A stretch of DNA of 64,000 bases, taken from contig NZ_JAUTAG010000001.1 in assembly GCF_030818255.1 (NCBI RefSeq), forward strand, positions 372,001 through 436,000, given 5' to 3'. Positions within the stretch are counted from its first letter, which is position 1. Every line of letters starts with the position of its first letter. The position numbers and the translations under genes were made by a program. The DNA comes from Microbacterium sp. SORGH_AS_0969 (GTDB lineage Bacteria; Actinomycetota; Actinomycetes; Actinomycetales; Microbacteriaceae). This document shows, piece by piece, positions 1 through 64,000 of this stretch. The notes under the pieces were generated by a model. That model searched no databases. It saw only the letters and a program-made list of their open reading frames with translations, and had not been told where the DNA came from.

Positions 1-30
1 CGGACCCTCCTCAAGCGAGGGCCGAGAAGA

Positions 31-56
31 ATGTATACATGCACTCGTACGAGTGC
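31..56. promoter_or_regulatory. Two adjacent perfect palindromes, putative operator
   Basis: A 10-bp perfect palindrome (ATGTATACAT, 31-40) abuts a 16-bp perfect palindrome (GCACTCGTACGAGTGC, 41-56). On the minus strand TATACAT resembles a -10 box, and a GAGGAGG ribosome-binding sequence lies at about 6-12, so a minus-strand gene probably starts just left of base 1. The palindromes would then sit in its promoter and suit a GntR- or TetR-type repressor. The target gene is outside the window. Confidence 0.45.
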
Positions 57-140
57 CACGGTATTGAGGAGTTAATCACCCGGCTGATTCGTCGCGATCA
101 CCACCGACCGAGACGGGTGTCCCGTCCGACCGGGGTTGAC

Positions 141-179
141 GGATGCCACGCCCCCGCGGCGCGTGGGGGCGTGGCATCC
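141..179. terminator. Hairpin terminator after the ABC exporter operon
   Basis: Perfect 15-bp stems (141-155 and 165-179) with a 9-nt loop lie 17 bp beyond the exporter stop codon. The outer stem bases are GGATGCC and GGCATCC, a pairing that recurs in other terminators of this window. There is no clear T-tract. Confidence 0.7.
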
Positions 180-195
180 GAGGGTCGGAGAGAGG

Positions 196-2013
196 TCAGA
201 CGAGCGATTCGCGCCAGGCGGCGTGGAGCTGGGCGAACTTGCCGGTGCCGGCGATGAGGGCGGCGGGTGTGTCGTCCTCGATGATGCGGCCGTGCTCCAT
301 CACCAGCACACGGTCGGCGATGGCCACCGTCGAGAGGCGGTGCGCGATGATGATCGCGGTGCGATCGGCGAGCAGGGTCTGCAGCGCATCCTGGATCTGG
401 CGTTCGCTCGGGATGTCGAGCGACGCCGTCGCTTCGTCGAGGATCAGCACGGCGGGGTTCGCCAGGAACGCGCGCGCGAACGAGATGAGCTGCCGCTGCC
501 CGGCCGAGACGCGGCCTCCGCGCTTGTTCACGTCGGTGTCGTAGCCGTCGGGCAGCTTCTCGATGAAGCTGTCGGCGCCCACCGCGCGCGCCGCGGCGCG
601 GATCTCGTCCATCGTGGCGTCGGGCTTTCCGAGGGCGATGTTGTCGGCCACCGTTCCGCTGAAGAGGTAGGCCTCCTGCGTGACCATGACGATCGCGCGG
701 CGCAGATCCTTCGGGTGCAGGCGGCGGAGATCGACGTCGTCGAGGGTGACCGCGCCCGCCGTGGGGTCGTAGAAGCGCGACACGAGCTTGGCCAACGTCG
801 ACTTACCCGCGCCGGTCGTGCCGACGAGGGCGATCGTCTGCCCCGCCGGAATGTCGAGCGAGAAGTTCGGCAGGATGACGCGGTCGTCGCTGTAGCCGAA
901 GGTGACCTCGTCGAAGCGGACGTGACCCTGGGCCTCCCACAGGTCGACCGGGTCGGTCGGGTCGGGAACCGTGGGCTCCTCCTCCAGCACGCCCGACACC
1001 TTCTCGAGCGCCGCCGTCGCCGACTGGTACGAGTTCAGGAAGAACGCGACCTCTTGCAGCGGCGAGAAGAAGTTGCGGACGTACAGCACGGCCGCCGTCA
1101 GCACACCGATCTCGAGCGGTCCCGCGATCACGCGGCCGCCGCCCCACAGCAGCACGACCGCCACCGACACCGCGGCGACCGCCATGATGCCGGGCTCGAA
1201 CGTGCCGAAGAGACGGATCGAGCGCATGTTGACGTCGCGGTAGTCGCCGGCGAGCTTGCCGAACTCCTCGTCGTTGCGGGGCTCTTTGCGGAACGCCTTC
1301 ACGGCCCGGATCCCCGTCATCGTCTCGACGAACTTCACGATCACCTGCGCGCTGATCACGCGCGACTCGCGGTAGATCACCTGCGAGCGGCGGTAGAACC
1401 AGCGCATGAGCAGGTACATCGGGATACCCATGACCGTCAGGATCAGCCCCGACTGCCAATCGATGAGGAACAGCGCGACCAGAGTGAACAGGCCGTAGAG
1501 CACGCCGGACACGAGCTCGTTGAGCCCGCCGTCGAGCAGCTCGCGGATGGTGTCGAGGTCGCTCGTCTGGCGCGAGATGATGCGCCCCGACGTGTAGGAC
1601 TCGTGAAACTCCAGGCTCAGCTTCTGCGTGTGCAGGAAGATGCGCTTGCGGAGGTCCAGCATCACCGCCTGGGTCAGCCGCGCGGCGACGACGACGTACC
1701 AGCCGATCAGGACGGCCCCGCCGACACCCGCCAAGAGGTAGATGCCCACGACGCCGATGGTCGGCATCCAATCGGCTCGATCGATCACCGCGGGCAGCGC
1801 GTTGTCGATGCCGTACGCGATCAGCGCGGGGCCGGCGACGCGGAGCGCGGTCGACACCACGAGGACGGCCGCCGCGAGGACGAGCTGCCACCGCAGGGGA
1901 GACACGAGCGAGCCGAGCAGACGCAGCGAGCGCTGACGGATCGCGCGGCTCTCGTCGCGCGTGTAGTCGGAGCGGTCTTCGCCGCTGGTTCCGGAGACGG
2001 TTGCGGTGCTCAT
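196..2013 (-). CDS. ABC exporter half-transporter, canonical ATPase subunit
   Basis: Type IV (ABCB-like) exporter half of 605 aa: a six-helix transmembrane domain (about residues 40-340) followed by a nucleotide-binding domain (about 365-600). Walker A is GTTGAGKST (398-406), the signature is SAGQRQL, and Walker B ends in [11 protein letters not shown] with the catalytic Glu, followed by the AHRLST H-loop. It overlaps the upstream half-transporter by 4 bp (ATGA), so the two are co-translated and almost certainly form a heterodimer. The signature has SAGQ rather than SGGQ, which in heterodimers is often the half that completes the degenerate site. Substrate unknown; lipid or multidrug export is typical of the family. 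Confidence 0.93.
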
Positions 2014-3875
2014 CGGGTCGCCTCCTTCTCGGTCAGGGTGTCGTCGTCATGTGCGCGGATCACGTCGATCGCACCGGTGCGCGCCTCGCGTTCCGCCTCT
2101 TCGAGGCTCGAGATGACGTATCGGTAGTGCTCGCTCTCGCGCAGCAGGTCGGAGTGAGCGCCGACGGCGGTCACCCGGCCGTTCTCGAGGAGCGCGACCC
2201 GGTCGGCGAGCGTCACCGTCGAGGGACGGTGCGCCACCACGAGGGCCGTCGTCTCACTGAGCACCTCACGCAGGGCGTCTTCGACGAGAGCTTCGGTGTC
2301 GACGTCGAGCGCCGACAGCGGATCGTCGAGCACCAGGACGGCCGGACGCGCCGCGACGGCGCGCGCGAGCGCGAGCCGCTGCCGCTGCCCACCGGACAGG
2401 CTCAGCCCCTCTTCGCCGATGACGGTGTCGAGGCCGTCGGGAAGGTCGAGGACGAAGTGCGCCTGTGCGACCTGCAGCGCCTCGCGCAGGATGCGGTCGG
2501 CTTCCGCCGAGCCGGGCTCGAGGTCTTCGCGGCCCAGCAGCACGTTCTCGCGCACCGTCTGCGAGAACAGCGTCGCGTCTTCGAACGCCATGCCCACGTG
2601 CCGGCGCAGTTCGGCGAGGGTCAGTTCGCGCACGTCGACGCCGTCGAGCAGCACGCGTCCACCGGTGACGTCGTACAGGCGTCCGGGCAGGGTCGTGAGC
2701 GTTGTCTTGCCGGATCCCGTGAGACCGACGAGAGCCATCGTCTCGCCGGGACGCAGCACCAGGTCGACGCCGTCGATGAGATCGGGCTCGGTGGCAGCGG
2801 CATCCTGATACCGGAAGTGCACACCCTCGAAGGTGAGCTCGCCCCGGGGCTCCGCGATGGTGCGGGGGTTCTCGGGATCGACGATCGTGTTCTGCTCGTC
2901 GAACACCTCGAAGATGCGGTCGGTCGCCGTGCGAGCGTCGAGGAGGAACGAGAAGAGGAAGCCGATCGACTCCATCGGCCAGCGCAGCACGGTCGCCATC
3001 GCGAAGAACGCGACGAGCTCGGCGACCTGGAGCTGTCCGAGCTGAGTCAGCACGATGCCGGCGCCGAGGCACACCGCGAAAGCGATGTCGGGCAGCAGCA
3101 CCAGGAAGAACCAGATCCAGCCGACGGCGCGGGCCTTGTCGATCTCGGTCTCGCGCAGCGACTCGGCCTGCCGCGTGAACTTCTGCAGGGCGTGCCGCCC
3201 CCGGCCGAAGGCCTTGAGGACACGGATGCCGTGGACGCTCTCTTCCACCGAGGTGGCGAGGTCGCCCGCTTGGTCTTGACTCTGACGGGTCAGGGCGCCG
3301 TAGCGCTTCTCGAAGCGGAAGCCGACGTAGATCACGGGGGCCGAGGTGACGAGGAACAGCGCACCGAGCAACCAGTGCCAGCGGAAGAGCAGGACCGCTC
3401 CGATCGCGATGGTCAGCAGGTTGACCACGAGCAGGATGACGCCGAAGGCGAGCCAGCGGCGGAGCATGCTGATGTCCTGCATCATGCGAGACAGCAGCTG
3501 GCCCGACTGCCAGCGGTCGTGGAACGCGACGGGCAGGCGCTGCAGGCGCGAGTAGAAGGACTGGCGCAGGTCGTACTCGACCTTGGTCGCCGGTGCGAGG
3601 ACGAACCAGCGGCGCAGCCACACCATGGCCGCCTCGGCGAGGCCGAGCGCGAGCACCGCGACCGACCCCCACACGAGGGCGGTGGGGTCGAGCGAGGCGA
3701 TGGGCCCGGCGACGATCTGCTCGAGCACCAGCGGGATCGCCAACGCCAGCAGGCTCGCGATGAGGGCCGTGACCGCACCCGCGATGAGGCGCGGGATGAC
3801 GGGACGCGCGATGGGCAGGAGCCGGGCGAGAGCGCGCGGGGTGGACAGGTGCGGGCGAGGCGAAGCGGAAGTCAT
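2010..3875 (-). CDS. ABC exporter half-transporter with degenerate Walker B
   Basis: Partner half-transporter of 621 aa with an N-terminal membrane domain and C-terminal ATPase domain. Walker A is GLTGSGKTT (384-392) and the signature is the canonical [14 protein letters not shown], but Walker B reads [12 protein letters not shown]: Asp replaces the catalytic Glu, as in the degenerate site of TM287/288-type heterodimers. ATP hydrolysis is therefore expected mainly at the other composite site. I chose the ATG at 3875 (MTSASPRPH) over the in-frame TTG three codons earlier, because GAGG lies just upstream. About 115 nt separate it from the small leader ORF upstream, with hairpins between, which suggests attenuation control. 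Confidence 0.92.
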
Positions 3876-3966
3876 GATCCTCAAGGGGTCGAAGCGAGCG
3901 CCGGGATCGGGCGCGGAAAGGGGATGCCGAAAGGCACCGGCATTCAGCCGGGACGGGCGCGGTGTG

Positions 3967-3982
3967 CGGCGCTCGAGCGCCG
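3967..3982 (-). promoter_or_regulatory. Palindromic hairpin between leader ORF and ABC exporter
   Basis: Perfect 16-bp palindrome CGGCGCTCGAGCGCCG begins 10 nt after the leader ORF stop. A second, weaker dyad (ATGCCG/CGGCAT arms, about 3923-3943) lies between it and the exporter start. Together with the leader ORF they have the layout of a translational or transcriptional attenuator. Function is inferred. Confidence 0.4.
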
Positions 3983-3992
3983 GCGTGAGGCC

Positions 3993-4070
3993 CTAGTGGC
4001 GCCCGTGAGGACGCGCGGAAAAGACGGAGGGCGCAGCGACACGGGCGACGGGGGCGTCGATGTGGTCCAT
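3993..4070 (-). CDS. 25-aa leader-peptide-like small ORF upstream of the ABC exporter
   Basis: A 25-codon ORF (MDHIDAPVARVAAPSVFSAR, then PHGRH and a TAG stop) preceded by an excellent ribosome-binding site, AAGGAGGATGCC-ATG. It lies on the exporter strand, about 115 nt upstream of its start and followed by a 16-bp palindrome. A TATCCT sequence near 4120 may be the -10 box. No known domain. It could be a regulatory leader peptide sensing ribosome stalling, as with drug-inducible resistance ABC genes, or simply a microprotein. The strong initiation site is the main reason to believe it is translated. Confidence 0.5.
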   Translation of the reverse strand: MDHIDAPVARVAAPSVFSARPHGRH

Positions 4071-4189
4071 GGCATCCTCCTTGAGATGAGCGGAAGCTGC
4101 CCGGGGGTGTGACAGCCCTTCAGGATATCTCTGAGCGAACGCCGAGGGCAAGAGCCGGTTCGAGACCAGGGGCCGCGCGACGCCCCCCC

Positions 4190-4684
4190 TCACGCCGCCT
4201 CGCGCTCCAGCAGACGCCGCTTGACGTCGGTCCCCCACGCGAATCCCCCCATCGTGCCGTCGCCGCGCAGGACGCGATGACAAGGCACGAAGAGGGCCGG
4301 AGCGTTACGGGCGCAGATGGATGCCGCCGCCCGGACGGCCGAGGGAGAACCGAGCGCCGCGGCGAAGCCGGTGTAGGTCAGCGGCGCGCCCGGGGTGATG
4401 CGGCGCAGGGCGTCCCACCCCGCTTGCTGAAGGGGCGTCCCGAACTGGCGCACCTCGACCGCGTCGATCGCGCTGAGGTCGCCGTCGTAATAGGCGCGCA
4501 CCGCTTCGGCCGCGGCGGTGGTGCCTTCGACGACCTCGTCGGGCCGGCGGTCGGGCCGAAGACGGGCGAGCACCGCCTCCGCGTCGGAGGTCCAGCCCGA
4601 GACGAGGACGCGTTCGTCGGCGTCGGCGAGGATCGCGAACGGTCCGTCGGGCGTATCGAGGAACTGCAGAGTCGAGGTACTCAT
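4190..4684 (-). CDS. ogt: Methylated-DNA--[protein]-cysteine S-methyltransferase
   Basis: Suicidal repair protein that transfers the methyl group of O6-methylguanine to its own cysteine. It has 164 aa, a usual length, with the active-site motif PCHRV (Cys135) and the preceding Asn/Ala-rich DNA-recognition helix ([20 protein letters not shown]; two overlapping stretches). Its start overlaps the stop of the Ada-AlkA gene by 4 bp, so the two form an alkylation-damage operon. The order (Ada-AlkA first) suggests induction by the upstream fusion protein, which carries the methyl-sensing domain. Confidence 0.95.
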
Positions 4685-6357
4685 CGGAGGGGCTCGCTTT
4701 CGGGTGCGGTGGGGAGGGGCGCGGAGGCGGTCGTACGGGACGCGGAGGCGACGGAGAGAAACGCCGGGTCGTCAGCGGATCGACGGCGCGACTTCTCGGG
4801 GGCAGACGGACGGCGGGTGGCGGCTTTCCCGGGCCGCCGCACCGCGGCTGCCGCCGCCGTTTCGGCGCCCGACAGCCGCCACGCCTGGGTGACGGGAGCG
4901 GCGTACCAGTAGTGAGCCATGGCGTAGCTGCGCCAGGGAGCCAGCCGCGCGGACCACTCCGTGAAGCCGACCGGGTCGGATGGCAGGCCCAGGGCTGCCG
5001 CTCCCGCTCGCGCCGCGACGTCGCCGGGAAGGAGGACGTCGGGATCGCCGAGGACCCTCATACGGACGTAGTCGGCCGTCCACGGGCCCACCCCGCGGAG
5101 GGCGAGGAGCCGCTCGCGCTGCTCGATGCCGTCGTCGCCCGGCCCGACTGTGAGGGAGCCGTCCGCCAGCGCTTCGGCGACGCTCACGATCGCCCGCATG
5201 CGGGCACCGGGACCGCGCAGCACCTCGAGTCCTCGATCGGCGATCGCCGCGGCATCCGGGAACAGGGTCAGCGGCTCGGGACCGATCGTGACCGACTCGC
5301 CGAGCTCCGCGGTCAGACGTCCCTGCATCGTGCGGGCGGAGGCCACACTGATCTGCTGGCCGATCATCGCGCGCAGGAGCATCTCGCCCGCGTCGATCGC
5401 GCCGGGAACGCGGACACCGGGGATCGCCGCCACGGCGGCGGCGAGCTCGGGATGCCGCGACAGCTCGGTGTCGACCGCCAGCGGATCTGCGTCGAGATCG
5501 AAGAGGCGACGCACCCGCGCGATGAGCGTGCCCAGGTCGGCGAGGGCGGTGAGGCGCGCACGCAGGCGCAGCCGGCCGTCGTCGGCGAGGCGCACCTCGA
5601 ACCACCCGGGCCCGCCGGGCAGGCGCACGACCCGCGCGAAAGACCGGTCGCCGCCGACCTCGACGCCCGGGATCGCGTGAGCCCGCATCCACCCGAAGAG
5701 ACCCGTGGTGTCGATCGGTCCGCGGACGGGCAGGGCGAGATCGATCTCGCCCGCGGAGGCCTCGGCCCCGGACGCCCGCGACCGCCGTGCGCGCAGCTCG
5801 CGCGGCGGCATCCCGAACACCTCTCCGATCGTCTCGGTGAATTGACGGATGCTGGAGAACCCGGCGGAGAAGGCGACATCGGCCGACGACAGGTCGGTGC
5901 CGACCAACAACGCACGGGCGGTGTGCGCGCGATGCGCGCGAGCCAGGGCGAGAGGCCCCGCCCCGAGCTCGGTGGTGAGGACACGGGTGAGGTGGCGCGG
6001 CGAGTACCCGAGCCGTCGCGCGAGCCCCGGCACCCCCTCGCGGTCGACCACGCCGTCGGCGATCAGGCGCATCGCCCGGGCGGCGACGTCGCCGCGCGCA
6101 TCCCACAGCGGTGAGCCCGGAGCGGCCTCGGGCAGACACCTCTTGCAGGCGCGATAGCCCGCTTCGTGCGCCGCCGCCGAGGTGGCGTAGAAGGTGACGT
6201 TCGCTTCTCTCGGCGTCCGTGCGGGGCAGCTCGGTCGGCAGTAGATTCCCGTCGACCGCACGGCCGTGACGAACTGCCCGTCGAAGCGCCGGTCGCGCGA
6301 CTGGATCGCGCGATAGCGCTCGGCAAAGCCCGGGGCGGTCGGAACGGGGAGGGTCAT
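4681..6357 (-). CDS. alkA: Ada-AlkA fusion: methyl-phosphotriester sensor and DNA-3-methyladenine glycosylase II
   Basis: 558-aa fusion. Residues 1-80 form the Ada zinc domain with Cys40, Cys44, Cys71 and Cys74; Cys40 matches the Ada methyl-acceptor cysteine. Residues about 95-180 are an AraC-type helix-turn-helix, and about 200-490 are AlkA (N-terminal TBP-like fold, then HhH-GPD with [11 protein letters not shown] and the catalytic Asp in LPGDVA). It should excise alkylated bases and, when methylated, activate transcription of its own operon with ogt. Start chosen at the ATG at 6357 rather than upstream codons, since the protein matches Ada from [11 protein letters not shown] 60-aa low-complexity Ala/Ser/Pro/Arg tail follows the glycosylase domain and is unusual. 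Confidence 0.93.
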
Positions 6358-6426
6358 GGCATCCACCCTGCCACCGACCTCCGACATCGGCTGGCGGAAA
6401 TCGGACACGAGGGTGGAGCCGATGTC

Positions 6427-6482
6427 GAGTGTCCAAGACACGCCGCAACGGGTGGGCCCGAAACGGCGTGTCGTGGACACTC
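6427..6482. repeat. Inverted-repeat element, GTGTCCAAGACAC family, copy 1
   Basis: Two 19-nt arms (6427-6445 GAGTGTCCAAGACACGCCG and 6464-6482) pair with one mismatch around an 18-nt loop. Two related elements occur at 58185-58331. It lies in the 168-bp gap between the MFS gene end and the alkA start. Possible extragenic palindrome, or an operator for the alkylation operon. Confidence 0.7.
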
Positions 6483-6525
6483 AGCGGGAGACGATGCGCG
6501 GCGCGCCGGGCCGGACGCCGATCCG

Positions 6526-7758
6526 TCAGGCGACCCGCGCCGTCTCGCGCAGGATGACCAGGCCGCCCCAGATCGTCAGGGCCAGCACCAGCACGACGAA
6601 GCCGAGGAACACCGGCACCAGCGGGAGTGCGAGGAGCGCGACGCCGACGGCCAGCGGCGGCACCGTCATGCCGGCGAAGGCGAGGAGGAAGACGCCCGAG
6701 GTGATCTCGCCGCGGGTGCGGGGGTCGGCGAGCGACCCGGCCGTGGCGAGGGCGCCACGGAAGAGCAGCCCGACGCCGGCTCCCGCGACGATGCCGCCGA
6801 CGAGGAAGAGCGGGCCGGAGGTCAGCAGATCGGCGGCACCGAGGCTCAGTAGACCGGCGACCATGGCGACCAGGCCCAGCCGCAACTGCGTGCGTGTCGA
6901 GCGGCCCGCGAAGACGACCTGGGACACCGCGGCGGCACCGAAGACCGAGAACGACACGGCGCCGGCGACGAGGTGGTCCGTGACGCCGAGCCGCCCGGCC
7001 AAGAACGTCGGGGCCACCGAGCCGAAGAGCCCCGTCACCGCGAAGGCAGCGAAGGCCGCGGTCCCCGCGGCCCAGTAGGCGCGTCGTCCGTCCGCGGGGA
7101 TGCGGACCCGCTGCGGCCGGTAACGGAAGGAGCGGTCGACCTCGACCGTCTCGGGAACGAAGACGTAGGCGAGGCCGAGCGCGAGGAACCCGACGAGGAA
7201 GACGACGTATGGCAAAACGAGCGGCGCCGGCGTGAACTCGGCGAAGAGGCCGCCGATCAGCGGGCCGAGGGCCAGGCCACCCATGTTCGCGACACCCGCG
7301 ACCGTGGCGGCGAAACCCGGGGATGCCGGGTGCGACACGCGCCGGAGGTCGGCGAGGTGCGCCGTGGCCGAGGCCGTCAGGAGTCCGATGCCGAGCCCGG
7401 CGACGAGGCGAGCGGCGATGACACTGGCGGCGTCGGCGCGCAGCACGAACACCAGGGCCGCGACGATCTCGAGCACCGTGGCCGCGAGGATGAGCGGGCG
7501 GCGACCGAGACGGTCGCTGAGGTGGCCAGCCAGGTACAGCGACACCATGACGCCGATCGAATACGCGGCGAACATCACCGTGATGAGGAACGTGGGGAAG
7601 CCGTCGCGCGCCTGATACAGCGCGTAGAGCGGCGTCGGCACCGTGTTGAAGGCCATGAGCGCGAGGAACGTGGCGGCCGTGACCCAGAACCCGGTCCGGT
7701 GAGAGAGACGCGCGGATGCCACGGGAACGGCGACCGGAAGGGTGATCGAGGAAGTCAT
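6526..7758 (-). CDS. MFS transporter, drug-efflux type
   Basis: 410-aa major facilitator with about 12 hydrophobic helices. The A-motif between helices 2 and 3 reads GHLSDRLGRRPL. The first helix includes TVPTPLYALYQ, typical of sugar-efflux or drug-efflux DHA1 members. The ATG at 7758 (MTSSITLPV) was chosen because residues encoded further upstream are Arg/Gly-rich and lie in the divergent promoter. It is transcribed divergently from a LysR regulator 81 bp away, the usual arrangement for a regulator and its target exporter. Substrate unknown. Confidence 0.88.
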   Translation of the reverse strand: MTSSITLPVAVPVASARLSHRTGFWVTAATFLALMAFNTVPTPLYALYQARDGFPTFLITVMFAAYSIGVMVSLYLAGHLSDRLGRRPLILAATVLEIVAALVFVLRADAASVIAARLVAGLGIGLLTASATAHLADLRRVSHPASPGFAATVAGVANMGGLALGPLIGGLFAEFTPAPLVLPYVVFLVGFLALGLAYVFVPETVEVDRSFRYRPQRVRIPADGRRAYWAAGTAAFAAFAVTGLFGSVAPTFLAGRLGVTDHLVAGAVSFSVFGAAAVSQVVFAGRSTRTQLRLGLVAMVAGLLSLGAADLLTSGPLFLVGGIVAGAGVGLLFRGALATAGSLADPRTRGEITSGVFLLAFAGMTVPPLAVGVALLALPLVPVFLGFVVLVLALTIWGGLVILRETARVA

Positions 7759-7839
7759 GACCTCAGGATGCCGCGGGTAAGACATCGAGGGAAACGAACA
7801 GTTTCGATGGAAGTAATCGATTAGATCTATCATTGCGCC
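7759..7839. promoter_or_regulatory. Divergent MFS/LysR promoter region
   Basis: This 81-bp gap between divergent genes contains an AT-richer stretch (about 7803-7833) with the interrupted dyad TCGAT-GGAAGTA-ATCGA, a plausible LysR T-N11-A site. Assignment rests on position and symmetry only. Confidence 0.4.
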
Positions 7840-8709
7840 ATGGAGACGCGCCTGCTCGAATACTTCGTCGCGGTCGCCGACGAGCGCAACGTCACGGCCG
7901 CCGCCGCCCGCCTGTTCGCCGCGCAGTCGACGGTGTCCGCGGGTCTCGCGAGCCTCGAGCGCGACCTGGGCGTGCGCCTGTTCGAGCGCTCCACCAAAGC
8001 CGTGCGCCCGACGGCCGCGGGCGAGGCGCTCCTCCCCCTCGCCCGCGCTCTGCTCACCGATCTCGACGCGCTGCGGGGAGTGGCATCCGAGTCCGGGACC
8101 GGGATCCGCGGTCTCGTGCGCATCGGCACCTTCGCCGGCCTGCGGGTCATCGACCTCCCCCGAATCCTCGCCCGCCTCCGTCGCACGCACCCGCTGGTCG
8201 ATGTCCGGGTCACGGTCTCGGCGACCGGCTCGCGGGGACTCTTCGACGACCTCGATCGCGACCGCCTGGATCTGGCGCTGACGGCTCTGCCCCCGGCATC
8301 CGGTTCCGTATCGCGACCGCTCGGTTCATTCCCCTGCGTCGCCGTGCTGCCCGAGGCCCACCCGCTCGCCCTCGCCGACGGGCCGGTCGCCCTCGCCGAG
8401 CTCGCGGGCGACGACTGGATCGACGTGCTCCCGGGATTCGGCAATCGCGTGCAGCTCGACGGCGAGCTGGAGCGCCGCCGGATCGCGCGGCACATCGTGG
8501 CCGAGGTCGGCGAACTGGCGACGGTCCCGGAATACGTCGCCGCAGGGCTCGGCGTCGCGGTGATCCCCGACGTGGTGCCGACGACCGGATGCCGCGTCCG
8601 TCCCGTTGCGGACGACCTCCCGCCGTGGATCGTCTCGCTGACGGTCGCCGCCGCAGCCGTGCGCCGCCGACACGTGCAGGCGGTGGTGGAGGCGATCCAC
8701 GCCGCGTGA
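7840..8709 (+). CDS. LysR-family transcriptional regulator
   Basis: 289 aa with an N-terminal winged helix-turn-helix (residues about 1-60: LLEYFVAVADERNVTAAA, then QSTVSAGLASLERDLG) and a C-terminal periplasmic-binding-like effector domain. It starts 81 bp from the divergent MFS exporter, so it probably controls that gene and itself. Family membership is clear; the effector is not known. Confidence 0.92.
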   Translation: METRLLEYFVAVADERNVTAAAARLFAAQSTVSAGLASLERDLGVRLFERSTKAVRPTAAGEALLPLARALLTDLDALRGVASESGTGIRGLVRIGTFAGLRVIDLPRILARLRRTHPLVDVRVTVSATGSRGLFDDLDRDRLDLALTALPPASGSVSRPLGSFPCVAVLPEAHPLALADGPVALAELAGDDWIDVLPGFGNRVQLDGELERRRIARHIVAEVGELATVPEYVAAGLGVAVIPDVVPTTGCRVRPVADDLPPWIVSLTVAAAAVRRRHVQAVVEAIHAA

Positions 8710-8721
8710 TGAGGCATCCGG

Positions 8722-8790
8722 GGTCGGGGCGCATCCGTCCGTTCGGGGCGTGAACATCGCGCCCCGAACGGACGATCACGCCCCGAACGC
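8722..8790. terminator. Bidirectional hairpin between convergent genes
   Basis: Perfect 15-bp stems CGTCCGTTCGGGGCG (8736-8750) and its complement (8760-8774) separated by 9 nt lie between the LysR stop and the secreted-protein stop, so this probably terminates both. Flanking TCGGGGCG and CGCCCCGAA words extend the symmetry. A diverged relative occurs at about 16243-16313. Confidence 0.7.
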
Positions 8791-8807
8791 CTCACGAGCA
8801 GGAAGCG

Positions 8808-10820
8808 TCAGCGCTCCGCAATCGCGAACCCGCCGGAGGGCAGGACCACCGTGGTCTCACCGTCGAACGCGGTCGTGCGAAGCAGCGCACCGCGGGCGTC
8901 GTAGACGCGCACCGTTCCGCCTCCCGAGACGGTCGTGCGCTGCGCCCCCGGCGCGCTCGACTGCACGAGCTCGCTGCGGCTTCCGGCACCCTCGAGCACG
9001 AGGCGCGACACGAACGGCCGCACGATGAGCCCGTCAAGCACGAGGTCGCCGCGCTGCGCCGCGACGTTCAGCTCCGTCTGCCGCTCGGACACGGGGGCGG
9101 TGAGCGCGTGCGGCAGCAGCGCGCCGGGCGTCGGCGAGATGCCCTGCGCGGGGCCGGTGATCTTCAGCGCCCCGTTCCCGCGCCAGCGCGAGAGCGACTG
9201 CTCCCCCGGCTGCGAGAACACGACCGGCTCGACCCAGCGCTTCGTGTCGGCGGAACCGATGTCCCACGTCGCGCTCTGTCCGGGCTTCAGGGTGAGAGCG
9301 TCGCCCAACCAGCTCGACTCGCCCGTCCACGACGTCGGCGTCGACACGGTGCCGTCGGTGGAACTGGCATCCTCCGCCTGGACGAACGTCAGGCCGACGC
9401 GGTCGGTGACGGACGTGAGGGCCGTCGCACGCGCGGCCACATCGGGGTGCGCGTCGAGGGCGAGCGCGGTCAAGAGCCCGTGGATGGTCGACTCCGCGCC
9501 GCTGTTCCGGTTCACGGTCCCGTCGGGCTGGAGGCCGTCGAAGGTCACACCGGTCGACGGGTCGTACATCCGGGCTCCGGCGTGGTTCGCGCCGAAGAAC
9601 CACGCGGCTTGCAGTCCCGCGAGCTCGGCGAATGCCGACGATCCGGTCGTGTCGGCCAGGGCGAGCAGCGACTGCACGCGCGAGTCCGCACCGTACGCGA
9701 TCTGGACGCGATCGGTGGGGCTCGGGAACCAGCCGTTGTCCGGCCCTCCCGCTGTCAGCAGCGTGGTGGTGAAGCTCGTGGCATCCGTGATCGCCGGGGC
9801 GACGAGCGCATCGTCGCCGAAGAGGTCTCCCGCCTCGGCGAGGGCCGCGGGCATCTGCGAACCCCACGCGTGCCACATCGCGGGCGATTGCGCCCACGGC
9901 AGGATCGCGCCGTACGGCCACTGACGGGTGTCCCCGGATGCCATGGCCGCGATGCCCTCGGCGAGCTGTCGCGCCGCCGCGGCAGAGGTGTCGTCACCGG
10001 CGCGCACCGCCGCGGTCAGGCCGAGGACGGCCTCGGCCGAGGCATCCGCCCCGTCGACGATGAGCCACGCGGGCACGCGCATGCCGTCCGCCTCGGTGTA
10101 CTGACCGTACTTCGACAGCACGTCGCGTTCGATCGCGCCGCGTGAGAGCGCGAGACGGTCCTTGAGGAACGCGGCGAAAGCGGGGTCGTCGTCGACGAAG
10201 GCCGCGTACCCTTCGCCCAGCGCCCAGACCGTGCGCGCCGTCCAATAGCTCGGGCCCGAGTCGGACGGGTCGGGCAGCTCGACGGGCTCGGCGGACGGGT
10301 TGAGCTCGCCGTCCGGCTGCATCCAGAGCACGACGTTGCCGGCCGAGGGGCCGTCCGTCGTCTGGTGGTACGCGACCGTCCGCAACAGCTCGTAGGCCTT
10401 GTGCCGACTGTCTGCGTCTCCGGTCTGCTTCCAGTGCCGGAGGTAGACGACGGCGGCGCGGGTGTTGTCGTCGGCGTTGAAAGCACCCTGACCCCAGTGA
10501 CCGCTCGCGGCGTCGAGCGGACCTCCGCCGACGCGCTCGAAGGTGCCGCCGTCGCGGGCATCGGCATACGTCCACGGAGCGAGGAGGGTCGGCTCCTCGG
10601 CCTGACGGTAGGTCGAATGGCCCTCGACGCCCGTGGGAGGGATGGCCTCGTCGAGGAGGAAGTCGAGATGGGCGAGGTTCGTCAGCGGCGCGGCCGGGGC
10701 GACCTCGGCCGTGGCGGTGGACGAGGTCGCGAGGGCCGACGCCGGACCCGCGGTGACTGGCACGGCCAGGGCGACGGCAGCGACAGCCGCCGAGATGCGC
10801 GCACTCCATCGTGCGTTCAT
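8808..10820 (-). CDS. Secreted putative glycosidase, alpha/alpha-barrel-like
   Basis: 670 aa with a Sec signal peptide (MNARWSARISAAVAAVALAV, cleavage near ASALA). The central part (about 45-460) is rich in Trp, Asp and helix-forming stretches such as YWTARTVWALGEGYAAF and NRNSGAESTIHGLLTAL, resembling (alpha/alpha)6-barrel carbohydrate enzymes. The C-terminal 200 residues look beta-rich and may bind carbohydrate. It is the last gene of a LacI-regulated glycan operon next to a GH130 enzyme, so an extracellular role on a mannose-containing or related glycan is likely. I cannot assign a glycosidase family or name catalytic residues. Confidence 0.6.
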   Translation of the reverse strand: MNARWSARISAAVAAVALAVPVTAGPASALATSSTATAEVAPAAPLTNLAHLDFLLDEAIPPTGVEGHSTYRQAEEPTLLAPWTYADARDGGTFERVGGGPLDAASGHWGQGAFNADDNTRAAVVYLRHWKQTGDADSRHKAYELLRTVAYHQTTDGPSAGNVVLWMQPDGELNPSAEPVELPDPSDSGPSYWTARTVWALGEGYAAFVDDDPAFAAFLKDRLALSRGAIERDVLSKYGQYTEADGMRVPAWLIVDGADASAEAVLGLTAAVRAGDDTSAAAARQLAEGIAAMASGDTRQWPYGAILPWAQSPAMWHAWGSQMPAALAEAGDLFGDDALVAPAITDATSFTTTLLTAGGPDNGWFPSPTDRVQIAYGADSRVQSLLALADTTGSSAFAELAGLQAAWFFGANHAGARMYDPSTGVTFDGLQPDGTVNRNSGAESTIHGLLTALALDAHPDVAARATALTSVTDRVGLTFVQAEDASSTDGTVSTPTSWTGESSWLGDALTLKPGQSATWDIGSADTKRWVEPVVFSQPGEQSLSRWRGNGALKITGPAQGISPTPGALLPHALTAPVSERQTELNVAAQRGDLVLDGLIVRPFVSRLVLEGAGSRSELVQSSAPGAQRTTVSGGGTVRVYDARGALLRTTAFDGETTVVLPSGGFAIAER

Positions 10821-10858
10821 GGGAGGGGGATCCTTTCGATGGGGGGTGGATGCCGCAC

Positions 10859-10890
10859 GCCGCGCCCGAGCGGTGGGGCTCGGACGCGGC
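10859..10890 (-). terminator. Intra-operon hairpin upstream of the secreted enzyme gene
   Basis: Arms GCCGCGCCCGAG and CTCGGACGCGGC (one mismatch) flank an 8-nt loop in the 79-bp gap between the GH130 stop and the secreted-enzyme start. It may reduce read-through or stabilise a processed mRNA end. Confidence 0.4.
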
Positions 10891-10899
10891 GCGGCGGCG

Positions 10900-11973
10900 T
10901 CAGTCGGTGCGCTCGAGCAGGGCGACGCCGATCTTCGAGTCGGCCATGCCGTAGAACACGAAGTGTCGGCCGTCGATCTCCTCGATCGCGGTCGGGAAGA
11001 CCACGTTGGGCACGATGCCGCTGCGCTCGTCGTCGGTCTCGGGGGCCAGCAGCGGCTCGGGCGTCCGGGCGATCACGCGGCTCGGGTCATCGGCATCCAG
11101 GATCAGGGCACCCGCGGCGTAGTTGACCTTCTGCTGCTGCGAGAACGCGCTGTCGATCACGCCGGTCACGCCGTGGTGCAGCACGAGCCAGCCCTCGGGG
11201 ATCCGCAGCGGGGGCGGTCCCCCGCCGATCTTCACGGCCTCGAACGGGAACGCGGGACCCGCGACGAACCGGTGCTGTTCCCACAGCGCGAGGTTCGCGA
11301 GGTCCTCGCGGACGGATGCCACGGGCACGTAGCTGATCCAGATGGACTGCCGCTCGTCCTCGACGCCGGCCGGCACCCGCACGCCCTGCCCGGGCTTGGT
11401 CTCGCCGAGGTCCCACATGGGGCGGTGCAGCACCGCGAACGCCTCGCTGCCGTCGGGGGCCGTGACCGTCTCGGGGAAGAAGACCGTGTCCTTGTTGTGG
11501 AACAGGTTCAGGTCCATGTCGAGGTCGTCCTGGTAGCGGAACAGCACGGGTCCGAGCCGCCGCCAGTCGCGCAGGTCCTCGGAGACGGCGACGGCGGTGC
11601 GCGGGCCCAGGGGGCCATAGGCGACGTACGTCATGACGTGCAGGCCCAGCGCCTCGATCCAGGTCGTGCGCGGGTCTTCGGTTCCGGCGTTATCGGCACC
11701 GCGCTCCCACCCGCGGTCGGGCTGGAGCACCACGCCCTCGCGTTCCACGGCGACGGGCACACCGTCCTCGACGACGACGCGGGCGAGGCCCACGCGCGAG
11801 ACGTTGCCCTCGGCGACCAGGCGCGGCAGCAGGTACAGCTCACCGTCGGGGCCGCGACCCGAGGCCGGGTTGAGCACCCCCTCGGCTTCGTCGATGTTGC
11901 CGGGCTCGGGGGTCATCACCACACCCACACGTGTGAGGCGGTAGGGGACGGGGGATTCGGGGGTCATTGTCAT
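10900..11973 (-). CDS. GH130-family glycoside phosphorylase or hydrolase
   Basis: 357-aa five-bladed beta-propeller enzyme of family GH130, whose members act on beta-mannosides by phosphorolysis or hydrolysis. The sequence shows the characteristic EDPR motif (residues 99-102, NAGTEDPRTTW) and later FFPE and LHHGV segments. No signal peptide, so cytoplasmic. Its start overlaps the upstream permease stop by 4 bp. In context it would break down an oligosaccharide imported by the adjacent ABC system. Phosphorylase and hydrolase members cannot be separated by reading alone. Confidence 0.85.
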   Translation of the reverse strand: MTMTPESPVPYRLTRVGVVMTPEPGNIDEAEGVLNPASGRGPDGELYLLPRLVAEGNVSRVGLARVVVEDGVPVAVEREGVVLQPDRGWERGADNAGTEDPRTTWIEALGLHVMTYVAYGPLGPRTAVAVSEDLRDWRRLGPVLFRYQDDLDMDLNLFHNKDTVFFPETVTAPDGSEAFAVLHRPMWDLGETKPGQGVRVPAGVEDERQSIWISYVPVASVREDLANLALWEQHRFVAGPAFPFEAVKIGGGPPPLRIPEGWLVLHHGVTGVIDSAFSQQQKVNYAAGALILDADDPSRVIARTPEPLLAPETDDERSGIVPNVVFPTAIEEIDGRHFVFYGMADSKIGVALLERTD

Positions 11974-12798
11974 CCTTTCACTCCGGATCCGAGGTCGTTG
12001 GAGGTGAAGTAGCGCTGGAAGATCAGGAACAGCGCCACCGCGGGGGCGGCGAGCACGACGGCGCCGGCCATCATCGCGCCGAAGGGGTTGGTGGTGGAGG
12101 CGGCGATCGTGGAGATGAAGTTCGCCAGCGACACCGCGAGCGGCTGCATCGTGGAGTCCTTCGTGATGAGGAAGGGCCACAGGAACTCGTTCCACGGACC
12201 GATGAAGGTCAGCAGCACCGCGGTCAGCAGAGCCGGCCGCACGAGCGGCAGCGCGACGCTCCACAGCAGCCGGAACTCATTGGCCCCGTCGATCCGGGCG
12301 GCGTCGAACAGCTCCCTGGGGAGCTGCAGGAAGTACTGCCGGAAGATCACGACCGCCGTGGAGTTGATGAAGAACGGCAGGATCATGCCGAGGTAGCTGT
12401 CGCTCAACCCGTAGTCGCGGGCGATCATGACGTACAGCGGGATCATGAGCAGCTGAAACGGGATCACCTGCACCAGCAGCACGAGCGCGAAGGTCGCGGA
12501 CCGCGCCGCGCCATTTCAGCACCGCCAGCGCGTACCCGGCGAGCACCCCGAACACGATCGTGCCGAGGATCACTCCCCCGGTGAAGATCCCCGAGTTGAC
12601 CAAGCCCTTCAGCAGATTGATGCGTCCGTCGATCGCCGTGTAGTTCTCCAGCGTCAGGTTCGATGGGTGCGGGAACGCCCCCGCGATCGTGGAGTCCGGG
12701 TTCGTCTGCAGCGAGCCCACGACCATGTAGTAAAAGGGGAACAGGAACGCCAGGGCGCCGAGCGTCAGGACGCCGTAGGTCACGATCTTGGTCTTCAT
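11970..12798 (-). pseudogene. Carbohydrate ABC permease (MalG type), frameshifted
   Basis: Second permease of the importer. The N-terminal part (MKTKIVTYGVLTLGALAFLF from 12798) and the C-terminal part (starting ATFALVLLVQVIPFQLLMIP) lie in different frames that meet near 12501. Removing one C from the CC at 12501-12502 gives an uninterrupted protein of about 275 aa reading LKWRGASATFALVLL. The EAA loop is intact downstream (ELFDAARIDGANEFRLLWSV). It overlaps its neighbours by 4 bp on both sides. It is either a recent mutation that would inactivate import or a sequencing error in a GC-rich run; nothing else looks decayed. Confidence 0.85.
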
Positions 12799-13769
12799 GA
12801 TTCCTCCCTCCCCACGAAACGGCGTTGGAGCGCCGCGATGATCAGCACGAAGATGATCAGCACCACCCCGATGGCCGCGGCGACGTCGGGGTTCTGCTGC
12901 TCGATGCCCTTCTGGTAGATGAGGAGCACGGGCGACGTCGACGCCCCGTTGGGGCCGCCGCCGTTGGTGAGCAGGTACGGCTCGGTGAAGAGGTTCGCGC
13001 CGGTGATCGTCGCCAGCAGCACGACGAGGAAGGTCGCCGGGCGCACGCCCGGGACGGTCACCGAGAAGAACTGCCGCAGGCGTCCGCCGCCGTCCACCGC
13101 GACCGATTCGTACAGCTCGCGCTGCACGTTCTGGAGGGCGGCGAGGTACAGCAGGATGTAGAACCCAAGCCCCTTCCACGTCACGAAAAGCGCGATCGTC
13201 GGCATCGCCAGCGCCGAGTTGACCAGCCACGACGGGTTCGGCGCGAGCGGCCCGAGGGCGTTGTTGATCAGCCCGTCGTTCGAGAACAGGAAGAGCCACA
13301 CTGCGACCACGGCGACGGATGCCGTGACGTAGGGCACGTAGAACGCGACCCGGAAGAACGCGCGGGCGCGCACCACGCGGTCCAGCGCCGTGGCCAGCAC
13401 GATCGACAGCACGACCGTCAGCGGGACGTTGATGAGCAGGAAGATCCCGACGTTGCCGAACGATCGCCACACGGCCGGATCGCTCAGGGCCGTGACGTAG
13501 TTGTCGAGCCCGACGAACGGCCGCGCGACGTTCGCGCCCGGGGCGGTGAAGAAGTAGTCGTGGAACGACATCCACACCGCGAACACGATGGGGTACGCGA
13601 AGACGACCGCGATGAAGATCAGGTACGGAGCGGAGAACAGGATGCCGAGCGGCTGCGCTCCGAGGAGGCGACGTCGCTTCTTCCCGGCATCCCCCGCTCC
13701 CCCCGCACGACCGGACCGCCCGGGGTCGCCCCCGGTCCGTCCGGGCGTGCGGGTGAGATCGACGGTCAT
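12795..13769 (-). CDS. Carbohydrate ABC permease (MalF/UgpA type)
   Basis: 324-aa inner-membrane permease with six predicted helices. The cytoplasmic EAA loop reads ELYESVAVDGGGRLRQFFSV, the contact site for the ATPase. A 40-residue Gly/Arg-rich N-terminal extension precedes the first helix. It lies between the binding protein and the second permease gene in the LacI-controlled operon. No ATPase gene is present, so the system probably uses a shared MsiK-type ATPase encoded elsewhere, as is common for actinobacterial sugar importers. Confidence 0.93.
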   Translation of the reverse strand: MTVDLTRTPGRTGGDPGRSGRAGGAGDAGKKRRRLLGAQPLGILFSAPYLIFIAVVFAYPIVFAVWMSFHDYFFTAPGANVARPFVGLDNYVTALSDPAVWRSFGNVGIFLLINVPLTVVLSIVLATALDRVVRARAFFRVAFYVPYVTASVAVVAVWLFLFSNDGLINNALGPLAPNPSWLVNSALAMPTIALFVTWKGLGFYILLYLAALQNVQRELYESVAVDGGGRLRQFFSVTVPGVRPATFLVVLLATITGANLFTEPYLLTNGGGPNGASTSPVLLIYQKGIEQQNPDVAAAIGVVLIIFVLIIAALQRRFVGREES

Positions 13770-13770
13770 G

Positions 13771-15054
13771 TCACTTCCCCGCCGCGAGCTGGTCGATCTG
13801 GGTCTGGGCGTTGGAGAGGAAGGTGTTCACGTCCTCTTCGCCGAAGATGACCGAGGTGGAGTACTCGTCGCGGAACGCCTGCCAGATTTCGACCGAGCTG
13901 ACGACGTTCGGCACCTCGACGGTGCGCGCGGCCTGGTCGCCGAACTGCTGGTACGCCGGGTTGGCGCTGAAGTAGTCGGCGTAGGTGGTGGTCAGGTCGG
14001 TGCGGAGCGGCATCTGACCCGTCTCTTCGAGCCACTTCCCGTCCTGCTCCTGGCTGGTGGCGAACTTCAGCACCTCCCACGCGGTGCCCTTGTTCTGGCA
14101 CGCGGTGAAGAGGCCGACGTTCTTCGCGTCGCTGAAGGTCCACGTCTGATCGGCCGCGGTGCCCTTCTCGGTGGGGACGGGCACGGCGCCCCAGTTGACC
14201 TTGTCCTTGTAGACCGACACGGCCCACGGCCCGACGATCGCCATCGCGGCCTTGCCGTCGGCGAACGCGTCGCCCTGGTACTGCTCGTTGCCGGCGAGCT
14301 TGTCGGTGTAGATCGTGCGCCAGAAGTTCGCGACGGCCTCACCATCGGCGTCGTTGAAGGTGGCCTTGCCGTCCTCGACGAGCTGCTTGCCGCCGGTCTG
14401 CGCGGCGTACAGCGGGTAGAAGTCGAACCACGACTGGAAGAACTCGCTCGTGGGCGCCGGGTTGATGGCGTAGTCCGAGACGCCCGCCGCCTTCAGCTTC
14501 TGCGAGGTGGCGAGGAACTCGTCGTACGTCGACAGCTGCGGCTTCTCGGGGTCGAGACCGGCCTTGGCGAACAGGTCCTTGTTGTAGAAGATCATCACCG
14601 GGTTGCTCTTCCACGGCAGCTGGTAGAAGCCGCCGTCGTCGGAGCGGTACTGGTCGGCGAGGTCGCCGCTGCGCTCGGTGATGTACTGCTCGCCGTCGGG
14701 GAAGTCCGACAGGTTCACGAGGCCGCCCTGGCGCTGGAACCCGGGCACGGCAGCGGGCGAGGTGTTGAAGACCAGGCAGGGGGCGTTGCCGGCGGTGATC
14801 GCCGCGCCGATGACCTCTTCACTGGAGGACCCCGCGGGGATCTCCTGCGCCGTGATCTGCTCGTCGGGGTGGTCGGCGTTCCAGGCCTCGACCATCTGCT
14901 GGCCCCACGCGATCTCCGCGGAGTTGTTCGAGTACCAGATGGTGATGGGGCCTTTGGCATCCATTCCGGATGTTCCGCCGCCGCCTCCGCTGCACGCGGA
15001 GAGGGCGAGGATGCCGGTGGCGGCTACTGCTGTGGCGAGAATGCGTCGTCGCAT
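13771..15054 (-). CDS. Sugar ABC transporter substrate-binding lipoprotein
   Basis: 427 aa with a lipoprotein signal ending LALSAC (Cys21), so membrane-anchored outside the cell. The rest is a family 1 extracellular solute-binding fold (ITIWYSNNSAEIAWGQQMVE; GDAFADGKAAMAIVGPWAVS). It would capture an oligosaccharide for the two permeases downstream; its stop abuts the first permease start. First gene of the operon, opposite the GH130 enzyme end. Confidence 0.93.
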   Translation of the reverse strand: MRRRILATAVAATGILALSACSGGGGGTSGMDAKGPITIWYSNNSAEIAWGQQMVEAWNADHPDEQITAQEIPAGSSSEEVIGAAITAGNAPCLVFNTSPAAVPGFQRQGGLVNLSDFPDGEQYITERSGDLADQYRSDDGGFYQLPWKSNPVMIFYNKDLFAKAGLDPEKPQLSTYDEFLATSQKLKAAGVSDYAINPAPTSEFFQSWFDFYPLYAAQTGGKQLVEDGKATFNDADGEAVANFWRTIYTDKLAGNEQYQGDAFADGKAAMAIVGPWAVSVYKDKVNWGAVPVPTEKGTAADQTWTFSDAKNVGLFTACQNKGTAWEVLKFATSQEQDGKWLEETGQMPLRTDLTTTYADYFSANPAYQQFGDQAARTVEVPNVVSSVEIWQAFRDEYSTSVIFGEEDVNTFLSNAQTQIDQLAAGK

Positions 15055-15092
15055 GTCTTCCTCCTTGTGGGGCGGGCGGGGGCCCGCGGGTG

Positions 15093-16118
15093 TCAGCTTC
15101 GGGTCGGCGGCGCGGTGGAGTCGCGCACCTGCAGACCGGGGTCGGCGAGGGTCTGGGCCTCCGCGGCGGCTCCGCCGATCGCGGCGAGCAGAGCGCGGGC
15201 CGCGGCCGCTCCCCAGCCCCGCGCGTCGGTGGAGACGCTCGTGAGGGCGGGGAACAGGTGCCGGCCGAGTTCGGTGTCGTCAAACCCGGTGATCGAGAGG
15301 TCGCGGGGCACCGACAGGCCGCGGCGCTGCGCCGTGCCGAGCCCCGCGACGGCCATGTTGTCGTTCGAGTACACGATCGCCGTGGGCGTGACCTCGGCGT
15401 CGAGCAGGGCCGTGGTGGCCCGCGCCCCGTCGGCGGCGCTGAAGTCCGTCTCGACGACACGGGCCCGGATGCCGCGCGCTCGCGCCGCGGCCTCGAACGC
15501 CGCGGCGCGGTGGCGTCCGTGCAGCATCGCGAAGGGTCCCGCGACGTGGGCGATGTCGGTGTGCCCGAGGTCGGCGAGGTGGTCGACGGCGAGGCGGATG
15601 CCGGCGCCGTCGTCGACCGAGACCGAGGTGAAGGGGCTGTCGACGTCGGGGACGCCGAGGGTGACGGCCGCGATACCGAGGCTCGCGACGAGGTCGATCC
15701 GCGGATCGTCGGCTCGGAGGTCGGAGAGGATCACGCCGTCGACGCGACGGTCGGCCGCGAGTCCGCGGTAGGTCTCCTCTTCGTGACGGCCCGGAGTGGC
15801 GGCCGCGAGCACGAGGACCTGTCCCGAGACGGAGAACTCGTCCTCGACGCCCGCGATGAACGAGGGGAAGAACGGATCGGCGGCGATGACGTCGGGGCTG
15901 CGGCCGATGACCAGGCCGCACGCGAAGGCGCGGCCGACGCTGAGCGACCGCGCCCGCAGGCTCGGGCTCCACCCCATCTCGGCGGCGACGGAGAGGATGC
16001 GGTCACGTGTGTCGGGGGCGACGCCGGCGCGGCCGTTCAGCGCGAACGACACGAGGCCCTTGCTGACGCCGGCGCGGCGCGCGACGTCGGCGATGGTGGG
16101 TCGCGTCTCGTTCGTCAT
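15093..16118 (-). CDS. LacI-family transcriptional repressor
   Basis: 341 aa: an N-terminal LacI helix-turn-helix (TIADVARRAGVSKGLVSFAL, residues about 8-27) and hinge helix, then a periplasmic-binding-like sugar-sensing domain with a LacI-type C-terminus. It is transcribed with the downstream transport and glycosidase genes, 38 bp from the binding-protein start. Two copies of a typical LacI operator lie just upstream of its own start, so it should autoregulate and repress the locus until a sugar inducer is present. Confidence 0.94.
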   Translation of the reverse strand: MTNETRPTIADVARRAGVSKGLVSFALNGRAGVAPDTRDRILSVAAEMGWSPSLRARSLSVGRAFACGLVIGRSPDVIAADPFFPSFIAGVEDEFSVSGQVLVLAAATPGRHEEETYRGLAADRRVDGVILSDLRADDPRIDLVASLGIAAVTLGVPDVDSPFTSVSVDDGAGIRLAVDHLADLGHTDIAHVAGPFAMLHGRHRAAAFEAAARARGIRARVVETDFSAADGARATTALLDAEVTPTAIVYSNDNMAVAGLGTAQRRGLSVPRDLSITGFDDTELGRHLFPALTSVSTDARGWGAAAARALLAAIGGAAAEAQTLADPGLQVRDSTAPPTRS

Positions 16119-16146
16119 GGTGCACCTCGTCGTGGCATCTGTCGAC

Positions 16147-16160
16147 CTAAACCGGTTCAG
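16147..16160. promoter_or_regulatory. LacI-type operator, copy 1
   Basis: CTAAACCGGTTCAG, with the symmetric core AACCGGTT, lies 29 bp upstream of the lacI-family start. An identical 14-mer sits 25 bp further upstream, so the two are on about the same helix face after 2.4 turns. Central CG and this symmetry are standard for LacI-family operators. Confidence 0.8.
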
Positions 16161-16171
16161 TGGGATCGAGA

Positions 16172-16185
16172 CTAAACCGGTTCAG
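16172..16185. promoter_or_regulatory. LacI-type operator, copy 2
   Basis: Second identical CTAAACCGGTTCAG copy, 25 bp (start to start) from copy 1. The pair flanks the likely promoter of the regulator-led glycan operon. Confidence 0.8.
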
Positions 16186-16242
16186 GTCGAACGTCAAGCC
16201 CTCGCCGCTCGCGACGCGCGGCGGTGCACCCTCGGTTGATTC

Positions 16243-16313
16243 GGGTTGGGGCGCATTCCTCCGTGCGGGGCGCGGCTTCGCGCGCGCCGCACGGGAACTC
16301 GCGCCCCGAACCT
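16243..16313. repeat. Imperfect GGGGCGCAT hairpin element, copy 2
   Basis: Resembles the hairpin at 8722-8790: GGTTGGGGCGCATTCCTCCG here against GGTCGGGGCGCATCCGTCCG there, both closing with GCGCCCCGAAC. It lies between the glycan operon promoter and the divergent oxidoreductase gene, so it is not acting as a shared terminator here. Confidence 0.5.
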
Positions 16314-16376
16314 CAGCCTCGCGCGCCCGTGCCGCAACCCCTCCCCGATGTCGGAGGCCCTCGATAGCGTGAGGAC

Positions 16377-17804
16377 ATGAGCGAACGCGAGTACGACCTC
16401 ATCGTCATCGGAGCCGGCCCCGTCGGAGAGAACGTCGCCGACCGCGCCGTGCAGGCGGGGCTCACCGCCGTGATCGTCGAATCCGAGCTGGTCGGCGGCG
16501 AGTGCTCCTACTGGGCGTGCATGCCGTCGAAGGCGCTGCTGCGCAGTGGAGCTGCGCTCCGCGCCGCACGAGATGTCGACGGTTCGAAGCAGGCCGTCAC
16601 CGGCGACCTCGACGTCGCCGCTGTCCTTCGTCGCCGCGACACGATGACGAGTAATTGGGACGACGCCGGTCAGGTCTCGTGGCTCGAGGGTGCGGGCATC
16701 GAGCTCGTGCGCGGCCACGGCCGCCTCACCGGAGAGAAGACGGTGCGCGTCACGGCCGACGACGGCACCACCACCGACCTCGTCGCGCGCCACGCGGTCG
16801 CGGTGTGCACGGGTTCCGCGGCACTGCTTCCCGGCATCCCGGGGCTCGCCGACATCGAGCCGTGGACGAGCCGCGAGGCGACCGCGGTACAGATCGTCCC
16901 GGCCTCGCTCGCGATCCTCGGCGGCGGCGTCGTCGGCGCCGAGATGGCGACGGCCTTCGCGAGCCTCGGCGCCGAGGTCACGATCATCGCGCGCTCGGGG
17001 CTGCTGGGCGGCACCGAGCCGTTCGCCGGCGAGCTGGTCGCGGATTCGCTCCGCGAGCGCGGTGTCACGGTGAAGACGGGCGTGGATGCCACGGCCGCCC
17101 GCCGCGACGACGACGGGCGCCGCGTGCTCGAGCTGTCCGACGGCACCACCGTCACCGCCGACGAGCTTCTCGTGGCCACCGGCCGCGTTCCCCGTACCAC
17201 CGACCTCGGCCTCGAGACCGTCGGGCTGGAAGAGGGGTCGTGGCTCGACGTCGACGACACCCTCCTCGTGCGGGGCTTCGACTGGTTGTACGCCGTCGGC
17301 GATGTCAACCACCGCGCGCTCCTGACCCACCAGGGCAAGTACCAGGCCCGCGCCGCGGGCGACGTGATCGCCGCGCGGGCGCAGGGTGGCGAGGTCGACG
17401 ACGCCCCGTGGGGCGCTCATGTCGCCACCGCCGACCACGACGCGGTGCCGCAGGTGACGTTCACCGATCCCGAGGTGGCATCCGTCGGTCTCACCGCCGC
17501 CGCCGCCGAGAAGCGCGGGCTGAACGTGAAGGTGCTCGACTACGACCTGGCGCACGTCGCGGGCTCCAGCGAGCAGTCCGACGCGTACGTCGGCAAGGCC
17601 CGCGTGATCGTCGACCTCGACCGTGGCGTTCTCGTCGGGGCGACGTTCGTCGGTCCCGACATCGCCGAGCTGTTGCACTCCGCGACGATCGCCATCGTCG
17701 GCGAAGTGCCGATCAAGCGGCTCTGGCACGCCGTGCCGTCGTACCCCACGGTCAGCGAGGTCTGGCTGCGCCTCCTCGAGACGCTCGGCCGCGACAGCGC
17801 GTAA
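16377..17804 (+). CDS. NAD(P)/FAD-dependent disulfide oxidoreductase
   Basis: 475 aa of the class I pyridine nucleotide-disulfide reductase family (lipoamide dehydrogenase, mercuric reductase). FAD-binding GAGPVG is at 12-17, and the redox disulfide is Cys43/Cys48 in GGECSYWACMPSK. A second dinucleotide site reads LGGGVVGAEMA, the second FAD contact is YAVGDV, and the C-terminal dimer domain carries HAVPSYPTVSEVW, supplying the His of the active-site pair. No other lipoamide-complex gene is nearby and there is no metal-binding N-terminal domain, so the substrate is unassigned. Confidence 0.9.
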   Translation: MSEREYDLIVIGAGPVGENVADRAVQAGLTAVIVESELVGGECSYWACMPSKALLRSGAALRAARDVDGSKQAVTGDLDVAAVLRRRDTMTSNWDDAGQVSWLEGAGIELVRGHGRLTGEKTVRVTADDGTTTDLVARHAVAVCTGSAALLPGIPGLADIEPWTSREATAVQIVPASLAILGGGVVGAEMATAFASLGAEVTIIARSGLLGGTEPFAGELVADSLRERGVTVKTGVDATAARRDDDGRRVLELSDGTTVTADELLVATGRVPRTTDLGLETVGLEEGSWLDVDDTLLVRGFDWLYAVGDVNHRALLTHQGKYQARAAGDVIAARAQGGEVDDAPWGAHVATADHDAVPQVTFTDPEVASVGLTAAAAEKRGLNVKVLDYDLAHVAGSSEQSDAYVGKARVIVDLDRGVLVGATFVGPDIAELLHSATIAIVGEVPIKRLWHAVPSYPTVSEVWLRLLETLGRDSA

Positions 17805-17813
17805 TCTGGCGCC

Positions 17814-18329
17814 ATGCCGCGTTCCGTCGCGCTCATCCGCGGGGTCGGTGGACCCACGGCCATGAAGATGCCCGCACTGCGCGAGGTGTTGGCATCCGCG
17901 GGTCTCGGCGAGGTCGAGACGCTCCAGGTGGCGGGGAACGTCGTGCTCGATGACGGCGGCCGCTCCACCGACGAGATCGCACGGGCGATTCGGGATGCCG
18001 TGCGCGCAGCGTTCGGCCACGACCTTCCGGTGATCGTTCGCTCGCACGCCGAGCTCGCCGATGCGCACGCCCGGAACCCGTTCGCCGACGCGTCGGAGGG
18101 ACGCTGGGTGCAGACGGTGTTCCTCGACGCGGCACCGGTCGTCGCGCTCGAGGTGCCCGATGGCATGCCCGAGGAGGCCGTGCTCGACGGCCGCGAGGTG
18201 TTCGTGCGGTATCCCGAGGGCATCGGCGGGTCGAAGCTGCAGGCCGGTTGGTTCGAGAAGCGCCTCGGCGTCACGGGTACCGCCCGCAACGCGAACACGA
18301 TCGCGAAGCTCGTCGCGCTGAGCGCCTGA
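17814..18329 (+). CDS. DUF1697 family protein
   Basis: 171 aa matching DUF1697, a common small bacterial family of unknown function. It opens PRSVALIRGVGGPTAMKMPA and has the typical FVRYPEGIGGSKL and final TARNANTIAKLVAL motifs; the family normally reads ALLRGINVGG near the start. It follows the oxidoreductase gene by 9 bp and is probably co-transcribed. Confidence 0.88.
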   Translation: MPRSVALIRGVGGPTAMKMPALREVLASAGLGEVETLQVAGNVVLDDGGRSTDEIARAIRDAVRAAFGHDLPVIVRSHAELADAHARNPFADASEGRWVQTVFLDAAPVVALEVPDGMPEEAVLDGREVFVRYPEGIGGSKLQAGWFEKRLGVTGTARNANTIAKLVALSA

Positions 18330-18381
18330 GCCGCGGGGCCCCCGCGCCCCGCGCTCTACGCTCCGCACCGCCACGACCACG

Positions 18382-18448
18382 CATAAACGCGATCTACGCA
18401 CATAAACACGCGCACCACGCGTTTATGCAAGCAAACAGCGTTTATGCC
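18382..18448. repeat. 67-bp palindrome-rich tandem repeat, copy 1
   Basis: Begins CATAAACGCGATC and ends GCGTTTATGCC; the ends are inverted (CATAAACGC/GCGTTTATG), with a nested inner pair (CATAAACACG/CGCGTTTATG). About 60 of 67 positions match the other copies. The AT-rich cores stand out in GC-rich surroundings. Confidence 0.85.
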
Positions 18449-18572
18449 GCGGCACTCCGCCCGCGCGGCACCCCGCGCCTCATCGAGGCATCCCAGCCCG
18501 CGGCACCGAGGCGCGCCGCCAGCGCGTGCCCACTCGCACACCGACGCGGGCCCAACCCGCCACGCCCACATC

Positions 18573-18639
18573 CATAAACGCGATCCACGCACATAAACAC
18601 GTGCCCCACGCGTTTATGCGAGCAAACGGCGTTTATGCC
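18573..18639. repeat. 67-bp palindrome-rich tandem repeat, copy 2
   Basis: Starts 191 bp after copy 1, with the same nested inverted TAAACG/CGTTTA boxes. Differences from copies 1 and 3 are single substitutions in the inner spacer. Confidence 0.85.
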
Positions 18640-18762
18640 GCCGCAGCCCGCCCCGCAGCACCCAGCGCGCCGCCAGCGCGGCCCGCCCTCGCACCGGCCA
18701 GAGCCCCGCCAACGCATGCCCGCTCGCACACCCGCGCGCCCCCAACCCGCCATGCCCACACC

Positions 18763-18829
18763 CATAAACGCGATCCACGCGCATAAACACGAGCACCACG
18801 CGTTTATGCGAGCAAACGGCGTTTATGCC
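18763..18829. repeat. 67-bp palindrome-rich tandem repeat, copy 3
   Basis: Starts 190 bp after copy 2. Only a few positions differ from copy 2. No fourth copy is visible before purH. Confidence 0.85.
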
Positions 18830-18968
18830 GCACCAGTGCGCCGCCCCGCCCCGCACCACGCCGCAACCCCGGCGCCCGCACCCCGCCGCACCACCCCACA
18901 CCGCAACCCCGCCCGAAACGCACGCCGCCCCCGCAACCGAAGTCGCGGGGGCGGCGGGACAGCGCGGG

Positions 18969-20579
18969 TCAGTGGAAGAAGTGACGCTCCCCGGTGAAGA
19001 ACATCGTGACGCCGGCGGCGCGCGCGGCGTCGATGACCTCGCCGTCGCGGACCGAGCCACCGGGCTGGATGATCGCCGAGATCCCGGCGTCGATCAGCAC
19101 CTGCGGGCCGTCGGCGAAGGGGAAGAAGGCGTCGGATGCCGCGATCGAACCGCGGGCACGGTCGCCCGCGCGCTCGACGGCGAGGCGGCACGAATCCACA
19201 CGGTTGACCTGCCCCATGCCGATGCCGACCGTGGCCGAAGCCTGCGCGAGCACGATCGCGTTCGACTTCACCGCGCGGCACGACTTCCACGCGAAGATCA
19301 GGCTCTCCATGTCGGCCTCGGCGGGACGCTCGCCCGAGACGAGCTCCCAGTCCTTCGCGACCGACTCGATGTCGTCGGGGAAGCGGTCGGCATCCTGCAG
19401 CAGCAGGCCACCCGAGACCAGGCGCACGTCCATGCGCTCCTGCTGCCAGTCGGTGGGCAGCTGCAGCACGCGGAGGTTCTTCTTGAGCTTAAACACCTCG
19501 AGCGCCTCGGGCTCGAAGTCGGGCGCGATGATCACCTCGGTGAAGATGTCGCGCAGGTTCTCCGCCATCTTGAGCGTCACCGTGCGGTTGGCCGCGATCA
19601 CGCCGCCGAATGCCGAGACGGGGTCGCACTCGTGCGCGCGCAGGTGCGCCGAGGCGATGGGGTCGAGCGCGTTGGGCGCCGCGACGGCGATGCCGCAGGG
19701 GTTCGCGTGCTTGATGATCGCGACGGCGGGCTTGACCATGTCGAAGGCGGCACGCAGGGCGGCGTCGGCGTCGACGTAGTTGTTGTACGACATCTCCTTG
19801 CCCTGCAACTGCGTCGCCTGGGCGATGCCGTGGCCGCCGACGCGCGTGTAGATCGCGGCGCGCTGGTGCGAGTTCTCGCCGTAGCGCAGGGTCGAGAGGC
19901 GCTCGGCCTGGATCGTCAGGTGCGCGGGCAGGTCGATGTCGTCACCGAGCGTTCCCTCGGCGAACCACGTCGACACGGCGGTGTCGTACGCGGCCGTGTG
20001 CGAGAACGCGCGGGCGGCGAGCTCGCGGCGCTGCACCAGCGAGGTCCCGCCGTCGCTCTGTAGGGCCGAGATGATCGCGGGGTACGACTCGGGCGAGACG
20101 ACGATGGCGACGTTGGCATGGTTCTTCGCCGAGGCGCGCACCATCGCGGGGCCGCCGATGTCGATCTGCTCCACGACGTCGTCGCCCTCGGCCCCGGATG
20201 CCACGGTCTCGACGAACGGGTAGAGGTTCACGACCACGAGCTCGAACGGCAGGATGCCGAGCTCTTCGAGCTGCGCTTCGTGACCGGCCAGGCGAAGGTC
20301 GGCGAGGAGACCCGCGTGGACGTTCGGGTGGAGCGTCTTCACGCGACCGTCGAGCGACTCGGGGAAGCCGGTCACCGCCGAGACGTCGGTGACGTCATAA
20401 CCGGCCTCGCGCAGCAGCGTCGCCGAGCCGCCCGTCGAGACGATCTCGACCCCGGCCGCCGCGAGAGCGGCTCCGAGCTCGAGAAGGCCGGTCTTGTCGC
20501 TCACCGACACCAGCGCGCGGCGGATCGGGACGATGTCGCGGGGACGGTAGTCGGCGGGGTCGTGGCGGGGTCCGGCCAT
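18969..20579 (-). CDS. purH: Bifunctional AICAR formyltransferase / IMP cyclohydrolase
   Basis: 536 aa catalysing the last two steps of purine synthesis: formylation of AICAR and ring closure to IMP. The N-terminal MGS-like cyclohydrolase domain (about 18-160) contains [21 protein letters not shown] and [15 protein letters not shown]. The transformylase domain holds KHANPCG and the terminal [13 protein letters not shown]...[10 protein letters not shown] pattern. It follows purN by 55 bp on the same strand, the standard actinobacterial order. Confidence 0.97.
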
Positions 20580-20634
20580 GGCTTCGGCTCCTGTGTCTCG
20601 TGCGGTTCGAAGAGCGGGCGACCGCCCGCGGGGA

Positions 20635-21234
20635 TCAGGGGATGCGGGATGCCGCGGCGGCGAGGTCGAGCTCGCCCTCGGCGATACGGCGGACGACGTC
20701 GATCAGCAGACGTCGTTCGACGGGCTTGATGCGCTCGTGCAGGGCGTGCTCGTCGTCGCCGGGGAGGACGGGGATGCGCTCCTGCGCGAGGATCGGGCCC
20801 GTGTCGACGCCGGAGTCGACGACGATGACGCTCGCTCCCGTCTGGTCGACGCCCGCGGCGAGCGCGTCGCGGACACCGTGGGCACCCGGGAACTCGGGCA
20901 GGTACGCGGGGTGGGTGTTGATGATGCGCGGTTCCCACGCGGCGACGAGGTCGGCGGGAAGCAGGCGCATCATCCCGCTCAGCACGACGAGGTCGGGGTT
21001 CCAGACCGCCAGCTGTGCCCCCAGTTCCGCTCCCCACTCCTCGCGCGAGTCGAACGCGCTGAAGGGGACGAGGAATGTGGGGATGCCGAAGTGCTCGGCG
21101 TGCGCGAAGCCGTCGGCCTCGCGATCCGCACCGACCGCGACCACGCGCGCCGGGAAGTCGGGGGCGGCAGCCGCCTCGAGCAGGGCGCGGAGGTTCGAGC
21201 CGGTGCCGGAGATGAGAACGGCGACCGTGAGCAC
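20635..21234 (-). CDS. purN: Phosphoribosylglycinamide formyltransferase
   Basis: 199-aa GAR transformylase that uses 10-formyl-THF in purine synthesis. The phosphate-binding loop is [12 protein letters not shown], the catalytic Asn/His lie in [16 protein letters not shown], and the Asp is in GVDTGPIL. Starts with GTG at 21234. Upstream of purH and 48 bp after the DUF6350 gene on the same strand. Confidence 0.97.
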
Positions 21235-21282
21235 GGAGGCCAGTCTACGCAGGTGCGTCCGAGCCCGCCGAGCGCGTGACGC

Positions 21283-22780
21283 TCAGCCCCGCCCCGCCGA
21301 ACCGCCGTCGTCGGGCTTCGCCCACGCCGCGCGGATGCGCGCGCGCACCTCGTCGTCGCTGAGCTCGCCCGCCGGGTCGGTCTCGCCGGGGGCGCGATAC
21401 GAACTCGGCCAGACGTCGTGGGCGATCCCGGCGCCCGGTGCCGACACGGTGGGGGCGGGCCCGGTGGCGTGCTCGTCGCGGTCGAACGGCGCGTGCGCGC
21501 GCGGGGGTGAACGAGAACGCGGGCGCCTCGTCACGCGTTTCCTCGTGCGGGCGCGGCGTGGTGTCGTCGTCGACCGCCGGACCGAAGCGCGGGCTCAGCA
21601 GCAGGATCGCGAGGCCGACCAGCACCTCGAGGCCGAGGGCCAGGGCGAGCGGGCCCGGCTCCGGGCCGGTGTGGGCCAGACGCCCCGGGCCGATCGCTCC
21701 CGTCGACGCCACCGCAATGAGCGCGCCCACACCGCCGGTGAGCGCCGCGACGACGATCGCGAGGACCAGACGCGGACCGACCGGTTCGGGGTCGGTGGTC
21801 AGCGGCATCCGGGATCGAAGGATCCACCCGGTCAACGCGCCGATGCCGACGGGGAGCAGCACCAGCAGGAGCAACCACGGCGAGGTCGTGTCGGGGATCG
21901 CCCCGAGCACCGGGATGCCGGGGAGCGCGCCGACCTGTGTGGCGGCGGGGGTGACCGCGGTGTCGGTGCCGACCGCGAACCCCGGTCCGGCGATGAACGC
22001 CACCGCCCACAGCACGAGCGTCGGGAGGTACATGAGCTGGCAGAGGGCGATGACGGTGGCGCCGATGGCATCCGCGTTGCTCGCCTGGTAGATGCCGATG
22101 ACCTGGGTCGAGCGCGCGATGAGTCCCGCGACGACGACGACACCGCCGGCGCCGACGAGTCCCAGCGTGGTGAGGGCAAGGCCCCGCAGAGCGAGCGGCG
22201 GCACGCTCGCCCATGCTCCCGGCAGACGCGACAGCTGACCGCGCAGCGCGTCGATCGGCCCGTCGTCGCCGACGCGCCAGGCCCCGACGATCGCGCCGAG
22301 CAGAGAGGGGACGAAGAACAGCAGCGAGGGCAGCAGGATCGCCAGCCAGGTCTCGGATGCCACGAGCGCGGCGTTGCCGGTCAGCGCGACGACGCTCGCG
22401 ATCGCGGCGAAGACCAGCGAGCCCGAGAGCCATCCCGTGATCCCGGCCCCGGCTTCCGCGGCGCGAACGCCCGAGCGCGCGGCGAAGAGCGCGGTGAACG
22501 CGGCGAAGGCCAGCGGAGCGAGCGACAGGGTGAAGCTCGCGAGCGAGGGGTCGATGCCGGTGGCCGCGAGGTAGGTGTCGGGGAGGGTCACCGCGAGCGG
22601 CACGAGGTGCCCGAGGTGCCAGATGGCGGCCGTCGCGGGCCACAGCGCACTCCAGTCGGGGTTGCCGCCGAGACCCGCCACCCAGAGCAGGGCGAGCGGG
22701 GCGAGCACGACGGCGATACCGCCCGCGGCGGCCAGGACGGCGTCGAGAGCGGCCAGAAGGGCGACGAGAAGGCGATGCAT
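21283..22780 (-). pseudogene. DUF6350-family membrane protein with a C-terminal frameshift
   Basis: Polytopic membrane protein (about 12 hydrophobic segments, residues 1-395) of the DUF6350 (PerM-like) family, normally found just before purN in actinobacteria. The frame that begins at 22780 runs into an Arg/Gly-rich tail ending at 21245 that looks like out-of-frame translation. Another frame gives a natural hydrophilic tail (FDRDEHATGPAPTVSAPGAG; then LSDDEVRARIRAAWAKPDDG) ending at 21283. The two join if one base is removed from the C run or CG repeat near 21503-21513, giving FSFTPRAHAPFDRD. It may be a real +1 mutation affecting only the cytoplasmic tail, or a homopolymer sequencing error. 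Confidence 0.75.
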
Positions 22781-22867
22781 GGGCGTGAGAGACCCTACCC
22801 GCGCTCCCCCAGCGCTCCCCTCAGGCGCGGCGGCGAGCGCCCGAGACCAGGTCGCGACGCGGCGAGA

Positions 22868-24427
22868 TCAGCGCGCGCTGCGCCAGGCACCCGAGGGGGG
22901 TGCTGTCCCGCCGAACAGCTCGGTCACCGTGACGAGGGTGAAGCCACGGTCACGAAGGCCCCGGATCACCTCGGGCGTGACCCGCGCCGTGAGTTCGTGG
23001 ACGTCGTGCATCAGCACGATGGAACGCGGTTGCGCGCGGTCGACGGCTCGCGTGACGAGCACCTCGGGGTCGGGTTGCTGCCAGTCGTTCGTGTCGACGT
23101 CCCACAGGATCGCGGGCAGTCCCGCCGCCTTCAGGACCTTGTCGTCGTACTCGCCGTACGGGGGGCGGAACGTCGTCGGGGTGACACCGGTGGCGTCGCG
23201 GATGGCGTTCTGGGTGTCGCGGATCTGGCGTCCGACGGCGGCCTCGTCGAGCGTCGGAAGCTGCGGGTGGTTCCACGTGTGGTTGGCGACCTCGTTCCCC
23301 TCCGCGACCATACGGCGCAGGGTGTCGGCACCCCCGGCGACGTTCCGGCCGATGGCGTAGAACGTCGCCGAGGATCGTTCGGCGGCGAGGGCGTCGAGGA
23401 TGCCGGGGGTGAGCGGTCCCGGGCCGTCGTCGAAGGTGAGAGCCACGCACGCGGCCAGACGGCAGTCGGTCGTGCCGGTGCGCGTGGGCGGCGCGTCAGG
23501 TGCCCGGAAGGCCGCGCCCGCAGCCAGGGCATTCGACAGGGTGACTCCGAGCGGCGACGCGAGCACGGTCACTCGAGCGGGAGGAACGGCGATCAGGCGC
23601 TCGGCGGAGGATGCGGCGGCTCCGAGCGCGTCGAGTGCGGGCGAGGTGAAGCCCGCAGGGAGCCGGAAGACGAAGGAACCGTCGGGTGCGGGCACGGTCG
23701 TGTCGAGGATGCCGGCGAAGCCCTCCACCGCAGCGGCGTCGGGCGGGTCGACGGGAGCCAGGCTCAGCGAACCCGCTTCGCGCCGCAGCATGTCGGACAC
23801 CTCACTCCACAGGGACGCTGCCGCCTCGACACCCCACAGCCCGCGCGCTCCCACGATCTCGCCGCTCGCCACATCAGCGAAGAACACCTCGGCGCGATCT
23901 GCGGTGGGCGCACCGCCGACGGCGTCGATCGTGCGGATGCGCTGGCCGATGACGGATGCCGTTGCGGCGAGGATGTCGCAGACGACGGCCGTTCCCGTGC
24001 CCCCGACCGGGCCCAGCGCCGGATCGGCGATGACGTCGCCGGCGGGGCGTAGCGTCGAACCCGCGACACAGCGGCGCTCGGCGAGTCCGGCCTCGCGAGC
24101 GAAGACCTCGGGTCGCATGGCGCGCCCGGTGCTCGCCTCGCGCGCGTCGATGGCTGCGCGCAGGCGTTCCATCGCCGCGGTGCTCACTGCCGGCGCCCCC
24201 GGCACGACCGCCACCCGCGCCTGCACCCCGAGCGTGTCATTGCGCACCCGCTCGCCGGCGAGACCCGGCACGTCTCCGGCTGAGAGGGGCGACGGCGCCT
24301 CCTCCACGACCCGCAGGTCTTGCGCGTTCCAGCCCCGCGGCATCCAGTCGGGATCGCTCGGCTGCATGCACCCGGCCAGCGTCAACGCCGCGACGAGACC
24401 CACGATCGGAGCGAGAACGCGCCTCAC
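22868..24427 (-). CDS. Polysaccharide deacetylase (NodB) lipoprotein
   Basis: 519-aa carbohydrate esterase 4 enzyme. A lipoprotein signal ends TLAGC (Cys20). Residues about 30-310 are an unassigned extracytoplasmic region, and about 320-510 are the NodB domain with the metal/catalytic motifs TFDDGPGPLTPG, NHTWNHP, RPPYGEYD, WDVDTNDW and LMHDVH. It should remove N- or O-acetyl groups from peptidoglycan or another surface glycan. Overlaps the preceding small membrane-protein gene by 4 bp. Confidence 0.93.
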   Translation of the reverse strand: MRRVLAPIVGLVAALTLAGCMQPSDPDWMPRGWNAQDLRVVEEAPSPLSAGDVPGLAGERVRNDTLGVQARVAVVPGAPAVSTAAMERLRAAIDAREASTGRAMRPEVFAREAGLAERRCVAGSTLRPAGDVIADPALGPVGGTGTAVVCDILAATASVIGQRIRTIDAVGGAPTADRAEVFFADVASGEIVGARGLWGVEAAASLWSEVSDMLRREAGSLSLAPVDPPDAAAVEGFAGILDTTVPAPDGSFVFRLPAGFTSPALDALGAAASSAERLIAVPPARVTVLASPLGVTLSNALAAGAAFRAPDAPPTRTGTTDCRLAACVALTFDDGPGPLTPGILDALAAERSSATFYAIGRNVAGGADTLRRMVAEGNEVANHTWNHPQLPTLDEAAVGRQIRDTQNAIRDATGVTPTTFRPPYGEYDDKVLKAAGLPAILWDVDTNDWQQPDPEVLVTRAVDRAQPRSIVLMHDVHELTARVTPEVIRGLRDRGFTLVTVTELFGGTAPPSGAWRSAR

Positions 24428-24963
24428 GATTCGACCCGCACGGTGTCGAGCAGACCGGCGATCTCTGCGCGGTACTCCTCCAGCGAGACATCCTCGGTGA
24501 CACGGACCACGAAGCGCCCCGACGCGCGTTCCCCGCCGATGGCGGCGACGAGCGCCTCGGCTGCTTGAGCGTGCACGAGGGGCGCGCCCGTCGTCACCGT
24601 CTCACGATGCAGCGGTCCAAGACCCTCGATCCCGGCGGTCGAAGCGGCCGTGGCCAGGTCAGCGTCGGCGACATCGACGGTGATCGAGAGCTTCGCGTCG
24701 GGAGTACGCACGACCACGCGCGGGGCATCCTCGCTCTCGCGCTGCACACTCCACCCGGCGGGAACGACCACCGTGACCGCCGTCCCCGCGTCACGCACGC
24801 TCTCGGTACGATCCGTTTCCGCGACGCTCGTCTGCAGGTTGGGCAGGACGAACGGAACGAAGACGAAGGCGAAGGCCGCGAGTCCGGCGCCGAGGGCGAC
24901 GACGACGATGACGGCGGCAATCGACGCTGCGCGCCATCGCGACCGACGACGACCGACCCCCAT
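24424..24963 (-). CDS. Single-pass membrane protein of unknown function
   Basis: 179 aa: basic N-terminus (MGVGRRRSRWR), one transmembrane helix (about residues 14-42), then a soluble extracytoplasmic domain with no family I recognise. Start placed at the ATG at 24963, which has GGAGGGGAGCG upstream, instead of the GTG at 24984. The 4-bp overlap with the polysaccharide deacetylase gene suggests the two work together at the cell surface. Confidence 0.75.
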   Translation of the reverse strand: MGVGRRRSRWRAASIAAVIVVVALGAGLAAFAFVFVPFVLPNLQTSVAETDRTESVRDAGTAVTVVVPAGWSVQRESEDAPRVVVRTPDAKLSITVDVADADLATAASTAGIEGLGPLHRETVTTGAPLVHAQAAEALVAAIGGERASGRFVVRVTEDVSLEEYRAEIAGLLDTVRVES

Positions 24964-25058
24964 CGCTCCCCTCCGCACAAGCACGAGCCTAGGTGGCCGG
25001 AAAACGCAAGCGCCGCACGGCGCGCCAGGGATGCCGGCAGGCGAGCGACCGGCAGCCT

Positions 25059-26279
25059 TCAGGCGCGGCGGCGAGCGCCCGCGAGCAGGTCGCGCACCGC
25101 GGCGAGAAGGCCGCGCCGTGAGGTCGCTGAGTCCGTCGACGGGTCCGGCCCGGCCGCACCACCGGAGGCTTCGACAAGCTCAGCCACCTCCGCACACCCC
25201 GGTCCCTGAGCCTGTCGAAGGGACCGAGACCCATCGACACCACCGGAGGCCACGACAAGCTCAGCCACCTCCGCACACCCCGGTCCCTGAGCCTGTCGAA
25301 GGGACCGAGACCCATCGAGACCACCGGAGGCATCGACAAGCTCAGCCACCTCCACACACCCAGGTCCCTGAGCCTGTCGAAGGGACCGAGACCCATCGAC
25401 ACCACCGGAGGCCACGACAAGCTCAGCCACCTCCACACACCCAGGTCCCTGAGCCTGTCGAAGGGACCGAGACCCATCGAGACCACCGGAGGCATCGACA
25501 AGCTCAGCCACCTCTACACACCCAGGTCCCTGAGCCTGTCGAAGGGACCGAGACCCATCGAGACCACCGGAGGCTCCGACAAGCTCAGCCACCTCCGCCG
25601 GGGCGACCTTCCGCGCCGCCGCCCACCTCTCCCACACGACCGTCGCGAGACGCGGGTCCGCGCCGATCGGGGCGGTGGTGAGATCGGCATCCGCCTTCTC
25701 GATCACCCGGGAGAAGTGCCCGGGCGCGAGGACGTAGCTCGCCGCGACGGTACGGTGACCGGCTTTGCGCGCCACGTGCACGGCATCCGGGATCCGCGGT
25801 TCGGATGCCGCGGCATACGCCGCCACGACGGGACCGGCGATCCCGGCCTCCGTCATCAGCTCGGCCATCCGCTCGACGTCCACGACCGCGCCGGGGCGCG
25901 TGGAGCCCGCCGCGGCGAGCACCACGGTGTCGTCCGCGCCGGCGCCGGTCGCGCGCACGCGGTCCACGAGGATCTCGGCGAGCACGGGGTGCGGGCCGAG
26001 CGCGGGAGCCACGGGAAGGCCGTCCGCCGCCTCCACGAGGTCAACCTCGGTGTGGTACCCCGTCGACAGCAGCAGCGGCACGATGACGATGTCGTCCGTG
26101 CGCTCGCGCGCGGCCGCGACGACGTCCGTGACGTAGGGCCCGTGCACGTCGACGTAGGCCTCGTGCACCTCGACGCCCGGGGGCGCGGTCTCGCGCAGCA
26201 CCTCGAGCAGCTCGCGCACGACGACGCGCCCCTCCTCGAACCTCGTGCCGTGCGCGCAGGCGATGAGCACCGCGGTCAT
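25059..26279 (-). CDS. Sirohydrochlorin ferrochelatase (CbiX/SirB-like) with repeat-derived C-terminus
   Basis: Inserts the metal into sirohydrochlorin to make siroheme, the cofactor of the nitrite reductase in this operon. Residues 1-225 form the chelatase domain (ACAHGTRFEEG with the metal-binding His, PLLLSTGYHTEVDL, YVLAPGHFSRV). Residues about 226-378 are five 27-aa repeats (SLRQAQGPGCVEVAELV and variants) encoded by exact 81-bp palindromic DNA repeats, then a short tail ending LLAGARRRA. At 406 aa it is well above the family's usual 230-270. Start at 26279 overlaps the hemD stop by 4 bp. Confidence 0.85.
   Translation of the reverse strand: MTAVLIACAHGTRFEEGRVVVRELLEVLRETAPPGVEVHEAYVDVHGPYVTDVVAAARERTDDIVIVPLLLSTGYHTEVDLVEAADGLPVAPALGPHPVLAEILVDRVRATGAGADDTVVLAAAGSTRPGAVVDVERMAELMTEAGIAGPVVAAYAAASEPRIPDAVHVARKAGHRTVAASYVLAPGHFSRVIEKADADLTTAPIGADPRLATVVWERWAAARKVAPAEVAELVGASGGLDGSRSLRQAQGPGCVEVAELVDASGGLDGSRSLRQAQGPGCVEVAELVVASGGVDGSRSLRQAQGPGCVEVAELVDASGGLDGSRSLRQAQGPGCAEVAELVVASGGVDGSRSLRQAQGPGCAEVAELVEASGGAAGPDPSTDSATSRRGLLAAVRDLLAGARRRA
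25146..25600. repeat. Tandem array of 81-bp palindromic repeats inside a gene
   Basis: GGTCCCTGAG occurs at 25201, 25282, 25363, 25444 and 25525, exactly 81 bp apart. Each unit has two hairpins: GGTCCCT/AGGGACC arms around GAGCCTGTCGA, and a second around TCGACAAGCTCAGCCACC. Partial units lie on both sides. The 81-bp length keeps the host reading frame open. The same hairpin types occur at 31863-32038. Confidence 0.92.
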
Positions 26280-27415
26280 GCGTCCTCCTCGTCGATCACG
26301 TCGAGCCGGTAGCCGCGCTTGTACACGGTGCGGATGAGGTCGAGCTCGCCGAGCGCCTCGCGCGTGCGGGCGACCGCGACCTCGACGGCGTGTCCGCTCG
26401 CCTCCGCGCTCGACAGGGCCGCGATGAGGTCGGCGCGCGAGACCACTGCCCCGGGCTGGCGGCCGAGCGCGCGCAGGATCTCGACGCCCGTGCGGGGCAG
26501 GGGCGTGAAGACGCCGTCGAGCACGATCCCGGACGACCGGATGCCGAGGCGCCCCGCCGTGGTGGGGATGAGCGGGGCGTCCGCCCCGCCGTAGTGCGTC
26601 ACGACGGAGCGCACGAGCGCTCCGAGCCGACCACGATCGGGGATGAGCGGGGGGATCCCCGCCTCGATCAGCGGGCCCGCGGTGATGGGGCCGACCGCGG
26701 CGACCAGCACGTGCCCCCGCGCGGCACGGGATGCCACCCCGTCGAGCGCGTCTGCCCGCTCGGCCGCGAGGATCCATTCGCGTGCTGCGGGAGCGGAGGT
26801 GAAGAGCACGGCGTCGATCTCTCCGCGCGCGACCTGCTGCGTCGACGCCGCAACGACCTCGGGGTCGGGTGGCGGACCCCATCGGTAGATGGTGAGGCTC
26901 GTCACGCGTGCCCCGGCGGCTTCGAAGGCTTCGTCGAGGCCGTCCGCGCCGGAGCCGTGGTGCTGGACGGCGACGTGGAGCCCCTCGATCCCCTCGGCGA
27001 CGAGGAAGTCGCGGAGCTCTGCCGCCGTCTCGCTCTCGGCGACCCAGTCGGCCTCGAATCCTGCCTGCTGGATCGCGCCGCGCGCCTTGGGTCCGCGCGC
27101 GACAATCCGCGCGGCGTCGAGCACGGGGGCGAGAGTGTCGTGGAGTCCCGCCTCGTCCGCCGTCTCCATCCACGCGCGGAATCCCACACCGGTCGTGGCG
27201 ACGACGACATCGGGCGGGTCCTCGACGAGGGTGCGGGTCTGCGCGATGAGTTCCTCGTCATCGACGTGCGGGACGATCGTGAGCGCGGGCGCGATGCGCA
27301 CGCGCGCGCCGTGGCGCTCGAGCGCGGCGGACAGCTCCCCCGACCGGCGATCAACGGGAAGCAGCACGGTGCACCCCTGGAGCACCGTGCTGATCGTCCG
27401 CGCGGGTGTCGTCAC
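26276..27415 (-). CDS. hemD: Uroporphyrinogen-III synthase with C-terminal winged-helix domain
   Basis: 379 aa. Residues about 10-260 form the two-lobed HemD fold that closes the uroporphyrinogen III ring (GCTVLLPVDRRSGELSAAL; VLFTSAPAAREWI). Residues about 285-375 form an OmpR-type winged helix (GVEILRALGRQPGAVVSRAD; VEVAVARTREALG; VYKRGYRLD). The fusion is known in actinobacteria. It starts at a GTG whose GTGA overlaps the cysG stop, and its stop overlaps the chelatase start. The DNA-binding domain could regulate this nitrite/siroheme operon. Confidence 0.9.
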   Translation of the reverse strand: MTTPARTISTVLQGCTVLLPVDRRSGELSAALERHGARVRIAPALTIVPHVDDEELIAQTRTLVEDPPDVVVATTGVGFRAWMETADEAGLHDTLAPVLDAARIVARGPKARGAIQQAGFEADWVAESETAAELRDFLVAEGIEGLHVAVQHHGSGADGLDEAFEAAGARVTSLTIYRWGPPPDPEVVAASTQQVARGEIDAVLFTSAPAAREWILAAERADALDGVASRAARGHVLVAAVGPITAGPLIEAGIPPLIPDRGRLGALVRSVVTHYGGADAPLIPTTAGRLGIRSSGIVLDGVFTPLPRTGVEILRALGRQPGAVVSRADLIAALSSAEASGHAVEVAVARTREALGELDLIRTVYKRGYRLDVIDEEDA

Positions 27416-28644
27416 CCGATCCCCTCGCTCTGGGCGACCGTCACCGGGAGCAGCAGGTCGGGCCGGGCGACCTCGCCGAACACCAGGACCGCGGGGTTGG
27501 CGAGGCGATGGGTCTCGGCATCCTGGATCGCGGTTCCGAGCGTGGTGCGGATCGTGCGCTGCGCGGGCGTGTGGCCGTTCTCGACGAAGGCGACCGGACG
27601 GCTCTCGGGAGCGCCCGCGGCCCGGGCCGCCGCGACGAACCGGGGCAGGGCGCTGACGCCCATCAGCGCGACGACCGTGGCGCTGTCGTCGCGGAGCGCC
27701 GCGAGTGTCGCTTCGCTCGGGGACTCCTGACCGTTCACAACGTGCAGGGTACCGGCCACGCCGCGGTGGGTCACGGGGATTCCCGCGGCGGACGGGACGG
27801 CGATCGAGCTGGAGATCCCCGGGACGACCTCGACGGGGATGCCGGCGGCCCGGCACGCGATGACCTCTTCGCCGCCGCGTCCGTAGACGAACGGATCGCC
27901 GCCCTTGAGTCGCACGACGCGCAGGCCCCGCGCGGCGCGGTCGACGATCAGGGCGTTGATCTCGTCCTGGGGGACGGGGTGGTGCTGGGGGCGCTTGCCC
28001 ACGTCGATCAGCTCGACGTCGTCGCCGAGTTCGGCGAGAACGCCGGTGGGCCCGAGGCGATCGTGCACGACGACGTCGGCCTCGGCGAGCAGGGCACGAG
28101 CGCGGACCGTCATCAGGTCGACCGGGCCAGGGCCGCCGCCGACGAGCGCCACGCTCCCCACGAGCGGGCGACGTCGGCGGCGGAGCGGAAGGGCGCCTTC
28201 GGCGAGGCGCTGGGCGATGGCGTCGCGCACGGCGACGGTGCGGCGCGGATCGGCGCCCGCGGTCGACACGACACCGACCATGACGTCGCCGCTCGTGGTC
28301 TCGGCGGCCAGGCGTGCGGTGCCCTTGCCGCCGTGGCCGGCGTTGACGCACCACACGCGGCGCGCCTCGGCGGCGGCCACGACGTCGGAGTCGACGGATG
28401 CCGAGCCCGTGGCCGTGTGGCAGAACCAGGCGTCGTCGAGGTCTTCGGGCTCGAAGGAGCGTTCGTGCCACTCGATGTCGCCGGCGACGGCGAGCGCCGT
28501 GAGCCCCGCGGTCGCGACCGGGGCGATCAGACGCACTCGGGCTCCCGCCGCGCGGAGCCGCGCGATGCGCTTCTCGGCGACGGAGCCGCCGCCGACGCAC
28601 ACGACGAGACGGTCGGTGAGGTCGAGTCCTGCGAGAGCGATCAT
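27412..28644 (-). CDS. cysG: Siroheme synthase: precorrin-2 dehydrogenase / uroporphyrinogen-III C-methyltransferase
   Basis: 410-aa two-domain enzyme. The N-terminal part (about 1-150) has an NAD site VCVGGGSVAEKR and oxidises precorrin-2. The C-terminal part (about 165-410) is the SAM-dependent methyltransferase with VALVGGGPGPVDLMTVRA, VVRLKGGDPFVYGRG and VVPGISSSIAVPS. ATG at 28644 was chosen; it overlaps nirD by 4 bp. It makes sirohydrochlorin for the chelatase two genes downstream. Confidence 0.95.
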   Translation of the reverse strand: MIALAGLDLTDRLVVCVGGGSVAEKRIARLRAAGARVRLIAPVATAGLTALAVAGDIEWHERSFEPEDLDDAWFCHTATGSASVDSDVVAAAEARRVWCVNAGHGGKGTARLAAETTSGDVMVGVVSTAGADPRRTVAVRDAIAQRLAEGALPLRRRRRPLVGSVALVGGGPGPVDLMTVRARALLAEADVVVHDRLGPTGVLAELGDDVELIDVGKRPQHHPVPQDEINALIVDRAARGLRVVRLKGGDPFVYGRGGEEVIACRAAGIPVEVVPGISSSIAVPSAAGIPVTHRGVAGTLHVVNGQESPSEATLAALRDDSATVVALMGVSALPRFVAAARAAGAPESRPVAFVENGHTPAQRTIRTTLGTAIQDAETHRLANPAVLVFGEVARPDLLLPVTVAQSEGIG

Positions 28645-29096
28645 CGGGGGTCTCCTTGGATTCGGACGAACACGACACCGTCGGTCACCGCGACCGGGTG
28701 GACCCGGACGCTCTGCGGTTCCTTGCCCTGCGTGTCGAGGCACACGCCGGTACGCAGGTCGAAGACCTGCTTGTACATCGGGGATGCCACGGTCGGCACG
28801 CCCGCGCGATCGCCGACGATCCCGCGCGACAGGATCGCCGCCCCGCTGAACGGGTCGATCTGGTCGGTCGCGAAGATCCGGCCGTCGTAGGTGCGGAACA
28901 GCGCGATCTGCCGCCCGTCGACGAGGGCGGCCGCTCCGCGCTCGACGAGAAGGTCGTCGACGTGGCAGATGCGGGTCCAACCGGGAGCGGCGGGCGAGGC
29001 GGGGGCAGGTGCGGCGGTGGCCCCGGGCATGGCGGCCGCGGGAGTCTCGGCATCCGGAGTCATGGCATCCGTCCTGGTCGCGTTCACGATCGTCAC
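28641..29096 (-). CDS. nirD: Nitrite reductase [NAD(P)H] small subunit
   Basis: 151-aa NirD, a Rieske-fold protein that lacks the Rieske cluster ligands and partners NirB. Recognisable motifs are WTRICHVDDL, GRQIALFRTYDGRIFATDQI and CLDTQGKEP. I took the GTG at 29096, whose GTGA overlaps the nirB stop as elsewhere in this operon; an ATG at 29063 is possible and would remove 11 residues. A 30-residue Ala/Pro linker precedes the fold. Confidence 0.92.
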   Translation of the reverse strand: MTIVNATRTDAMTPDAETPAAAMPGATAAPAPASPAAPGWTRICHVDDLLVERGAAALVDGRQIALFRTYDGRIFATDQIDPFSGAAILSRGIVGDRAGVPTVASPMYKQVFDLRTGVCLDTQGKEPQSVRVHPVAVTDGVVFVRIQGDPR

Positions 29097-31750
29097 GAGC
29101 GCACCGCCAGCGTCGTGCCGCCGATGAACACCGCGCCCGAGGTGCGCTCCTCGGCCGTGGCGGGGCGGGGCTGACCGCGCTCGCTCACGTAGGCGAGCGT
29201 GGGGTCGGCCGTGTCGGGGGCGTTGACGAAGCTCTGGAACCGCTTGAGCTTCTCGGGGTCGGCGAGGGTCGCGGCCCACTCGTCCTCGTAGTTGTCGATG
29301 TGGGCGGCCATCGCCCGGTCGAGGTCTTCGGCGATGCCGAGGGTGTCGTCGAACACGACGCCCTTGAGCGCCTCGAGGCCGCCCTCGTAGTCCTCCATCC
29401 AGGGCGCGGTGCGCTGCAGCCGGTCGGCGGTGCGGATGTAGAACATCAGGAAGCGGTCGATCGCGCGCAGCAGCCCCTCGTCGTCGAGGCCCTCGGCGAA
29501 GAGCACCGCGTGGCGCGGGGTGAAGCCGCCGTTGCCGCCGACATACATGTTCCAGCCGGCCTCGGTCGCGATCACGCCGACGTCTTTGCCGCGGGCCTCG
29601 GCGCACTCGCGCGCACAGCCCGAGACGCCGAACTTGATCTTGTGCGGCGAGCGGAGGCCCCGGTAGCGCAGTTCGAGCTGCACGGCCATGCCCACGGAGT
29701 CCTGCACGCCGTATCGGCACCAGGTCGAGCCGACACACGACTTCACCGTGCGCAGCGACTTGCCGTACGCCTGCCCCGACTCGAAGCCGGCGTCGACGAG
29801 GCGCTTCCAGATGGCGGGCAGCTGCTCGAGGCGCGCCCCGAACATGTCGATGCGCTGGCCGCCGGTGATCTTCGTGTAGAGCCCGAAGTCACGGGCGACC
29901 TCACCGATCACGACGAGCCCCTCGGGCGTGATCTCGCCGCCCGCGATGCGCGGAACGACACTGTACGTGCCGTCGCGCTGGATGTTCGCCATCACGTGGT
30001 CGTTGGTGTCCTGCATCGTCGCGAGCTCTCCCTCGAGCACGTGCTCCGCGTACAGGCTCGCGAGGATGCTCGCGAGAGCCGGCTTGCAGATGTCGCACCC
30101 GCGTCCGGTGCCGAAGCGCTCGACGATCGCGGTGAAGGTTCTCAGGCCCGAGATCCGCACGGCGTCGAACAGCTGCGCGCGGGTGAACGAGAAGTGCTCG
30201 CACAGCCCGTTCGAGACTTCTTTTCCGGATGCCGCGAGCTCGGTCGCCACGAGCTTCTTCACGAGCGTGAAGCACGAACCGCACGCAGCCCCCGCCTTGG
30301 TACAGGCCTTGACCTCGGCGGCATCCGCGCAGTCGTGCTCCGTCACGGCGCCGCGGACGGTGCCGGCGGTCACGCCGTTGCAGGAGCAGACGATCGCGTC
30401 GTCGGGCAGGTCGCCCTGCGGGGCCGGGGCGAGATCGCTCGGCATGAGGTAGGCGGCCGGGTCTCCCCCGAGCGCGCGACCGACGAGCGGGCGGAGCGAG
30501 GTGTACGCCGAGGCGTCGCCGACCAGGATGCCGCCGAGCAGCGTCTGCGCGTCGTCGCTCAGCACGAGCTTCTTGTACACGCCCGACACCGGGTCGGCGT
30601 AGGTGACGTCGAGGGCGTTCGGGGTCTCGGCGAACGCGTCGCCGAAGCTGGCGACCTCGACTCCCGAGAGCTTGAGCTTGGCCGAGGTGTCGAAGCCGTC
30701 GAACGCAGCCTCTCCCCCGAGCAGACGGGTCGCGGCGACCTCCGCCATCGCGTAGCCGGGAGCGACCAGGCCGATGCACTGGCCATCGAAGCTCGCGACC
30801 TCGCCGATCGCGAGGATCGAGGGGTCGGACGTGTCGCAGCCCGCGTCGATCACGACGCCGCCGCGGGCGTCGACCGCGAGGTCCGCCGCGCGGGCGAGCT
30901 CGTCGCGGGGCCGCACGCCGACGGTGAAGACGACGATGTCGACGGCCTCCCACGTGCCGTCTCGCAGCTCCAGGCCGCACACGGCGCCGGACTTGTCGGC
31001 ATCCACCCGGGTCGTCACCGACTGCGTGCGCACCTCGATGCCGCGCGCTTCGATGAGCCGCTGCAGCGCCTTCGCGCCCCCGAGGTCGAGCTGGGCCGAC
31101 ATGAGGCGTTCGTTGGACTGCAGCACGAACGGCGAGACACCCTCGGCCTGGAGCGCGCCCGCGGCCTCGAGGCCGAGCAGACCACCGCCGACGACGGCGC
31201 CACGCAGGGGTCGACCGAGCTGCGCCGAGCGCTTGGCGACCCAGGCGCGCATACCGGCGACGTCGTCGAGCGTGCGGTAGACGAAGCAGCCGCGGTGGTC
31301 GAAGCCGTCGAGCGCGAGGCGCGCGGCGTAGGAGCCGGTGGCCAGCACGAGGCGGTCGTAGGCGTGTGTGGAGCCGCCCGCGGTGGTGACGGTGCGGTTC
31401 TCGCGGTCGATCTTGGTGACACGGGCGTCGGTCTCGACGCGAACCCGCTCGTGGTCGAGCACGGCGGGGTCGAGCGTGAGGTCGTCGGGCGTCTTGCCGC
31501 TGAAGATGCCGGTCAGCCCGACCCGGTCGTAGGGGCCGCGGGCCTCGTCGCCGAGCACCGTGATCGACCAGCGGCCGTCGGTGTCGCGGCTGGTGAGGCT
31601 CTCGACGAAGCGGTGCGCCACCATTCCGGCACCCACGACCACGACGGATCCGGATGACGCGGGGTGGAGCATGCCGTCACCGTACGCGTCGGACTTTGCG
31701 TCGGCGTCAGCGGCAGGTTTCGTGCCGGTTGCGGTGTGTGAGCGGGCCAT
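29093..31750 (-). CDS. nirB: Nitrite reductase [NAD(P)H] large subunit
   Basis: 885-aa cytoplasmic enzyme reducing nitrite to ammonium. N-terminal FAD/NADH domains open with VVVVGAGMVAHRFVE. A BFD-type [2Fe-2S] region follows (CSCNGVTAG and CTKAGAACGSC), then the siroheme/[4Fe-4S] domain with CVGSTWCRYG and SGCARECAEARGKD. First gene of a five-gene operon with 4-bp overlaps that also supplies its siroheme. No nitrate reductase gene is in the window. Confidence 0.97.
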   Translation of the reverse strand: MARSHTATGTKPAADADAKSDAYGDGMLHPASSGSVVVVGAGMVAHRFVESLTSRDTDGRWSITVLGDEARGPYDRVGLTGIFSGKTPDDLTLDPAVLDHERVRVETDARVTKIDRENRTVTTAGGSTHAYDRLVLATGSYAARLALDGFDHRGCFVYRTLDDVAGMRAWVAKRSAQLGRPLRGAVVGGGLLGLEAAGALQAEGVSPFVLQSNERLMSAQLDLGGAKALQRLIEARGIEVRTQSVTTRVDADKSGAVCGLELRDGTWEAVDIVVFTVGVRPRDELARAADLAVDARGGVVIDAGCDTSDPSILAIGEVASFDGQCIGLVAPGYAMAEVAATRLLGGEAAFDGFDTSAKLKLSGVEVASFGDAFAETPNALDVTYADPVSGVYKKLVLSDDAQTLLGGILVGDASAYTSLRPLVGRALGGDPAAYLMPSDLAPAPQGDLPDDAIVCSCNGVTAGTVRGAVTEHDCADAAEVKACTKAGAACGSCFTLVKKLVATELAASGKEVSNGLCEHFSFTRAQLFDAVRISGLRTFTAIVERFGTGRGCDICKPALASILASLYAEHVLEGELATMQDTNDHVMANIQRDGTYSVVPRIAGGEITPEGLVVIGEVARDFGLYTKITGGQRIDMFGARLEQLPAIWKRLVDAGFESGQAYGKSLRTVKSCVGSTWCRYGVQDSVGMAVQLELRYRGLRSPHKIKFGVSGCARECAEARGKDVGVIATEAGWNMYVGGNGGFTPRHAVLFAEGLDDEGLLRAIDRFLMFYIRTADRLQRTAPWMEDYEGGLEALKGVVFDDTLGIAEDLDRAMAAHIDNYEDEWAATLADPEKLKRFQSFVNAPDTADPTLAYVSERGQPRPATAEERTSGAVFIGGTTLAVRS

Positions 31751-32046
31751 GCCCCGACGCTAAGCAGCCGAGGTTTCCCCCGCCGTCGCCCCGGCGTTAC
31801 CCCCGGCGAACGTTTCTCTCACGCGGCGGTGGCGGTGGTGTGAGGTTTCGCCAGCGGCATCCGGTCCCTTGGACTAGCTCAGGGACCTCCGCCCAGGTGG
31901 CTGAGCCGACGCGCGAGGTGGCCGCGCCCGCAAGCAAGGTGGCTGAGCCCGTCGAAGCCACCGCAACCCGCAGAACGCCCGGACCCTTCGACAAGCTCAG
32001 GGACCTCCACCGAGGTGGCTGAGCCCGTCGAAGCCACCGCAACCCG
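31751..32046. other. Repeat-rich gap upstream of nirB
   Basis: 296 bp between the nirB start and the end of the minus-strand oxidoreductase gene. Most of it is palindromic repeats (31863-32038). The nirB promoter must lie in the first 100 bp; I see no convincing NtrC- or GlnR-type site, though I cannot exclude one. Confidence 0.6.
31863..32038. repeat. Cluster of REP-like palindromes upstream of nirB
   Basis: Four hairpin units: 31863-31887 and 31981-32005 (GGACC...GGTCC class), and 31938-31962 and 32014-32038 (GGTGGCT...AGCCACC class), plus degenerate fragments between. They are the same two classes as in the chelatase array, here in an intergenic setting. Confidence 0.85.
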
Positions 32047-32484
32047 TTACTCGACGGGCTCCAGCACGAACACCTCGATGCGGCGCTCGGTCTTCTTCTG
32101 GTACTCGTCGTAGTCGGGCCAGACCTCGGTCGCGTAGCCCCACCACTCCTCGCGCTCGGCCCCCTCGGCCTGGTGCGCGTCGTACTCCTTCTTCACGTCG
32201 CCGTCCTGCAGCGCGACGCGAGGGTTCTTAACGAGGTTGTAGAACCACGCGGGGTGCGCGGGAGCCCCACCCTTGGATGCCACGACCGCGTACTTTCCGT
32301 CGTGCTCGACCCGCATCAGCGCGGTCTTGCGGAGCCCTCCGGTTTTGGCCCCGACCGTGGTGAGGACGATGATGGGTACGCCCCGCAGCTCGGCGGCTTC
32401 CCGGCCTCCCGAGGCCTCGAACGCCTCGGCCTGCTGGCGGGCCCACTCGCTGGTGCTGGGCAGATACTCTCCTGAGAGCGACAT
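32047..32484 (-). CDS. Deazaflavin-dependent nitroreductase-family oxidoreductase
   Basis: 145-aa split-barrel protein of the Ddn-like family, which uses F420 or a related flavin. Typical motifs are [40 protein letters not shown] and ALQDGDV. Start at 32484 ([10 protein letters not shown]). It is divergent from the purine permease with 66 bp between them. Substrate unknown. Confidence 0.88.
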
Positions 32485-32550
32485 GTCTCCCACGATACGT
32501 CGGCGTCTTCCCCTCCGGTCTAGCCCCTTCCCCCTTTTTCTGGAGCCTTC

Positions 32551-34002
32551 ATGAGCGCTTCTGCTCCCGAGACCACGGCCGCCCCCGAACCGAAGAACGG
32601 CCTCGACCGGTTCTTCGAGATCACCGCCCGCGGTTCGACCGTCGGCGCCGAGGTCCGCGGCGGCGTGGTCACGTTCGTGACGATGGCCTACATCGTCATC
32701 CTGAACCCGATCATCCTGTCCGGAACCCCCGACGTCGCCGGCAACGCCCTCGGCTTCCCCCAGGTCGCCGCGGTCACCGCGCTCACCGCGGGTGTCATGA
32801 CGATGCTGTTCGGCCTGGTCACCCGCCTGCCGTTCGCGTTCGCCGCGGGCCTCGGCATCAACTCGTTCCTCGCCGTCGGCATCGTCGGCGAGGTCACGTG
32901 GCCCGAGGCGATGGGACTCGTCGTCATCAACGGCCTCATCATCGTGCTGCTCGCCGTCACGGGCCTCCGCCGGATGATCTTCGAGGCCGTTCCGCTCGCC
33001 CTCAAGACGGCGATCACGGTCGGCATCGGCCTCTTCATCGCCTTCATCGGCTTCGTCGACAGCGGACTCGTCACCTCGACCGGGCTCAGCTCGCCGCCGG
33101 TGGGCCTCGGTGTCGAGGGCTCGATCGCGACGATCCCGACCGCGCTGTTCGTGCTGACGCTCGTCGTTACCGCCGTGCTGCTGGTGCGCAAGGTCAAGGC
33201 GGCACTTCTCATCGGTCTGCTCTCGGGCACGATCATCGCGGTGATCGTCGAGGCGGTCGCGCACCTCGGCGCCCGCTCCGACGTCAACCCGGGCGGCTGG
33301 AGCCTGAGCGTTCCGACGCTTCCTGCGCAGCTCGTGAGCCTGCCCGACCTCTCTCTTGTCGGCCAGGTCGACCTCGTCGGCTCGTTCGGCCGCATCGGCG
33401 CCCTCGCGGCCCTCATGCTCGTCTTCACGCTCGTCTTCACGAACTTCTTCGACGCGATGGGCACGATGACCGGCCTCTCCCGCGAAGCCGGTCTCGCCGC
33501 TCCCGACGGCACGTTCCCCCGTCTGCGCTCCGCCCTGGTGATCGAGGGCATCGGCGCGGTGGCGGGTGGAGCGACCTCGTCGTCGTCGAACACCGTGTTC
33601 ATCGAGTCGGGCTCGGGCATCGGCGAGGGCGCCCGCACGGGCCTCGCGAACGTCGTCACCGGCGGCCTGTTCCTGCTCGCGATGTTCTTCACCCCGCTGA
33701 CCAGCATCGTTCCGACCGAGATCGCCGCCGCGGCTCTGGTCATCGTCGGCGCGCTGATGATGGCGCAGATCCGCCACGTCGACCTCAGCGACATGTCCGT
33801 GCTCATTCCGGTGTTCCTCACCGTGACCGTGATGCCCCTGACCTATTCGATCGCCAACGGCATCGGCGCGGGCTTCGTCAGCTGGGTGCTCATCCAGTCG
33901 CTGTCGGGCCGCGTCCGCCGCGTGAGCCCGCTGCTGTGGATCGTCGCCGCCGGCTTCGTCGTCTTCTTCGCCCGAGGGCCGGTGGAGGCGCTGCTGGGCT
34001 GA
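32551..34002 (+). CDS. NCS2-family purine permease (AzgA type)
   Basis: 483-aa membrane transporter of the NCS2/AzgA family, proton-coupled uptake of hypoxanthine, guanine or adenine. Visible family motifs are [48 protein letters not shown] and [21 protein letters not shown]. About 12 hydrophobic segments. The 66-bp upstream gap is too short for a purine riboswitch and I see none. Confidence 0.93.
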
Positions 34003-34017
34003 TCGCCGCCCTCTTTC

Positions 34018-34047
34018 GGGGCCCGGATGCCGTGGCATTCGGGCCCC
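34018..34047. terminator. Hairpin terminator between permease and SDR genes
   Basis: GGGGCCCGGATGCC (34018-34031) pairs with GGCATTCGGGCCCC (34034-34047), one mismatch, 2-nt loop. It lies between convergent genes and marks the left edge of the catabolic block. Confidence 0.75.
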
Positions 34048-34080
34048 TCCCCGGAGGGGCACGTCATGGCGACCGCATGC

Positions 34081-34896
34081 TCACGCCTCCCCGCGATCCC
34101 CCAGCGAGGGACTCAGGAACGGGCTGTACGAACCAGGCGTCGCGAGCAATCCTCCATCGACCGGCAGCGTCACACCGGTTACGAAGGACGCTTTGGGCGA
34201 GCAGAGCCAGGTGACGGCCTCAGCGACTTCCTCGGTCGTGCCGAAACGGTGCAGCGGCTGGGGCGCCAACATCATTTGCTGCAACGGCTCCGGCGCCGAT
34301 TGCATGAGAGGCGTCCAGATCGCTCCCGGGGCCACCGCGTTGATGCGGACGCCGAGATTGGCATACTCGCCGGCCGACACCTTGGTCAGCCCGACCACAG
34401 CATGCTTCGTCGCGACATACGGGCTGGTGAGCGCCGTGCCGGTCAGCCCCGAGACGGAGGCTGTATTCACGATCGCGCCGCCGCCGTGGTCCTGCATATG
34501 GCGCAACTCGTGCTTCATGCACAGCCACACCCCCTTGATGTTGACGTCGAAGACCCGGTCCCAGGCCTCCTCCTCCACGTCGGCGGTGAATCCCTCGGCG
34601 ACCGTGCCGGCGTTGTTATGGGCGAAATCGAGCCGTCCATACGTCGCGATCGTCGTATCGACGAGACGCTCGACGTCCTCGCCCTGGGCGACATCCACGG
34701 GCACGAACCTCGCCTCACCCCCCGCCGCGATGATGAGCCGAACCGTCTCTTCGCCCCCTGGCCGGGCGCGTTCCAGATCGGCCACCACGACGGACCCGCC
34801 GGCAGCGGCGAAAGCGAGAGCGCTCGCGCGCCCGATCCCGCTGGCGGCACCGGTCACGAGCCCCGCTTTGCCGTCGAACCAGCGCGGCTCAGACAC
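34081..34896 (-). CDS. SDR-family oxidoreductase
   Basis: 271-aa classical short-chain dehydrogenase/reductase. Cofactor motif is TGAASGIGRASALA, followed by NNAGT, the catalytic Ser of NTASVSGL, YVATK for Tyr/Lys, and the terminal VDGGLLATPG. The Asp after the second strand (VVADLER) predicts NAD preference. Its start overlaps the end of the binding-protein gene by 8 bp, so the two are co-transcribed; this ties the reductase to whatever that importer brings in. Confidence 0.93.
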   Translation of the reverse strand: MSEPRWFDGKAGLVTGAASGIGRASALAFAAAGGSVVVADLERARPGGEETVRLIIAAGGEARFVPVDVAQGEDVERLVDTTIATYGRLDFAHNNAGTVAEGFTADVEEEAWDRVFDVNIKGVWLCMKHELRHMQDHGGGAIVNTASVSGLTGTALTSPYVATKHAVVGLTKVSAGEYANLGVRINAVAPGAIWTPLMQSAPEPLQQMMLAPQPLHRFGTTEEVAEAVTWLCSPKASFVTGVTLPVDGGLLATPGSYSPFLSPSLGDRGEA

Positions 34897-35938
34897 CTTT
34901 GGCCTTGTCGACGTTGTCGCTACTGATGACGGTGCCCTTGATGTTGATCAGCGGCGGCAGCTCTCCGCCCTGCTTCGTCAGGATGTCGTAGGCCGCGTAG
35001 ATGGCCTGCGTGCTCAGCGCGTCCGAGTCGAGGAAGTAGCTGAATGTCACAGCGCCGTTCTTCACCGACTCGACATCGGTGACCGATCCTGCATTCATGC
35101 CGGTGATGATCTTGCCCTTGGCGATATTGCCGGCCGCAATCGCGGCGAGGGAGTTGTAGGTCAGGATCGCATCGACATTCGGGTACTTCGTGAGAATGTC
35201 ACTCGCGGCGGTGGCCGCCCCCGCGGGATTGTCGGTCTGTGCGTCGACCCGGCCGAGGAATTTCAGCCCGAACTTCTCGCCCCAGTACTCCTGCCGATCG
35301 CCCACGTACTGCAAGGACGGGATCGGCAGACCGACATTGAGCACGGCGAATGTCGCACCGGGCTTCTTCTCTGCCACCGCTCGGACGATCGCATAGGCCT
35401 CATCGTCGTAAGCGTTGCCGATCGAGGCCGAGACGCCCGGGATCGGCTGCTGAGTGAAGTCCCACGGCGTCGCGAACGCCACCACGGGCACGCCCGCCTT
35501 GTTCGCCTTCTCGATGGAGTTGCTCCACGATTCGGGGTTCAGCGGGTAGCCGACGATCACGTCGACACCCTGTGTGAGGAGTTCGTCGAACTGGGTCACC
35601 TGCAGCTGGGCATCGAGATTGGCGTCCTTCGCGATCATGGTGCCGCCCAGTTCCTCCGTGACCTTCTGGGCGACCTCTTGCTGGTAGTGCGTGACGGGGT
35701 ACGCGTCGAACGGACTGAGGTAGCCGACGACGAACGACTGCCCCGGGACCTTCTCCGGCGTCGGAAAGCTGTCCGGGTAGCCGGCTTCCGGGCCGTCATA
35801 CGGCACGTCGACGAACTCGGCGGTCGAATCGCCGGCGGTGCCTGCCGGGGCGGAAGCTGTGCTGCACGCGGCCAGAGAGATACCTACTGCCGTGACGGCG
35901 ATGATGGCGCCGAAGCGGACGCGGCGGGGTCGGGTCAT
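34889..35938 (-). CDS. Ribose-type ABC transporter substrate-binding lipoprotein
   Basis: 349 aa with a lipoprotein signal ending SLAAC (Cys25) and a periplasmic-binding-protein type I (RbsB/XylF-like) fold (SFVVGYLSPFDAYPVTHYQQ; VDAILTYNSLAAIAAGNIAK). Family members bind sugars, AI-2 or other small polyols. It is transcribed away from its presumed ATPase and permease genes, an unusual split, sharing the 240-bp divergent promoter region. Given the flanking aromatic genes, the ligand may be an aromatic or glycosylated aromatic. Confidence 0.9.
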   Translation of the reverse strand: MTRPRRVRFGAIIAVTAVGISLAACSTASAPAGTAGDSTAEFVDVPYDGPEAGYPDSFPTPEKVPGQSFVVGYLSPFDAYPVTHYQQEVAQKVTEELGGTMIAKDANLDAQLQVTQFDELLTQGVDVIVGYPLNPESWSNSIEKANKAGVPVVAFATPWDFTQQPIPGVSASIGNAYDDEAYAIVRAVAEKKPGATFAVLNVGLPIPSLQYVGDRQEYWGEKFGLKFLGRVDAQTDNPAGAATAASDILTKYPNVDAILTYNSLAAIAAGNIAKGKIITGMNAGSVTDVESVKNGAVTFSYFLDSDALSTQAIYAAYDILTKQGGELPPLINIKGTVISSDNVDKAKGV

Positions 35939-36178
35939 TGCTGCCTACTCCTCGTTGAGTGATGATGACGCCCCACGCTAGGTCAGGCCTCGTCGCACAC
36001 ACCATGAGATAGTTCGACCGCCATTGATAGCCGAAGTCGTGCCGGATGAACGTCGGCATCGTTCACGCTTTGACTATCGATCCGTGACGAACTTCGTCAG
36101 AGACCTGGGCGGTTTCTTCCCCTACATTCGGTCGCGTTGCAGCCACCGTGCTGATCGACCTCACTGGAGAGGGCGCGA
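35939..36178. promoter_or_regulatory. Divergent promoter region of the ribose-type ABC system
   Basis: AT-richer than its surroundings. Contains GATAG at 36008-36012 and 36026-36030, and the inverted form GACTATCGA at 36072-36080. The same core occurs upstream of the mhp operon, the MhpA-like gene and the aldehyde dehydrogenase gene, suggesting a common regulator. Confidence 0.45.
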
Positions 36179-37675
36179 ATGAGTCATTTGAATCTGACGG
36201 GCATCACGAAATCTTTCGGCGGGGTCCACGCTCTGCGCGGCGTGGACTTCGCGGTGTCCGAACGCGGCAGCGTGCACGGCCTCATCGGCGCGAACGGCTC
36301 GGGGAAGTCGACGCTGCTCGGCGTGCTGTCCGGGCAGGTCAGCCCGGACTCGGGCGCGGTGTCGCTGCACGGGGAACGCGTGGAGCTCCGCGATCCGGCC
36401 CATGCGCTCTCGCACGGCATCGCGATGGTGTCACAGGAGTCGGCCCTGGCACCGCACCTGTCCGTCGCGGAGAACATCCTGCTCGGCCGTCGGCTCGAAC
36501 GTTCCTGGTGGGGCATCGACTGGAAATCGACCAACCGTCGCGCCCGCGATGTGCTCGCACGTCTCGACCTCGACTACGACCCGACCATCGCCGTGTCGCG
36601 CTTGCGTCCAGACCAACGCCAGATGGTCGAGATCGCACGAGCGCTCTCGATCGAGACCTCGATCCTCATCCTCGACGAGCCGACGAGCTCGCTGAGCGAC
36701 GACCAGGTTCGATCGTTGTTCGCCGCGGTCCGGCGGTTGAAGGGGCACGGCGTCTCGACGGTGTTCGTCAGCCACCGTCTCCCGGAGCTGTTCGAACTCT
36801 CGGATGAGATCACCGTGCTCCGCGACGGACTCACGGTGGCCACCGGACCGACCGGGGCGTTCGACCAGGCCACGCTCGTGGATGCCATGGTCGGAGCGCC
36901 GAAGGCTTCCCGCCCCGCAGGACGACGGAGCCGCCGCGCGGCGGTTCCCGAAGCCGTCCCGCGGATCCAGGTGCGCGGCGCGAGCTCACCCCGCGCCTTC
37001 ACCGATGTGAGTCTCACGGTGCAGGCGGGCGAGATCGTCGGCCTGGCCGGTCTCACGGGTGCCGGGCGGGGCGAGCTCCTGGAGTCCCTCTTCGGCTCAC
37101 GCCCCTTCACCGGAGACGTCGCGCTCAACGGCACATCGCTGGCGGGTTCCCGTCCGGATGAGGCCATCTCGGCTGGTGCCGGCTACCTCCCCCCGGATCG
37201 CAAGACGGAAGGGGTGGTGCTGCAGCGCAGCATCGTCGACAACCTGTTGATGGTCAGCACCCGCGACCGTCGGCGCCTCGGCGCCCCGCGGGCTACCGAC
37301 ACCGCGTCCGCCGCGACGCTGGCGAAGCGGATGTCGATCAAGGCGCCCGACCTCGGCTCCACGGTCGGCTCGCTTAGCGGCGGGAACCAGCAGAAGGTCG
37401 CGATCGGCAAGTGGCTCGGCGCCGAGAAGTCGGTCCTGCTGCTGGACGAACCGACGCGCGGCGTCGACGTCGCCGCCAAGCACGAGATCCACTCCCTCCT
37501 GCGTGACGCGGCGGACCGGGGCACCGCGCTCCTGGTCAGCTCGTCCGAGACCGACGAACTCCTCGAACTGTGCGATCGCATCCTCGTCATGCACGCCGGC
37601 GTGATCGTCGCCGATGTTGCTGCGGCAGATGCGACCGAACCCCTCATCACCCGATTGGCTGGAGGCCACCTATGA
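36179..37675 (+). CDS. Ribose-type ABC transporter ATP-binding protein (tandem ATPase)
   Basis: 498-aa RbsA-like protein with two fused nucleotide-binding domains. The first has Walker A GANGSGKST and Walker B LILDEPTSSL but a degenerate signature (RPDQRQMVEI). The second has a degenerate Walker A (GLTGAGRGE) but a full signature (LSGGNQQKVAIGKWL) and LLLDEPTRGVD. This asymmetry is normal for RbsA proteins. Its stop overlaps the permease start (ATGA). Confidence 0.93.
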   Translation: MSHLNLTGITKSFGGVHALRGVDFAVSERGSVHGLIGANGSGKSTLLGVLSGQVSPDSGAVSLHGERVELRDPAHALSHGIAMVSQESALAPHLSVAENILLGRRLERSWWGIDWKSTNRRARDVLARLDLDYDPTIAVSRLRPDQRQMVEIARALSIETSILILDEPTSSLSDDQVRSLFAAVRRLKGHGVSTVFVSHRLPELFELSDEITVLRDGLTVATGPTGAFDQATLVDAMVGAPKASRPAGRRSRRAAVPEAVPRIQVRGASSPRAFTDVSLTVQAGEIVGLAGLTGAGRGELLESLFGSRPFTGDVALNGTSLAGSRPDEAISAGAGYLPPDRKTEGVVLQRSIVDNLLMVSTRDRRRLGAPRATDTASAATLAKRMSIKAPDLGSTVGSLSGGNQQKVAIGKWLGAEKSVLLLDEPTRGVDVAAKHEIHSLLRDAADRGTALLVSSSETDELLELCDRILVMHAGVIVADVAAADATEPLITRLAGGHL

Positions 37676-38757
37676 CCATCGAACCGACCACCGCCGCACC
37701 GCCCGCTCTGGCGCGCGTCTGGGCGGGAACGAGGCTGTTCCGGCCGGTTCTGTTCCTCGTGATCGCCATGCTGCTCATCTTCGCGATGACCCAACCGGTG
37801 TTCTTCACCGCCGGCAACATCGCCAACGTCCTCACCGCGGCCGCGCCGCTCTGGGTGGTCAGCATGGGGATGACCCTGGTGGTCATCACCGGCGGCGTCG
37901 ATCTCTCGGTGGGGGCGACGGCCGCCCTGACCGGGATCTTCCTCGCCAAAGCCGTCGAAGCGGGACTGCCGGCGGCGCTCGCGCTCCCGGCGAGCGTCGT
38001 GGTCGGTGCCGTCGTCGGCGCTGTGGCCAATGGCCTCTTCATCGGGTGGCTGCGGTTGTCGTTCTTCGTGGTCACGATCGCCTCGATGACGACCATCACC
38101 GGCATCGTCAACCTGTGGTCGAACAGCAAGTCGTTCTACTTGACCGATCCGCTCTTCTCGCAACTGTCCGGCGGCGGGCTCCTCGGCATCCCGTACCCGG
38201 TGTGCCTGATGATCGTGGTGTTCGCGCTGTTCCTCTATCTCGAGCGGCGCACGTTCTTCGGCCGCGACGTGTTCGCCGTCGGCGGGAGCTTCTCGGCCGC
38301 CCGACTCTCGGGCATCAAGACGACCCGGACGATCGTGCTCGTGTACTCGGTGTCGGGTGCGCTGGCGGGTGTGGCCGGGGTGCTCTCCAGCGCTCGCGTC
38401 GGCGCCGCGACGCCTCAAGTCGACCCGAGCCTGCCGCTCCTGGCGGTCGCGGCGGTGCTCCTCGGGGGGACGAGCCTGCTGGGAGGCCTCGGCAGCGTCG
38501 TGGGTACGGCGCTGGGCGTCCTCTTCATCGCCCTCCTGCAGAACGGATTGAGCATCGCGGGCATCGCGAGTTTCTGGCAGCAGGTGATCACGGGCGTCAT
38601 CCTCGTCGCCGCGGTCCTCGGTGACCGGATCTCGGCGCGGCGCCGGCCCTCGCGCCGGCAACGTGCCGCTGACGCTCGAGCGCAGGCCGAAACTCGCACG
38701 GATGCCACCCCCACCGCGACGCCGTCTGCCCAGACGCAGTCCACCGGCGCTCGATGA
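37672..38757 (+). CDS. Ribose-type ABC transporter permease
   Basis: 361-aa RbsC-like inner-membrane permease, 8-10 helices, with the family motif GMTLVVITGGVDLSVGA and GGTSLLGGLGSVVGTALG. A 45-residue Arg/Ala/Thr-rich cytoplasmic tail follows. Start at the ATG at 37672, overlapping the ATPase stop. Its own stop overlaps the LuxR start, so ATPase, permease and regulator are one operon. Confidence 0.92.
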   Translation: MTIEPTTAAPPALARVWAGTRLFRPVLFLVIAMLLIFAMTQPVFFTAGNIANVLTAAAPLWVVSMGMTLVVITGGVDLSVGATAALTGIFLAKAVEAGLPAALALPASVVVGAVVGAVANGLFIGWLRLSFFVVTIASMTTITGIVNLWSNSKSFYLTDPLFSQLSGGGLLGIPYPVCLMIVVFALFLYLERRTFFGRDVFAVGGSFSAARLSGIKTTRTIVLVYSVSGALAGVAGVLSSARVGAATPQVDPSLPLLAVAAVLLGGTSLLGGLGSVVGTALGVLFIALLQNGLSIAGIASFWQQVITGVILVAAVLGDRISARRRPSRRQRAADARAQAETRTDATPTATPSAQTQSTGAR

Positions 38758-39536
38758 CGATTGGAGCGCGTGTGATCGAGGGTGACGACCTGTCGTCGAT
38801 CGACTACGACCGGATCTTCGGCGTCCTGTCCGACTGCGATCCCGCGCGCGATCTCGCGAGCTTCCGCGAGGCGCTTCTGGAATCCCTGGGGCGGCGGTTC
38901 GGGCTCCGAACGACGACGTTCTTCACCGGTTCATCGTTCGCCGCCATCTGGGCGGACCCGCACCCACTCGAAACCCGGAGCTCCGTGGGAATGCTCGCGC
39001 CCTACCAGGACGGCTGGTACCGGAGCGACGTGTTCGCCTCACCGGAGGCGGCGGCACTGCTCCGGCGCACGCGAGTCGCGGGGCTCGGCGAACTCGGCCG
39101 GCTTTCGCACCGGTCTCACGAGTACCTGCACCGCTACCTGTACCCCGGCGGCTTCCGCGCGGCCACGGCGCTTCACCTCGACGCCGGAGGGGGGCGGCAA
39201 GCCGTCGTCGGGATCTTCAAGACCGAGCCCTCGCTGCGCGAGCAGCAGGAACTGGCCGCTCTCCGGCGCCTCGCCGGACCTCTCAATGCCCTCAGCCGTG
39301 CGCTCGCCCCCGCTGATGCGCCGAACCTCTCTCACGATCGACTCTCCTCGCTCGCGCCGCGGCAGCAAGAGGTGGCGCGCCTGGTCGCCGACGGCCTCTC
39401 GAACGCGGAGATCGCGGCGCGCCTCAATCTCACGGAGGGCACGGTGAAGAAGTACGTCAGCGCGATCCTCCTGGCGACCCAACTCCGCTCGCGCACGCAG
39501 CTCGCGCTGCTTGTCGGCACCCGCCGACACAGGTAA
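38754..39536 (+). CDS. LuxR-family transcriptional regulator
   Basis: 260 aa: an N-terminal sensory region (about 1-180) without an obvious autoinducer-binding or receiver signature, then a LuxR/GerE helix-turn-helix (LAPRQQEVARLVADGLSNAE; IAARLNLTEGTVKKYVSAIL). Not a response regulator, since no receiver Asp pocket is visible. Translationally coupled to the permease gene by ATGA overlap, so it likely responds to the transported compound and controls the block, including the monooxygenase operon that follows by 76 bp. Confidence 0.88.
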   Translation: MTIGARVIEGDDLSSIDYDRIFGVLSDCDPARDLASFREALLESLGRRFGLRTTTFFTGSSFAAIWADPHPLETRSSVGMLAPYQDGWYRSDVFASPEAAALLRRTRVAGLGELGRLSHRSHEYLHRYLYPGGFRAATALHLDAGGGRQAVVGIFKTEPSLREQQELAALRRLAGPLNALSRALAPADAPNLSHDRLSSLAPRQQEVARLVADGLSNAEIAARLNLTEGTVKKYVSAILLATQLRSRTQLALLVGTRRHR

Positions 39537-39612
39537 CTTTCGACCACTTCAGCGACACCTGCACCTTTCCGACACTGGTGAGACCACGACGACGTGAAGA
39601 AAGGGATTCACC

Positions 39613-40779
39613 ATGACGCGCATGCGTTTCGGAATCGTGCAGACCCCGCTGCACTCCTCGAAGATCAACCCCACCCTGGCCATGCGCCAGGACCTCGAAC
39701 TGATGCAGCATCTCGATCGGCTCGGCTTCGACGAAGCATGGATCGGTGAGCACCACTCGGGGGGCAGCGAGATCATCGGCAGCCCGGAGATCTTCATCGC
39801 CGCTGCCGCGGAGGTCACCAGCCGCATCAAGTTCGGGTCCGGCGTGACCTCGATCAGCTACCACAACCCGCTCTGGGTCGCCGACCGCTTCGTCCAGCTC
39901 GACCACCAGACACGTGGACGTGTGATGCTCGGCGTCGGGCCCGGGTCGCTTCCCTCCGACTCGTCGATGATCGGGCTGACCCCGACCGACACCCGCGAAC
40001 TGCTCTCGGACAACATCGACATCATCCTGCGTCTTCTGCGAGGCGAGACGGTCACCGCGACCACCAAGACCCACACCCTCGTCGATGCGCGGCTCCAGCT
40101 GGCGCCGTACTCGGAGCCGCTCTTCGACATCGTCGCGGCCGGTGTCGTCTCCCCGACGGGACCGCGGCTGGCCGGAATGCACGGCCTCGGGCTGTTCTCG
40201 ATCGGCGCCACGATGACCTCCGACGGTTTCGATGCGCTCGCGCACGCCTTCGGCATCCAGCAGGAACGGGCCGCGGAGTACGGCAAGACCGTCTCGCGCG
40301 ACCAGTGGCGTCTGGCGACGCTGTTCCATCTCGCAGAGACCCGGGAGCAGGCCTACAAGGACGTCGCTTACGGCATCGAGGAGTGGTTCCGCTACTGGAA
40401 GGATGTCGTGGCCTTCCCCCAGATGGCGGTCGAGGGCGAGAACGTCCGCGAGATGATCGACTTCATCAACGACAACGGCATCGGCGTGATCGGCACCCCG
40501 GACGACGCCGTGCGACAGATCCAACGCCTCGAGAAGCAGACCGGCGGCTTCGGCGCTCTGCTCGTCTTCGGCAACGACTGGGCGGATCGGGCGGCGACGT
40601 TCACCTCGTACGAGCTCTTCGCTCGTCACGTCATCCCGGCGTTCCAGGGGCACCTCGCCGCGGCCGCGGCGTCCCAGGCGCACACTGCGGCCATGCGCGA
40701 GGAGCAGACCAAGCAGCACCTGGCGGCGATCTCGCACATGACCGAGAAGTACGGCGCCGAAGTCGCTGCGAAGGCGTGA
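39613..40779 (+). CDS. Luciferase-like (LLM) flavin-dependent monooxygenase
   Basis: 388-aa bacterial luciferase-fold enzyme that uses reduced FMN and oxygen. N-terminal MRFGIVQTPLHSS and DEAWIGEHHSGG, and GSGVTSISYHNPLWVADRFV match the alkanal-monooxygenase/limonene-monooxygenase class. A flavin reductase overlaps its end, making a two-component monooxygenase. Chemistry could be hydroxylation, Baeyer-Villiger oxidation or epoxidation; the sequence does not decide. A clear AAAGGGA ribosome-binding site precedes the ATG. Confidence 0.9.
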   Translation: MTRMRFGIVQTPLHSSKINPTLAMRQDLELMQHLDRLGFDEAWIGEHHSGGSEIIGSPEIFIAAAAEVTSRIKFGSGVTSISYHNPLWVADRFVQLDHQTRGRVMLGVGPGSLPSDSSMIGLTPTDTRELLSDNIDIILRLLRGETVTATTKTHTLVDARLQLAPYSEPLFDIVAAGVVSPTGPRLAGMHGLGLFSIGATMTSDGFDALAHAFGIQQERAAEYGKTVSRDQWRLATLFHLAETREQAYKDVAYGIEEWFRYWKDVVAFPQMAVEGENVREMIDFINDNGIGVIGTPDDAVRQIQRLEKQTGGFGALLVFGNDWADRAATFTSYELFARHVIPAFQGHLAAAAASQAHTAAMREEQTKQHLAAISHMTEKYGAEVAAKA

Positions 40780-40784
40780 CGGCG

Positions 40785-41630
40785 ATGATCATCCGAATCG
40801 GAAGCACCGGCGACCCGGCGGGCGTGGAGCTGGTCGAGGCTGACGTCTTCGATCGGCTGCACGTGGAGGCGGAGGAGGGTGCGACACGCGCACAGATCGA
40901 TGACGCCCTTCGGCGTGCCCGCGCCGGCTCGTTCGACTACGGGGTTGCGCAGCCCGTCATCGACTCGGGGTGGATCCGTCACCATGCTCACGACGACACC
41001 GCATGGACGACGTCGTTCGAGGCGATGCTCGCGTTCGCTCAGTCCCGGGGCTGGTACTCCGCGGAAGCGGGCACCATCCAGGCGCACGTCGAGTCTCGGC
41101 CGTCGGCGGCCGTCAGCGCCGACGAGTTCCGCGCCGCGTTCCGCGGGTATCCCGCGGGTGTCGCCGTCATCACGGCCGACGACGGCACCGGGCCCGTCGG
41201 TCTCACCGCCACCTCGGTCATTTCCGTGAGCGCCCAGCCACCGCTGGTGGTGTTCTCCGTCTCTCAGGACTCGTCGAGCTCTCCCACGCTCACGGCGGCG
41301 AGCTCGGTCGTCGTGCATTTGTTGGGCTCGCGCGATCTGTGGGCGGCGAAGCTCTGCGCCACGAGCGGTATCGACCGCTTCGCGGACACGTCGCTGTGGA
41401 GCCGCCTGCCCACCGGCGAGCCCTACTTCCCGACCACCACCCGATGGTTGAGGGCCGATGTCGTATCGACGTCGGTGGCGGGCACATCGACGATCGTGAT
41501 CGTCCACGTGGTTGAGACAGGGTCATCGTGTGACGGGGAGCAGGACTCCGAGGCTGCCCCCCTCGTCTACCACAACCGCACGTGGCACGCGTTGAGCGGG
41601 CATTCCGAGCTCGAGGTACGAGCGGGCTGA
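40785..41630 (+). CDS. Flavin reductase with unrecognised N-terminal extension
   Basis: 281 aa. Residues about 105-270 are a flavin reductase-like FMN-binding split barrel (FRAAFRGYPAGVAVITADDG; GLTATSVISVSAQPPLVVFS) that supplies reduced flavin to the adjacent luciferase-like enzyme. Residues 1-100 (IIRIGSTGDPAGVELVEADV onward) match nothing I recognise. I chose ATG at 40785, with GAAGG 10 nt upstream; a GTG at 40776 would overlap the previous stop as GTGA and add three residues. Confidence 0.85.
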   Translation: MIIRIGSTGDPAGVELVEADVFDRLHVEAEEGATRAQIDDALRRARAGSFDYGVAQPVIDSGWIRHHAHDDTAWTTSFEAMLAFAQSRGWYSAEAGTIQAHVESRPSAAVSADEFRAAFRGYPAGVAVITADDGTGPVGLTATSVISVSAQPPLVVFSVSQDSSSSPTLTAASSVVVHLLGSRDLWAAKLCATSGIDRFADTSLWSRLPTGEPYFPTTTRWLRADVVSTSVAGTSTIVIVHVVETGSSCDGEQDSEAAPLVYHNRTWHALSGHSELEVRAG

Positions 41631-41654
41631 GCCGCCCCCGCCCCGCTGCCGCAA

Positions 41655-41692
41655 ACGTCGATGGCCGCCTCTCCCGAGGCGGCCATCGACGT
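41655..41692. terminator. Bidirectional terminator between flavin reductase and alcohol dehydrogenase
   Basis: Perfect 17-bp stems (41655-41671 and 41676-41692) with loop TCCC and a short T-rich tail lie between convergent genes. Unlike the core-genome terminators here, its stem lacks GGATGCC/GGCATCC. Confidence 0.85.
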
Positions 41693-41705
41693 CTTCAGCG
41701 GACGA

Positions 41706-42758
41706 TCACGGATGGACGAGGATCTTCACCTCGGTCTCGTTGTTCTGGATGAGTCGTTCGAAGCCCTGCTCGACGACATCCTCCAGAGCGATCCGGCTCG
41801 TGATGAGCGGGGTCAGATCGATGGATCCCTCCTGGATGAGGGCGATGACAGCGGCGTGGTCGTGGGCGTAGGCCATGGATCCGCGCAAGGTGATCTCCTT
41901 TATGACGACACGCTCCATGTCGACGGCTGCCGGCGTCATCCACACGGACACGTTGACGATGGTGCCGGTGGGCTTCACGGCATCCATCAGCATGTCGAGC
42001 ACGGGCTGGACACTCGTGCACTCGAACGCGACATCGGCGCCGCGACCGCCCGTGCGATCGCGGACGGCCTGGGCGACATCCGTCTCCGAGGGATCGAAGA
42101 CGGCATCCACGCCGACGACCCGCGCTTTCTCCTTGCGCGCGGGATTGATCTCCGACACGACCACGTTCAGGCCCTTGGCCTTCAAGATGGCTGCCGTCAT
42201 GAGGCCGATCGGGCCCGCCCCGCCCACCAGAGCGGTCTGACCCCGCTCGGCACCGCTGCGCGTCACCGCGTGGTGAGCCACCGCGAGCGGTTCGATGAGG
42301 GCGGCCTGGTCGAGGGGGATGTCCCCGATGGGGTGGACCCACTTCCGGTCGGCGACGACCTTCTCGCTCAATCCGCCGCCGCGGCCCGCGAGCCCGACGA
42401 AGTTCGTGTCCGGCGACAGCTGATACTCGTCATCGGGTCCCATGGGCACGTCGTCGCGGATGATGTAGGGCTCGACGACGACGTTCTGGCCGACGACGAG
42501 GTCGGTGACGCCCTCCCCGACCGCGCTGACGGTACCCGAGAACTCGTGGCCCATGATGATCGGCGGCTCCTCGCCGGAGATCGGGTGCGGGTGTCCCGGA
42601 TGGGGGATGAAGTTCGGACCGACGAGGTACTCGTGCAGGTCGCTCCCGCAGATCCCGCACCAGGCGATGTCGACCATGACGGCGCCAGGTCGGAGGACGG
42701 GTTCGGGGACGTCCTCGACGCGCAGGTCTCGCGCGGCGTGGAAACGAGCGGCTTTCAT
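41706..42758 (-). CDS. Zinc-type alcohol dehydrogenase (butanediol-dehydrogenase-like)
   Basis: 350-aa medium-chain dehydrogenase. Catalytic zinc ligands Cys37 (WCGICGSDLHEYL) and His71 (MGHEFSGTV) are present, with the NAD site VGGAGPIGLMTAAILKAKG. The loop that normally holds the four structural-zinc cysteines reads IIRDDVPMGPDDEYQLSPD and has none. Start at ATG 42758. First alignment is to (R,R)-butanediol/sorbitol dehydrogenase types, but the true substrate is probably an intermediate of the local aromatic pathway. Confidence 0.9.
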   Translation of the reverse strand: MKAARFHAARDLRVEDVPEPVLRPGAVMVDIAWCGICGSDLHEYLVGPNFIPHPGHPHPISGEEPPIIMGHEFSGTVSAVGEGVTDLVVGQNVVVEPYIIRDDVPMGPDDEYQLSPDTNFVGLAGRGGGLSEKVVADRKWVHPIGDIPLDQAALIEPLAVAHHAVTRSGAERGQTALVGGAGPIGLMTAAILKAKGLNVVVSEINPARKEKARVVGVDAVFDPSETDVAQAVRDRTGGRGADVAFECTSVQPVLDMLMDAVKPTGTIVNVSVWMTPAAVDMERVVIKEITLRGSMAYAHDHAAVIALIQEGSIDLTPLITSRIALEDVVEQGFERLIQNNETEVKILVHP

Positions 42759-42775
42759 GGTCTCTCCATTCGAGG

Positions 42776-43642
42776 TCAGGACGAGGGGTCGGTGAGGGTG
42801 AGCCGCGTCGCCGCCTGTGGGAAGACACGGAGGAGGTTTCGCCACATGATGTTCTCGAGGTCCTCTTGCGGCATGTCGGATGCCAGGAGTTCGTGCATCA
42901 CGGATGGCGTGTTGTACAGGAGCGGCTGCGCGTACGAGTCGGTTCCGAACAGGAGCCGCTCCGAGCCGAACCGCCCGACGAACTCGTCGAGGGGGCGGAG
43001 CAAGGGGAAGCAGATGGCGGTGTCGAAAAGCACGTTGGGGCAACGCTCCGCAATGTCGAAGAGGTAGCGGATCTGCGTGGCACCGGAGAATCCGTCCAGC
43101 GCCACGAGGGTGGCATCCGGATGCGCGGTCGCCAGATCCAACAGCGACCACGGAGCTTCCAGACCCGACTCGCTGAACAGGTGGAGGTAGCAGGGCAGTC
43201 CGTGTTCGGTAGCGAGATCGATCAGGACGTGCATCCGACGGTCGGAGAGCGCCACGCCCTGGTAGCGGGTGTGCCACGCCAGGCCGTCGATGCGGCATTC
43301 GTCGACGAGTCGCGCCACCTCGTCTCGGCAGAGCGAATCGCGATGCAGGGGTTCGACCGTGCCGAGCGCGAGGGGGAATCGGCTGGGCAGACTGTTGCGA
43401 TACGCGACGATGCCGTCGTTGAGTGCGCGCGTGCTGGCGATTCCCTCGCTGCGGTCGTACTGGAAGCCGGGCAGGACACAGGCGGCGGTCAGACCGAACT
43501 GATCGAGCATCGCAGCGTGCACCTCGACCGGCCGGATGCTGGCCCCGTCGACCGTCGTCCCTTCTTCTCCCATTCCCAGAGCGAGTTCGCCCACGTGGTG
43601 ATGGGTGTCGATGATGTGCGCTGTCGTTCGAGAGGGGGTCAT
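42776..43642 (-). CDS. Amidohydrolase-family protein (ACMSD/PDC-lactonase-like)
   Basis: 288-aa TIM-barrel metal-dependent hydrolase or decarboxylase of the amidohydrolase-2 group: metal-binding IIDTHHHVGEL (His14-16), HLFSESGLEAPWSLL, and the late Asp in LLFGTDSYAQ. Relatives cleave lactones or decarboxylate aromatic or cyclic acids. ATG at 43642 with AAAGGA upstream was preferred to a GTG five codons earlier. It lies 17 bp upstream of the alcohol dehydrogenase on the same strand. Confidence 0.85.
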   Translation of the reverse strand: MTPSRTTAHIIDTHHHVGELALGMGEEGTTVDGASIRPVEVHAAMLDQFGLTAACVLPGFQYDRSEGIASTRALNDGIVAYRNSLPSRFPLALGTVEPLHRDSLCRDEVARLVDECRIDGLAWHTRYQGVALSDRRMHVLIDLATEHGLPCYLHLFSESGLEAPWSLLDLATAHPDATLVALDGFSGATQIRYLFDIAERCPNVLFDTAICFPLLRPLDEFVGRFGSERLLFGTDSYAQPLLYNTPSVMHELLASDMPQEDLENIMWRNLLRVFPQAATRLTLTDPSS

Positions 43643-43653
43643 CGCTGTTCCTT

Positions 43654-44058
43654 TCACGCGGTCCGCGGGTTGCGGAACACCGCTGTCGCGGACGCGATCA
43701 GGCGGCCATCACAGGTGATCTCCCCCGCCACGAAGCTCATGGTCTTGGTGCGCGCGGTGACCCGGGCCGAGCCGAGCAGCGTCTCGCCGAGGGAAGCAGC
43801 GCCGATCATGCTGCTGGAGAGCTGGATCGTGATGGGATGCCCCTGCTGGCCCGCACCGAGCGAGCGCTCGACCTCCGCACCGAGCGTGAAGTCGAGAAGA
43901 GTCAGAATGAGTCCCCCGTGCACGGTGCCGTTCGGGTTCACATGGGCCGATCGCACCGTGAGGCGGATGCCGATCGCGTCCGGTGCGGCACTCCACTCGA
44001 TGCCACCGATGTGGTCGAGGAACGTGCCCTCCTGGCCGATCGATACGTAGTCGCTCAT
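43654..44058 (-). CDS. Hotdog-fold acyl-CoA thioesterase (PaaI-like)
   Basis: 134-aa PaaI/YdiI-type thioesterase: HVNPNGTVHGGLILTLLDFT holds the HGG active-site motif, and Asp is in LLDFTLG. It would release a free acid from a CoA thioester or rescue CoA. Overlaps the MaoC gene by 4 bp and lies 12 bp upstream of the amidohydrolase gene. Confidence 0.9.
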   Translation of the reverse strand: MSDYVSIGQEGTFLDHIGGIEWSAAPDAIGIRLTVRSAHVNPNGTVHGGLILTLLDFTLGAEVERSLGAGQQGHPITIQLSSSMIGAASLGETLLGSARVTARTKTMSFVAGEITCDGRLIASATAVFRNPRTA

Positions 44059-44522
44059 CGCGAGTCTCCTTCGGTGATCAAGACGATCCAGTCGGCGATC
44101 ATCGCCGGGCGATCCGAGCCTTTCCGCTCGAGGACGCAGCCGAGGACGAGCCGATAACCGGCCGAGGTCTCCTCGAGGGAGTCGAGCGTCAACCGCAGCC
44201 GCAGCGAATCCGCGGGCGTGACCGGCGCGGTGAACCGCACCCTGTCCAGCCCGTAGTTCGTCCAGCGCTGCGCCCGGCGCACCGCGTAGCACTCGTTGGC
44301 GAGACCGGTGACGAGGCTGAGCAGGAGGAAGCCGTGCGCGAGCACGTCGCCGAACGGCCCCTCCGACTTCGCACGCGGACGGTCCACGTGGATCCAATGC
44401 TCGTCACCGGTGAGCTTCCCGAAGGCGGCGATGCGCTCAGCGGGCACCGTGACCCAGCTGCTCTCTCCGAGCACGCTTCCCACCCGCTCACGGAGCTCAC
44501 CCGCGGAATCGACGGTGATCAT
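44055..44522 (-). CDS. MaoC-like (R)-enoyl-CoA hydratase
   Basis: 155-aa hotdog hydratase with the catalytic motif FGKLTGDEHWIHVD (Asp and His) and GFLLLSLVTGL. It adds water to a trans-enoyl-CoA. Overlaps its neighbours on both sides by 4 bp. Placed after the CoA ligase, it suggests side-chain hydration of a cinnamoyl-type CoA ester. Confidence 0.9.
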   Translation of the reverse strand: MITVDSAGELRERVGSVLGESSWVTVPAERIAAFGKLTGDEHWIHVDRPRAKSEGPFGDVLAHGFLLLSLVTGLANECYAVRRAQRWTNYGLDRVRFTAPVTPADSLRLRLTLDSLEETSAGYRLVLGCVLERKGSDRPAMIADWIVLITEGDSR

Positions 44523-46255
44523 GAGGCCTCCTTCGCCCCGACGGCATCGAGGTGATAAAGCGCGTCGATCAGTCCGACCGAGGCGACGCGGAACGGGGCC
44601 GGTTTGATCAGCCCTTTCGGCGAGAGCAGGTCTGCCGGCGGTTCCCCGGGCAATACGGCGGCGGCCCGGATCAGGTTGGTCTGCCCCGACGTGTGCGCGT
44701 TGTGAGCGCCGATGACGGCGTCGACGTCCACTCGTGCGCCCTCCTCCACCCAGAACACCGCCACGAGGTGAGGACGGTCCGGTCCGGCGACGACGACGTC
44801 GCGCACCGCTGCACCGCCCTGGGCGAGCAGGCTCGAGCGCAGGCGGTCGACGTTCACCCATGACCCGTTGGCCAACTTGAAGTCGTCTGCGATGCGGCCG
44901 TCGAAGCGGAACCCGCGACCCGGGTCGTCCTCGTCCACGAGGACGCCGGCGTCGCCCGATCGATAGAAGCCGTCGCCATCGAACACCGCGGCCGTTAGAT
45001 CCGGCGCTCGCCAGTATCCGGGCATCACGCCGGGCCCCTTCACCCGCAGTTCGAGCTTGTCGGCCACCGGGACCAGCCGCACGGTCACTCCGGGCAGCGG
45101 GGGCCCGATGTGCCCGGGTTCGCTGTCGGTGGTGTGGACGGTCGTGGCCGCCGGCCCCACCTCCGTCGATCCCCAGCCCGTAAGCACAGGCACCGGCCGC
45201 TCTCGGACGGTCAGCGACAACTCGCGCAGCCGGTGGAACGTGGTCATCGGCATCGCGGCTCCGGCGGAGAAGAGCGCGTCGGAGCGGGCGAAGAACGCCC
45301 GTCGAAACGCGTCATCGGCTTCCAACACCGAGAGGAGGGCGTGGAAGGTGGCAGGGACAGCGGCGTGGAACGTGGGCGAGAACTCCGTGATCGAGGCGAT
45401 CGTTCGAACGAGTTCCTGGGGACGACCGTGCGCATCATCGATGTGAAGGGTGCCTCCCCCGAGGAGCACCATGTCGATGTTCGCGTTGCCCCCGAAGGCG
45501 TGGTTCCAGGGCAGCCAGTCCACCAGCACCGGCGCGTGATCCGTCACGAACGGCCACACGTCGGCCGTGGCCCGCATGTTGCTGACGAGCATCCGATGCG
45601 TGTAGACGACGGCCTTCGGCGTACCGGTCGACCCGGAGGTCAGCAGCAGCTTGACGGCGTCGTCGTCCTGCGCCACGGCGAGCAGCTGGTCGCCGACGTC
45701 GTGCGCGCGATCACGAGTGTGCTCGCCGCGGGGACGCATGCTCGTCACCGCGATCCGCCCGTCAGGAAGTCCCGCGTGCAACGCAGGATCCGGTACCACG
45801 ATGAGCGCGGGATCGACGACGTCCAGCACTCCGGCGATGCGCGCCGGGTCGGCGCCCGGGCGGAGGTACTGCGGCGCGATCGGCGCCCACATCGCGCCTG
45901 CCAGCATGATCGCGTGGCCGTAGATGAACGACTCGATGCTGTTGGTCGCGATCACGGCCACCCGTTCGCCGCGCTGGATTCCCTGCTCGGCTAGGCCCAC
46001 CGCGGTCCGCGCGATGGCGGACCAGGCGCTCGCGTAATCGAGCGCGCGTCGTTCCCCATCGGGTGCAACTTCGGTGAGCAGGACGGAGTGCGGCGTCCTG
46101 CGAGCCCACCGACGCAACCAGTGCAAGGTCGTGACCGGCGCTGCCGAGAGCTCGTGCCGCGAGCGCATTTCGATCACGCCGCCCGGCAGACGCTCGACCT
46201 CGACGTCGGGGTCCTTGAACGCAGACACGCCGTGGATCGTCGGCGATGCGCTCAC
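44519..46255 (-). CDS. Acyl-CoA synthetase, feruloyl-CoA-synthase-like
   Basis: 578-aa ANL-superfamily ligase. ATP-binding loop is TSGSTGTPKAVVYTH, followed by GWGSTEVGPAATT, FYRSGDAG and the hinge region FKLANGSWVNVDRLRS. The last motif and the N-terminal VEVERLPGGVIEMRS resemble feruloyl-CoA synthases. It would activate an aromatic acid, probably a phenylpropenoic acid, to its CoA ester. The C-terminal Lys is probably within SPKGLIKPA. Overlaps the MaoC and MHS genes by 4 bp. Confidence 0.85.
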   Translation of the reverse strand: MSASPTIHGVSAFKDPDVEVERLPGGVIEMRSRHELSAAPVTTLHWLRRWARRTPHSVLLTEVAPDGERRALDYASAWSAIARTAVGLAEQGIQRGERVAVIATNSIESFIYGHAIMLAGAMWAPIAPQYLRPGADPARIAGVLDVVDPALIVVPDPALHAGLPDGRIAVTSMRPRGEHTRDRAHDVGDQLLAVAQDDDAVKLLLTSGSTGTPKAVVYTHRMLVSNMRATADVWPFVTDHAPVLVDWLPWNHAFGGNANIDMVLLGGGTLHIDDAHGRPQELVRTIASITEFSPTFHAAVPATFHALLSVLEADDAFRRAFFARSDALFSAGAAMPMTTFHRLRELSLTVRERPVPVLTGWGSTEVGPAATTVHTTDSEPGHIGPPLPGVTVRLVPVADKLELRVKGPGVMPGYWRAPDLTAAVFDGDGFYRSGDAGVLVDEDDPGRGFRFDGRIADDFKLANGSWVNVDRLRSSLLAQGGAAVRDVVVAGPDRPHLVAVFWVEEGARVDVDAVIGAHNAHTSGQTNLIRAAAVLPGEPPADLLSPKGLIKPAPFRVASVGLIDALYHLDAVGAKEAS

Positions 46256-47664
46256 CGGGCGGCCTCGCCGGATGCGGAGTGCGCGACGCGATGGCGGGAC
46301 GCACGCGTCAGGTGCGAGGTCGCGGCGCCTTCCTCACTCCCGCCGAGCGGCGGGGCCTCTACGGCACGCTCCTTCGAGAACACGAGCGCGATGATGCTCA
46401 GCACGGCCACCCCGGCGACGAACCACACGATGGGAGCCACGTCGCCCGGGTCGCCGGCGATGAGGGCGGTCATGATGAGCGGGCCGAAGCCGCCGCCGGT
46501 CGTCGCAGCGAGCTGATAGCCCAGCGACAGACCGGTGAACCGCGAGCCGGTGTGGAAGCGCTCGCCCATGAAGGCCGCGAGTGGACCGAAGGTGGCTCCG
46601 ATGGCGAGACCGTTGATGAGAGAGAAGGCGAGCAACGCTCCCCCCGCGGTGCCGGTCTGCAGCAGAGCGAAGAACGGCCACGCGAGCACGGCCCCCGCGA
46701 TGACGCCACCGATCATCACCGGGCGGCGCCCGACCCGGTCGGAGAGGGCGGCGAAGAGGAGTTCGCCGATGATGCAGACGAGCGACCCGGCAGACGAGAT
46801 GAAGAGCACGCTCGAGGTCGTCAACCCGTGGGCGGCGCCGTAGGTGATCCCGAAGGCACCGGAGAGCGTGAAGGAGAGGAACGGTGCCAGCAGTGCGACG
46901 AAGGCGAGGATGAGCGCGCCGGGTCGGCGCAGCACCTCGATCAGGGGCGGGCGCACCTTTTCGGTCGCGGTCTCGCGTCGACGCTGCTCCTCCACGAACA
47001 GCGGCGACTCGGAGACGCGCACACGGATCCACAGACCGAACACCACCAGGACGGCGCTGAGGGCGAAGGGCACGCGCCAGCCCCAGCTGAGGAACTGGTC
47101 CTCGGGCATCAGTGCGAACAAGGCGAGCACGACGCCCGCCAGCAGGGAGCCGCTCGGCTGTCCCGCGGTGGCGAACACGGAGGCGAATCCACGTCGCCGG
47201 GGGTTCGCGTGCTCGAACGCCATGAGCGCAGCACCGCCCCACTCACCCCCGACCGAGAGCCCCTGCACGATGCGCAGCACGATGAGAAGCACGGGGGCGA
47301 GCACCCCCGCTTGATCGCGAGTGGGAAGAACAGCCATCAGCGCCGTCGCGACACCCATCATGCTCATCGTGAGCACGAGCACCGACTTGCGTCCGACGCG
47401 GTCGCCGAAGTATCCGAAGATGATCGCCCCGAGGGGCCTCACCACGAAGCCGACGGCCAAGGTCGCGAAAGCCGCGATCGTGGCGACGGCGGGAGGCAGA
47501 TCATTGAAGAACAGCCGGTTGAAGATGAGCCCGGATGCGGCGGCGTAGAGCACGAAGTCGTAGTACTCGATCATGCTGCCCACGTAGCTCGAGGTCAGCA
47601 CGCGTCGGAGCTCCGTGCTGTCCTTGCCGACGTACATCGGGATCTTGGGCTTGGTTGTGCTCAT
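46252..47664 (-). CDS. MHS-family MFS transporter (aromatic/organic acid symporter type)
   Basis: 470-aa proton symporter of the metabolite:H+ symporter family (ShiA, ProP, PcaT relatives). Signature sequences are VGSMIEYYDFVLYAAASGLI, FGYFGDRVGRKSVLVLTM and QGLSVGGEWGGAALMAFEHA. 12 helices. Start at ATG 47664. First gene of the ligase-hydratase-thioesterase operon, so it likely imports the acid that the ligase activates. Confidence 0.92.
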   Translation of the reverse strand: MSTTKPKIPMYVGKDSTELRRVLTSSYVGSMIEYYDFVLYAAASGLIFNRLFFNDLPPAVATIAAFATLAVGFVVRPLGAIIFGYFGDRVGRKSVLVLTMSMMGVATALMAVLPTRDQAGVLAPVLLIVLRIVQGLSVGGEWGGAALMAFEHANPRRRGFASVFATAGQPSGSLLAGVVLALFALMPEDQFLSWGWRVPFALSAVLVVFGLWIRVRVSESPLFVEEQRRRETATEKVRPPLIEVLRRPGALILAFVALLAPFLSFTLSGAFGITYGAAHGLTTSSVLFISSAGSLVCIIGELLFAALSDRVGRRPVMIGGVIAGAVLAWPFFALLQTGTAGGALLAFSLINGLAIGATFGPLAAFMGERFHTGSRFTGLSLGYQLAATTGGGFGPLIMTALIAGDPGDVAPIVWFVAGVAVLSIIALVFSKERAVEAPPLGGSEEGAATSHLTRASRHRVAHSASGEAAR

Positions 47665-47710
47665 TGTGGTGTCTCCTTTGATCTCCATGAGCGAGCGGGG
47701 GGGCGAGGGG

Positions 47711-49426
47711 TCACGCCGCGCCCACGCGACGGTCTTCCTCGACGTCCCGGTCGACGGTGCGCGCGGAGCCGAGCAGTCGGCCGAACATCGCATCCGGGTC
47801 GTCGGGGGAAGTGCCGCTGTAGGCGATGTAGAGGTCCGGCCGCACCAGGACGGCGGGGACGTCGAATGTCCCCTCGGCCTCTTCGTCGTCCAGGGCGACG
47901 ATCTCCAGCGCGACGCCCGCTCTCCGTGCCGCGGCGCGGAAGGGCTCCGCATCGGTGTCGCCCACCGTGATGAGGGTCCAGTCGCGTCCGAGCGCGTCGA
48001 AGAGGGACGAGCCGTCGGTCCTCCAGACGTGCGGCAGCCGCGAGCCGGCCCGCACGGACGGCGTGTACGTGTCGATGGCGGCGATCGCCGTCGCATCGGC
48101 GGACTCGGGCGAAACGATGCCCGCCGAGTGCTCGTATCTCGAACCGAACTGCACTCCCTGGCTGTGCCACTGCTGACGATCGATCAGCTGGATGAGCCGG
48201 CCTGCCTCCGCGCGCAGCGCGTTCCCCCGCTCGGACGCCGCGTGCAGTTCGGGATCGCGTCCGATGGCGGACATGTCGCGATCGATCTTCAAAGCTGCCC
48301 GAGAGGTCGCCTCGCCGACAGACTGCCGCTCCGCCTCATAGTCGTCGAGGAGGGCGTCCGTCCCCACGCCGGAGAGCAGTGCCGCCAGACGCCAGCCGAG
48401 CCCGACCGCATCGGCGATGCCGGTGTTCATGCCGAACCCGCCGAGGGGCAGCCACAGGTGCGCCGCGTCACCGGCCAGGGCGATCCGTCCCTGGCGGAAG
48501 GAGTCCGCGACCAGGCGGCGCGGAGTCCAGCGGATGACCTGGAGCTTCTCATGGGCTATGGGGCGACCGATGGCGGCTTCGAGGACCCGATCGGGGTCGA
48601 GGTCTTCGGGCTCCATCCCCTCCGGCACGCGAGCGTGACAGAGGAAGAGGGACTCGCCGTCGAGTTGGAGGAAGGAACCGCGAAGCTCGGGCCCGTACCA
48701 CCAGTACATCCATCCCGGATTCTTCAGGAGCGGAACGAGCTCCTCGGACCGGAAGTAGATCGAGAGGCGGCGCTCGGCAGCTTCGGCATCCCCCCGCAGA
48801 CGGGCGCCGATGGCACGGCGCATGACACTCGCCCCACCGTCGCACCCGGCGGCGTACCGGGCCCGCACCGTGCGGGAATCGCCTTTCGCCGTCGCGGTGA
48901 GCGTGATCGAGACTCCGTCGGCATCCTGGTCGGCGTTCGTCGCCTCCCAGCCCCGCACGACCGTGACGCTCGGCAGCTCGGCCAAGCGGTCCGCGAGCAG
49001 AGGCTCGAGGAAGATCTGCGAGATCCTGTGCTGCGGCTCAGGGGTCGGCCACTCGGCGAACTCGGGGGCCGAGCCGTCGAGCACCGCCTGACTCGAAGAG
49101 AACTCGAAGCGGGTGAGTTCGTAGGAGTCCAGTGTCGTCACGTACACCACGTCGGTCGCGTGCTCGAGGGGCAGCCCGGCGCGGCGGATGCGGTCGGCGC
49201 TGCCCTGACGGCGGAAGTACTCCATCGATCGGGCGTTCGTCGTATTGCACCGGGGGTTGGTGGTGGTCTCCGTGGCCTTCTCGACCACGAGTGTCTTCAC
49301 TCCGCGGAGGCCGAGTTCGGTCGCGAGTGTCATTCCGACCGGGCCTGCCCCGACGACGACGACGTCCCAGGCGGACTCGGCATCGAGCGCGCGATCAACT
49401 GAGGTGGGGTTCTGGCTTGTCAACAC
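47711..49426 (-). CDS. FAD-dependent aromatic hydroxylase, MhpA/PheA-like
   Basis: 571-aa class A flavoprotein monooxygenase. FAD site VVVVGAGPVGMTLATELGLRG (first Gly at 26, GAGPVG 26-31), the DG motif in GCDGGASVMRRAIGA, the second FAD motif GRIALAGDAAHLWLPLGGFG, and a C-terminal thioredoxin-like domain (about 430-570). The family hydroxylates phenols, and MhpA turns 3-(3-hydroxyphenyl)propionate into the 2,3-diol. Starts with GTG at 49426; 46 bp upstream of the MHS gene on the same strand. It probably makes the substrate for the MhpB-like dioxygenase. Confidence 0.88.
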   Translation of the reverse strand: MLTSQNPTSVDRALDAESAWDVVVVGAGPVGMTLATELGLRGVKTLVVEKATETTTNPRCNTTNARSMEYFRRQGSADRIRRAGLPLEHATDVVYVTTLDSYELTRFEFSSSQAVLDGSAPEFAEWPTPEPQHRISQIFLEPLLADRLAELPSVTVVRGWEATNADQDADGVSITLTATAKGDSRTVRARYAAGCDGGASVMRRAIGARLRGDAEAAERRLSIYFRSEELVPLLKNPGWMYWWYGPELRGSFLQLDGESLFLCHARVPEGMEPEDLDPDRVLEAAIGRPIAHEKLQVIRWTPRRLVADSFRQGRIALAGDAAHLWLPLGGFGMNTGIADAVGLGWRLAALLSGVGTDALLDDYEAERQSVGEATSRAALKIDRDMSAIGRDPELHAASERGNALRAEAGRLIQLIDRQQWHSQGVQFGSRYEHSAGIVSPESADATAIAAIDTYTPSVRAGSRLPHVWRTDGSSLFDALGRDWTLITVGDTDAEPFRAAARRAGVALEIVALDDEEAEGTFDVPAVLVRPDLYIAYSGTSPDDPDAMFGRLLGSARTVDRDVEEDRRVGAA

Positions 49427-49459
49427 CGCATCACGGTAAGACGGAGCCGCGTGATAGCA
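49427..49459. promoter_or_regulatory. Short promoter gap of the MhpA-like gene with ATAG/CTAT dyad
   Basis: Only 33 bp separate the MhpA-like start from the end of the LysR gene. It holds GATAGCACTATGAC, in which ATAG and CTAT are inverted, like the dyad upstream of the mhp operon. Transcription may also come through from the LysR gene. Confidence 0.4.
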
Positions 49460-50428
49460 CTATGACGTAATCGCGCCTTCATCGATAGCCGAATCGCGAG
49501 CAGTCTCCTCCCCCAAACGTTCGTCGATGACGAGACGCAGTCGGTCGAGGAGGCGCTGCTGAACGGGAGTGAGCCGACTTCCGATACGCCGCACGATGAA
49601 GAGCTTGTCTCGAATGGGCTGTCCTGCGATGCGCACTTCGCGCAGTGTCCCCGCCTCGATGTCGGCCTGTACCGACGCGCGCCACAGCATGGCGACCCCG
49701 ATGTCGGCGGCCACGGCCTGCTTGATCGACTCAGCGCTTCCGAGTTCGATCTCCACCCGACGGTCGGTGACCCCGATCGACTCGAGCGCGTTGTCTTGAC
49801 TGCGCCGGATGGCCATCCCGCCGGGCGGGCAGACGAAGGGCAGCTTCGCCAGTTGCTCCGGCGTGACCGTGTCGGGGATCTCGGTGTTCGTCGCCGCGGC
49901 GATCACCGCCCACAGCGGCTCGGCGACGAGTTCGGAGTCGAAGGCTCGCGAGTCGAGCACCGCACCGGTGGCGACGATGGCGAAGTCGTGCCTGCCGAGA
50001 CGCGCCTGCTCCAACGCGGTCTCGACCGCCGAGATCTCCAACCGCACGGACACTCCGGGGTTCGCGACTTTGAAGTCGATGACCGCCGGAGTGAGGATGC
50101 TGTTGCCCACGGTGATGCTCGCTCCCACCGACACGAAACCCGAGAGCCCGTCGGAGAGGTCGGCGAGATCCTTATCCAGGTCGAGGCGTCCGCGCAGCAC
50201 CTCGTTCGCCCACAGCAGGGTGCGTTCTCCCGCTTCGGTCAAGGCGATGCCCCGACCCTCAGGGTGGAACAGCCGCGCCCCGATCTTCTGCTGCAGAGAC
50301 CGAAGGTGCGCGCTGACGACCGGCTGCGAGATGTAGAGCTCCTCCGCTGCCCGGCGCACCCCGCCCAGTTCGGCGACCTTGCTGAAGACTTCGAGCTTCT
50401 GTAGGGAAATGCGATTGTCGGGGGACAT
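49460..50428 (-). CDS. LysR-family regulator of the aromatic block
   Basis: 322 aa: winged HTH (KLEVFSKVAELGGVRRAAEE; ISQPVVSAHLRSLQQKIG) and effector domain. ATG at 50428 chosen over an earlier start because it matches the usual LysR N-terminus and follows a GAGG. It lies between the minus-strand hydroxylase operon and the plus-strand meta-cleavage operon, the classic place for a divergent activator of both. E. coli mhp uses an IclR-type activator, so this is a different control arrangement. Confidence 0.9.
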   Translation of the reverse strand: MSPDNRISLQKLEVFSKVAELGGVRRAAEELYISQPVVSAHLRSLQQKIGARLFHPEGRGIALTEAGERTLLWANEVLRGRLDLDKDLADLSDGLSGFVSVGASITVGNSILTPAVIDFKVANPGVSVRLEISAVETALEQARLGRHDFAIVATGAVLDSRAFDSELVAEPLWAVIAAATNTEIPDTVTPEQLAKLPFVCPPGGMAIRRSQDNALESIGVTDRRVEIELGSAESIKQAVAADIGVAMLWRASVQADIEAGTLREVRIAGQPIRDKLFIVRRIGSRLTPVQQRLLDRLRLVIDERLGEETARDSAIDEGAITS

Positions 50429-50456
50429 GTGGGCCTCCTCGCCCGGGACTGCACAA

Positions 50457-50496
50457 ATAGTCAATCGACTATATGACTTTGCAAATCTACGTCATA
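50457..50496. promoter_or_regulatory. Overlapping dyads in the LysR/mhpD intergenic region
   Basis: ATAGTCAATCGACTAT (50457-50472) is a near-perfect palindrome of the LysR ATAG-N8-CTAT kind. It adjoins TATGAC-N13-GTCATA (50472-50496). The region is AT-rich and lies between divergent genes. Probable binding sites for the neighbouring LysR regulator. Confidence 0.6.
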
Positions 50497-50570
50497 GATC
50501 AATGGGGTTTCCCGACCGTACCGTGGACCGGGTCGCAAGAGAAATATCGCGGCACCGAAGGGAGTCCAGC

Positions 50571-51389
50571 GTGGTGCACATCGACGAGGCAGCCGCACGA
50601 CTGCGCATCGCCGCCGAGACCGGACGACCCTGCTCGCCGATCCGTGAGCTCGAGCATTACTCCATTTCCGACGCGTATGCGATCCAGGAACTCGTCCTGA
50701 TGTCGCGGGTCACGTCGGCGAACCGACGCATCGGACGCAAAGTCGGACTCACCTCCCCCGCGGTGCAGAAGCAGCTCGGAGTCGAGCAGCCCGACTTCGG
50801 AGTCCTTCTCGCCGACATGGAGGTCGCCGACGGGGGCCACCTGCCGACATCCGCGCTCCTGCAGCCGCGCATCGAGGCTGAGATCGCTTTCGTGCTCGGA
50901 GCGGACGTTCCCGACCCGGACCCCGCCGCGGTCATGCGAGCCGTCGCCTACGCGGCTCCGGCTCTCGAAGTCGTCGACAGTCGTGTGGCCGGTTGGGACA
51001 TCACCATCGTCGACACGATCGCCGACAATGCGTCCAGCGGACTGTTCGTGCTCGGCTCCTCGCGCCTCGCGCTCGACGAGTTCGAGCCGGTGGCGGTCTC
51101 GATGACGATGCGCCGCAACGGCGAGATCGTCTCGACGGGCACGGGCGCGGACTGCCTGGGCGATCCCCGGAACGCCCTGGTCTGGGTGGCCGAGACGGCG
51201 CTCAGCCTGGGCCGTCCGCTTCGTGCGGGTGAGGTCGTTCTCTCGGGCGCGCTCGGGCCGATGGTCCCCGTCTTCCCGGGCGACCTCTTCGAAGCCGAGA
51301 TCACGGGCCTCGGTTCCGTCTCCGTACGCGCTTCCGCGCACTCCCCCGTGGCATCCGTGGATGCATCCGCTCCCAGAAAGGACTCCTGA
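50571..51389 (+). CDS. mhpD: 2-keto-4-pentenoate hydratase
   Basis: 272-aa fumarylacetoacetase-superfamily hydratase that converts 2-hydroxypenta-2,4-dienoate to 4-hydroxy-2-oxovalerate. Motifs are [39 protein letters not shown] and [23 protein letters not shown] at 50571 (VVHIDEA) with GGGAG upstream is the likely start. First gene of the meta-cleavage operon; its stop shares one base with the next start (TGATG). Confidence 0.92.
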
Positions 51390-52327
51390 TGGCCAAAGCG
51401 GCGATCATCGGGTCGGGCAACATCGGCACCGACCTCATGTTCAAGATCCTGCGACTCAGCGAAACGCTCGACATGGGCGTCATGGTGGGAATCGATCCGG
51501 AATCAGACGGGCTCGCGCGCGCCCGTCGACTGGGCATCGCCACCACGTCCGACGGGGTGGACGGCCTCATCGCTCACCCCGACTTCGACCAGATCGAGGT
51601 AGTCTTCGACGCCACCAGCGCGGGCGCCCACCGTCACAACGCACAACGACTGCTCGCGCTCGGCAAGCAGCTCGTCGACCTCACCCCGGCCGCCATCGGC
51701 CCGTACGTCGTTCCGTGCGTCAATCTCGACGCCCACCTCGACGCACCCGACATCAACATGGTCACGTGCGGTGGACAGGCGACCATCCCCATCGTCGCCG
51801 CCGTCAGCTCCGTGGTTCCCGTCCACTACGCCGAGATCGTGGCATCCATCTCCTCTCGTTCGGCGGGCCCCGGGACGCGGGCGAACATCGACGAGTTCAC
51901 CAAGACCACGGCGCGCGCGATCGAGGAGGTAGGACGCGCGGCGCGGGGCAAGGCGATCATCGTCCTGAACCCGGCCGAGCCGCCGATGATCATGCGCGAC
52001 ACCGTGCAACTGGTCGTGGGTCGTCTCGACGAGACCACGAAGCACCGCATCGTCGAGTCGATCGCGGCCACGGTGGCCGAGGTGTCCGACTACGTCCCCG
52101 GCTACCGTCTGAAACAGGAGGTGCAGTTCTCCGACGAAGGTGCCGAGCTCGACGGTCTGCTCCCCTCCCCCGCGGACGGTCGCTACACTCGCGTGGCCGT
52201 CTTCCTCGAGGTGGAGGGGGCCGCGCACTACCTGCCCTCCTACGCCGGGAACCTCGACATCATGACCTCGGCAGCGCTTCGCGTGGCCGAGCGCGTGGTG
52301 TCCGCACGTCTCGAGGTGAACGCATGA
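51389..52327 (+). CDS. mhpF: Acetaldehyde dehydrogenase (acylating)
   Basis: 312-aa enzyme converting acetaldehyde, NAD and CoA to acetyl-CoA, in complex with the aldolase encoded next. NAD site [13 protein letters not shown], catalytic Cys127 in [12 protein letters not shown], and [15 protein letters not shown] are typical. Overlaps mhpE by 4 bp, consistent with the channelled aldolase-dehydrogenase complex. Confidence 0.96.
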
Positions 52328-53355
52328 CCACCTCGGTGTACCTCCAGGACGTCACACTCCGCGATGGCATGCACGCGCTGCGGCACCGGATCACCCCGGC
52401 GAACATCGCCCAGATCGCCGCAGGACTCGACCGGGCCGGCGTCGCCGCGATCGAGGTGTCTCACGGCGACGGACTGGGCGGCAGCAGCCTGACGTACGGC
52501 GCCGGAAGCAACACGGACTGGGAGTGGATCGAGGCTGCGGCCGGCGCTGTGCGCACCGCGGTGCTGACCACGCTCATCCTGCCCGGCATCGGCACACTGC
52601 ACGACCTCGCCCGGGCCCGCGACCTCGGCGTGCGATCGGTGCGGGTCGCCACCCACTGCACGGAGGCGGACGTCGCCGCCCAGCACATCGCCGCCGCCCG
52701 CGAATGGGGCATGGACGTCTCGGGCTTCCTGATGATGTCGCACCTCAACGACCCCGGTTCCCTCGCGCAGCAGGCGAAGCTGATGGAGTCCTACGGCGCG
52801 CACTGCGTGTACGTCACCGACTCCGGGGGTCGCCTGACGATGGCCGGGGTACGAGAACGCGTGCGCGCCTACCGCGATGTGCTCGACGCGTCCACCGAGA
52901 TCGGCGTGCACGCTCATCAGAACCTGTCGCTCTCCGTGGCCAACTCGATCGTGGCGGTCGAGGAAGGTGCGCACCGGGTCGACGCATCTCTCGCGGGCCT
53001 GGGGGCGGGCGCCGGGAACACGCCGATCGAACCGTTCGTTGCGGCGGCAGAACTGCAGGGGTGGGAGACCGGCGCCGATCTGTTCGCGCTCCAAGACCTC
53101 GCGGACGACGTCGTGCGACCGTTGCAGGACCGCGCGGTGCAGGTCGACCGAGAAACGCTCAGTCTCGGCTATGCCGGGGTGTACTCGAGCTTCCTGCGGC
53201 ACGCCGAACGTGCGGCCGAGACCTATGGCCTCGATGCGCGCGAGGTCCTGGTCGAGGTGGGCGCCCGCCGTCTCATCGGCGGACAGGAAGACATGATCAT
53301 CGACGTCGCCCTTGACCTCGTGGCCGAGCGCGACGCACAGAAGGCGAGGGCATGA
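52324..53355 (+). CDS. mhpE: 4-hydroxy-2-oxovalerate aldolase
   Basis: 343-aa class II aldolase (DmpG/MhpE) that splits 4-hydroxy-2-oxovalerate into pyruvate and acetaldehyde. The active-site motif [15 protein letters not shown] (Arg13, Asp14, His17) and metal-binding [15 protein letters not shown] are present, with the C-terminal communication domain. Overlaps its neighbours by 4 bp. Confidence 0.96.
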
Positions 53356-54239
53356 TGGCCGACCGTCCTTACACGAGCGTCTGGAGCGATCTGAATCAGG
53401 TCGAGTTCAGCCAGGGTTTCATCGACGCCGGCGGGTACCGCACTCGGTATCTGCACGCGGGCGACGCGTCGAAGCCGCCTCTCGTGCTTCTGCACGGCAT
53501 CACCGGTCATGCGGAGGCGTACGTGCGCAACCTGCAGGCGCACGGCGAGCACTTCGATGTCTGGGCCATCGATTTCATCGGCCACGGCTACAGCGCGAAG
53601 CCCGAGCATCCCCTCGAGATTCCTCATTACGTCGCGCAGGTCTGCGGCTTCCTCGACGCCATCGGCGCGGAGAAGGCGTCGTTCTCGGGCGAGTCACTCG
53701 GCGGGTGGGTGACCGCCCGATTCGCCCAGCTGCACCCCGAGCGGGTGGAACGGATCGTGCTCAACACCATGGGCGGCACCATGGCCAACCCCAAGGTCAT
53801 GGAGCGGCTGTACACGCTGTCGATGGATGCCGCCCGCGATCCCAGCTGGGAGCGTGTACGGACTCGGCTGGAGTGGCTGATGGCCGACCCGACCATGGTG
53901 ACGGACGATCTCATCCGCACACGCCAGATGATCTTCGAGCAGCCGGATTGGCTGATGGCGTGCGAGATGAACATGGCGCTGCAGGATCCCGAGACGCGGG
54001 CGCGGAACATGATCTCCGACGACGACCTCCGCGCCATCCAGGCACCGGCGATGGTGCTGTGGACGACGAAAGACCCGTCGGGCCCGGTCGACGAGGGGCG
54101 ACGGATAGCCTCCCTCATTCCCCACGGGAGGTTGGCGGTGATGGAGAACTGCGGTCACTGGCCTCAGTACGAGGACACCGACACCTTCAACCGCCTGCAC
54201 CTGGACTTTCTGCTCGGCCGATCCGTCGCCGATCAGTAG
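53352..54239 (+). CDS. mhpC: Meta-cleavage product hydrolase (alpha/beta hydrolase)
   Basis: 295-aa alpha/beta-hydrolase: oxyanion [12 protein letters not shown], nucleophile Ser115 in GESLGGW, and catalytic His in [10 protein letters not shown]. It should cleave the C-C bond of the ring-fission product, releasing hydroxypentadienoate and an acid (succinate if the substrate is dihydroxyphenylpropionate). Two adjacent ATG codons (53352, 53355); the first overlaps the aldolase stop. Confidence 0.9.
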
Positions 54240-54267
54240 CCCCGAACGCCTCAGACAAGGAGCCATC

Positions 54268-55209
54268 ATGCCGGTCGCACTCGCCGCCATGTCACACAGC
54301 CCGCTGCTCGAGCTCGTCGATCCCGGGCCCGAGACCACCGAGGCCGTGGAGGGCGCCTTCGCCGCGGCACGCGCCTTCGTCACCGATTTCGACCCCGAGC
54401 TGATCGTGAGCTTCGGGCCCGACCACTACAACGGCTTCTTCTACGAACTGATGCCCCCGTTCTGCCTGGGGTATGAAGCCGTGAGCATCGGCGACTACGG
54501 CAGCCAGGCCGGCGTGCTGGACGTTCCCACTGACATCGCCCGCGGTCTCGCCGAAGCCGTTCTGGACCAGGGAGTGGACCTGGCGGTTTCTTTGCGGATG
54601 GAGGTCGACCACGGCGCGGTCCAGCCGCTGGAGATCCTCTATGGCTCCCTCACGGCGAAGCCCGTCATCCCCATCTTCATCAACTCGGTCGCGCCCCCGT
54701 TCACCCCGCTCGCCCGAGTGCGAGCGCTCGGCTCTGCCATCGGCGACTACTTCGCCGGCACGGACAAACGCGTGCTGTTCCTCGCCTCGGGCGGCCTGTC
54801 GCACGACCCGCCCGTGCCTCGGATCGCGACCGCCACGCGCGAACAGCGTGAGTTCCTGTTGGGCGGGGGGCGGCATCTCACTCCCGAAGCCCGCAACGAC
54901 CGCCAACAGCGCGTCATCTCGGCCGCCCACGCATTCGCAGCGGGTGAAGCGGACATCATGGATCTCGCCCCCGAGTGGGATGAGGCATTCCTCGACATCG
55001 TGGAGAGCGGCGATCTCTCGTCCTTCGACGCCTGGAACCCGAAGTGGATGACAGAGACGGCCGGCAACTCCTCGCACGAGGTGCGAACGTGGATCGCCGC
55101 ATACTCGGCCCTGGCCTCCAGCGGGCGCTACCGTCTGGATACCCGGTTCTACCGGCCCATCAAGGAGTTCATCGCCGGGTTCTCCGTCACGACCGCGGTC
55201 CTCGCGTAA
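54268..55209 (+). CDS. mhpB: 2,3-dihydroxyphenylpropionate 1,2-dioxygenase
   Basis: 313-aa type III (LigB-superfamily) extradiol dioxygenase. The two histidines essential in E. coli MhpB, His115 and His179, fall at exactly the same positions here (MEVDHGAVQ and SGGLSHDPPVP). Length also matches (314 aa). GPDHYNGFFYELMPPFCLG is conserved too. It opens the ring of a 3-substituted catechol using Fe(II) and oxygen. It is 28 bp after mhpC with its own AAGGAG site. Confidence 0.96.
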   Translation: MPVALAAMSHSPLLELVDPGPETTEAVEGAFAAARAFVTDFDPELIVSFGPDHYNGFFYELMPPFCLGYEAVSIGDYGSQAGVLDVPTDIARGLAEAVLDQGVDLAVSLRMEVDHGAVQPLEILYGSLTAKPVIPIFINSVAPPFTPLARVRALGSAIGDYFAGTDKRVLFLASGGLSHDPPVPRIATATREQREFLLGGGRHLTPEARNDRQQRVISAAHAFAAGEADIMDLAPEWDEAFLDIVESGDLSSFDAWNPKWMTETAGNSSHEVRTWIAAYSALASSGRYRLDTRFYRPIKEFIAGFSVTTAVLA

Positions 55210-55259
55210 GCGGGATCACGCATCCCCCCAGGGCACACCGACTGCGAAGAAGGATTCGG

Positions 55260-56411
55260 ATGGCATTCATCCAGTACATCGGCCGCATCCAGTTCGACGA
55301 TGGCGCGCGGCAGACACTGCCCGCCGAGGTCGCGCGGCTGGGCCTCGAGCGGCCCCTGATCATCTCCGATCGGGGGCTCCAGGCCAACGGCGTGCTCGCG
55401 AAGGCCCTCGAGTTCCTGACGGGGTGGGAGGCCCTGCCGACCTTCCTCGACGTTCCGAGCAACCCCACCGAAGCGGCGGCGCGCGCCGCGCTGGACCTCT
55501 ATCGCTCGGAGGGCTGCGACGGGGTCATCGCCATCGGCGGCGGTTCGCCGATGGACTGCGGCAAAGCGGTCGCTCTCCTCGCGACCCACGATCAACCGCT
55601 CGAGGTCTACCTCGCGAAGTCGGGCGGCGAGGGGCGGATCACGCGAGACGTGGCGCCCGTCATCGCCATGCCGACGACGGCGGGCACGGGCAGCGAGATT
55701 GGACGGGGCGCGGGACTCACTCTGGCGAACGGGGAGAAGGAGGTCTTCCTCAGCCCGAATCTCGTGCCCCGCGTGGCGATCTGCGACCCCGAGCTCACTC
55801 ATGGCCTACCGCCGCACCTCACGGCCGCGACAGGCATCGACGCGTTCACGCACGCCTTCGAGGCGTTCCTGTCACCCGCCGTCAATCCTCCGGCCGACGC
55901 CATCGCCCTTGAAGCCCTTCGCCGGATGCACGCGTGGCTCCCCCGGGCGGTCGCTGACGGTCGGAATGCGCCGGCTCGAGCGAACGTGATGATGGCCGCC
56001 CTCGAAGCGGCGATGACGACGTGGAAGGGCCTCGGTCTCACTCACGCTCTTTCGATGCCCTTCGATGATCTCGGTCTGCACCACGGCACGGTGGTGGGTG
56101 TGCTCCTGCCGCACACGATCGACTTCCTCACCGAGGCCGTACCGATCGAGCGGCTCGCCGCGGCCTCGGAGGCCCTCGGCTCCACGCCGGCGACGCTGGC
56201 GATCGATCTGGCCGCCTTCACCGAGCAGCTCGGCCTTCCCTCTGATCTCACGGCGCTCGGAGTCGACCCCCGGAGCCTCGCCGACTACGGCGTGCTGGCG
56301 GCGGGCAGCGCCTTCAACAAGACCGCGCCCGGCCAGGCGAGCGCAGCAGACTACGAGCGCATGGCGCGATCGGCGATGACGCCCTTCGGTCGACAGGTCG
56401 TTTTGCGCTGA
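55260..56411 (+). CDS. Iron-containing alcohol dehydrogenase
   Basis: 383-aa group III dehydrogenase. NAD site is GGGSPMDCGKAVA, followed by PTTAGTGSEIGRGAG, metal ligands in TGIDAFTHAFEAFLS, and His residues in GLTHALSMPF and LHHGTVVGVLLPH. The family includes maleylacetate reductases and primary alcohol dehydrogenases. It ends the mhp operon 50 bp after mhpB. E. coli mhp has no such gene, so it probably serves a side-chain alcohol or aldehyde step. Confidence 0.9.
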   Translation: MAFIQYIGRIQFDDGARQTLPAEVARLGLERPLIISDRGLQANGVLAKALEFLTGWEALPTFLDVPSNPTEAAARAALDLYRSEGCDGVIAIGGGSPMDCGKAVALLATHDQPLEVYLAKSGGEGRITRDVAPVIAMPTTAGTGSEIGRGAGLTLANGEKEVFLSPNLVPRVAICDPELTHGLPPHLTAATGIDAFTHAFEAFLSPAVNPPADAIALEALRRMHAWLPRAVADGRNAPARANVMMAALEAAMTTWKGLGLTHALSMPFDDLGLHHGTVVGVLLPHTIDFLTEAVPIERLAAASEALGSTPATLAIDLAAFTEQLGLPSDLTALGVDPRSLADYGVLAAGSAFNKTAPGQASAADYERMARSAMTPFGRQVVLR

Positions 56412-56429
56412 CCTCGATACGCCCGACGA

Positions 56430-56453
56430 ACCGATAGTCGTGGGGTTATCGGT
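56430..56453. promoter_or_regulatory. ACCGATA/TATCGGT dyad upstream of the aldehyde dehydrogenase
   Basis: ACCGATA (56430-56436) and TATCGGT (56447-56453) are perfect inverted arms 10 bp apart, 55 bp before the gene. The left arm continues as CGATAGTCG, the core also seen in the ABC promoter region. Likely operator of a block-specific regulator. Confidence 0.55.
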
Positions 56454-56507
56454 TCTCACCGATCTACCTGTTAGTCCTCGTTCACCCCTCTTCTTAGGCT
56501 GAAAATC

Positions 56508-57998
56508 ATGACGAACTCCGCATCGTTGCATCCGTCGTCCACCGATGACATCGAGCCGCCCCGCGAACTGCGCGCGCGCAACCCCCGCTCCGGCGAGATC
56601 GACTATGTGGTCACTCCGCCGACGCCGGCGGAGGTCACCGACCTGGCCGCCTCGCTTCGCGAAGGTCAGCGCCCGTGGCGCGACCTCGGGCTCTCCGGCC
56701 GGATCGCAGCGCTCTCGGCATGGGCCGACGCGATCGAGCGCGACGTCGCGCGGATCGCCCGCGCCGAGGGCACCGATACCGCGCGTGTGCGCGTCTCGTC
56801 CGAGGTGCCCTACATGGTCGCGGCCGCGGTCCGGGATTGGTGCGCCAAAGCACCCGCGCTCATCGACGCCGCGACGCTGGAAGGTCGCTCGAGCGTGATG
56901 AGCGACGTCACCTACACGACGCAGTTCGAGCCCTACGGTCTCCTCGGGATCATCAGCCCGTGGAACCATCCCTTCCTCCTGTCGTCCACCGACGCGATCC
57001 CCGCGCTGCTCGCCGGATGCGCCGTCCTGGTGAAGCCGAGCGAAGTCACGCCCCGTTTCATCGAGCCCGTGATGTCCACCATCCGGAGCGTGCCCGAGCT
57101 CGCCTCGGTCTTCGCTTACATCCCCGGAGCCGCCGACGTGGGGCAGGCTGTCATCGACAATGTGGATGCGCTCTGCTTCACGGGGAGCGTGTCGACGGGC
57201 CGCCTGATCGCTGCTGCGTGCGCTTCGCGTTTCATCCCCGCCTTCCTTGAGCTCGGCGGCAAGGATGCCGCGATCGTCACCGCCACCGCGGACGTCGCGT
57301 CGGCCGCGTCCGCCATTCTCAAGGGGTCGGTGCACAACACGGGCCAGCTGTGCTTCTCGACCGAGCGCATCTACGTCGACCGCACCATCTACGAGCCGTT
57401 CGTCGCCGAACTCGTCCGCCAGTCAGAATCGCTCGAGCTGAGCTACCCCGACCCGACGCACGGCCACCTGGGGCCGTTCATTCTCGAGCGCCAAGCGGAG
57501 ATCGTCGACGATCATCTTCGTGATGCCGTCGTCCGCGGCGCGACCATCCTCACCGGCGGTACCAGCGTCGAGCTCGGCGGCGGCCGGTACATGCGACCCA
57601 CCGTGCTCGTGGGCGTCGACCACTCGATGCGCGTGATGACCGAGGAGACGTTCGGACCGGTGATGCCGGTGATGCCCTACGAGAGCATCGACGAGGCCGT
57701 CGAACTCGCGAACGACTCCGAGTTCGGCCTGTCCGGAGCGGTCATCTCCGGCAGCGCCGAGGAGTCCGACGCCGTCGCGCGCCGCCTCGACGCCGGTGCC
57801 ATCAGTCTGCAGGACACGTCGCTGACGATCGGCATCATGCGCGACGTCGAGAAGGTCGCCTTCAAGGCCTCGGGTCTCGGTGGCTCGCGGATGGGGCCGG
57901 CGGGCCTGCTGCGTTTCCTGCGCAAGAAGGCCCTGATCCTGCGCACGGGTCCGGTGGTCTCCATGGAGGCGCTCGCCGAGCACAATCGCCCCGTGTGA
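56508..57998 (+). CDS. Aldehyde dehydrogenase family protein
   Basis: 496-aa NAD(P)-dependent aldehyde dehydrogenase. SPWNHPFLL, FTGSVSTGRLIA, catalytic Glu in LELGGKDA and catalytic Cys in NTGQLCFSTERIYV are all present. It would oxidise an aldehyde formed by one of the two alcohol dehydrogenases to an acid, possibly the substrate of the CoA ligase or of the hydroxylase. It has its own promoter-like upstream region, unlike the tightly packed mhp genes. Confidence 0.93.
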   Translation: MTNSASLHPSSTDDIEPPRELRARNPRSGEIDYVVTPPTPAEVTDLAASLREGQRPWRDLGLSGRIAALSAWADAIERDVARIARAEGTDTARVRVSSEVPYMVAAAVRDWCAKAPALIDAATLEGRSSVMSDVTYTTQFEPYGLLGIISPWNHPFLLSSTDAIPALLAGCAVLVKPSEVTPRFIEPVMSTIRSVPELASVFAYIPGAADVGQAVIDNVDALCFTGSVSTGRLIAAACASRFIPAFLELGGKDAAIVTATADVASAASAILKGSVHNTGQLCFSTERIYVDRTIYEPFVAELVRQSESLELSYPDPTHGHLGPFILERQAEIVDDHLRDAVVRGATILTGGTSVELGGGRYMRPTVLVGVDHSMRVMTEETFGPVMPVMPYESIDEAVELANDSEFGLSGAVISGSAEESDAVARRLDAGAISLQDTSLTIGIMRDVEKVAFKASGLGGSRMGPAGLLRFLRKKALILRTGPVVSMEALAEHNRPV

Positions 57999-58008
57999 GC
58001 CCACCCCG

Positions 58009-58046
58009 GAAGGGGCCTGGATGCCATGGCATCCAGGCCCCTTCCC
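58009..58046 (+). terminator. Terminator of the aldehyde dehydrogenase gene
   Basis: 38-bp perfect palindrome with outer GGAAGGGGCCTGGATGCC and its complement, 11 bp after the stop codon. GGATGCC and GGCATCC face each other across the centre. Confidence 0.8.
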
Positions 58047-58184
58047 ATTGCATGTGCGCCGAACGCATACGATCCAGTCGAGCGCGTACGCACCGGGTGA
58101 CCCCACCGCGTGCGCTCGACCCGGTCGTGTGCGCTCGCGAGCGCGCCGTCCCGCCCGTCCGCGCCCGCGGGGGATGTCCCCGGC

Positions 58185-58240
58185 GAGCGTCCGAGACACG
58201 CCGCATGCGTCCCGACCGGCACCGCGTGTCTTGGACACTC
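58185..58240. repeat. GTGTCCAAGACAC inverted-repeat element, copy 2
   Basis: Left arm 58185-58203 (GAGCGTCCGAGACACGCCG) and right arm 58223-58240 (CGCGTGTCTTGGACACTC), imperfectly complementary. Same family as 6427-6482. Confidence 0.65.
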
Positions 58241-58278
58241 GACGCCGGAACCGCCGCCGGTGTCGCCGCCGCAGACTC

Positions 58279-58331
58279 GGTGTCCAGGACGCGCGGATGC
58301 GCTGCGGCACCGTCCGCGCGTCTTGGACACT
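58279..58331. repeat. GTGTCCAAGACAC inverted-repeat element, copy 3
   Basis: Left arm 58279-58297 (GGTGTCCAGGACGCGCGGA) pairs with right arm 58313-58331 with two mismatches. It lies 94 bp after copy 2 in the same orientation. Confidence 0.65.
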
Positions 58332-58357
58332 GAACCAAGCCTCACCCGCAACGCAAA

Positions 58358-58385
58358 GGGCCCGGATGCCATGGCATCCGGGCCC
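58358..58385 (-). terminator. Terminator of sucD
   Basis: 28-bp perfect palindrome GGGCCCGGATGCCATGG and complement, 14 bp past the sucD stop. Again built on facing GGATGCC/GGCATCC. Confidence 0.8.
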
Positions 58386-58399
58386 CGATAGAGAAGCGC

Positions 58400-60483
<2,084 letters not shown>

Positions 60484-60602
60484 GGACAATCCTTCGCTGG
60501 GCGATCGGTGGTGGGAGGAGGCAAAAGTCTCTCGATATCAAGAGATCTGCGCCAATCGACAAGCCTACTAGACAGGTCCACCGCCCCCGACCCCAGCCCG
60601 TC

Positions 60603-60642
60603 CGAACGGAGGGGGTCCCGGATGCCGAGACCCCTCCGTTCG
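60603..60642 (-). terminator. Terminator of the small membrane-protein gene
   Basis: Arms CGAACGGAGGGGGTC (60603-60617) and GACCCCTCCGTTCG (60629-60642), one bulge, downstream of the 75-aa gene and upstream of sucC. It separates the two transcription units. Confidence 0.7.
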
Positions 60643-60655
60643 CTCGGGAACAGGC

Positions 60656-60883
60656 TCAGGAGTCGCGGCGCGGCGCAGCCCCGAGGCGGATGCGACGCAC
60701 GTTGAGCCAGTAGAAGACCGGGGTCATCAGGACCACGATGGCCGACATCGCGATGACGATGACAAGTGTCTGGTGCTGACCGAGCAGCGCGAAGACGAGG
60801 TAGCCGAGGCTGGAGGCGAGGGCCATGACGAAGCTGTTGAGCCAGATGCGGCCCTTGCTGGGGGTTGCTGCGGGGGTGGACAC
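60656..60883 (-). CDS. Small two-helix membrane protein
   Basis: 75 aa starting with GTG at 60883, with GAAGGAG 6 nt upstream. Two transmembrane helices (about residues 16-37 and 40-60) and a basic C-terminus (RRIRLGAAPRRDS). No family recognised. It lies between the ABC permease gene and sucC on the same strand. Confidence 0.7.
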   Translation of the reverse strand: MSTPAATPSKGRIWLNSFVMALASSLGYLVFALLGQHQTLVIVIAMSAIVVLMTPVFYWLNVRRIRLGAAPRRDS

Positions 60884-60954
60884 GGGTTCTCCTTCGGTGA
60901 GGTGTCGTCGGTCCGCGCGGGTGCGGGTCGACATGTGGGGTCGGTCGAGCGAGG

Positions 60955-62511
60955 TCAGCGCGGGGAGAAAGCGGCGAGGAGCCGATCGGGATGTCGATCG
61001 AGGTAGTCTCCGCTGACCCGGATCGCCACGACGGCGCCGACCACGGCCAGCACCAGCGCCGCGAGGAGCACCACGTCCACCGGCAGGAACGCCTGGACGA
61101 GGGTGCTCAGCCATCCGGCCGCGAGAACGAGGCCGATGGCGGCACCGGTCGCGCCGAGCGCGCGGACCACCAGCGTGCTGCGGTCCCCCTGCGGAGCCTC
61201 CTGGTCGTACGCGTTCCGCGAGCTCGAGACCGCGCCGACGGCGAAAGACAGGGCCAGAGCGGCGAGCGCGGAGATGAGCGCGGTCGGAATCTGGTCGGCT
61301 GTCCCGCTCGCGATCCCGAGACCGATGGTGACCGCGGCCACCGCGGGAACGAGGAACAGCGATACGGCCAGCATCTTGCCCCGCAGCACGGCGGCGAGCG
61401 ACGCACCGGTCTGTACGGTCAGTTCGATCCCCCGCCCATCCCAGGCGAAGAGGTTCAGCAGCACGCCCGACGCCATCGCCACGGTTCCGATGGCCGCGGC
61501 GAACGGGAGCCCCGTCGTATGCACCTGCGCCACAGCGAACATCACGCCGACGACGGGGCCGACAATGAGGAACTGTGCGGCACGCGGCGCCCGGAAGAAG
61601 TAGTAGCGCAACTGCTGGCTCGCCGCCCCGAGGGCCGCACCGGCCGAGAACGGGCGCAGCACCGGCGGCACGAGCGGCAGCTCGCGCGCCGAACGGTGGT
61701 GGGGGGATGCCACAGCGCGAGCCGTGTGGCCCTTGACGTGCCGACGCAGCGCGACGCCCCAGAGCAGAAGCGCGAGCACGATCGTCACGACCACGATCCC
61801 GAACCGCGCGAGCGCCCCGGGCAGGTCGCCCGCATCGAGGACGTAGCCGACGGCCGCTGCCGCCCCGGGAGGCGTCCAGGTCAAGACCGTGACGAGAATC
61901 GCCCCCGCGTTCTCAGCCGCCCCGAGGATCGGAGCGAACACGTGCGGCAGAACGTAGATCGAGACCACCACGAGGCTCGAGAGGACGACGGCCAGATCGC
62001 GTCCGCGTCGCGCAGTCAGCGCCTCCGCGAACAGGGCGCGCACGGCGTACGACGTCGCCGCGCACATCACGGTGAACAGCAGCCCCGCCGCAACCGCCGC
62101 GAGCCGGCTGGCCAGATCGACGTGGACCTGCGCGACGCCGCCGATCGCGGTGAGGAACGTCGCAGCCGCCGTGGGCGAGAACAATCCGCCGAGGAGCAGG
62201 CCGCTCACCTGCTGCGTCCGGCTGAGCGGGTATTGCTCCAGGACCGTGGGGTCGATGATGTTCGCGATCGGCAGCGGCGTGGTGATGGGGAGCACGGCCC
62301 ACCCGACGAACAGCGCCACGAACAGCAGGAGCACGAGAAGGTCGCCGAACGCCTCGAGACCGGAGTCGAGCGTCGCCACGAGCGCTCCGCCGCACAGCCC
62401 CACGACGATGCCGAGCGCCCAGCCGAGCGCGAAGGTGGCGATGCCGAGAGCGGAGGCGCGCGCGCCCCCGATCTGGATCGCGAGCCTCAGGCGGGCGAGG
62501 ACGAGAGCCAT
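60955..62511 (-). CDS. ABC-2-like exporter permease
   Basis: 518-aa polytopic protein with about 12 hydrophobic segments and no soluble domain; basic patches lie between helices 6 and 7 (LRRHVKGHTARAVAS). It overlaps the upstream ATPase gene by 25 bp, so both act as one exporter. I recognise the type (large two-half permeases paired with CcmA-like ATPases) but not a substrate. Confidence 0.85.
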   Translation of the reverse strand: MALVLARLRLAIQIGGARASALGIATFALGWALGIVVGLCGGALVATLDSGLEAFGDLLVLLLFVALFVGWAVLPITTPLPIANIIDPTVLEQYPLSRTQQVSGLLLGGLFSPTAAATFLTAIGGVAQVHVDLASRLAAVAAGLLFTVMCAATSYAVRALFAEALTARRGRDLAVVLSSLVVVSIYVLPHVFAPILGAAENAGAILVTVLTWTPPGAAAAVGYVLDAGDLPGALARFGIVVVTIVLALLLWGVALRRHVKGHTARAVASPHHRSARELPLVPPVLRPFSAGAALGAASQQLRYYFFRAPRAAQFLIVGPVVGVMFAVAQVHTTGLPFAAAIGTVAMASGVLLNLFAWDGRGIELTVQTGASLAAVLRGKMLAVSLFLVPAVAAVTIGLGIASGTADQIPTALISALAALALSFAVGAVSSSRNAYDQEAPQGDRSTLVVRALGATGAAIGLVLAAGWLSTLVQAFLPVDVVLLAALVLAVVGAVVAIRVSGDYLDRHPDRLLAAFSPR

Positions 62512-63251
62512 GCGAGATCCCCCTCCGCGAGGTCGCGGCCGCCGACGATGTCGACGAACGCCTCTTCCAACGAACCGTTGGGCGCGAGTTCGGCCACGGT
62601 GCCCTCGGCGACGAGGGTGCCCTTGGCGATGATGGCCACGCGGTCGCACAGCTTCTGGACCACGTCGAGAACGTGGCTCGAGAAGACCACGGTGCCGCCG
62701 CCCTGGCGGAAGCGCTGCAGCATCTGCTCCATGACCTGGGTGTTGACGGGGTCCAGCGCCCCGAACGGCTCGTCGAGGATCAGCACGCGGGGGCTGTGCA
62801 GCATCGCCACGGCTAGGCCGACGCGTTTGGTCATGCCGAGCGAGAAGTCGGCGATGGGACGCCCGGCATCGGCTTCCAGGTCGAGCACGCGAAGCAGATC
62901 GTCTCCGCGGCTGCGAATGTCCGCGGATGCCATTCCGCGCAGCATTCCCGCATAGTCGAGCATTTCGCGTGCGGTGAGGCGTCCGAACAGCGGCGGATTG
63001 TCGGCGACATATCCGAGAAGGGCCTTCGCATGCCGGGGGTTGGGCCATACCGAGACTCCCGCGACCTCGATCGTGCCGGCATCCGGCTCGAGGAGACCGG
63101 TGATCATCCGGATCGACGTGGTCTTGCCTGCACCGTTCGGCCCGGCGATGCCGTAGAACGAACCCTGCGGAATGGTGAGGTTCAGACCGTCGACGCTGGT
63201 CACGTCGCCGAACTTCTTCACCACACCCGCAACCTGAATAGCCCCTGTCAT
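62487..63251 (-). CDS. ABC transporter ATP-binding protein (CcmA-like)
   Basis: 254 aa: Walker A GPNGAGKTTSI, an SLGMTKRVGLAVAM signature variant (LGMTK in place of LSGGQ), Walker B VLILDEPFGALD and SSHVLDVV switch His. ATG at 63251 (MTGAIQVAGV). No ribosome-binding site is obvious, and TATTCT lies about 13 nt before the ATG, so the mRNA may be leaderless. An IS element sits about 110 bp upstream. Confidence 0.92.
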   Translation of the reverse strand: MTGAIQVAGVVKKFGDVTSVDGLNLTIPQGSFYGIAGPNGAGKTTSIRMITGLLEPDAGTIEVAGVSVWPNPRHAKALLGYVADNPPLFGRLTAREMLDYAGMLRGMASADIRSRGDDLLRVLDLEADAGRPIADFSLGMTKRVGLAVAMLHSPRVLILDEPFGALDPVNTQVMEQMLQRFRQGGGTVVFSSHVLDVVQKLCDRVAIIAKGTLVAEGTVAELAPNGSLEEAFVDIVGGRDLAEGDLAWLSSSPA

Positions 63252-63356
63252 ATCGCTGAGAATAGGGGAAGAATGCGGTGCGATTGTGACGTTCTGGCAA
63301 ACTACCTCGCGAACTTTCCACCCGCCGTGTTTCTCGAGCACAAACGCACGGGTCGG

Positions 63357-64000
63357 CTAGGGCGTGTCTGACAATGTTTTGGTCCAGGTGATGGTGGCGT
63401 GGATGAGGACGGCGGCGCGGAATACGACCGCTAACTTGTCGTAGCGGGTGGCGAGGCCTCGCCATTGCTTGGTGTGGCAAAACCGCCGCTCGATGACGTT
63501 GCGGTTGCGGTAGTCATCGGCGTCGAGCCCGACGGGCCTGCCGCCGCGGGATCCGCGGCGTTTGCGGTGACCTTGCTGGTCACGCGGTTCCGGGATCACC
63601 GCCTTGATTCCCCGGCCGCGCAGGTGCGCTCGGATCGCGCGCGACGAGTACGCCTTGTCGCCGCGGACCGCATTCGGACGTGTGCGAGGCCGTCCGACCG
63701 GTCGGGTCACGCGCAGCTGCTCCAGCATCGGGATCAGCATCGGTGAATCACCAGCCTGGCCGGGAGTGATCACGGTGACCAGCGGAAACCCGTTGCCGTC
63801 GACGAGTTGATGGATCTTCGTCGACAGACCACCTCTCGAGCGGCCGACGCCGTGATCAGGCGGCTCGACGGTCAGATTCGTGTAATTCGATCCAGCCCCC
63901 TGTGGGGCGGGTCGTGTTCGTTGCGTGCTGATGCGCGCGAGCGATCGTGGAATCCACCGACACCGACCAGTCCACCATCCCTTCGGCGTCGGCCTGGGCG
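63357..64000 (-). CDS. IS5-family transposase, partial at window edge, two frames
   Basis: DDE transposase of the IS5 family, IS427-like group. The C-terminal frame (63357 to about 63900) reads PPDHGVGRSRGGLSTKIHQL, VRGDKAYSSRAIR, VIERRFCHTKQWRGLATRYD and ends LSDTP; VDS, RGDKAYSS and VIER carry the three DDE regions. The upstream 100 bp is in another frame (DWSVSVDSTIARAHQHATNT). The frames meet near 63896-63905. Members of this group often split the transposase over two frames, so this may be programmed shifting or a mutation. The N-terminus is beyond the window. Confidence 0.88.
   Translation of the reverse strand, partial: PRPTPKGWWTGRCRWIPRSLARISTQRTRPAPQGAGSNYTNLTVEPPDHGVGRSRGGLSTKIHQLVDGNGFPLVTVITPGQAGDSPMLIPMLEQLRVTRPVGRPRTRPNAVRGDKAYSSRAIRAHLRGRGIKAVIPEPRDQQGHRKRRGSRGGRPVGLDADDYRNRNVIERRFCHTKQWRGLATRYDKLAVVFRAAVLIHATITWTKTLSDTP
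63357..64000. mobile_element. IS5-family insertion sequence, right part truncated by window
   Basis: The left end is GGCGTGTCTGACAATG at 63361, typical of IS5 terminal repeats, preceded by CTAG (63357-63360), the usual target duplication of the IS427 group. The other end lies outside the window. The transposase TAG stop uses bases of this CTAG, so the target supplies the stop codon. Confidence 0.85.

Follow-up and report, generated by a model that had tools for sequence, protein, structure and literature searches.

An over-used octamer, GGATGCCR, in Microbacterium genomes resembles a DNA uptake sequence

Why does one short word recur throughout this actinobacterial DNA, and what keeps it there? 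The window analysed here, a 64,000-nucleotide stretch of Microbacterium sp. SORGH_AS_0969, contains 98 copies of GGATGCC, divided about 50:50 between the two strands and dispersed both within and between genes. An earlier sequence-only reading had put the number at about 90 by eye, on both strands, where about 15 were expected, and both figures were close, as 100 dinucleotide shuffles of the window gave a mean of 15.69 copies (maximum 31). No other 7-mer in the window reaches so high a z as GGATGCC under an order-3 Markov model, the kind of comparison that reading had proposed. Markov expectations for the word were 20.8 at order 3, 42.2 at order 4 and 77.8 at order 5, the higher values arising because words inside GGATGCC are themselves enriched. 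Across the 3.94-Mb Microbacterium genome there are 6,527 copies (3,259 forward, 3,268 reverse), a density of about 1.7 copies per kb, against 385 copies of the reversed word (165 forward, 220 reverse). Rfam and ARAGORN searches over the window gave no matches.

The unit of over-use is the octamer GGATGCCR; the base following GGATGCC in the window is A in 33 copies, C in 2, G in 60 and T in 3, hence a purine in 93 of 98. Synonymous-codon shuffles, which preserve each protein and the codon set of each gene, accounted for roughly one in four coding copies (584 observed, 146 expected; stretch L083, which overlaps the window, was left out here and in the coding/intergenic density and facing-pair counts below), and a repeat on a fresh sample gave 531 coding copies against 141. 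Observed and expected counts in codon shuffles were 408 and 81 for GGATGCCG and 153 and 16 for GGATGCCA, the octamers ending in R, and 15 and 40 for GGATGCCC and 8 and 7 for GGATGCCT, their neighbours, with the remaining one-letter neighbours unenriched at 0–1.44 of expectation. Codon context, counted in 627 called ORFs from 39 genome stretches and the window, depends on the base that comes before. GCA makes up 5.6% of Ala codons in these ORFs, but of the Ala codons directly before TCC it is 297 of 373 if the preceding codon ended in G, compared with 29 of 207 if it did not; before GCC, GAT is likewise used in 441 of 538 cases if the preceding codon ended in G and in 105 of 708 otherwise. The earlier suggestions that the word appears in genes as Asp-Ala (GATGCC) and as Ala-Ser (GCATCC) with a rare Ala codon, and that the DNA word is favoured over the protein, are both borne out by this dependence and by the shuffles.

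Codon pairs, amino-acid pairs, low-order composition or a dispersed mobile repeat could in principle generate the word as a side effect, and an order-5 Markov model, which contains the inner 6-mers, does expect 493 of 678 copies. Counts explained by codon pairs or composition would, according to the sequence-only reading, have refuted its proposal, but shuffles that hold protein and codons constant yield only a quarter. A codon-pair effect and a longer repeat both fail to fit, because codon choice depends on the preceding base, both gene strands are used (276 sense copies, 308 antisense) and the flanks of the octamer contain no further shared sequence. Codon-pair, amino-acid-pair and compositional origins are contradicted by the shuffles and the preceding-base dependence, a longer dispersed mobile repeat is ruled out by the flat flanks, and we find the by-product explanation as a whole hardly credible.

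Three stems in which the word faces its own complement had been proposed in the window, and all three are present, 16–20 bp after the stops of called ORFs:

141 to 179, no strand assigned: facing pair GGATGCC/GGCATCC, 25 bp apart, with pairing for 8 bp further inward and 1 bp outward.
58008 to 58045, no strand assigned: GGATGCCATGGCATCC, two facing octamers GGATGCCA, core at 58019–58034, with pairing for 11 bp further out.
58358 to 58385, no strand assigned: facing octamers GGATGCCATGGCATCC, core at 58364–58379, with pairing for 6 bp further out.

The first stem, 16 bp past the stop of an ABC transporter ORF (196–2013, minus strand), is a terminator-like hairpin in which a T run was not seen. 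The second lies 20 bp past the stop of an aldehyde dehydrogenase ORF (56508–57998, plus strand), and the third 20 bp past the stop of an ORF (58400–59521, minus strand) with CoA_binding and Ligase_CoA domains; this adjoins an ATP-grasp/Ligase_CoA ORF (59320–60489), the two being probably sucD and sucC. Facing pairs with a gap of up to 9 bp were enriched (26, against 6.4 in shifted controls with a maximum of 13). Of the facing pairs with a stem of at least 10, 15 of 23 fall within 60 nt after a stop, compared with 93 of 1,458 of all sites. Facing pairs also outnumbered back-to-back pairs, 82 to 26, in 74 named loci, a count which left out six other-dialect loci and in which the loci are orthologous and not independent.

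Copies are spaced close to randomly (mean 559 bp, CV 1.04), and their density over 40 stretches correlates with GC (Spearman 0.63). No intergenic excess was found, with 1.66 copies per kb outside called ORFs and 1.71 inside, although the ORF caller misses genes and the outside class is therefore mixed. One part of the window is poor in the word:

32047 to 57998, no strand assigned: low-density block of lower GC with 18 copies, 0.69 per kb.

Density is 2.22 per kb before this block and 1.5 after it. The block contains catabolic genes (transporter, monooxygenase, AMP-binding, LysR and aldehyde dehydrogenase genes) and was presumably acquired recently. Four Microbacterium phages contain 47 copies where 43.4 are expected, which is background. 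The word is depleted in foreign DNA as represented by the presumably acquired block and these phages, and the correlation with GC bears on this only indirectly. When a protein of the window was used to search for plasmids, the matches listed included no Microbacterium record.

Orientation bears on two further explanations, which the sequence-only reading had considered equally possible. Over 40 stretches the strands contain 663 and 718 copies, with no strand bias detected (heterogeneity chi2 24.9, where a 60:40 bias would give about 94 and a 75:25 bias about 375), and other whole genomes likewise contain the word about as often forward as in reverse. A recombination signal of the Chi type, read by a break-repair helicase-nuclease, would account for the over-use, since Chi words, too, are over-used, cluster in the core genome and vary from species to species, and the scarcity of GGATGCC in phages and in the catabolic block fits this as well. 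The strand check, which had been suggested along with the idea, revealed no polarity, and a palindromic word, GGATCC, which takes the place of GGATGCC in four related genomes, could not be read in one direction only; we regard a Chi role as very unlikely. Sites for chromosome organisation or segregation, such as KOPS or the sites of a nucleoid protein, would gain from the high and even coverage. KOPS-like function nevertheless requires the polarity that is absent here, a nucleoid protein would be unusual in having about 1.7 sites per kb, eight letters specified in each and lineage-specific change within a genus, and there would be no reason to expect facing pairs after stops, which leaves this explanation highly improbable. 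Polar Chi or KOPS roles are thus disfavoured by the lack of strand bias and by the palindromic variant, and do not stand level with an uptake-like role as first proposed.

The genome was placed among its relatives using one gene of the window, with which 80 named loci were also retrieved as a comparison set:

18969 to 20579, minus strand: purH.

The nearest named relatives by purH are Microbacterium testaceum NS283 and M. hydrothermale. GGATGCC is enriched in 34 of 34 further Microbacterium genomes, with 1,273–6,796 copies against about 268–386 of the reversed word (ratio about 4.8 to 24), and 23 genomes from other families of the order contain 541–2,007 copies at a ratio of about 1.3 to 3.5. 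At 82–90% identity, 402 of 602 octamer sites (67%) are conserved, compared with 17,032 of 43,378 composition-matched octamers (39%), so the conservation between related strains that the earlier proposal had called for is present. These values come from BLAST segments, with loci of fewer than five aligned octamers left out; the segments replaced global MAFFT alignments of the 20-kb loci, in which identities were poor because of rearrangements. Word sites are conserved in close relatives and turned over in distant ones.

Other Microbacteriaceae genomes enrich other words, mostly based on GGAT, including GGATCC, GGATGCGG and CGGATGGC, and every such dialect word exceeds expectation in the genome to which it belongs while staying near 1 in the rest. 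For the palindromes GGATCC and CGGATCCG the first scans counted each site twice, once per strand; the final comparison used site counts. Further dialect words are GGATTCGG and GCAGGATC, possibly GCGGATC and GGAGGCGC, and, in another family, possibly GTATGCCG. GGAGGCGC (genome G092) is without GGAT, and in G108 and G104 GGAT sits later in the word. Dialect words change within one genus. Some sampled genera have no dominant word (genomes G071, G073, G090 and G102), the scan gave no clear word in G081 (only five ORFs called) or L080, and 12 of the 80 named loci were labelled as having none, at low power (z no higher than 5 over some 20 kb).

Words that differ between lineages might instead follow DNA methylation. 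An orphan methyltransferase would mark all or part of the word, the cell would make use of this mark, copies would be kept by selection, and a change of enzyme would give rise to a new dialect. GGATCC is a classic palindromic target, the R of GGATGCCR resembles the degenerate letter of an enzyme, and a PF01555 methyltransferase occurs in 24 of 24 genomes searched. A strong match (E below 1e-38) is present in 22 of the 24 but not in G271, which has the highest GGATGCC density of 18 genomes counted; 15 PF01555 sequences, from all dialects and one genome lacking a word, are about 54–90% identical and do not group by dialect, these identities being rough as the ORFs were taken stop to stop. PF02086, the D12-type family to which Dam and FokI belong, was found in 5 of the 24 and is absent from the window's own genome. 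Motifs of Microbacterium sp. Clip185 are reported to have been deposited in REBASE. The two families searched do not track the words, and the methylation explanation is weakened. The closest precedent is cyanobacterial HIP1 (GCGATCGC), which the relevant parts of PMC4390886 describe as a highly iterated, dispersed and orientation-free octamer replaced in exceptional relatives by words that match methyltransferases. That Elhai's cyanobacterial words, equally dispersed and free of orientation, track methyltransferases counts against an uptake reading (same parts of PMC4390886). HIP1 differs in being palindromic, whereas GGATGCCR is not, and in the link of its variants to methyltransferases; we consider a HIP-like origin unlikely.

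The pattern resembles the self tags some bacteria use to choose DNA for uptake, and comparison of the sequences suggests that GGATGCCR is probably such an uptake-sequence-like tag. The likeness to uptake sequences proposed earlier gains from the genus- and family-wide enrichment, the sharp octamer, the pairs after stops, the background level in phages, the low-density block, and the GGAT variants; competence genes do not discriminate. On the other side, a graded uptake motif might be less sharply defined than this octamer. A natural-transformation receptor would prefer DNA fragments carrying GGATGCCR, tagged alleles would more often enter cells and recombine, and copies would accumulate on either strand wherever protein sequence allows. 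Facing pairs may have been co-opted as terminator-like hairpins, and drift of receptor specificity, with GGAT mostly constant and the remainder changed, could give rise to dialects. We infer that some protein of the uptake machinery reads GGATGCCR, that Microbacterium is capable of natural transformation, and that recombination biased by uptake keeps the word.

The competence genes whose search had been recommended are present in the genome, namely ComEA (SLBB and HHH_3 domains), ComEC, a secretion ATPase (T2SSE) and a Flp pilin (DUF4244). According to passages of PMC6370729 (also PMC4322843), comEA, comEC and flp/tad genes are needed for natural transformation in Micrococcus luteus, whose Flp/Tad competence pilus is thus a parallel to the gene set found here. 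ComEC occurs in 195 of 199 family genomes and Flp pilin in 192 of 199 (178 of 179 good genomes), and both are also found in the four genomes without a dominant word; being near-universal, their presence does not track the word and does not discriminate. Small TadE-like ORFs, named from position and motif, had no Pfam match, and inspection by eye across dialects gave no receptor candidate beyond position. Our literature search found no report of natural transformation in Microbacterium, the phrase "uptake sequence" has 0 occurrences in PMC4322843 and PMC8467076, and the passages on M. luteus Flp/Tad competence do not mention sequence preference.

Known uptake sequences provide the closest comparisons. 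The USS of Pasteurellaceae carries longer degenerate flanks, which are not seen here, and is a different word in a different family. Like GGATGCCR it has thousands of dispersed copies, and it is tied to natural competence (PMC1939737 and PMC2346458), sequence-specific uptake being described in PMC1939737 for Pasteurellaceae and Neisseriaceae. The DUS of Neisseriaceae is also a short word over-used on both strands, inside and between genes, with facing pairs forming hairpins near terminators and dialects around a constant core, 5'-CTG-3' there and mostly GGAT here (passages of PMC3630211). The present word differs in belonging to Actinobacteria with a Flp/Tad pilus instead of a type IVa pilus with ComP, in its density of about 1.7 copies per kb and its one palindromic dialect, and in being known from sequence alone. 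The intergenic excess known from Neisseria is not seen, a point against the uptake reading, although this excess is a usual trait of Neisseria DUS and not a defining one. RecBCD/AddAB Chi sites are likewise over-used, octamer-like words of the core genome, but GGATGCCR lacks strand polarity and has a palindromic variant.

We see an even chance, judged from these comparisons, that Microbacteriaceae would be a third bacterial family with genomes driven by uptake sequences, the first in Actinobacteria and in single-membrane cells, that they would import DNA through a Flp/Tad competence pilus that reads GGATGCCR, and that at least five further dialects (GGATCC, GGATGCGG, CGGATGGC, GGATTCGG and GCAGGATC), one of them palindromic, would act as recombination barriers between lineages. 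Should the word owe nothing to uptake, its presence throughout the family at about 1.7 copies per kb, with variants by lineage, would still need explaining. If uptake is the cause, a system of the same anatomy would exist in a large family of actinobacteria associated with plants and soil, its dialects changing within one genus. It would offer independent replicates for the origin and maintenance of uptake words, for species barriers and for DNA-reading pilus proteins, and would allow predictions of the DNA suited to transforming these bacteria, which are hard to engineer.

The heptamer GGATGCC, counted with its complement GGCATCC, occurs 98 times on both strands of the window, whereas 100 dinucleotide shuffles gave a mean of 15.7 and at most 31; this is close to the roughly 90 versus 15 estimated in the sequence-only reading. 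Across the source genome, a single contig of 3.94 Mb in which the window spans 372001-436000, there are 3,259 forward and 3,268 reverse copies, compared with 165 and 220 for the reversed-word control. Twenty evenly spaced 20-kb stretches contained 678 copies. Markov models predict 85 to 128 at orders 1 to 3, and 288 and 493 at orders 4 and 5, the last two values being higher because such models contain pieces of the word. The purH gene assigns the genome to Microbacterium, with M. testaceum NS283 (95% identical in DNA) and M. hydrothermale as its closest named relatives.

The window also carries other repeats. Three units spaced by ~190 bp lie at 18382-18827, downstream of purH; in each of them one strand has two copies of GCGTTTATG and the other strand has one. 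At 25173-25587 there is an array whose 81-bp unit includes GACAAGCTCA, present as six copies at 81-bp steps, and CTGAGCCTGTCGAAG; related words are also scattered through the genome samples.

A purine followed GGATGCC in 640 of the 677 copies in the first 20 stretches, and in 650 of 703 in a further 20 that formed an independent second set. The remaining flanking positions held little information, so the unit is the octamer GGATGCCR (R = G or A). When synonymous codons were permuted within each of 320 ORFs (30 shuffles), 584 coding copies of GGATGCC were observed against 145.6 expected (maximum 168), an excess that codon choice does not explain; the second set gave 531 versus 141. Among octamers, GGATGCCG (408 versus 81) and GGATGCCA (153 versus 16) were enriched, GGATGCCC was depleted (15 versus 40), GGATGCCT stood at 8 versus 7 (mildly up in the replicate, 21 versus 9), and the other one-letter neighbours ranged from 0 to 1.44 of expectation in these ORFs. 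The excess was present in both orientations (276 sense, 308 antisense), mainly in frames where synonymous choice can create the word (27.8-fold and 6.7-fold). The Ala codon preceding TCC was GCA in 297/373 cases after a G-ending codon and 29/207 after others, and the Asp codon preceding GCC was GAT in 441/538 and 105/708, respectively. Codon choice thus depends on the neighbouring base, hence it is the DNA word that is favoured and not the peptide, as the sequence-only reading had proposed.

In BLAST alignments with relatives at 82-90% identity, the exact octamer was kept at 402 of 602 sites, compared with 17,032 of 43,378 same-composition octamers and 318 of 820 one-letter neighbours. At 77-82% identity, a band which takes in other dialects (over-used words of related lineages), the counts were 201/713, 19,668/79,227 and 573/2,004; relatives are not independent in either comparison. 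Sites are therefore kept in the short term and turn over in the long term, density staying high. All 34 other genus genomes carried GGATGCC (1,273 to 6,796 copies), and 23 genomes from other families of the order carried 541 to 2,007. In 199 family genomes (from 85 genera, with slight overlap with Microbacterium itself), the ratio to the reversed word ranged from 0.9 (both genomes of genus g73) to 25 (genome G114, where enrichment was without the R restriction). Weak GGATGCC often went with another strong word, as listed here.

Over-used words, mostly built on GGAT, and the genomes (G) or loci (L) that favour them
GGATCC/CGGATCCG: M. sp. 8M (G257), M. sp. ASV81 (G256), G220; also G091 of another genus
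GGATGCGG: PS02066 (G255), lake MAG (L037)
CGGATGGC: M. oryzae (G258)
GGATTCGG: M. sp. T2.11-28 (L033; 12 kb only)
GCAGGATC: G104
GCGGATC: G108; unconfirmed by the codon shuffle, in which ORF calls were few
GGAGGCGC: G092
GTATGCCG: G051, different family of the order (L150-L151)

In a cross table of nine words and 19 samples, words reached 3.4 to 18 times their expected count in their own genomes and mostly 0 to 2 times it elsewhere, with a few values slightly above 2; the exceptions were GCAGGAT in G258 (3.1) and G092 (3.3), and GGATGCC in L033 (3.7). GGATCC, with 1.6-2.4 sites per kb, and GGATGCGG, with 1.6, were as dense as GGATGCC. No dominant word was found in 40 kb from each of four further genera (G071, G073, G090, G102). 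Two GGATCC loci formed one clade within GGATGCC lineages in the purH tree and the other variants fell apart from it, hence the word has changed repeatedly within the genus. Of the eight outgroup samples, G051 alone showed a dominant octamer, GTATGCCG (24 versus 1.3), which resembles GGATGCCG.

Over 40 stretches GGATGCC was split 663 to 718 between strands, with a per-stretch heterogeneity chi2 of 24.9 (a 60:40 bias per stretch would give ~94, and 75:25 ~375). This absence of polarity speaks against Chi and KOPS roles, as does the fact that one variant is palindromic. Spacing was near random (mean 559 bp, CV 1.04), and a general intergenic excess was not seen, since density was 1.66 per kb outside and 1.71 inside called ORFs. 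Facing pairs were in excess, both at gaps of ≤9 bp (26, where shifted controls gave 6.4 and at most 13) and up to 45 bp (61 versus 29, at most 48), with 3 and 35 back-to-back pairs, respectively. Facing pairs with stems of at least 10 bp lay within 60 nt 3' of a stop codon in 15 of 23 cases; the same was true of 4/38 shorter-stem pairs, 93/1,458 sites overall and 4.6% of positions taken at random. The stems noticed by eye at 141-179, 58009-58046 and 58358-58385 all fall in this class. In 74 named Microbacterium loci, which are orthologous, 82 pairs were facing and 26 back-to-back (32 and 0 at short gaps).

GGATGCC density fell to 0.69 per kb at 32047-57998 (2.22 before, 1.5 after). This block, of lower GC, encodes ring-hydroxylase, luciferase-like monooxygenase, AMP-binding, transporter and aldehyde dehydrogenase proteins, and we infer a recent acquisition; density also increased with GC across the 40 stretches (Spearman 0.63). 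Four Microbacterium phages carried GGATGCC near expectation: Min1 (16 versus 12.8), SanaSana (6 versus 10.0), Lynlen (15 versus 10.2) and Quenya (10 versus 10.4). GGATCC was avoided in the M. foliorum phages SanaSana (L152), Lynlen (L153) and Quenya (L154), with 1, 4 and 0 sites where ~14 are expected, and not in Min1 (26 versus 27.4).

The strongest rival is a methylation-linked word akin to HIP1 of cyanobacteria, for which there is precedent (PMC4390886); however, the words were not tracked by the two methyltransferase families searched, PF02086 and PF01555. Of the 24 genomes searched, 22 have a conserved PF01555 methyltransferase, in which a variable insert follows the DPPFNTGR motif (L197; orthologues L198-L208, L214-L216).

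The source genome encodes ComEC, directly preceded by ComEA with SLBB and HHH_3 domains, one strong secretion ATPase match, and a Flp pilin (DUF4244) followed by two small TadE-like ORFs, named from position and N-terminal motif, in which no Pfam match was found. Micrococcus luteus requires such Flp pili and ComEA/ComEC homologues for transformation (PMC6370729), and expression of flp/tad and com genes is described in two freshwater Microbacteriaceae, in one of them as a response to darkness (PMC8591293). Of 199 family genomes, 195 have ComEC and 192 have the pilin, which is found in 178 when the 179 good genomes are taken alone. This distribution is consistent with an uptake system common to the family, yet it cannot identify that system as the cause.

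In several genera the DUF4244 gene is broken near profile positions 20-27. In G097 (L211), G115 (L212), G164 (L210), G175 (L209) and G260 (L179-L180) its two halves are separated by ~8 to 31 kb, with large serine recombinases between them in G115, G164 and G175 and a small resolvase in G260. G220 (L177/L181) has the C-terminal half only, adjoining an unrelated ORF, and G074 (L213) an intact copy with an additional C-terminal half ~5 kb off. The pattern suggests a competence gene that repeatedly serves as an integration site, for which comYC prophages offer a comparison (PMC4774983).

Full-text matches to GGATGCC or its complement were all unrelated to the topic, and no full text searched combined "uptake sequence" with "Microbacteriaceae"; no uptake word in Actinobacteria was reported among the matches listed, most subscription journals lying outside the search. 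Uptake, Chi-like, segregation and methylation roles had seemed comparable from sequence alone; the uptake likeness has since gained from pairs, dialects and foreign-DNA exclusion. In Neisseriaceae, every dialect genome has inverted pairs of its uptake sequence, and the dialects share a CTG core (PMC3630211). GGATGCCR resembles these sequences in being over-used, in lying in both orientations, in forming terminator-like pairs, in being excluded from foreign DNA and in having dialects that share a core. Because of this match, GGATGCCR is probably an uptake-sequence-like self tag, which uptake-biased recombination would keep in the genome.
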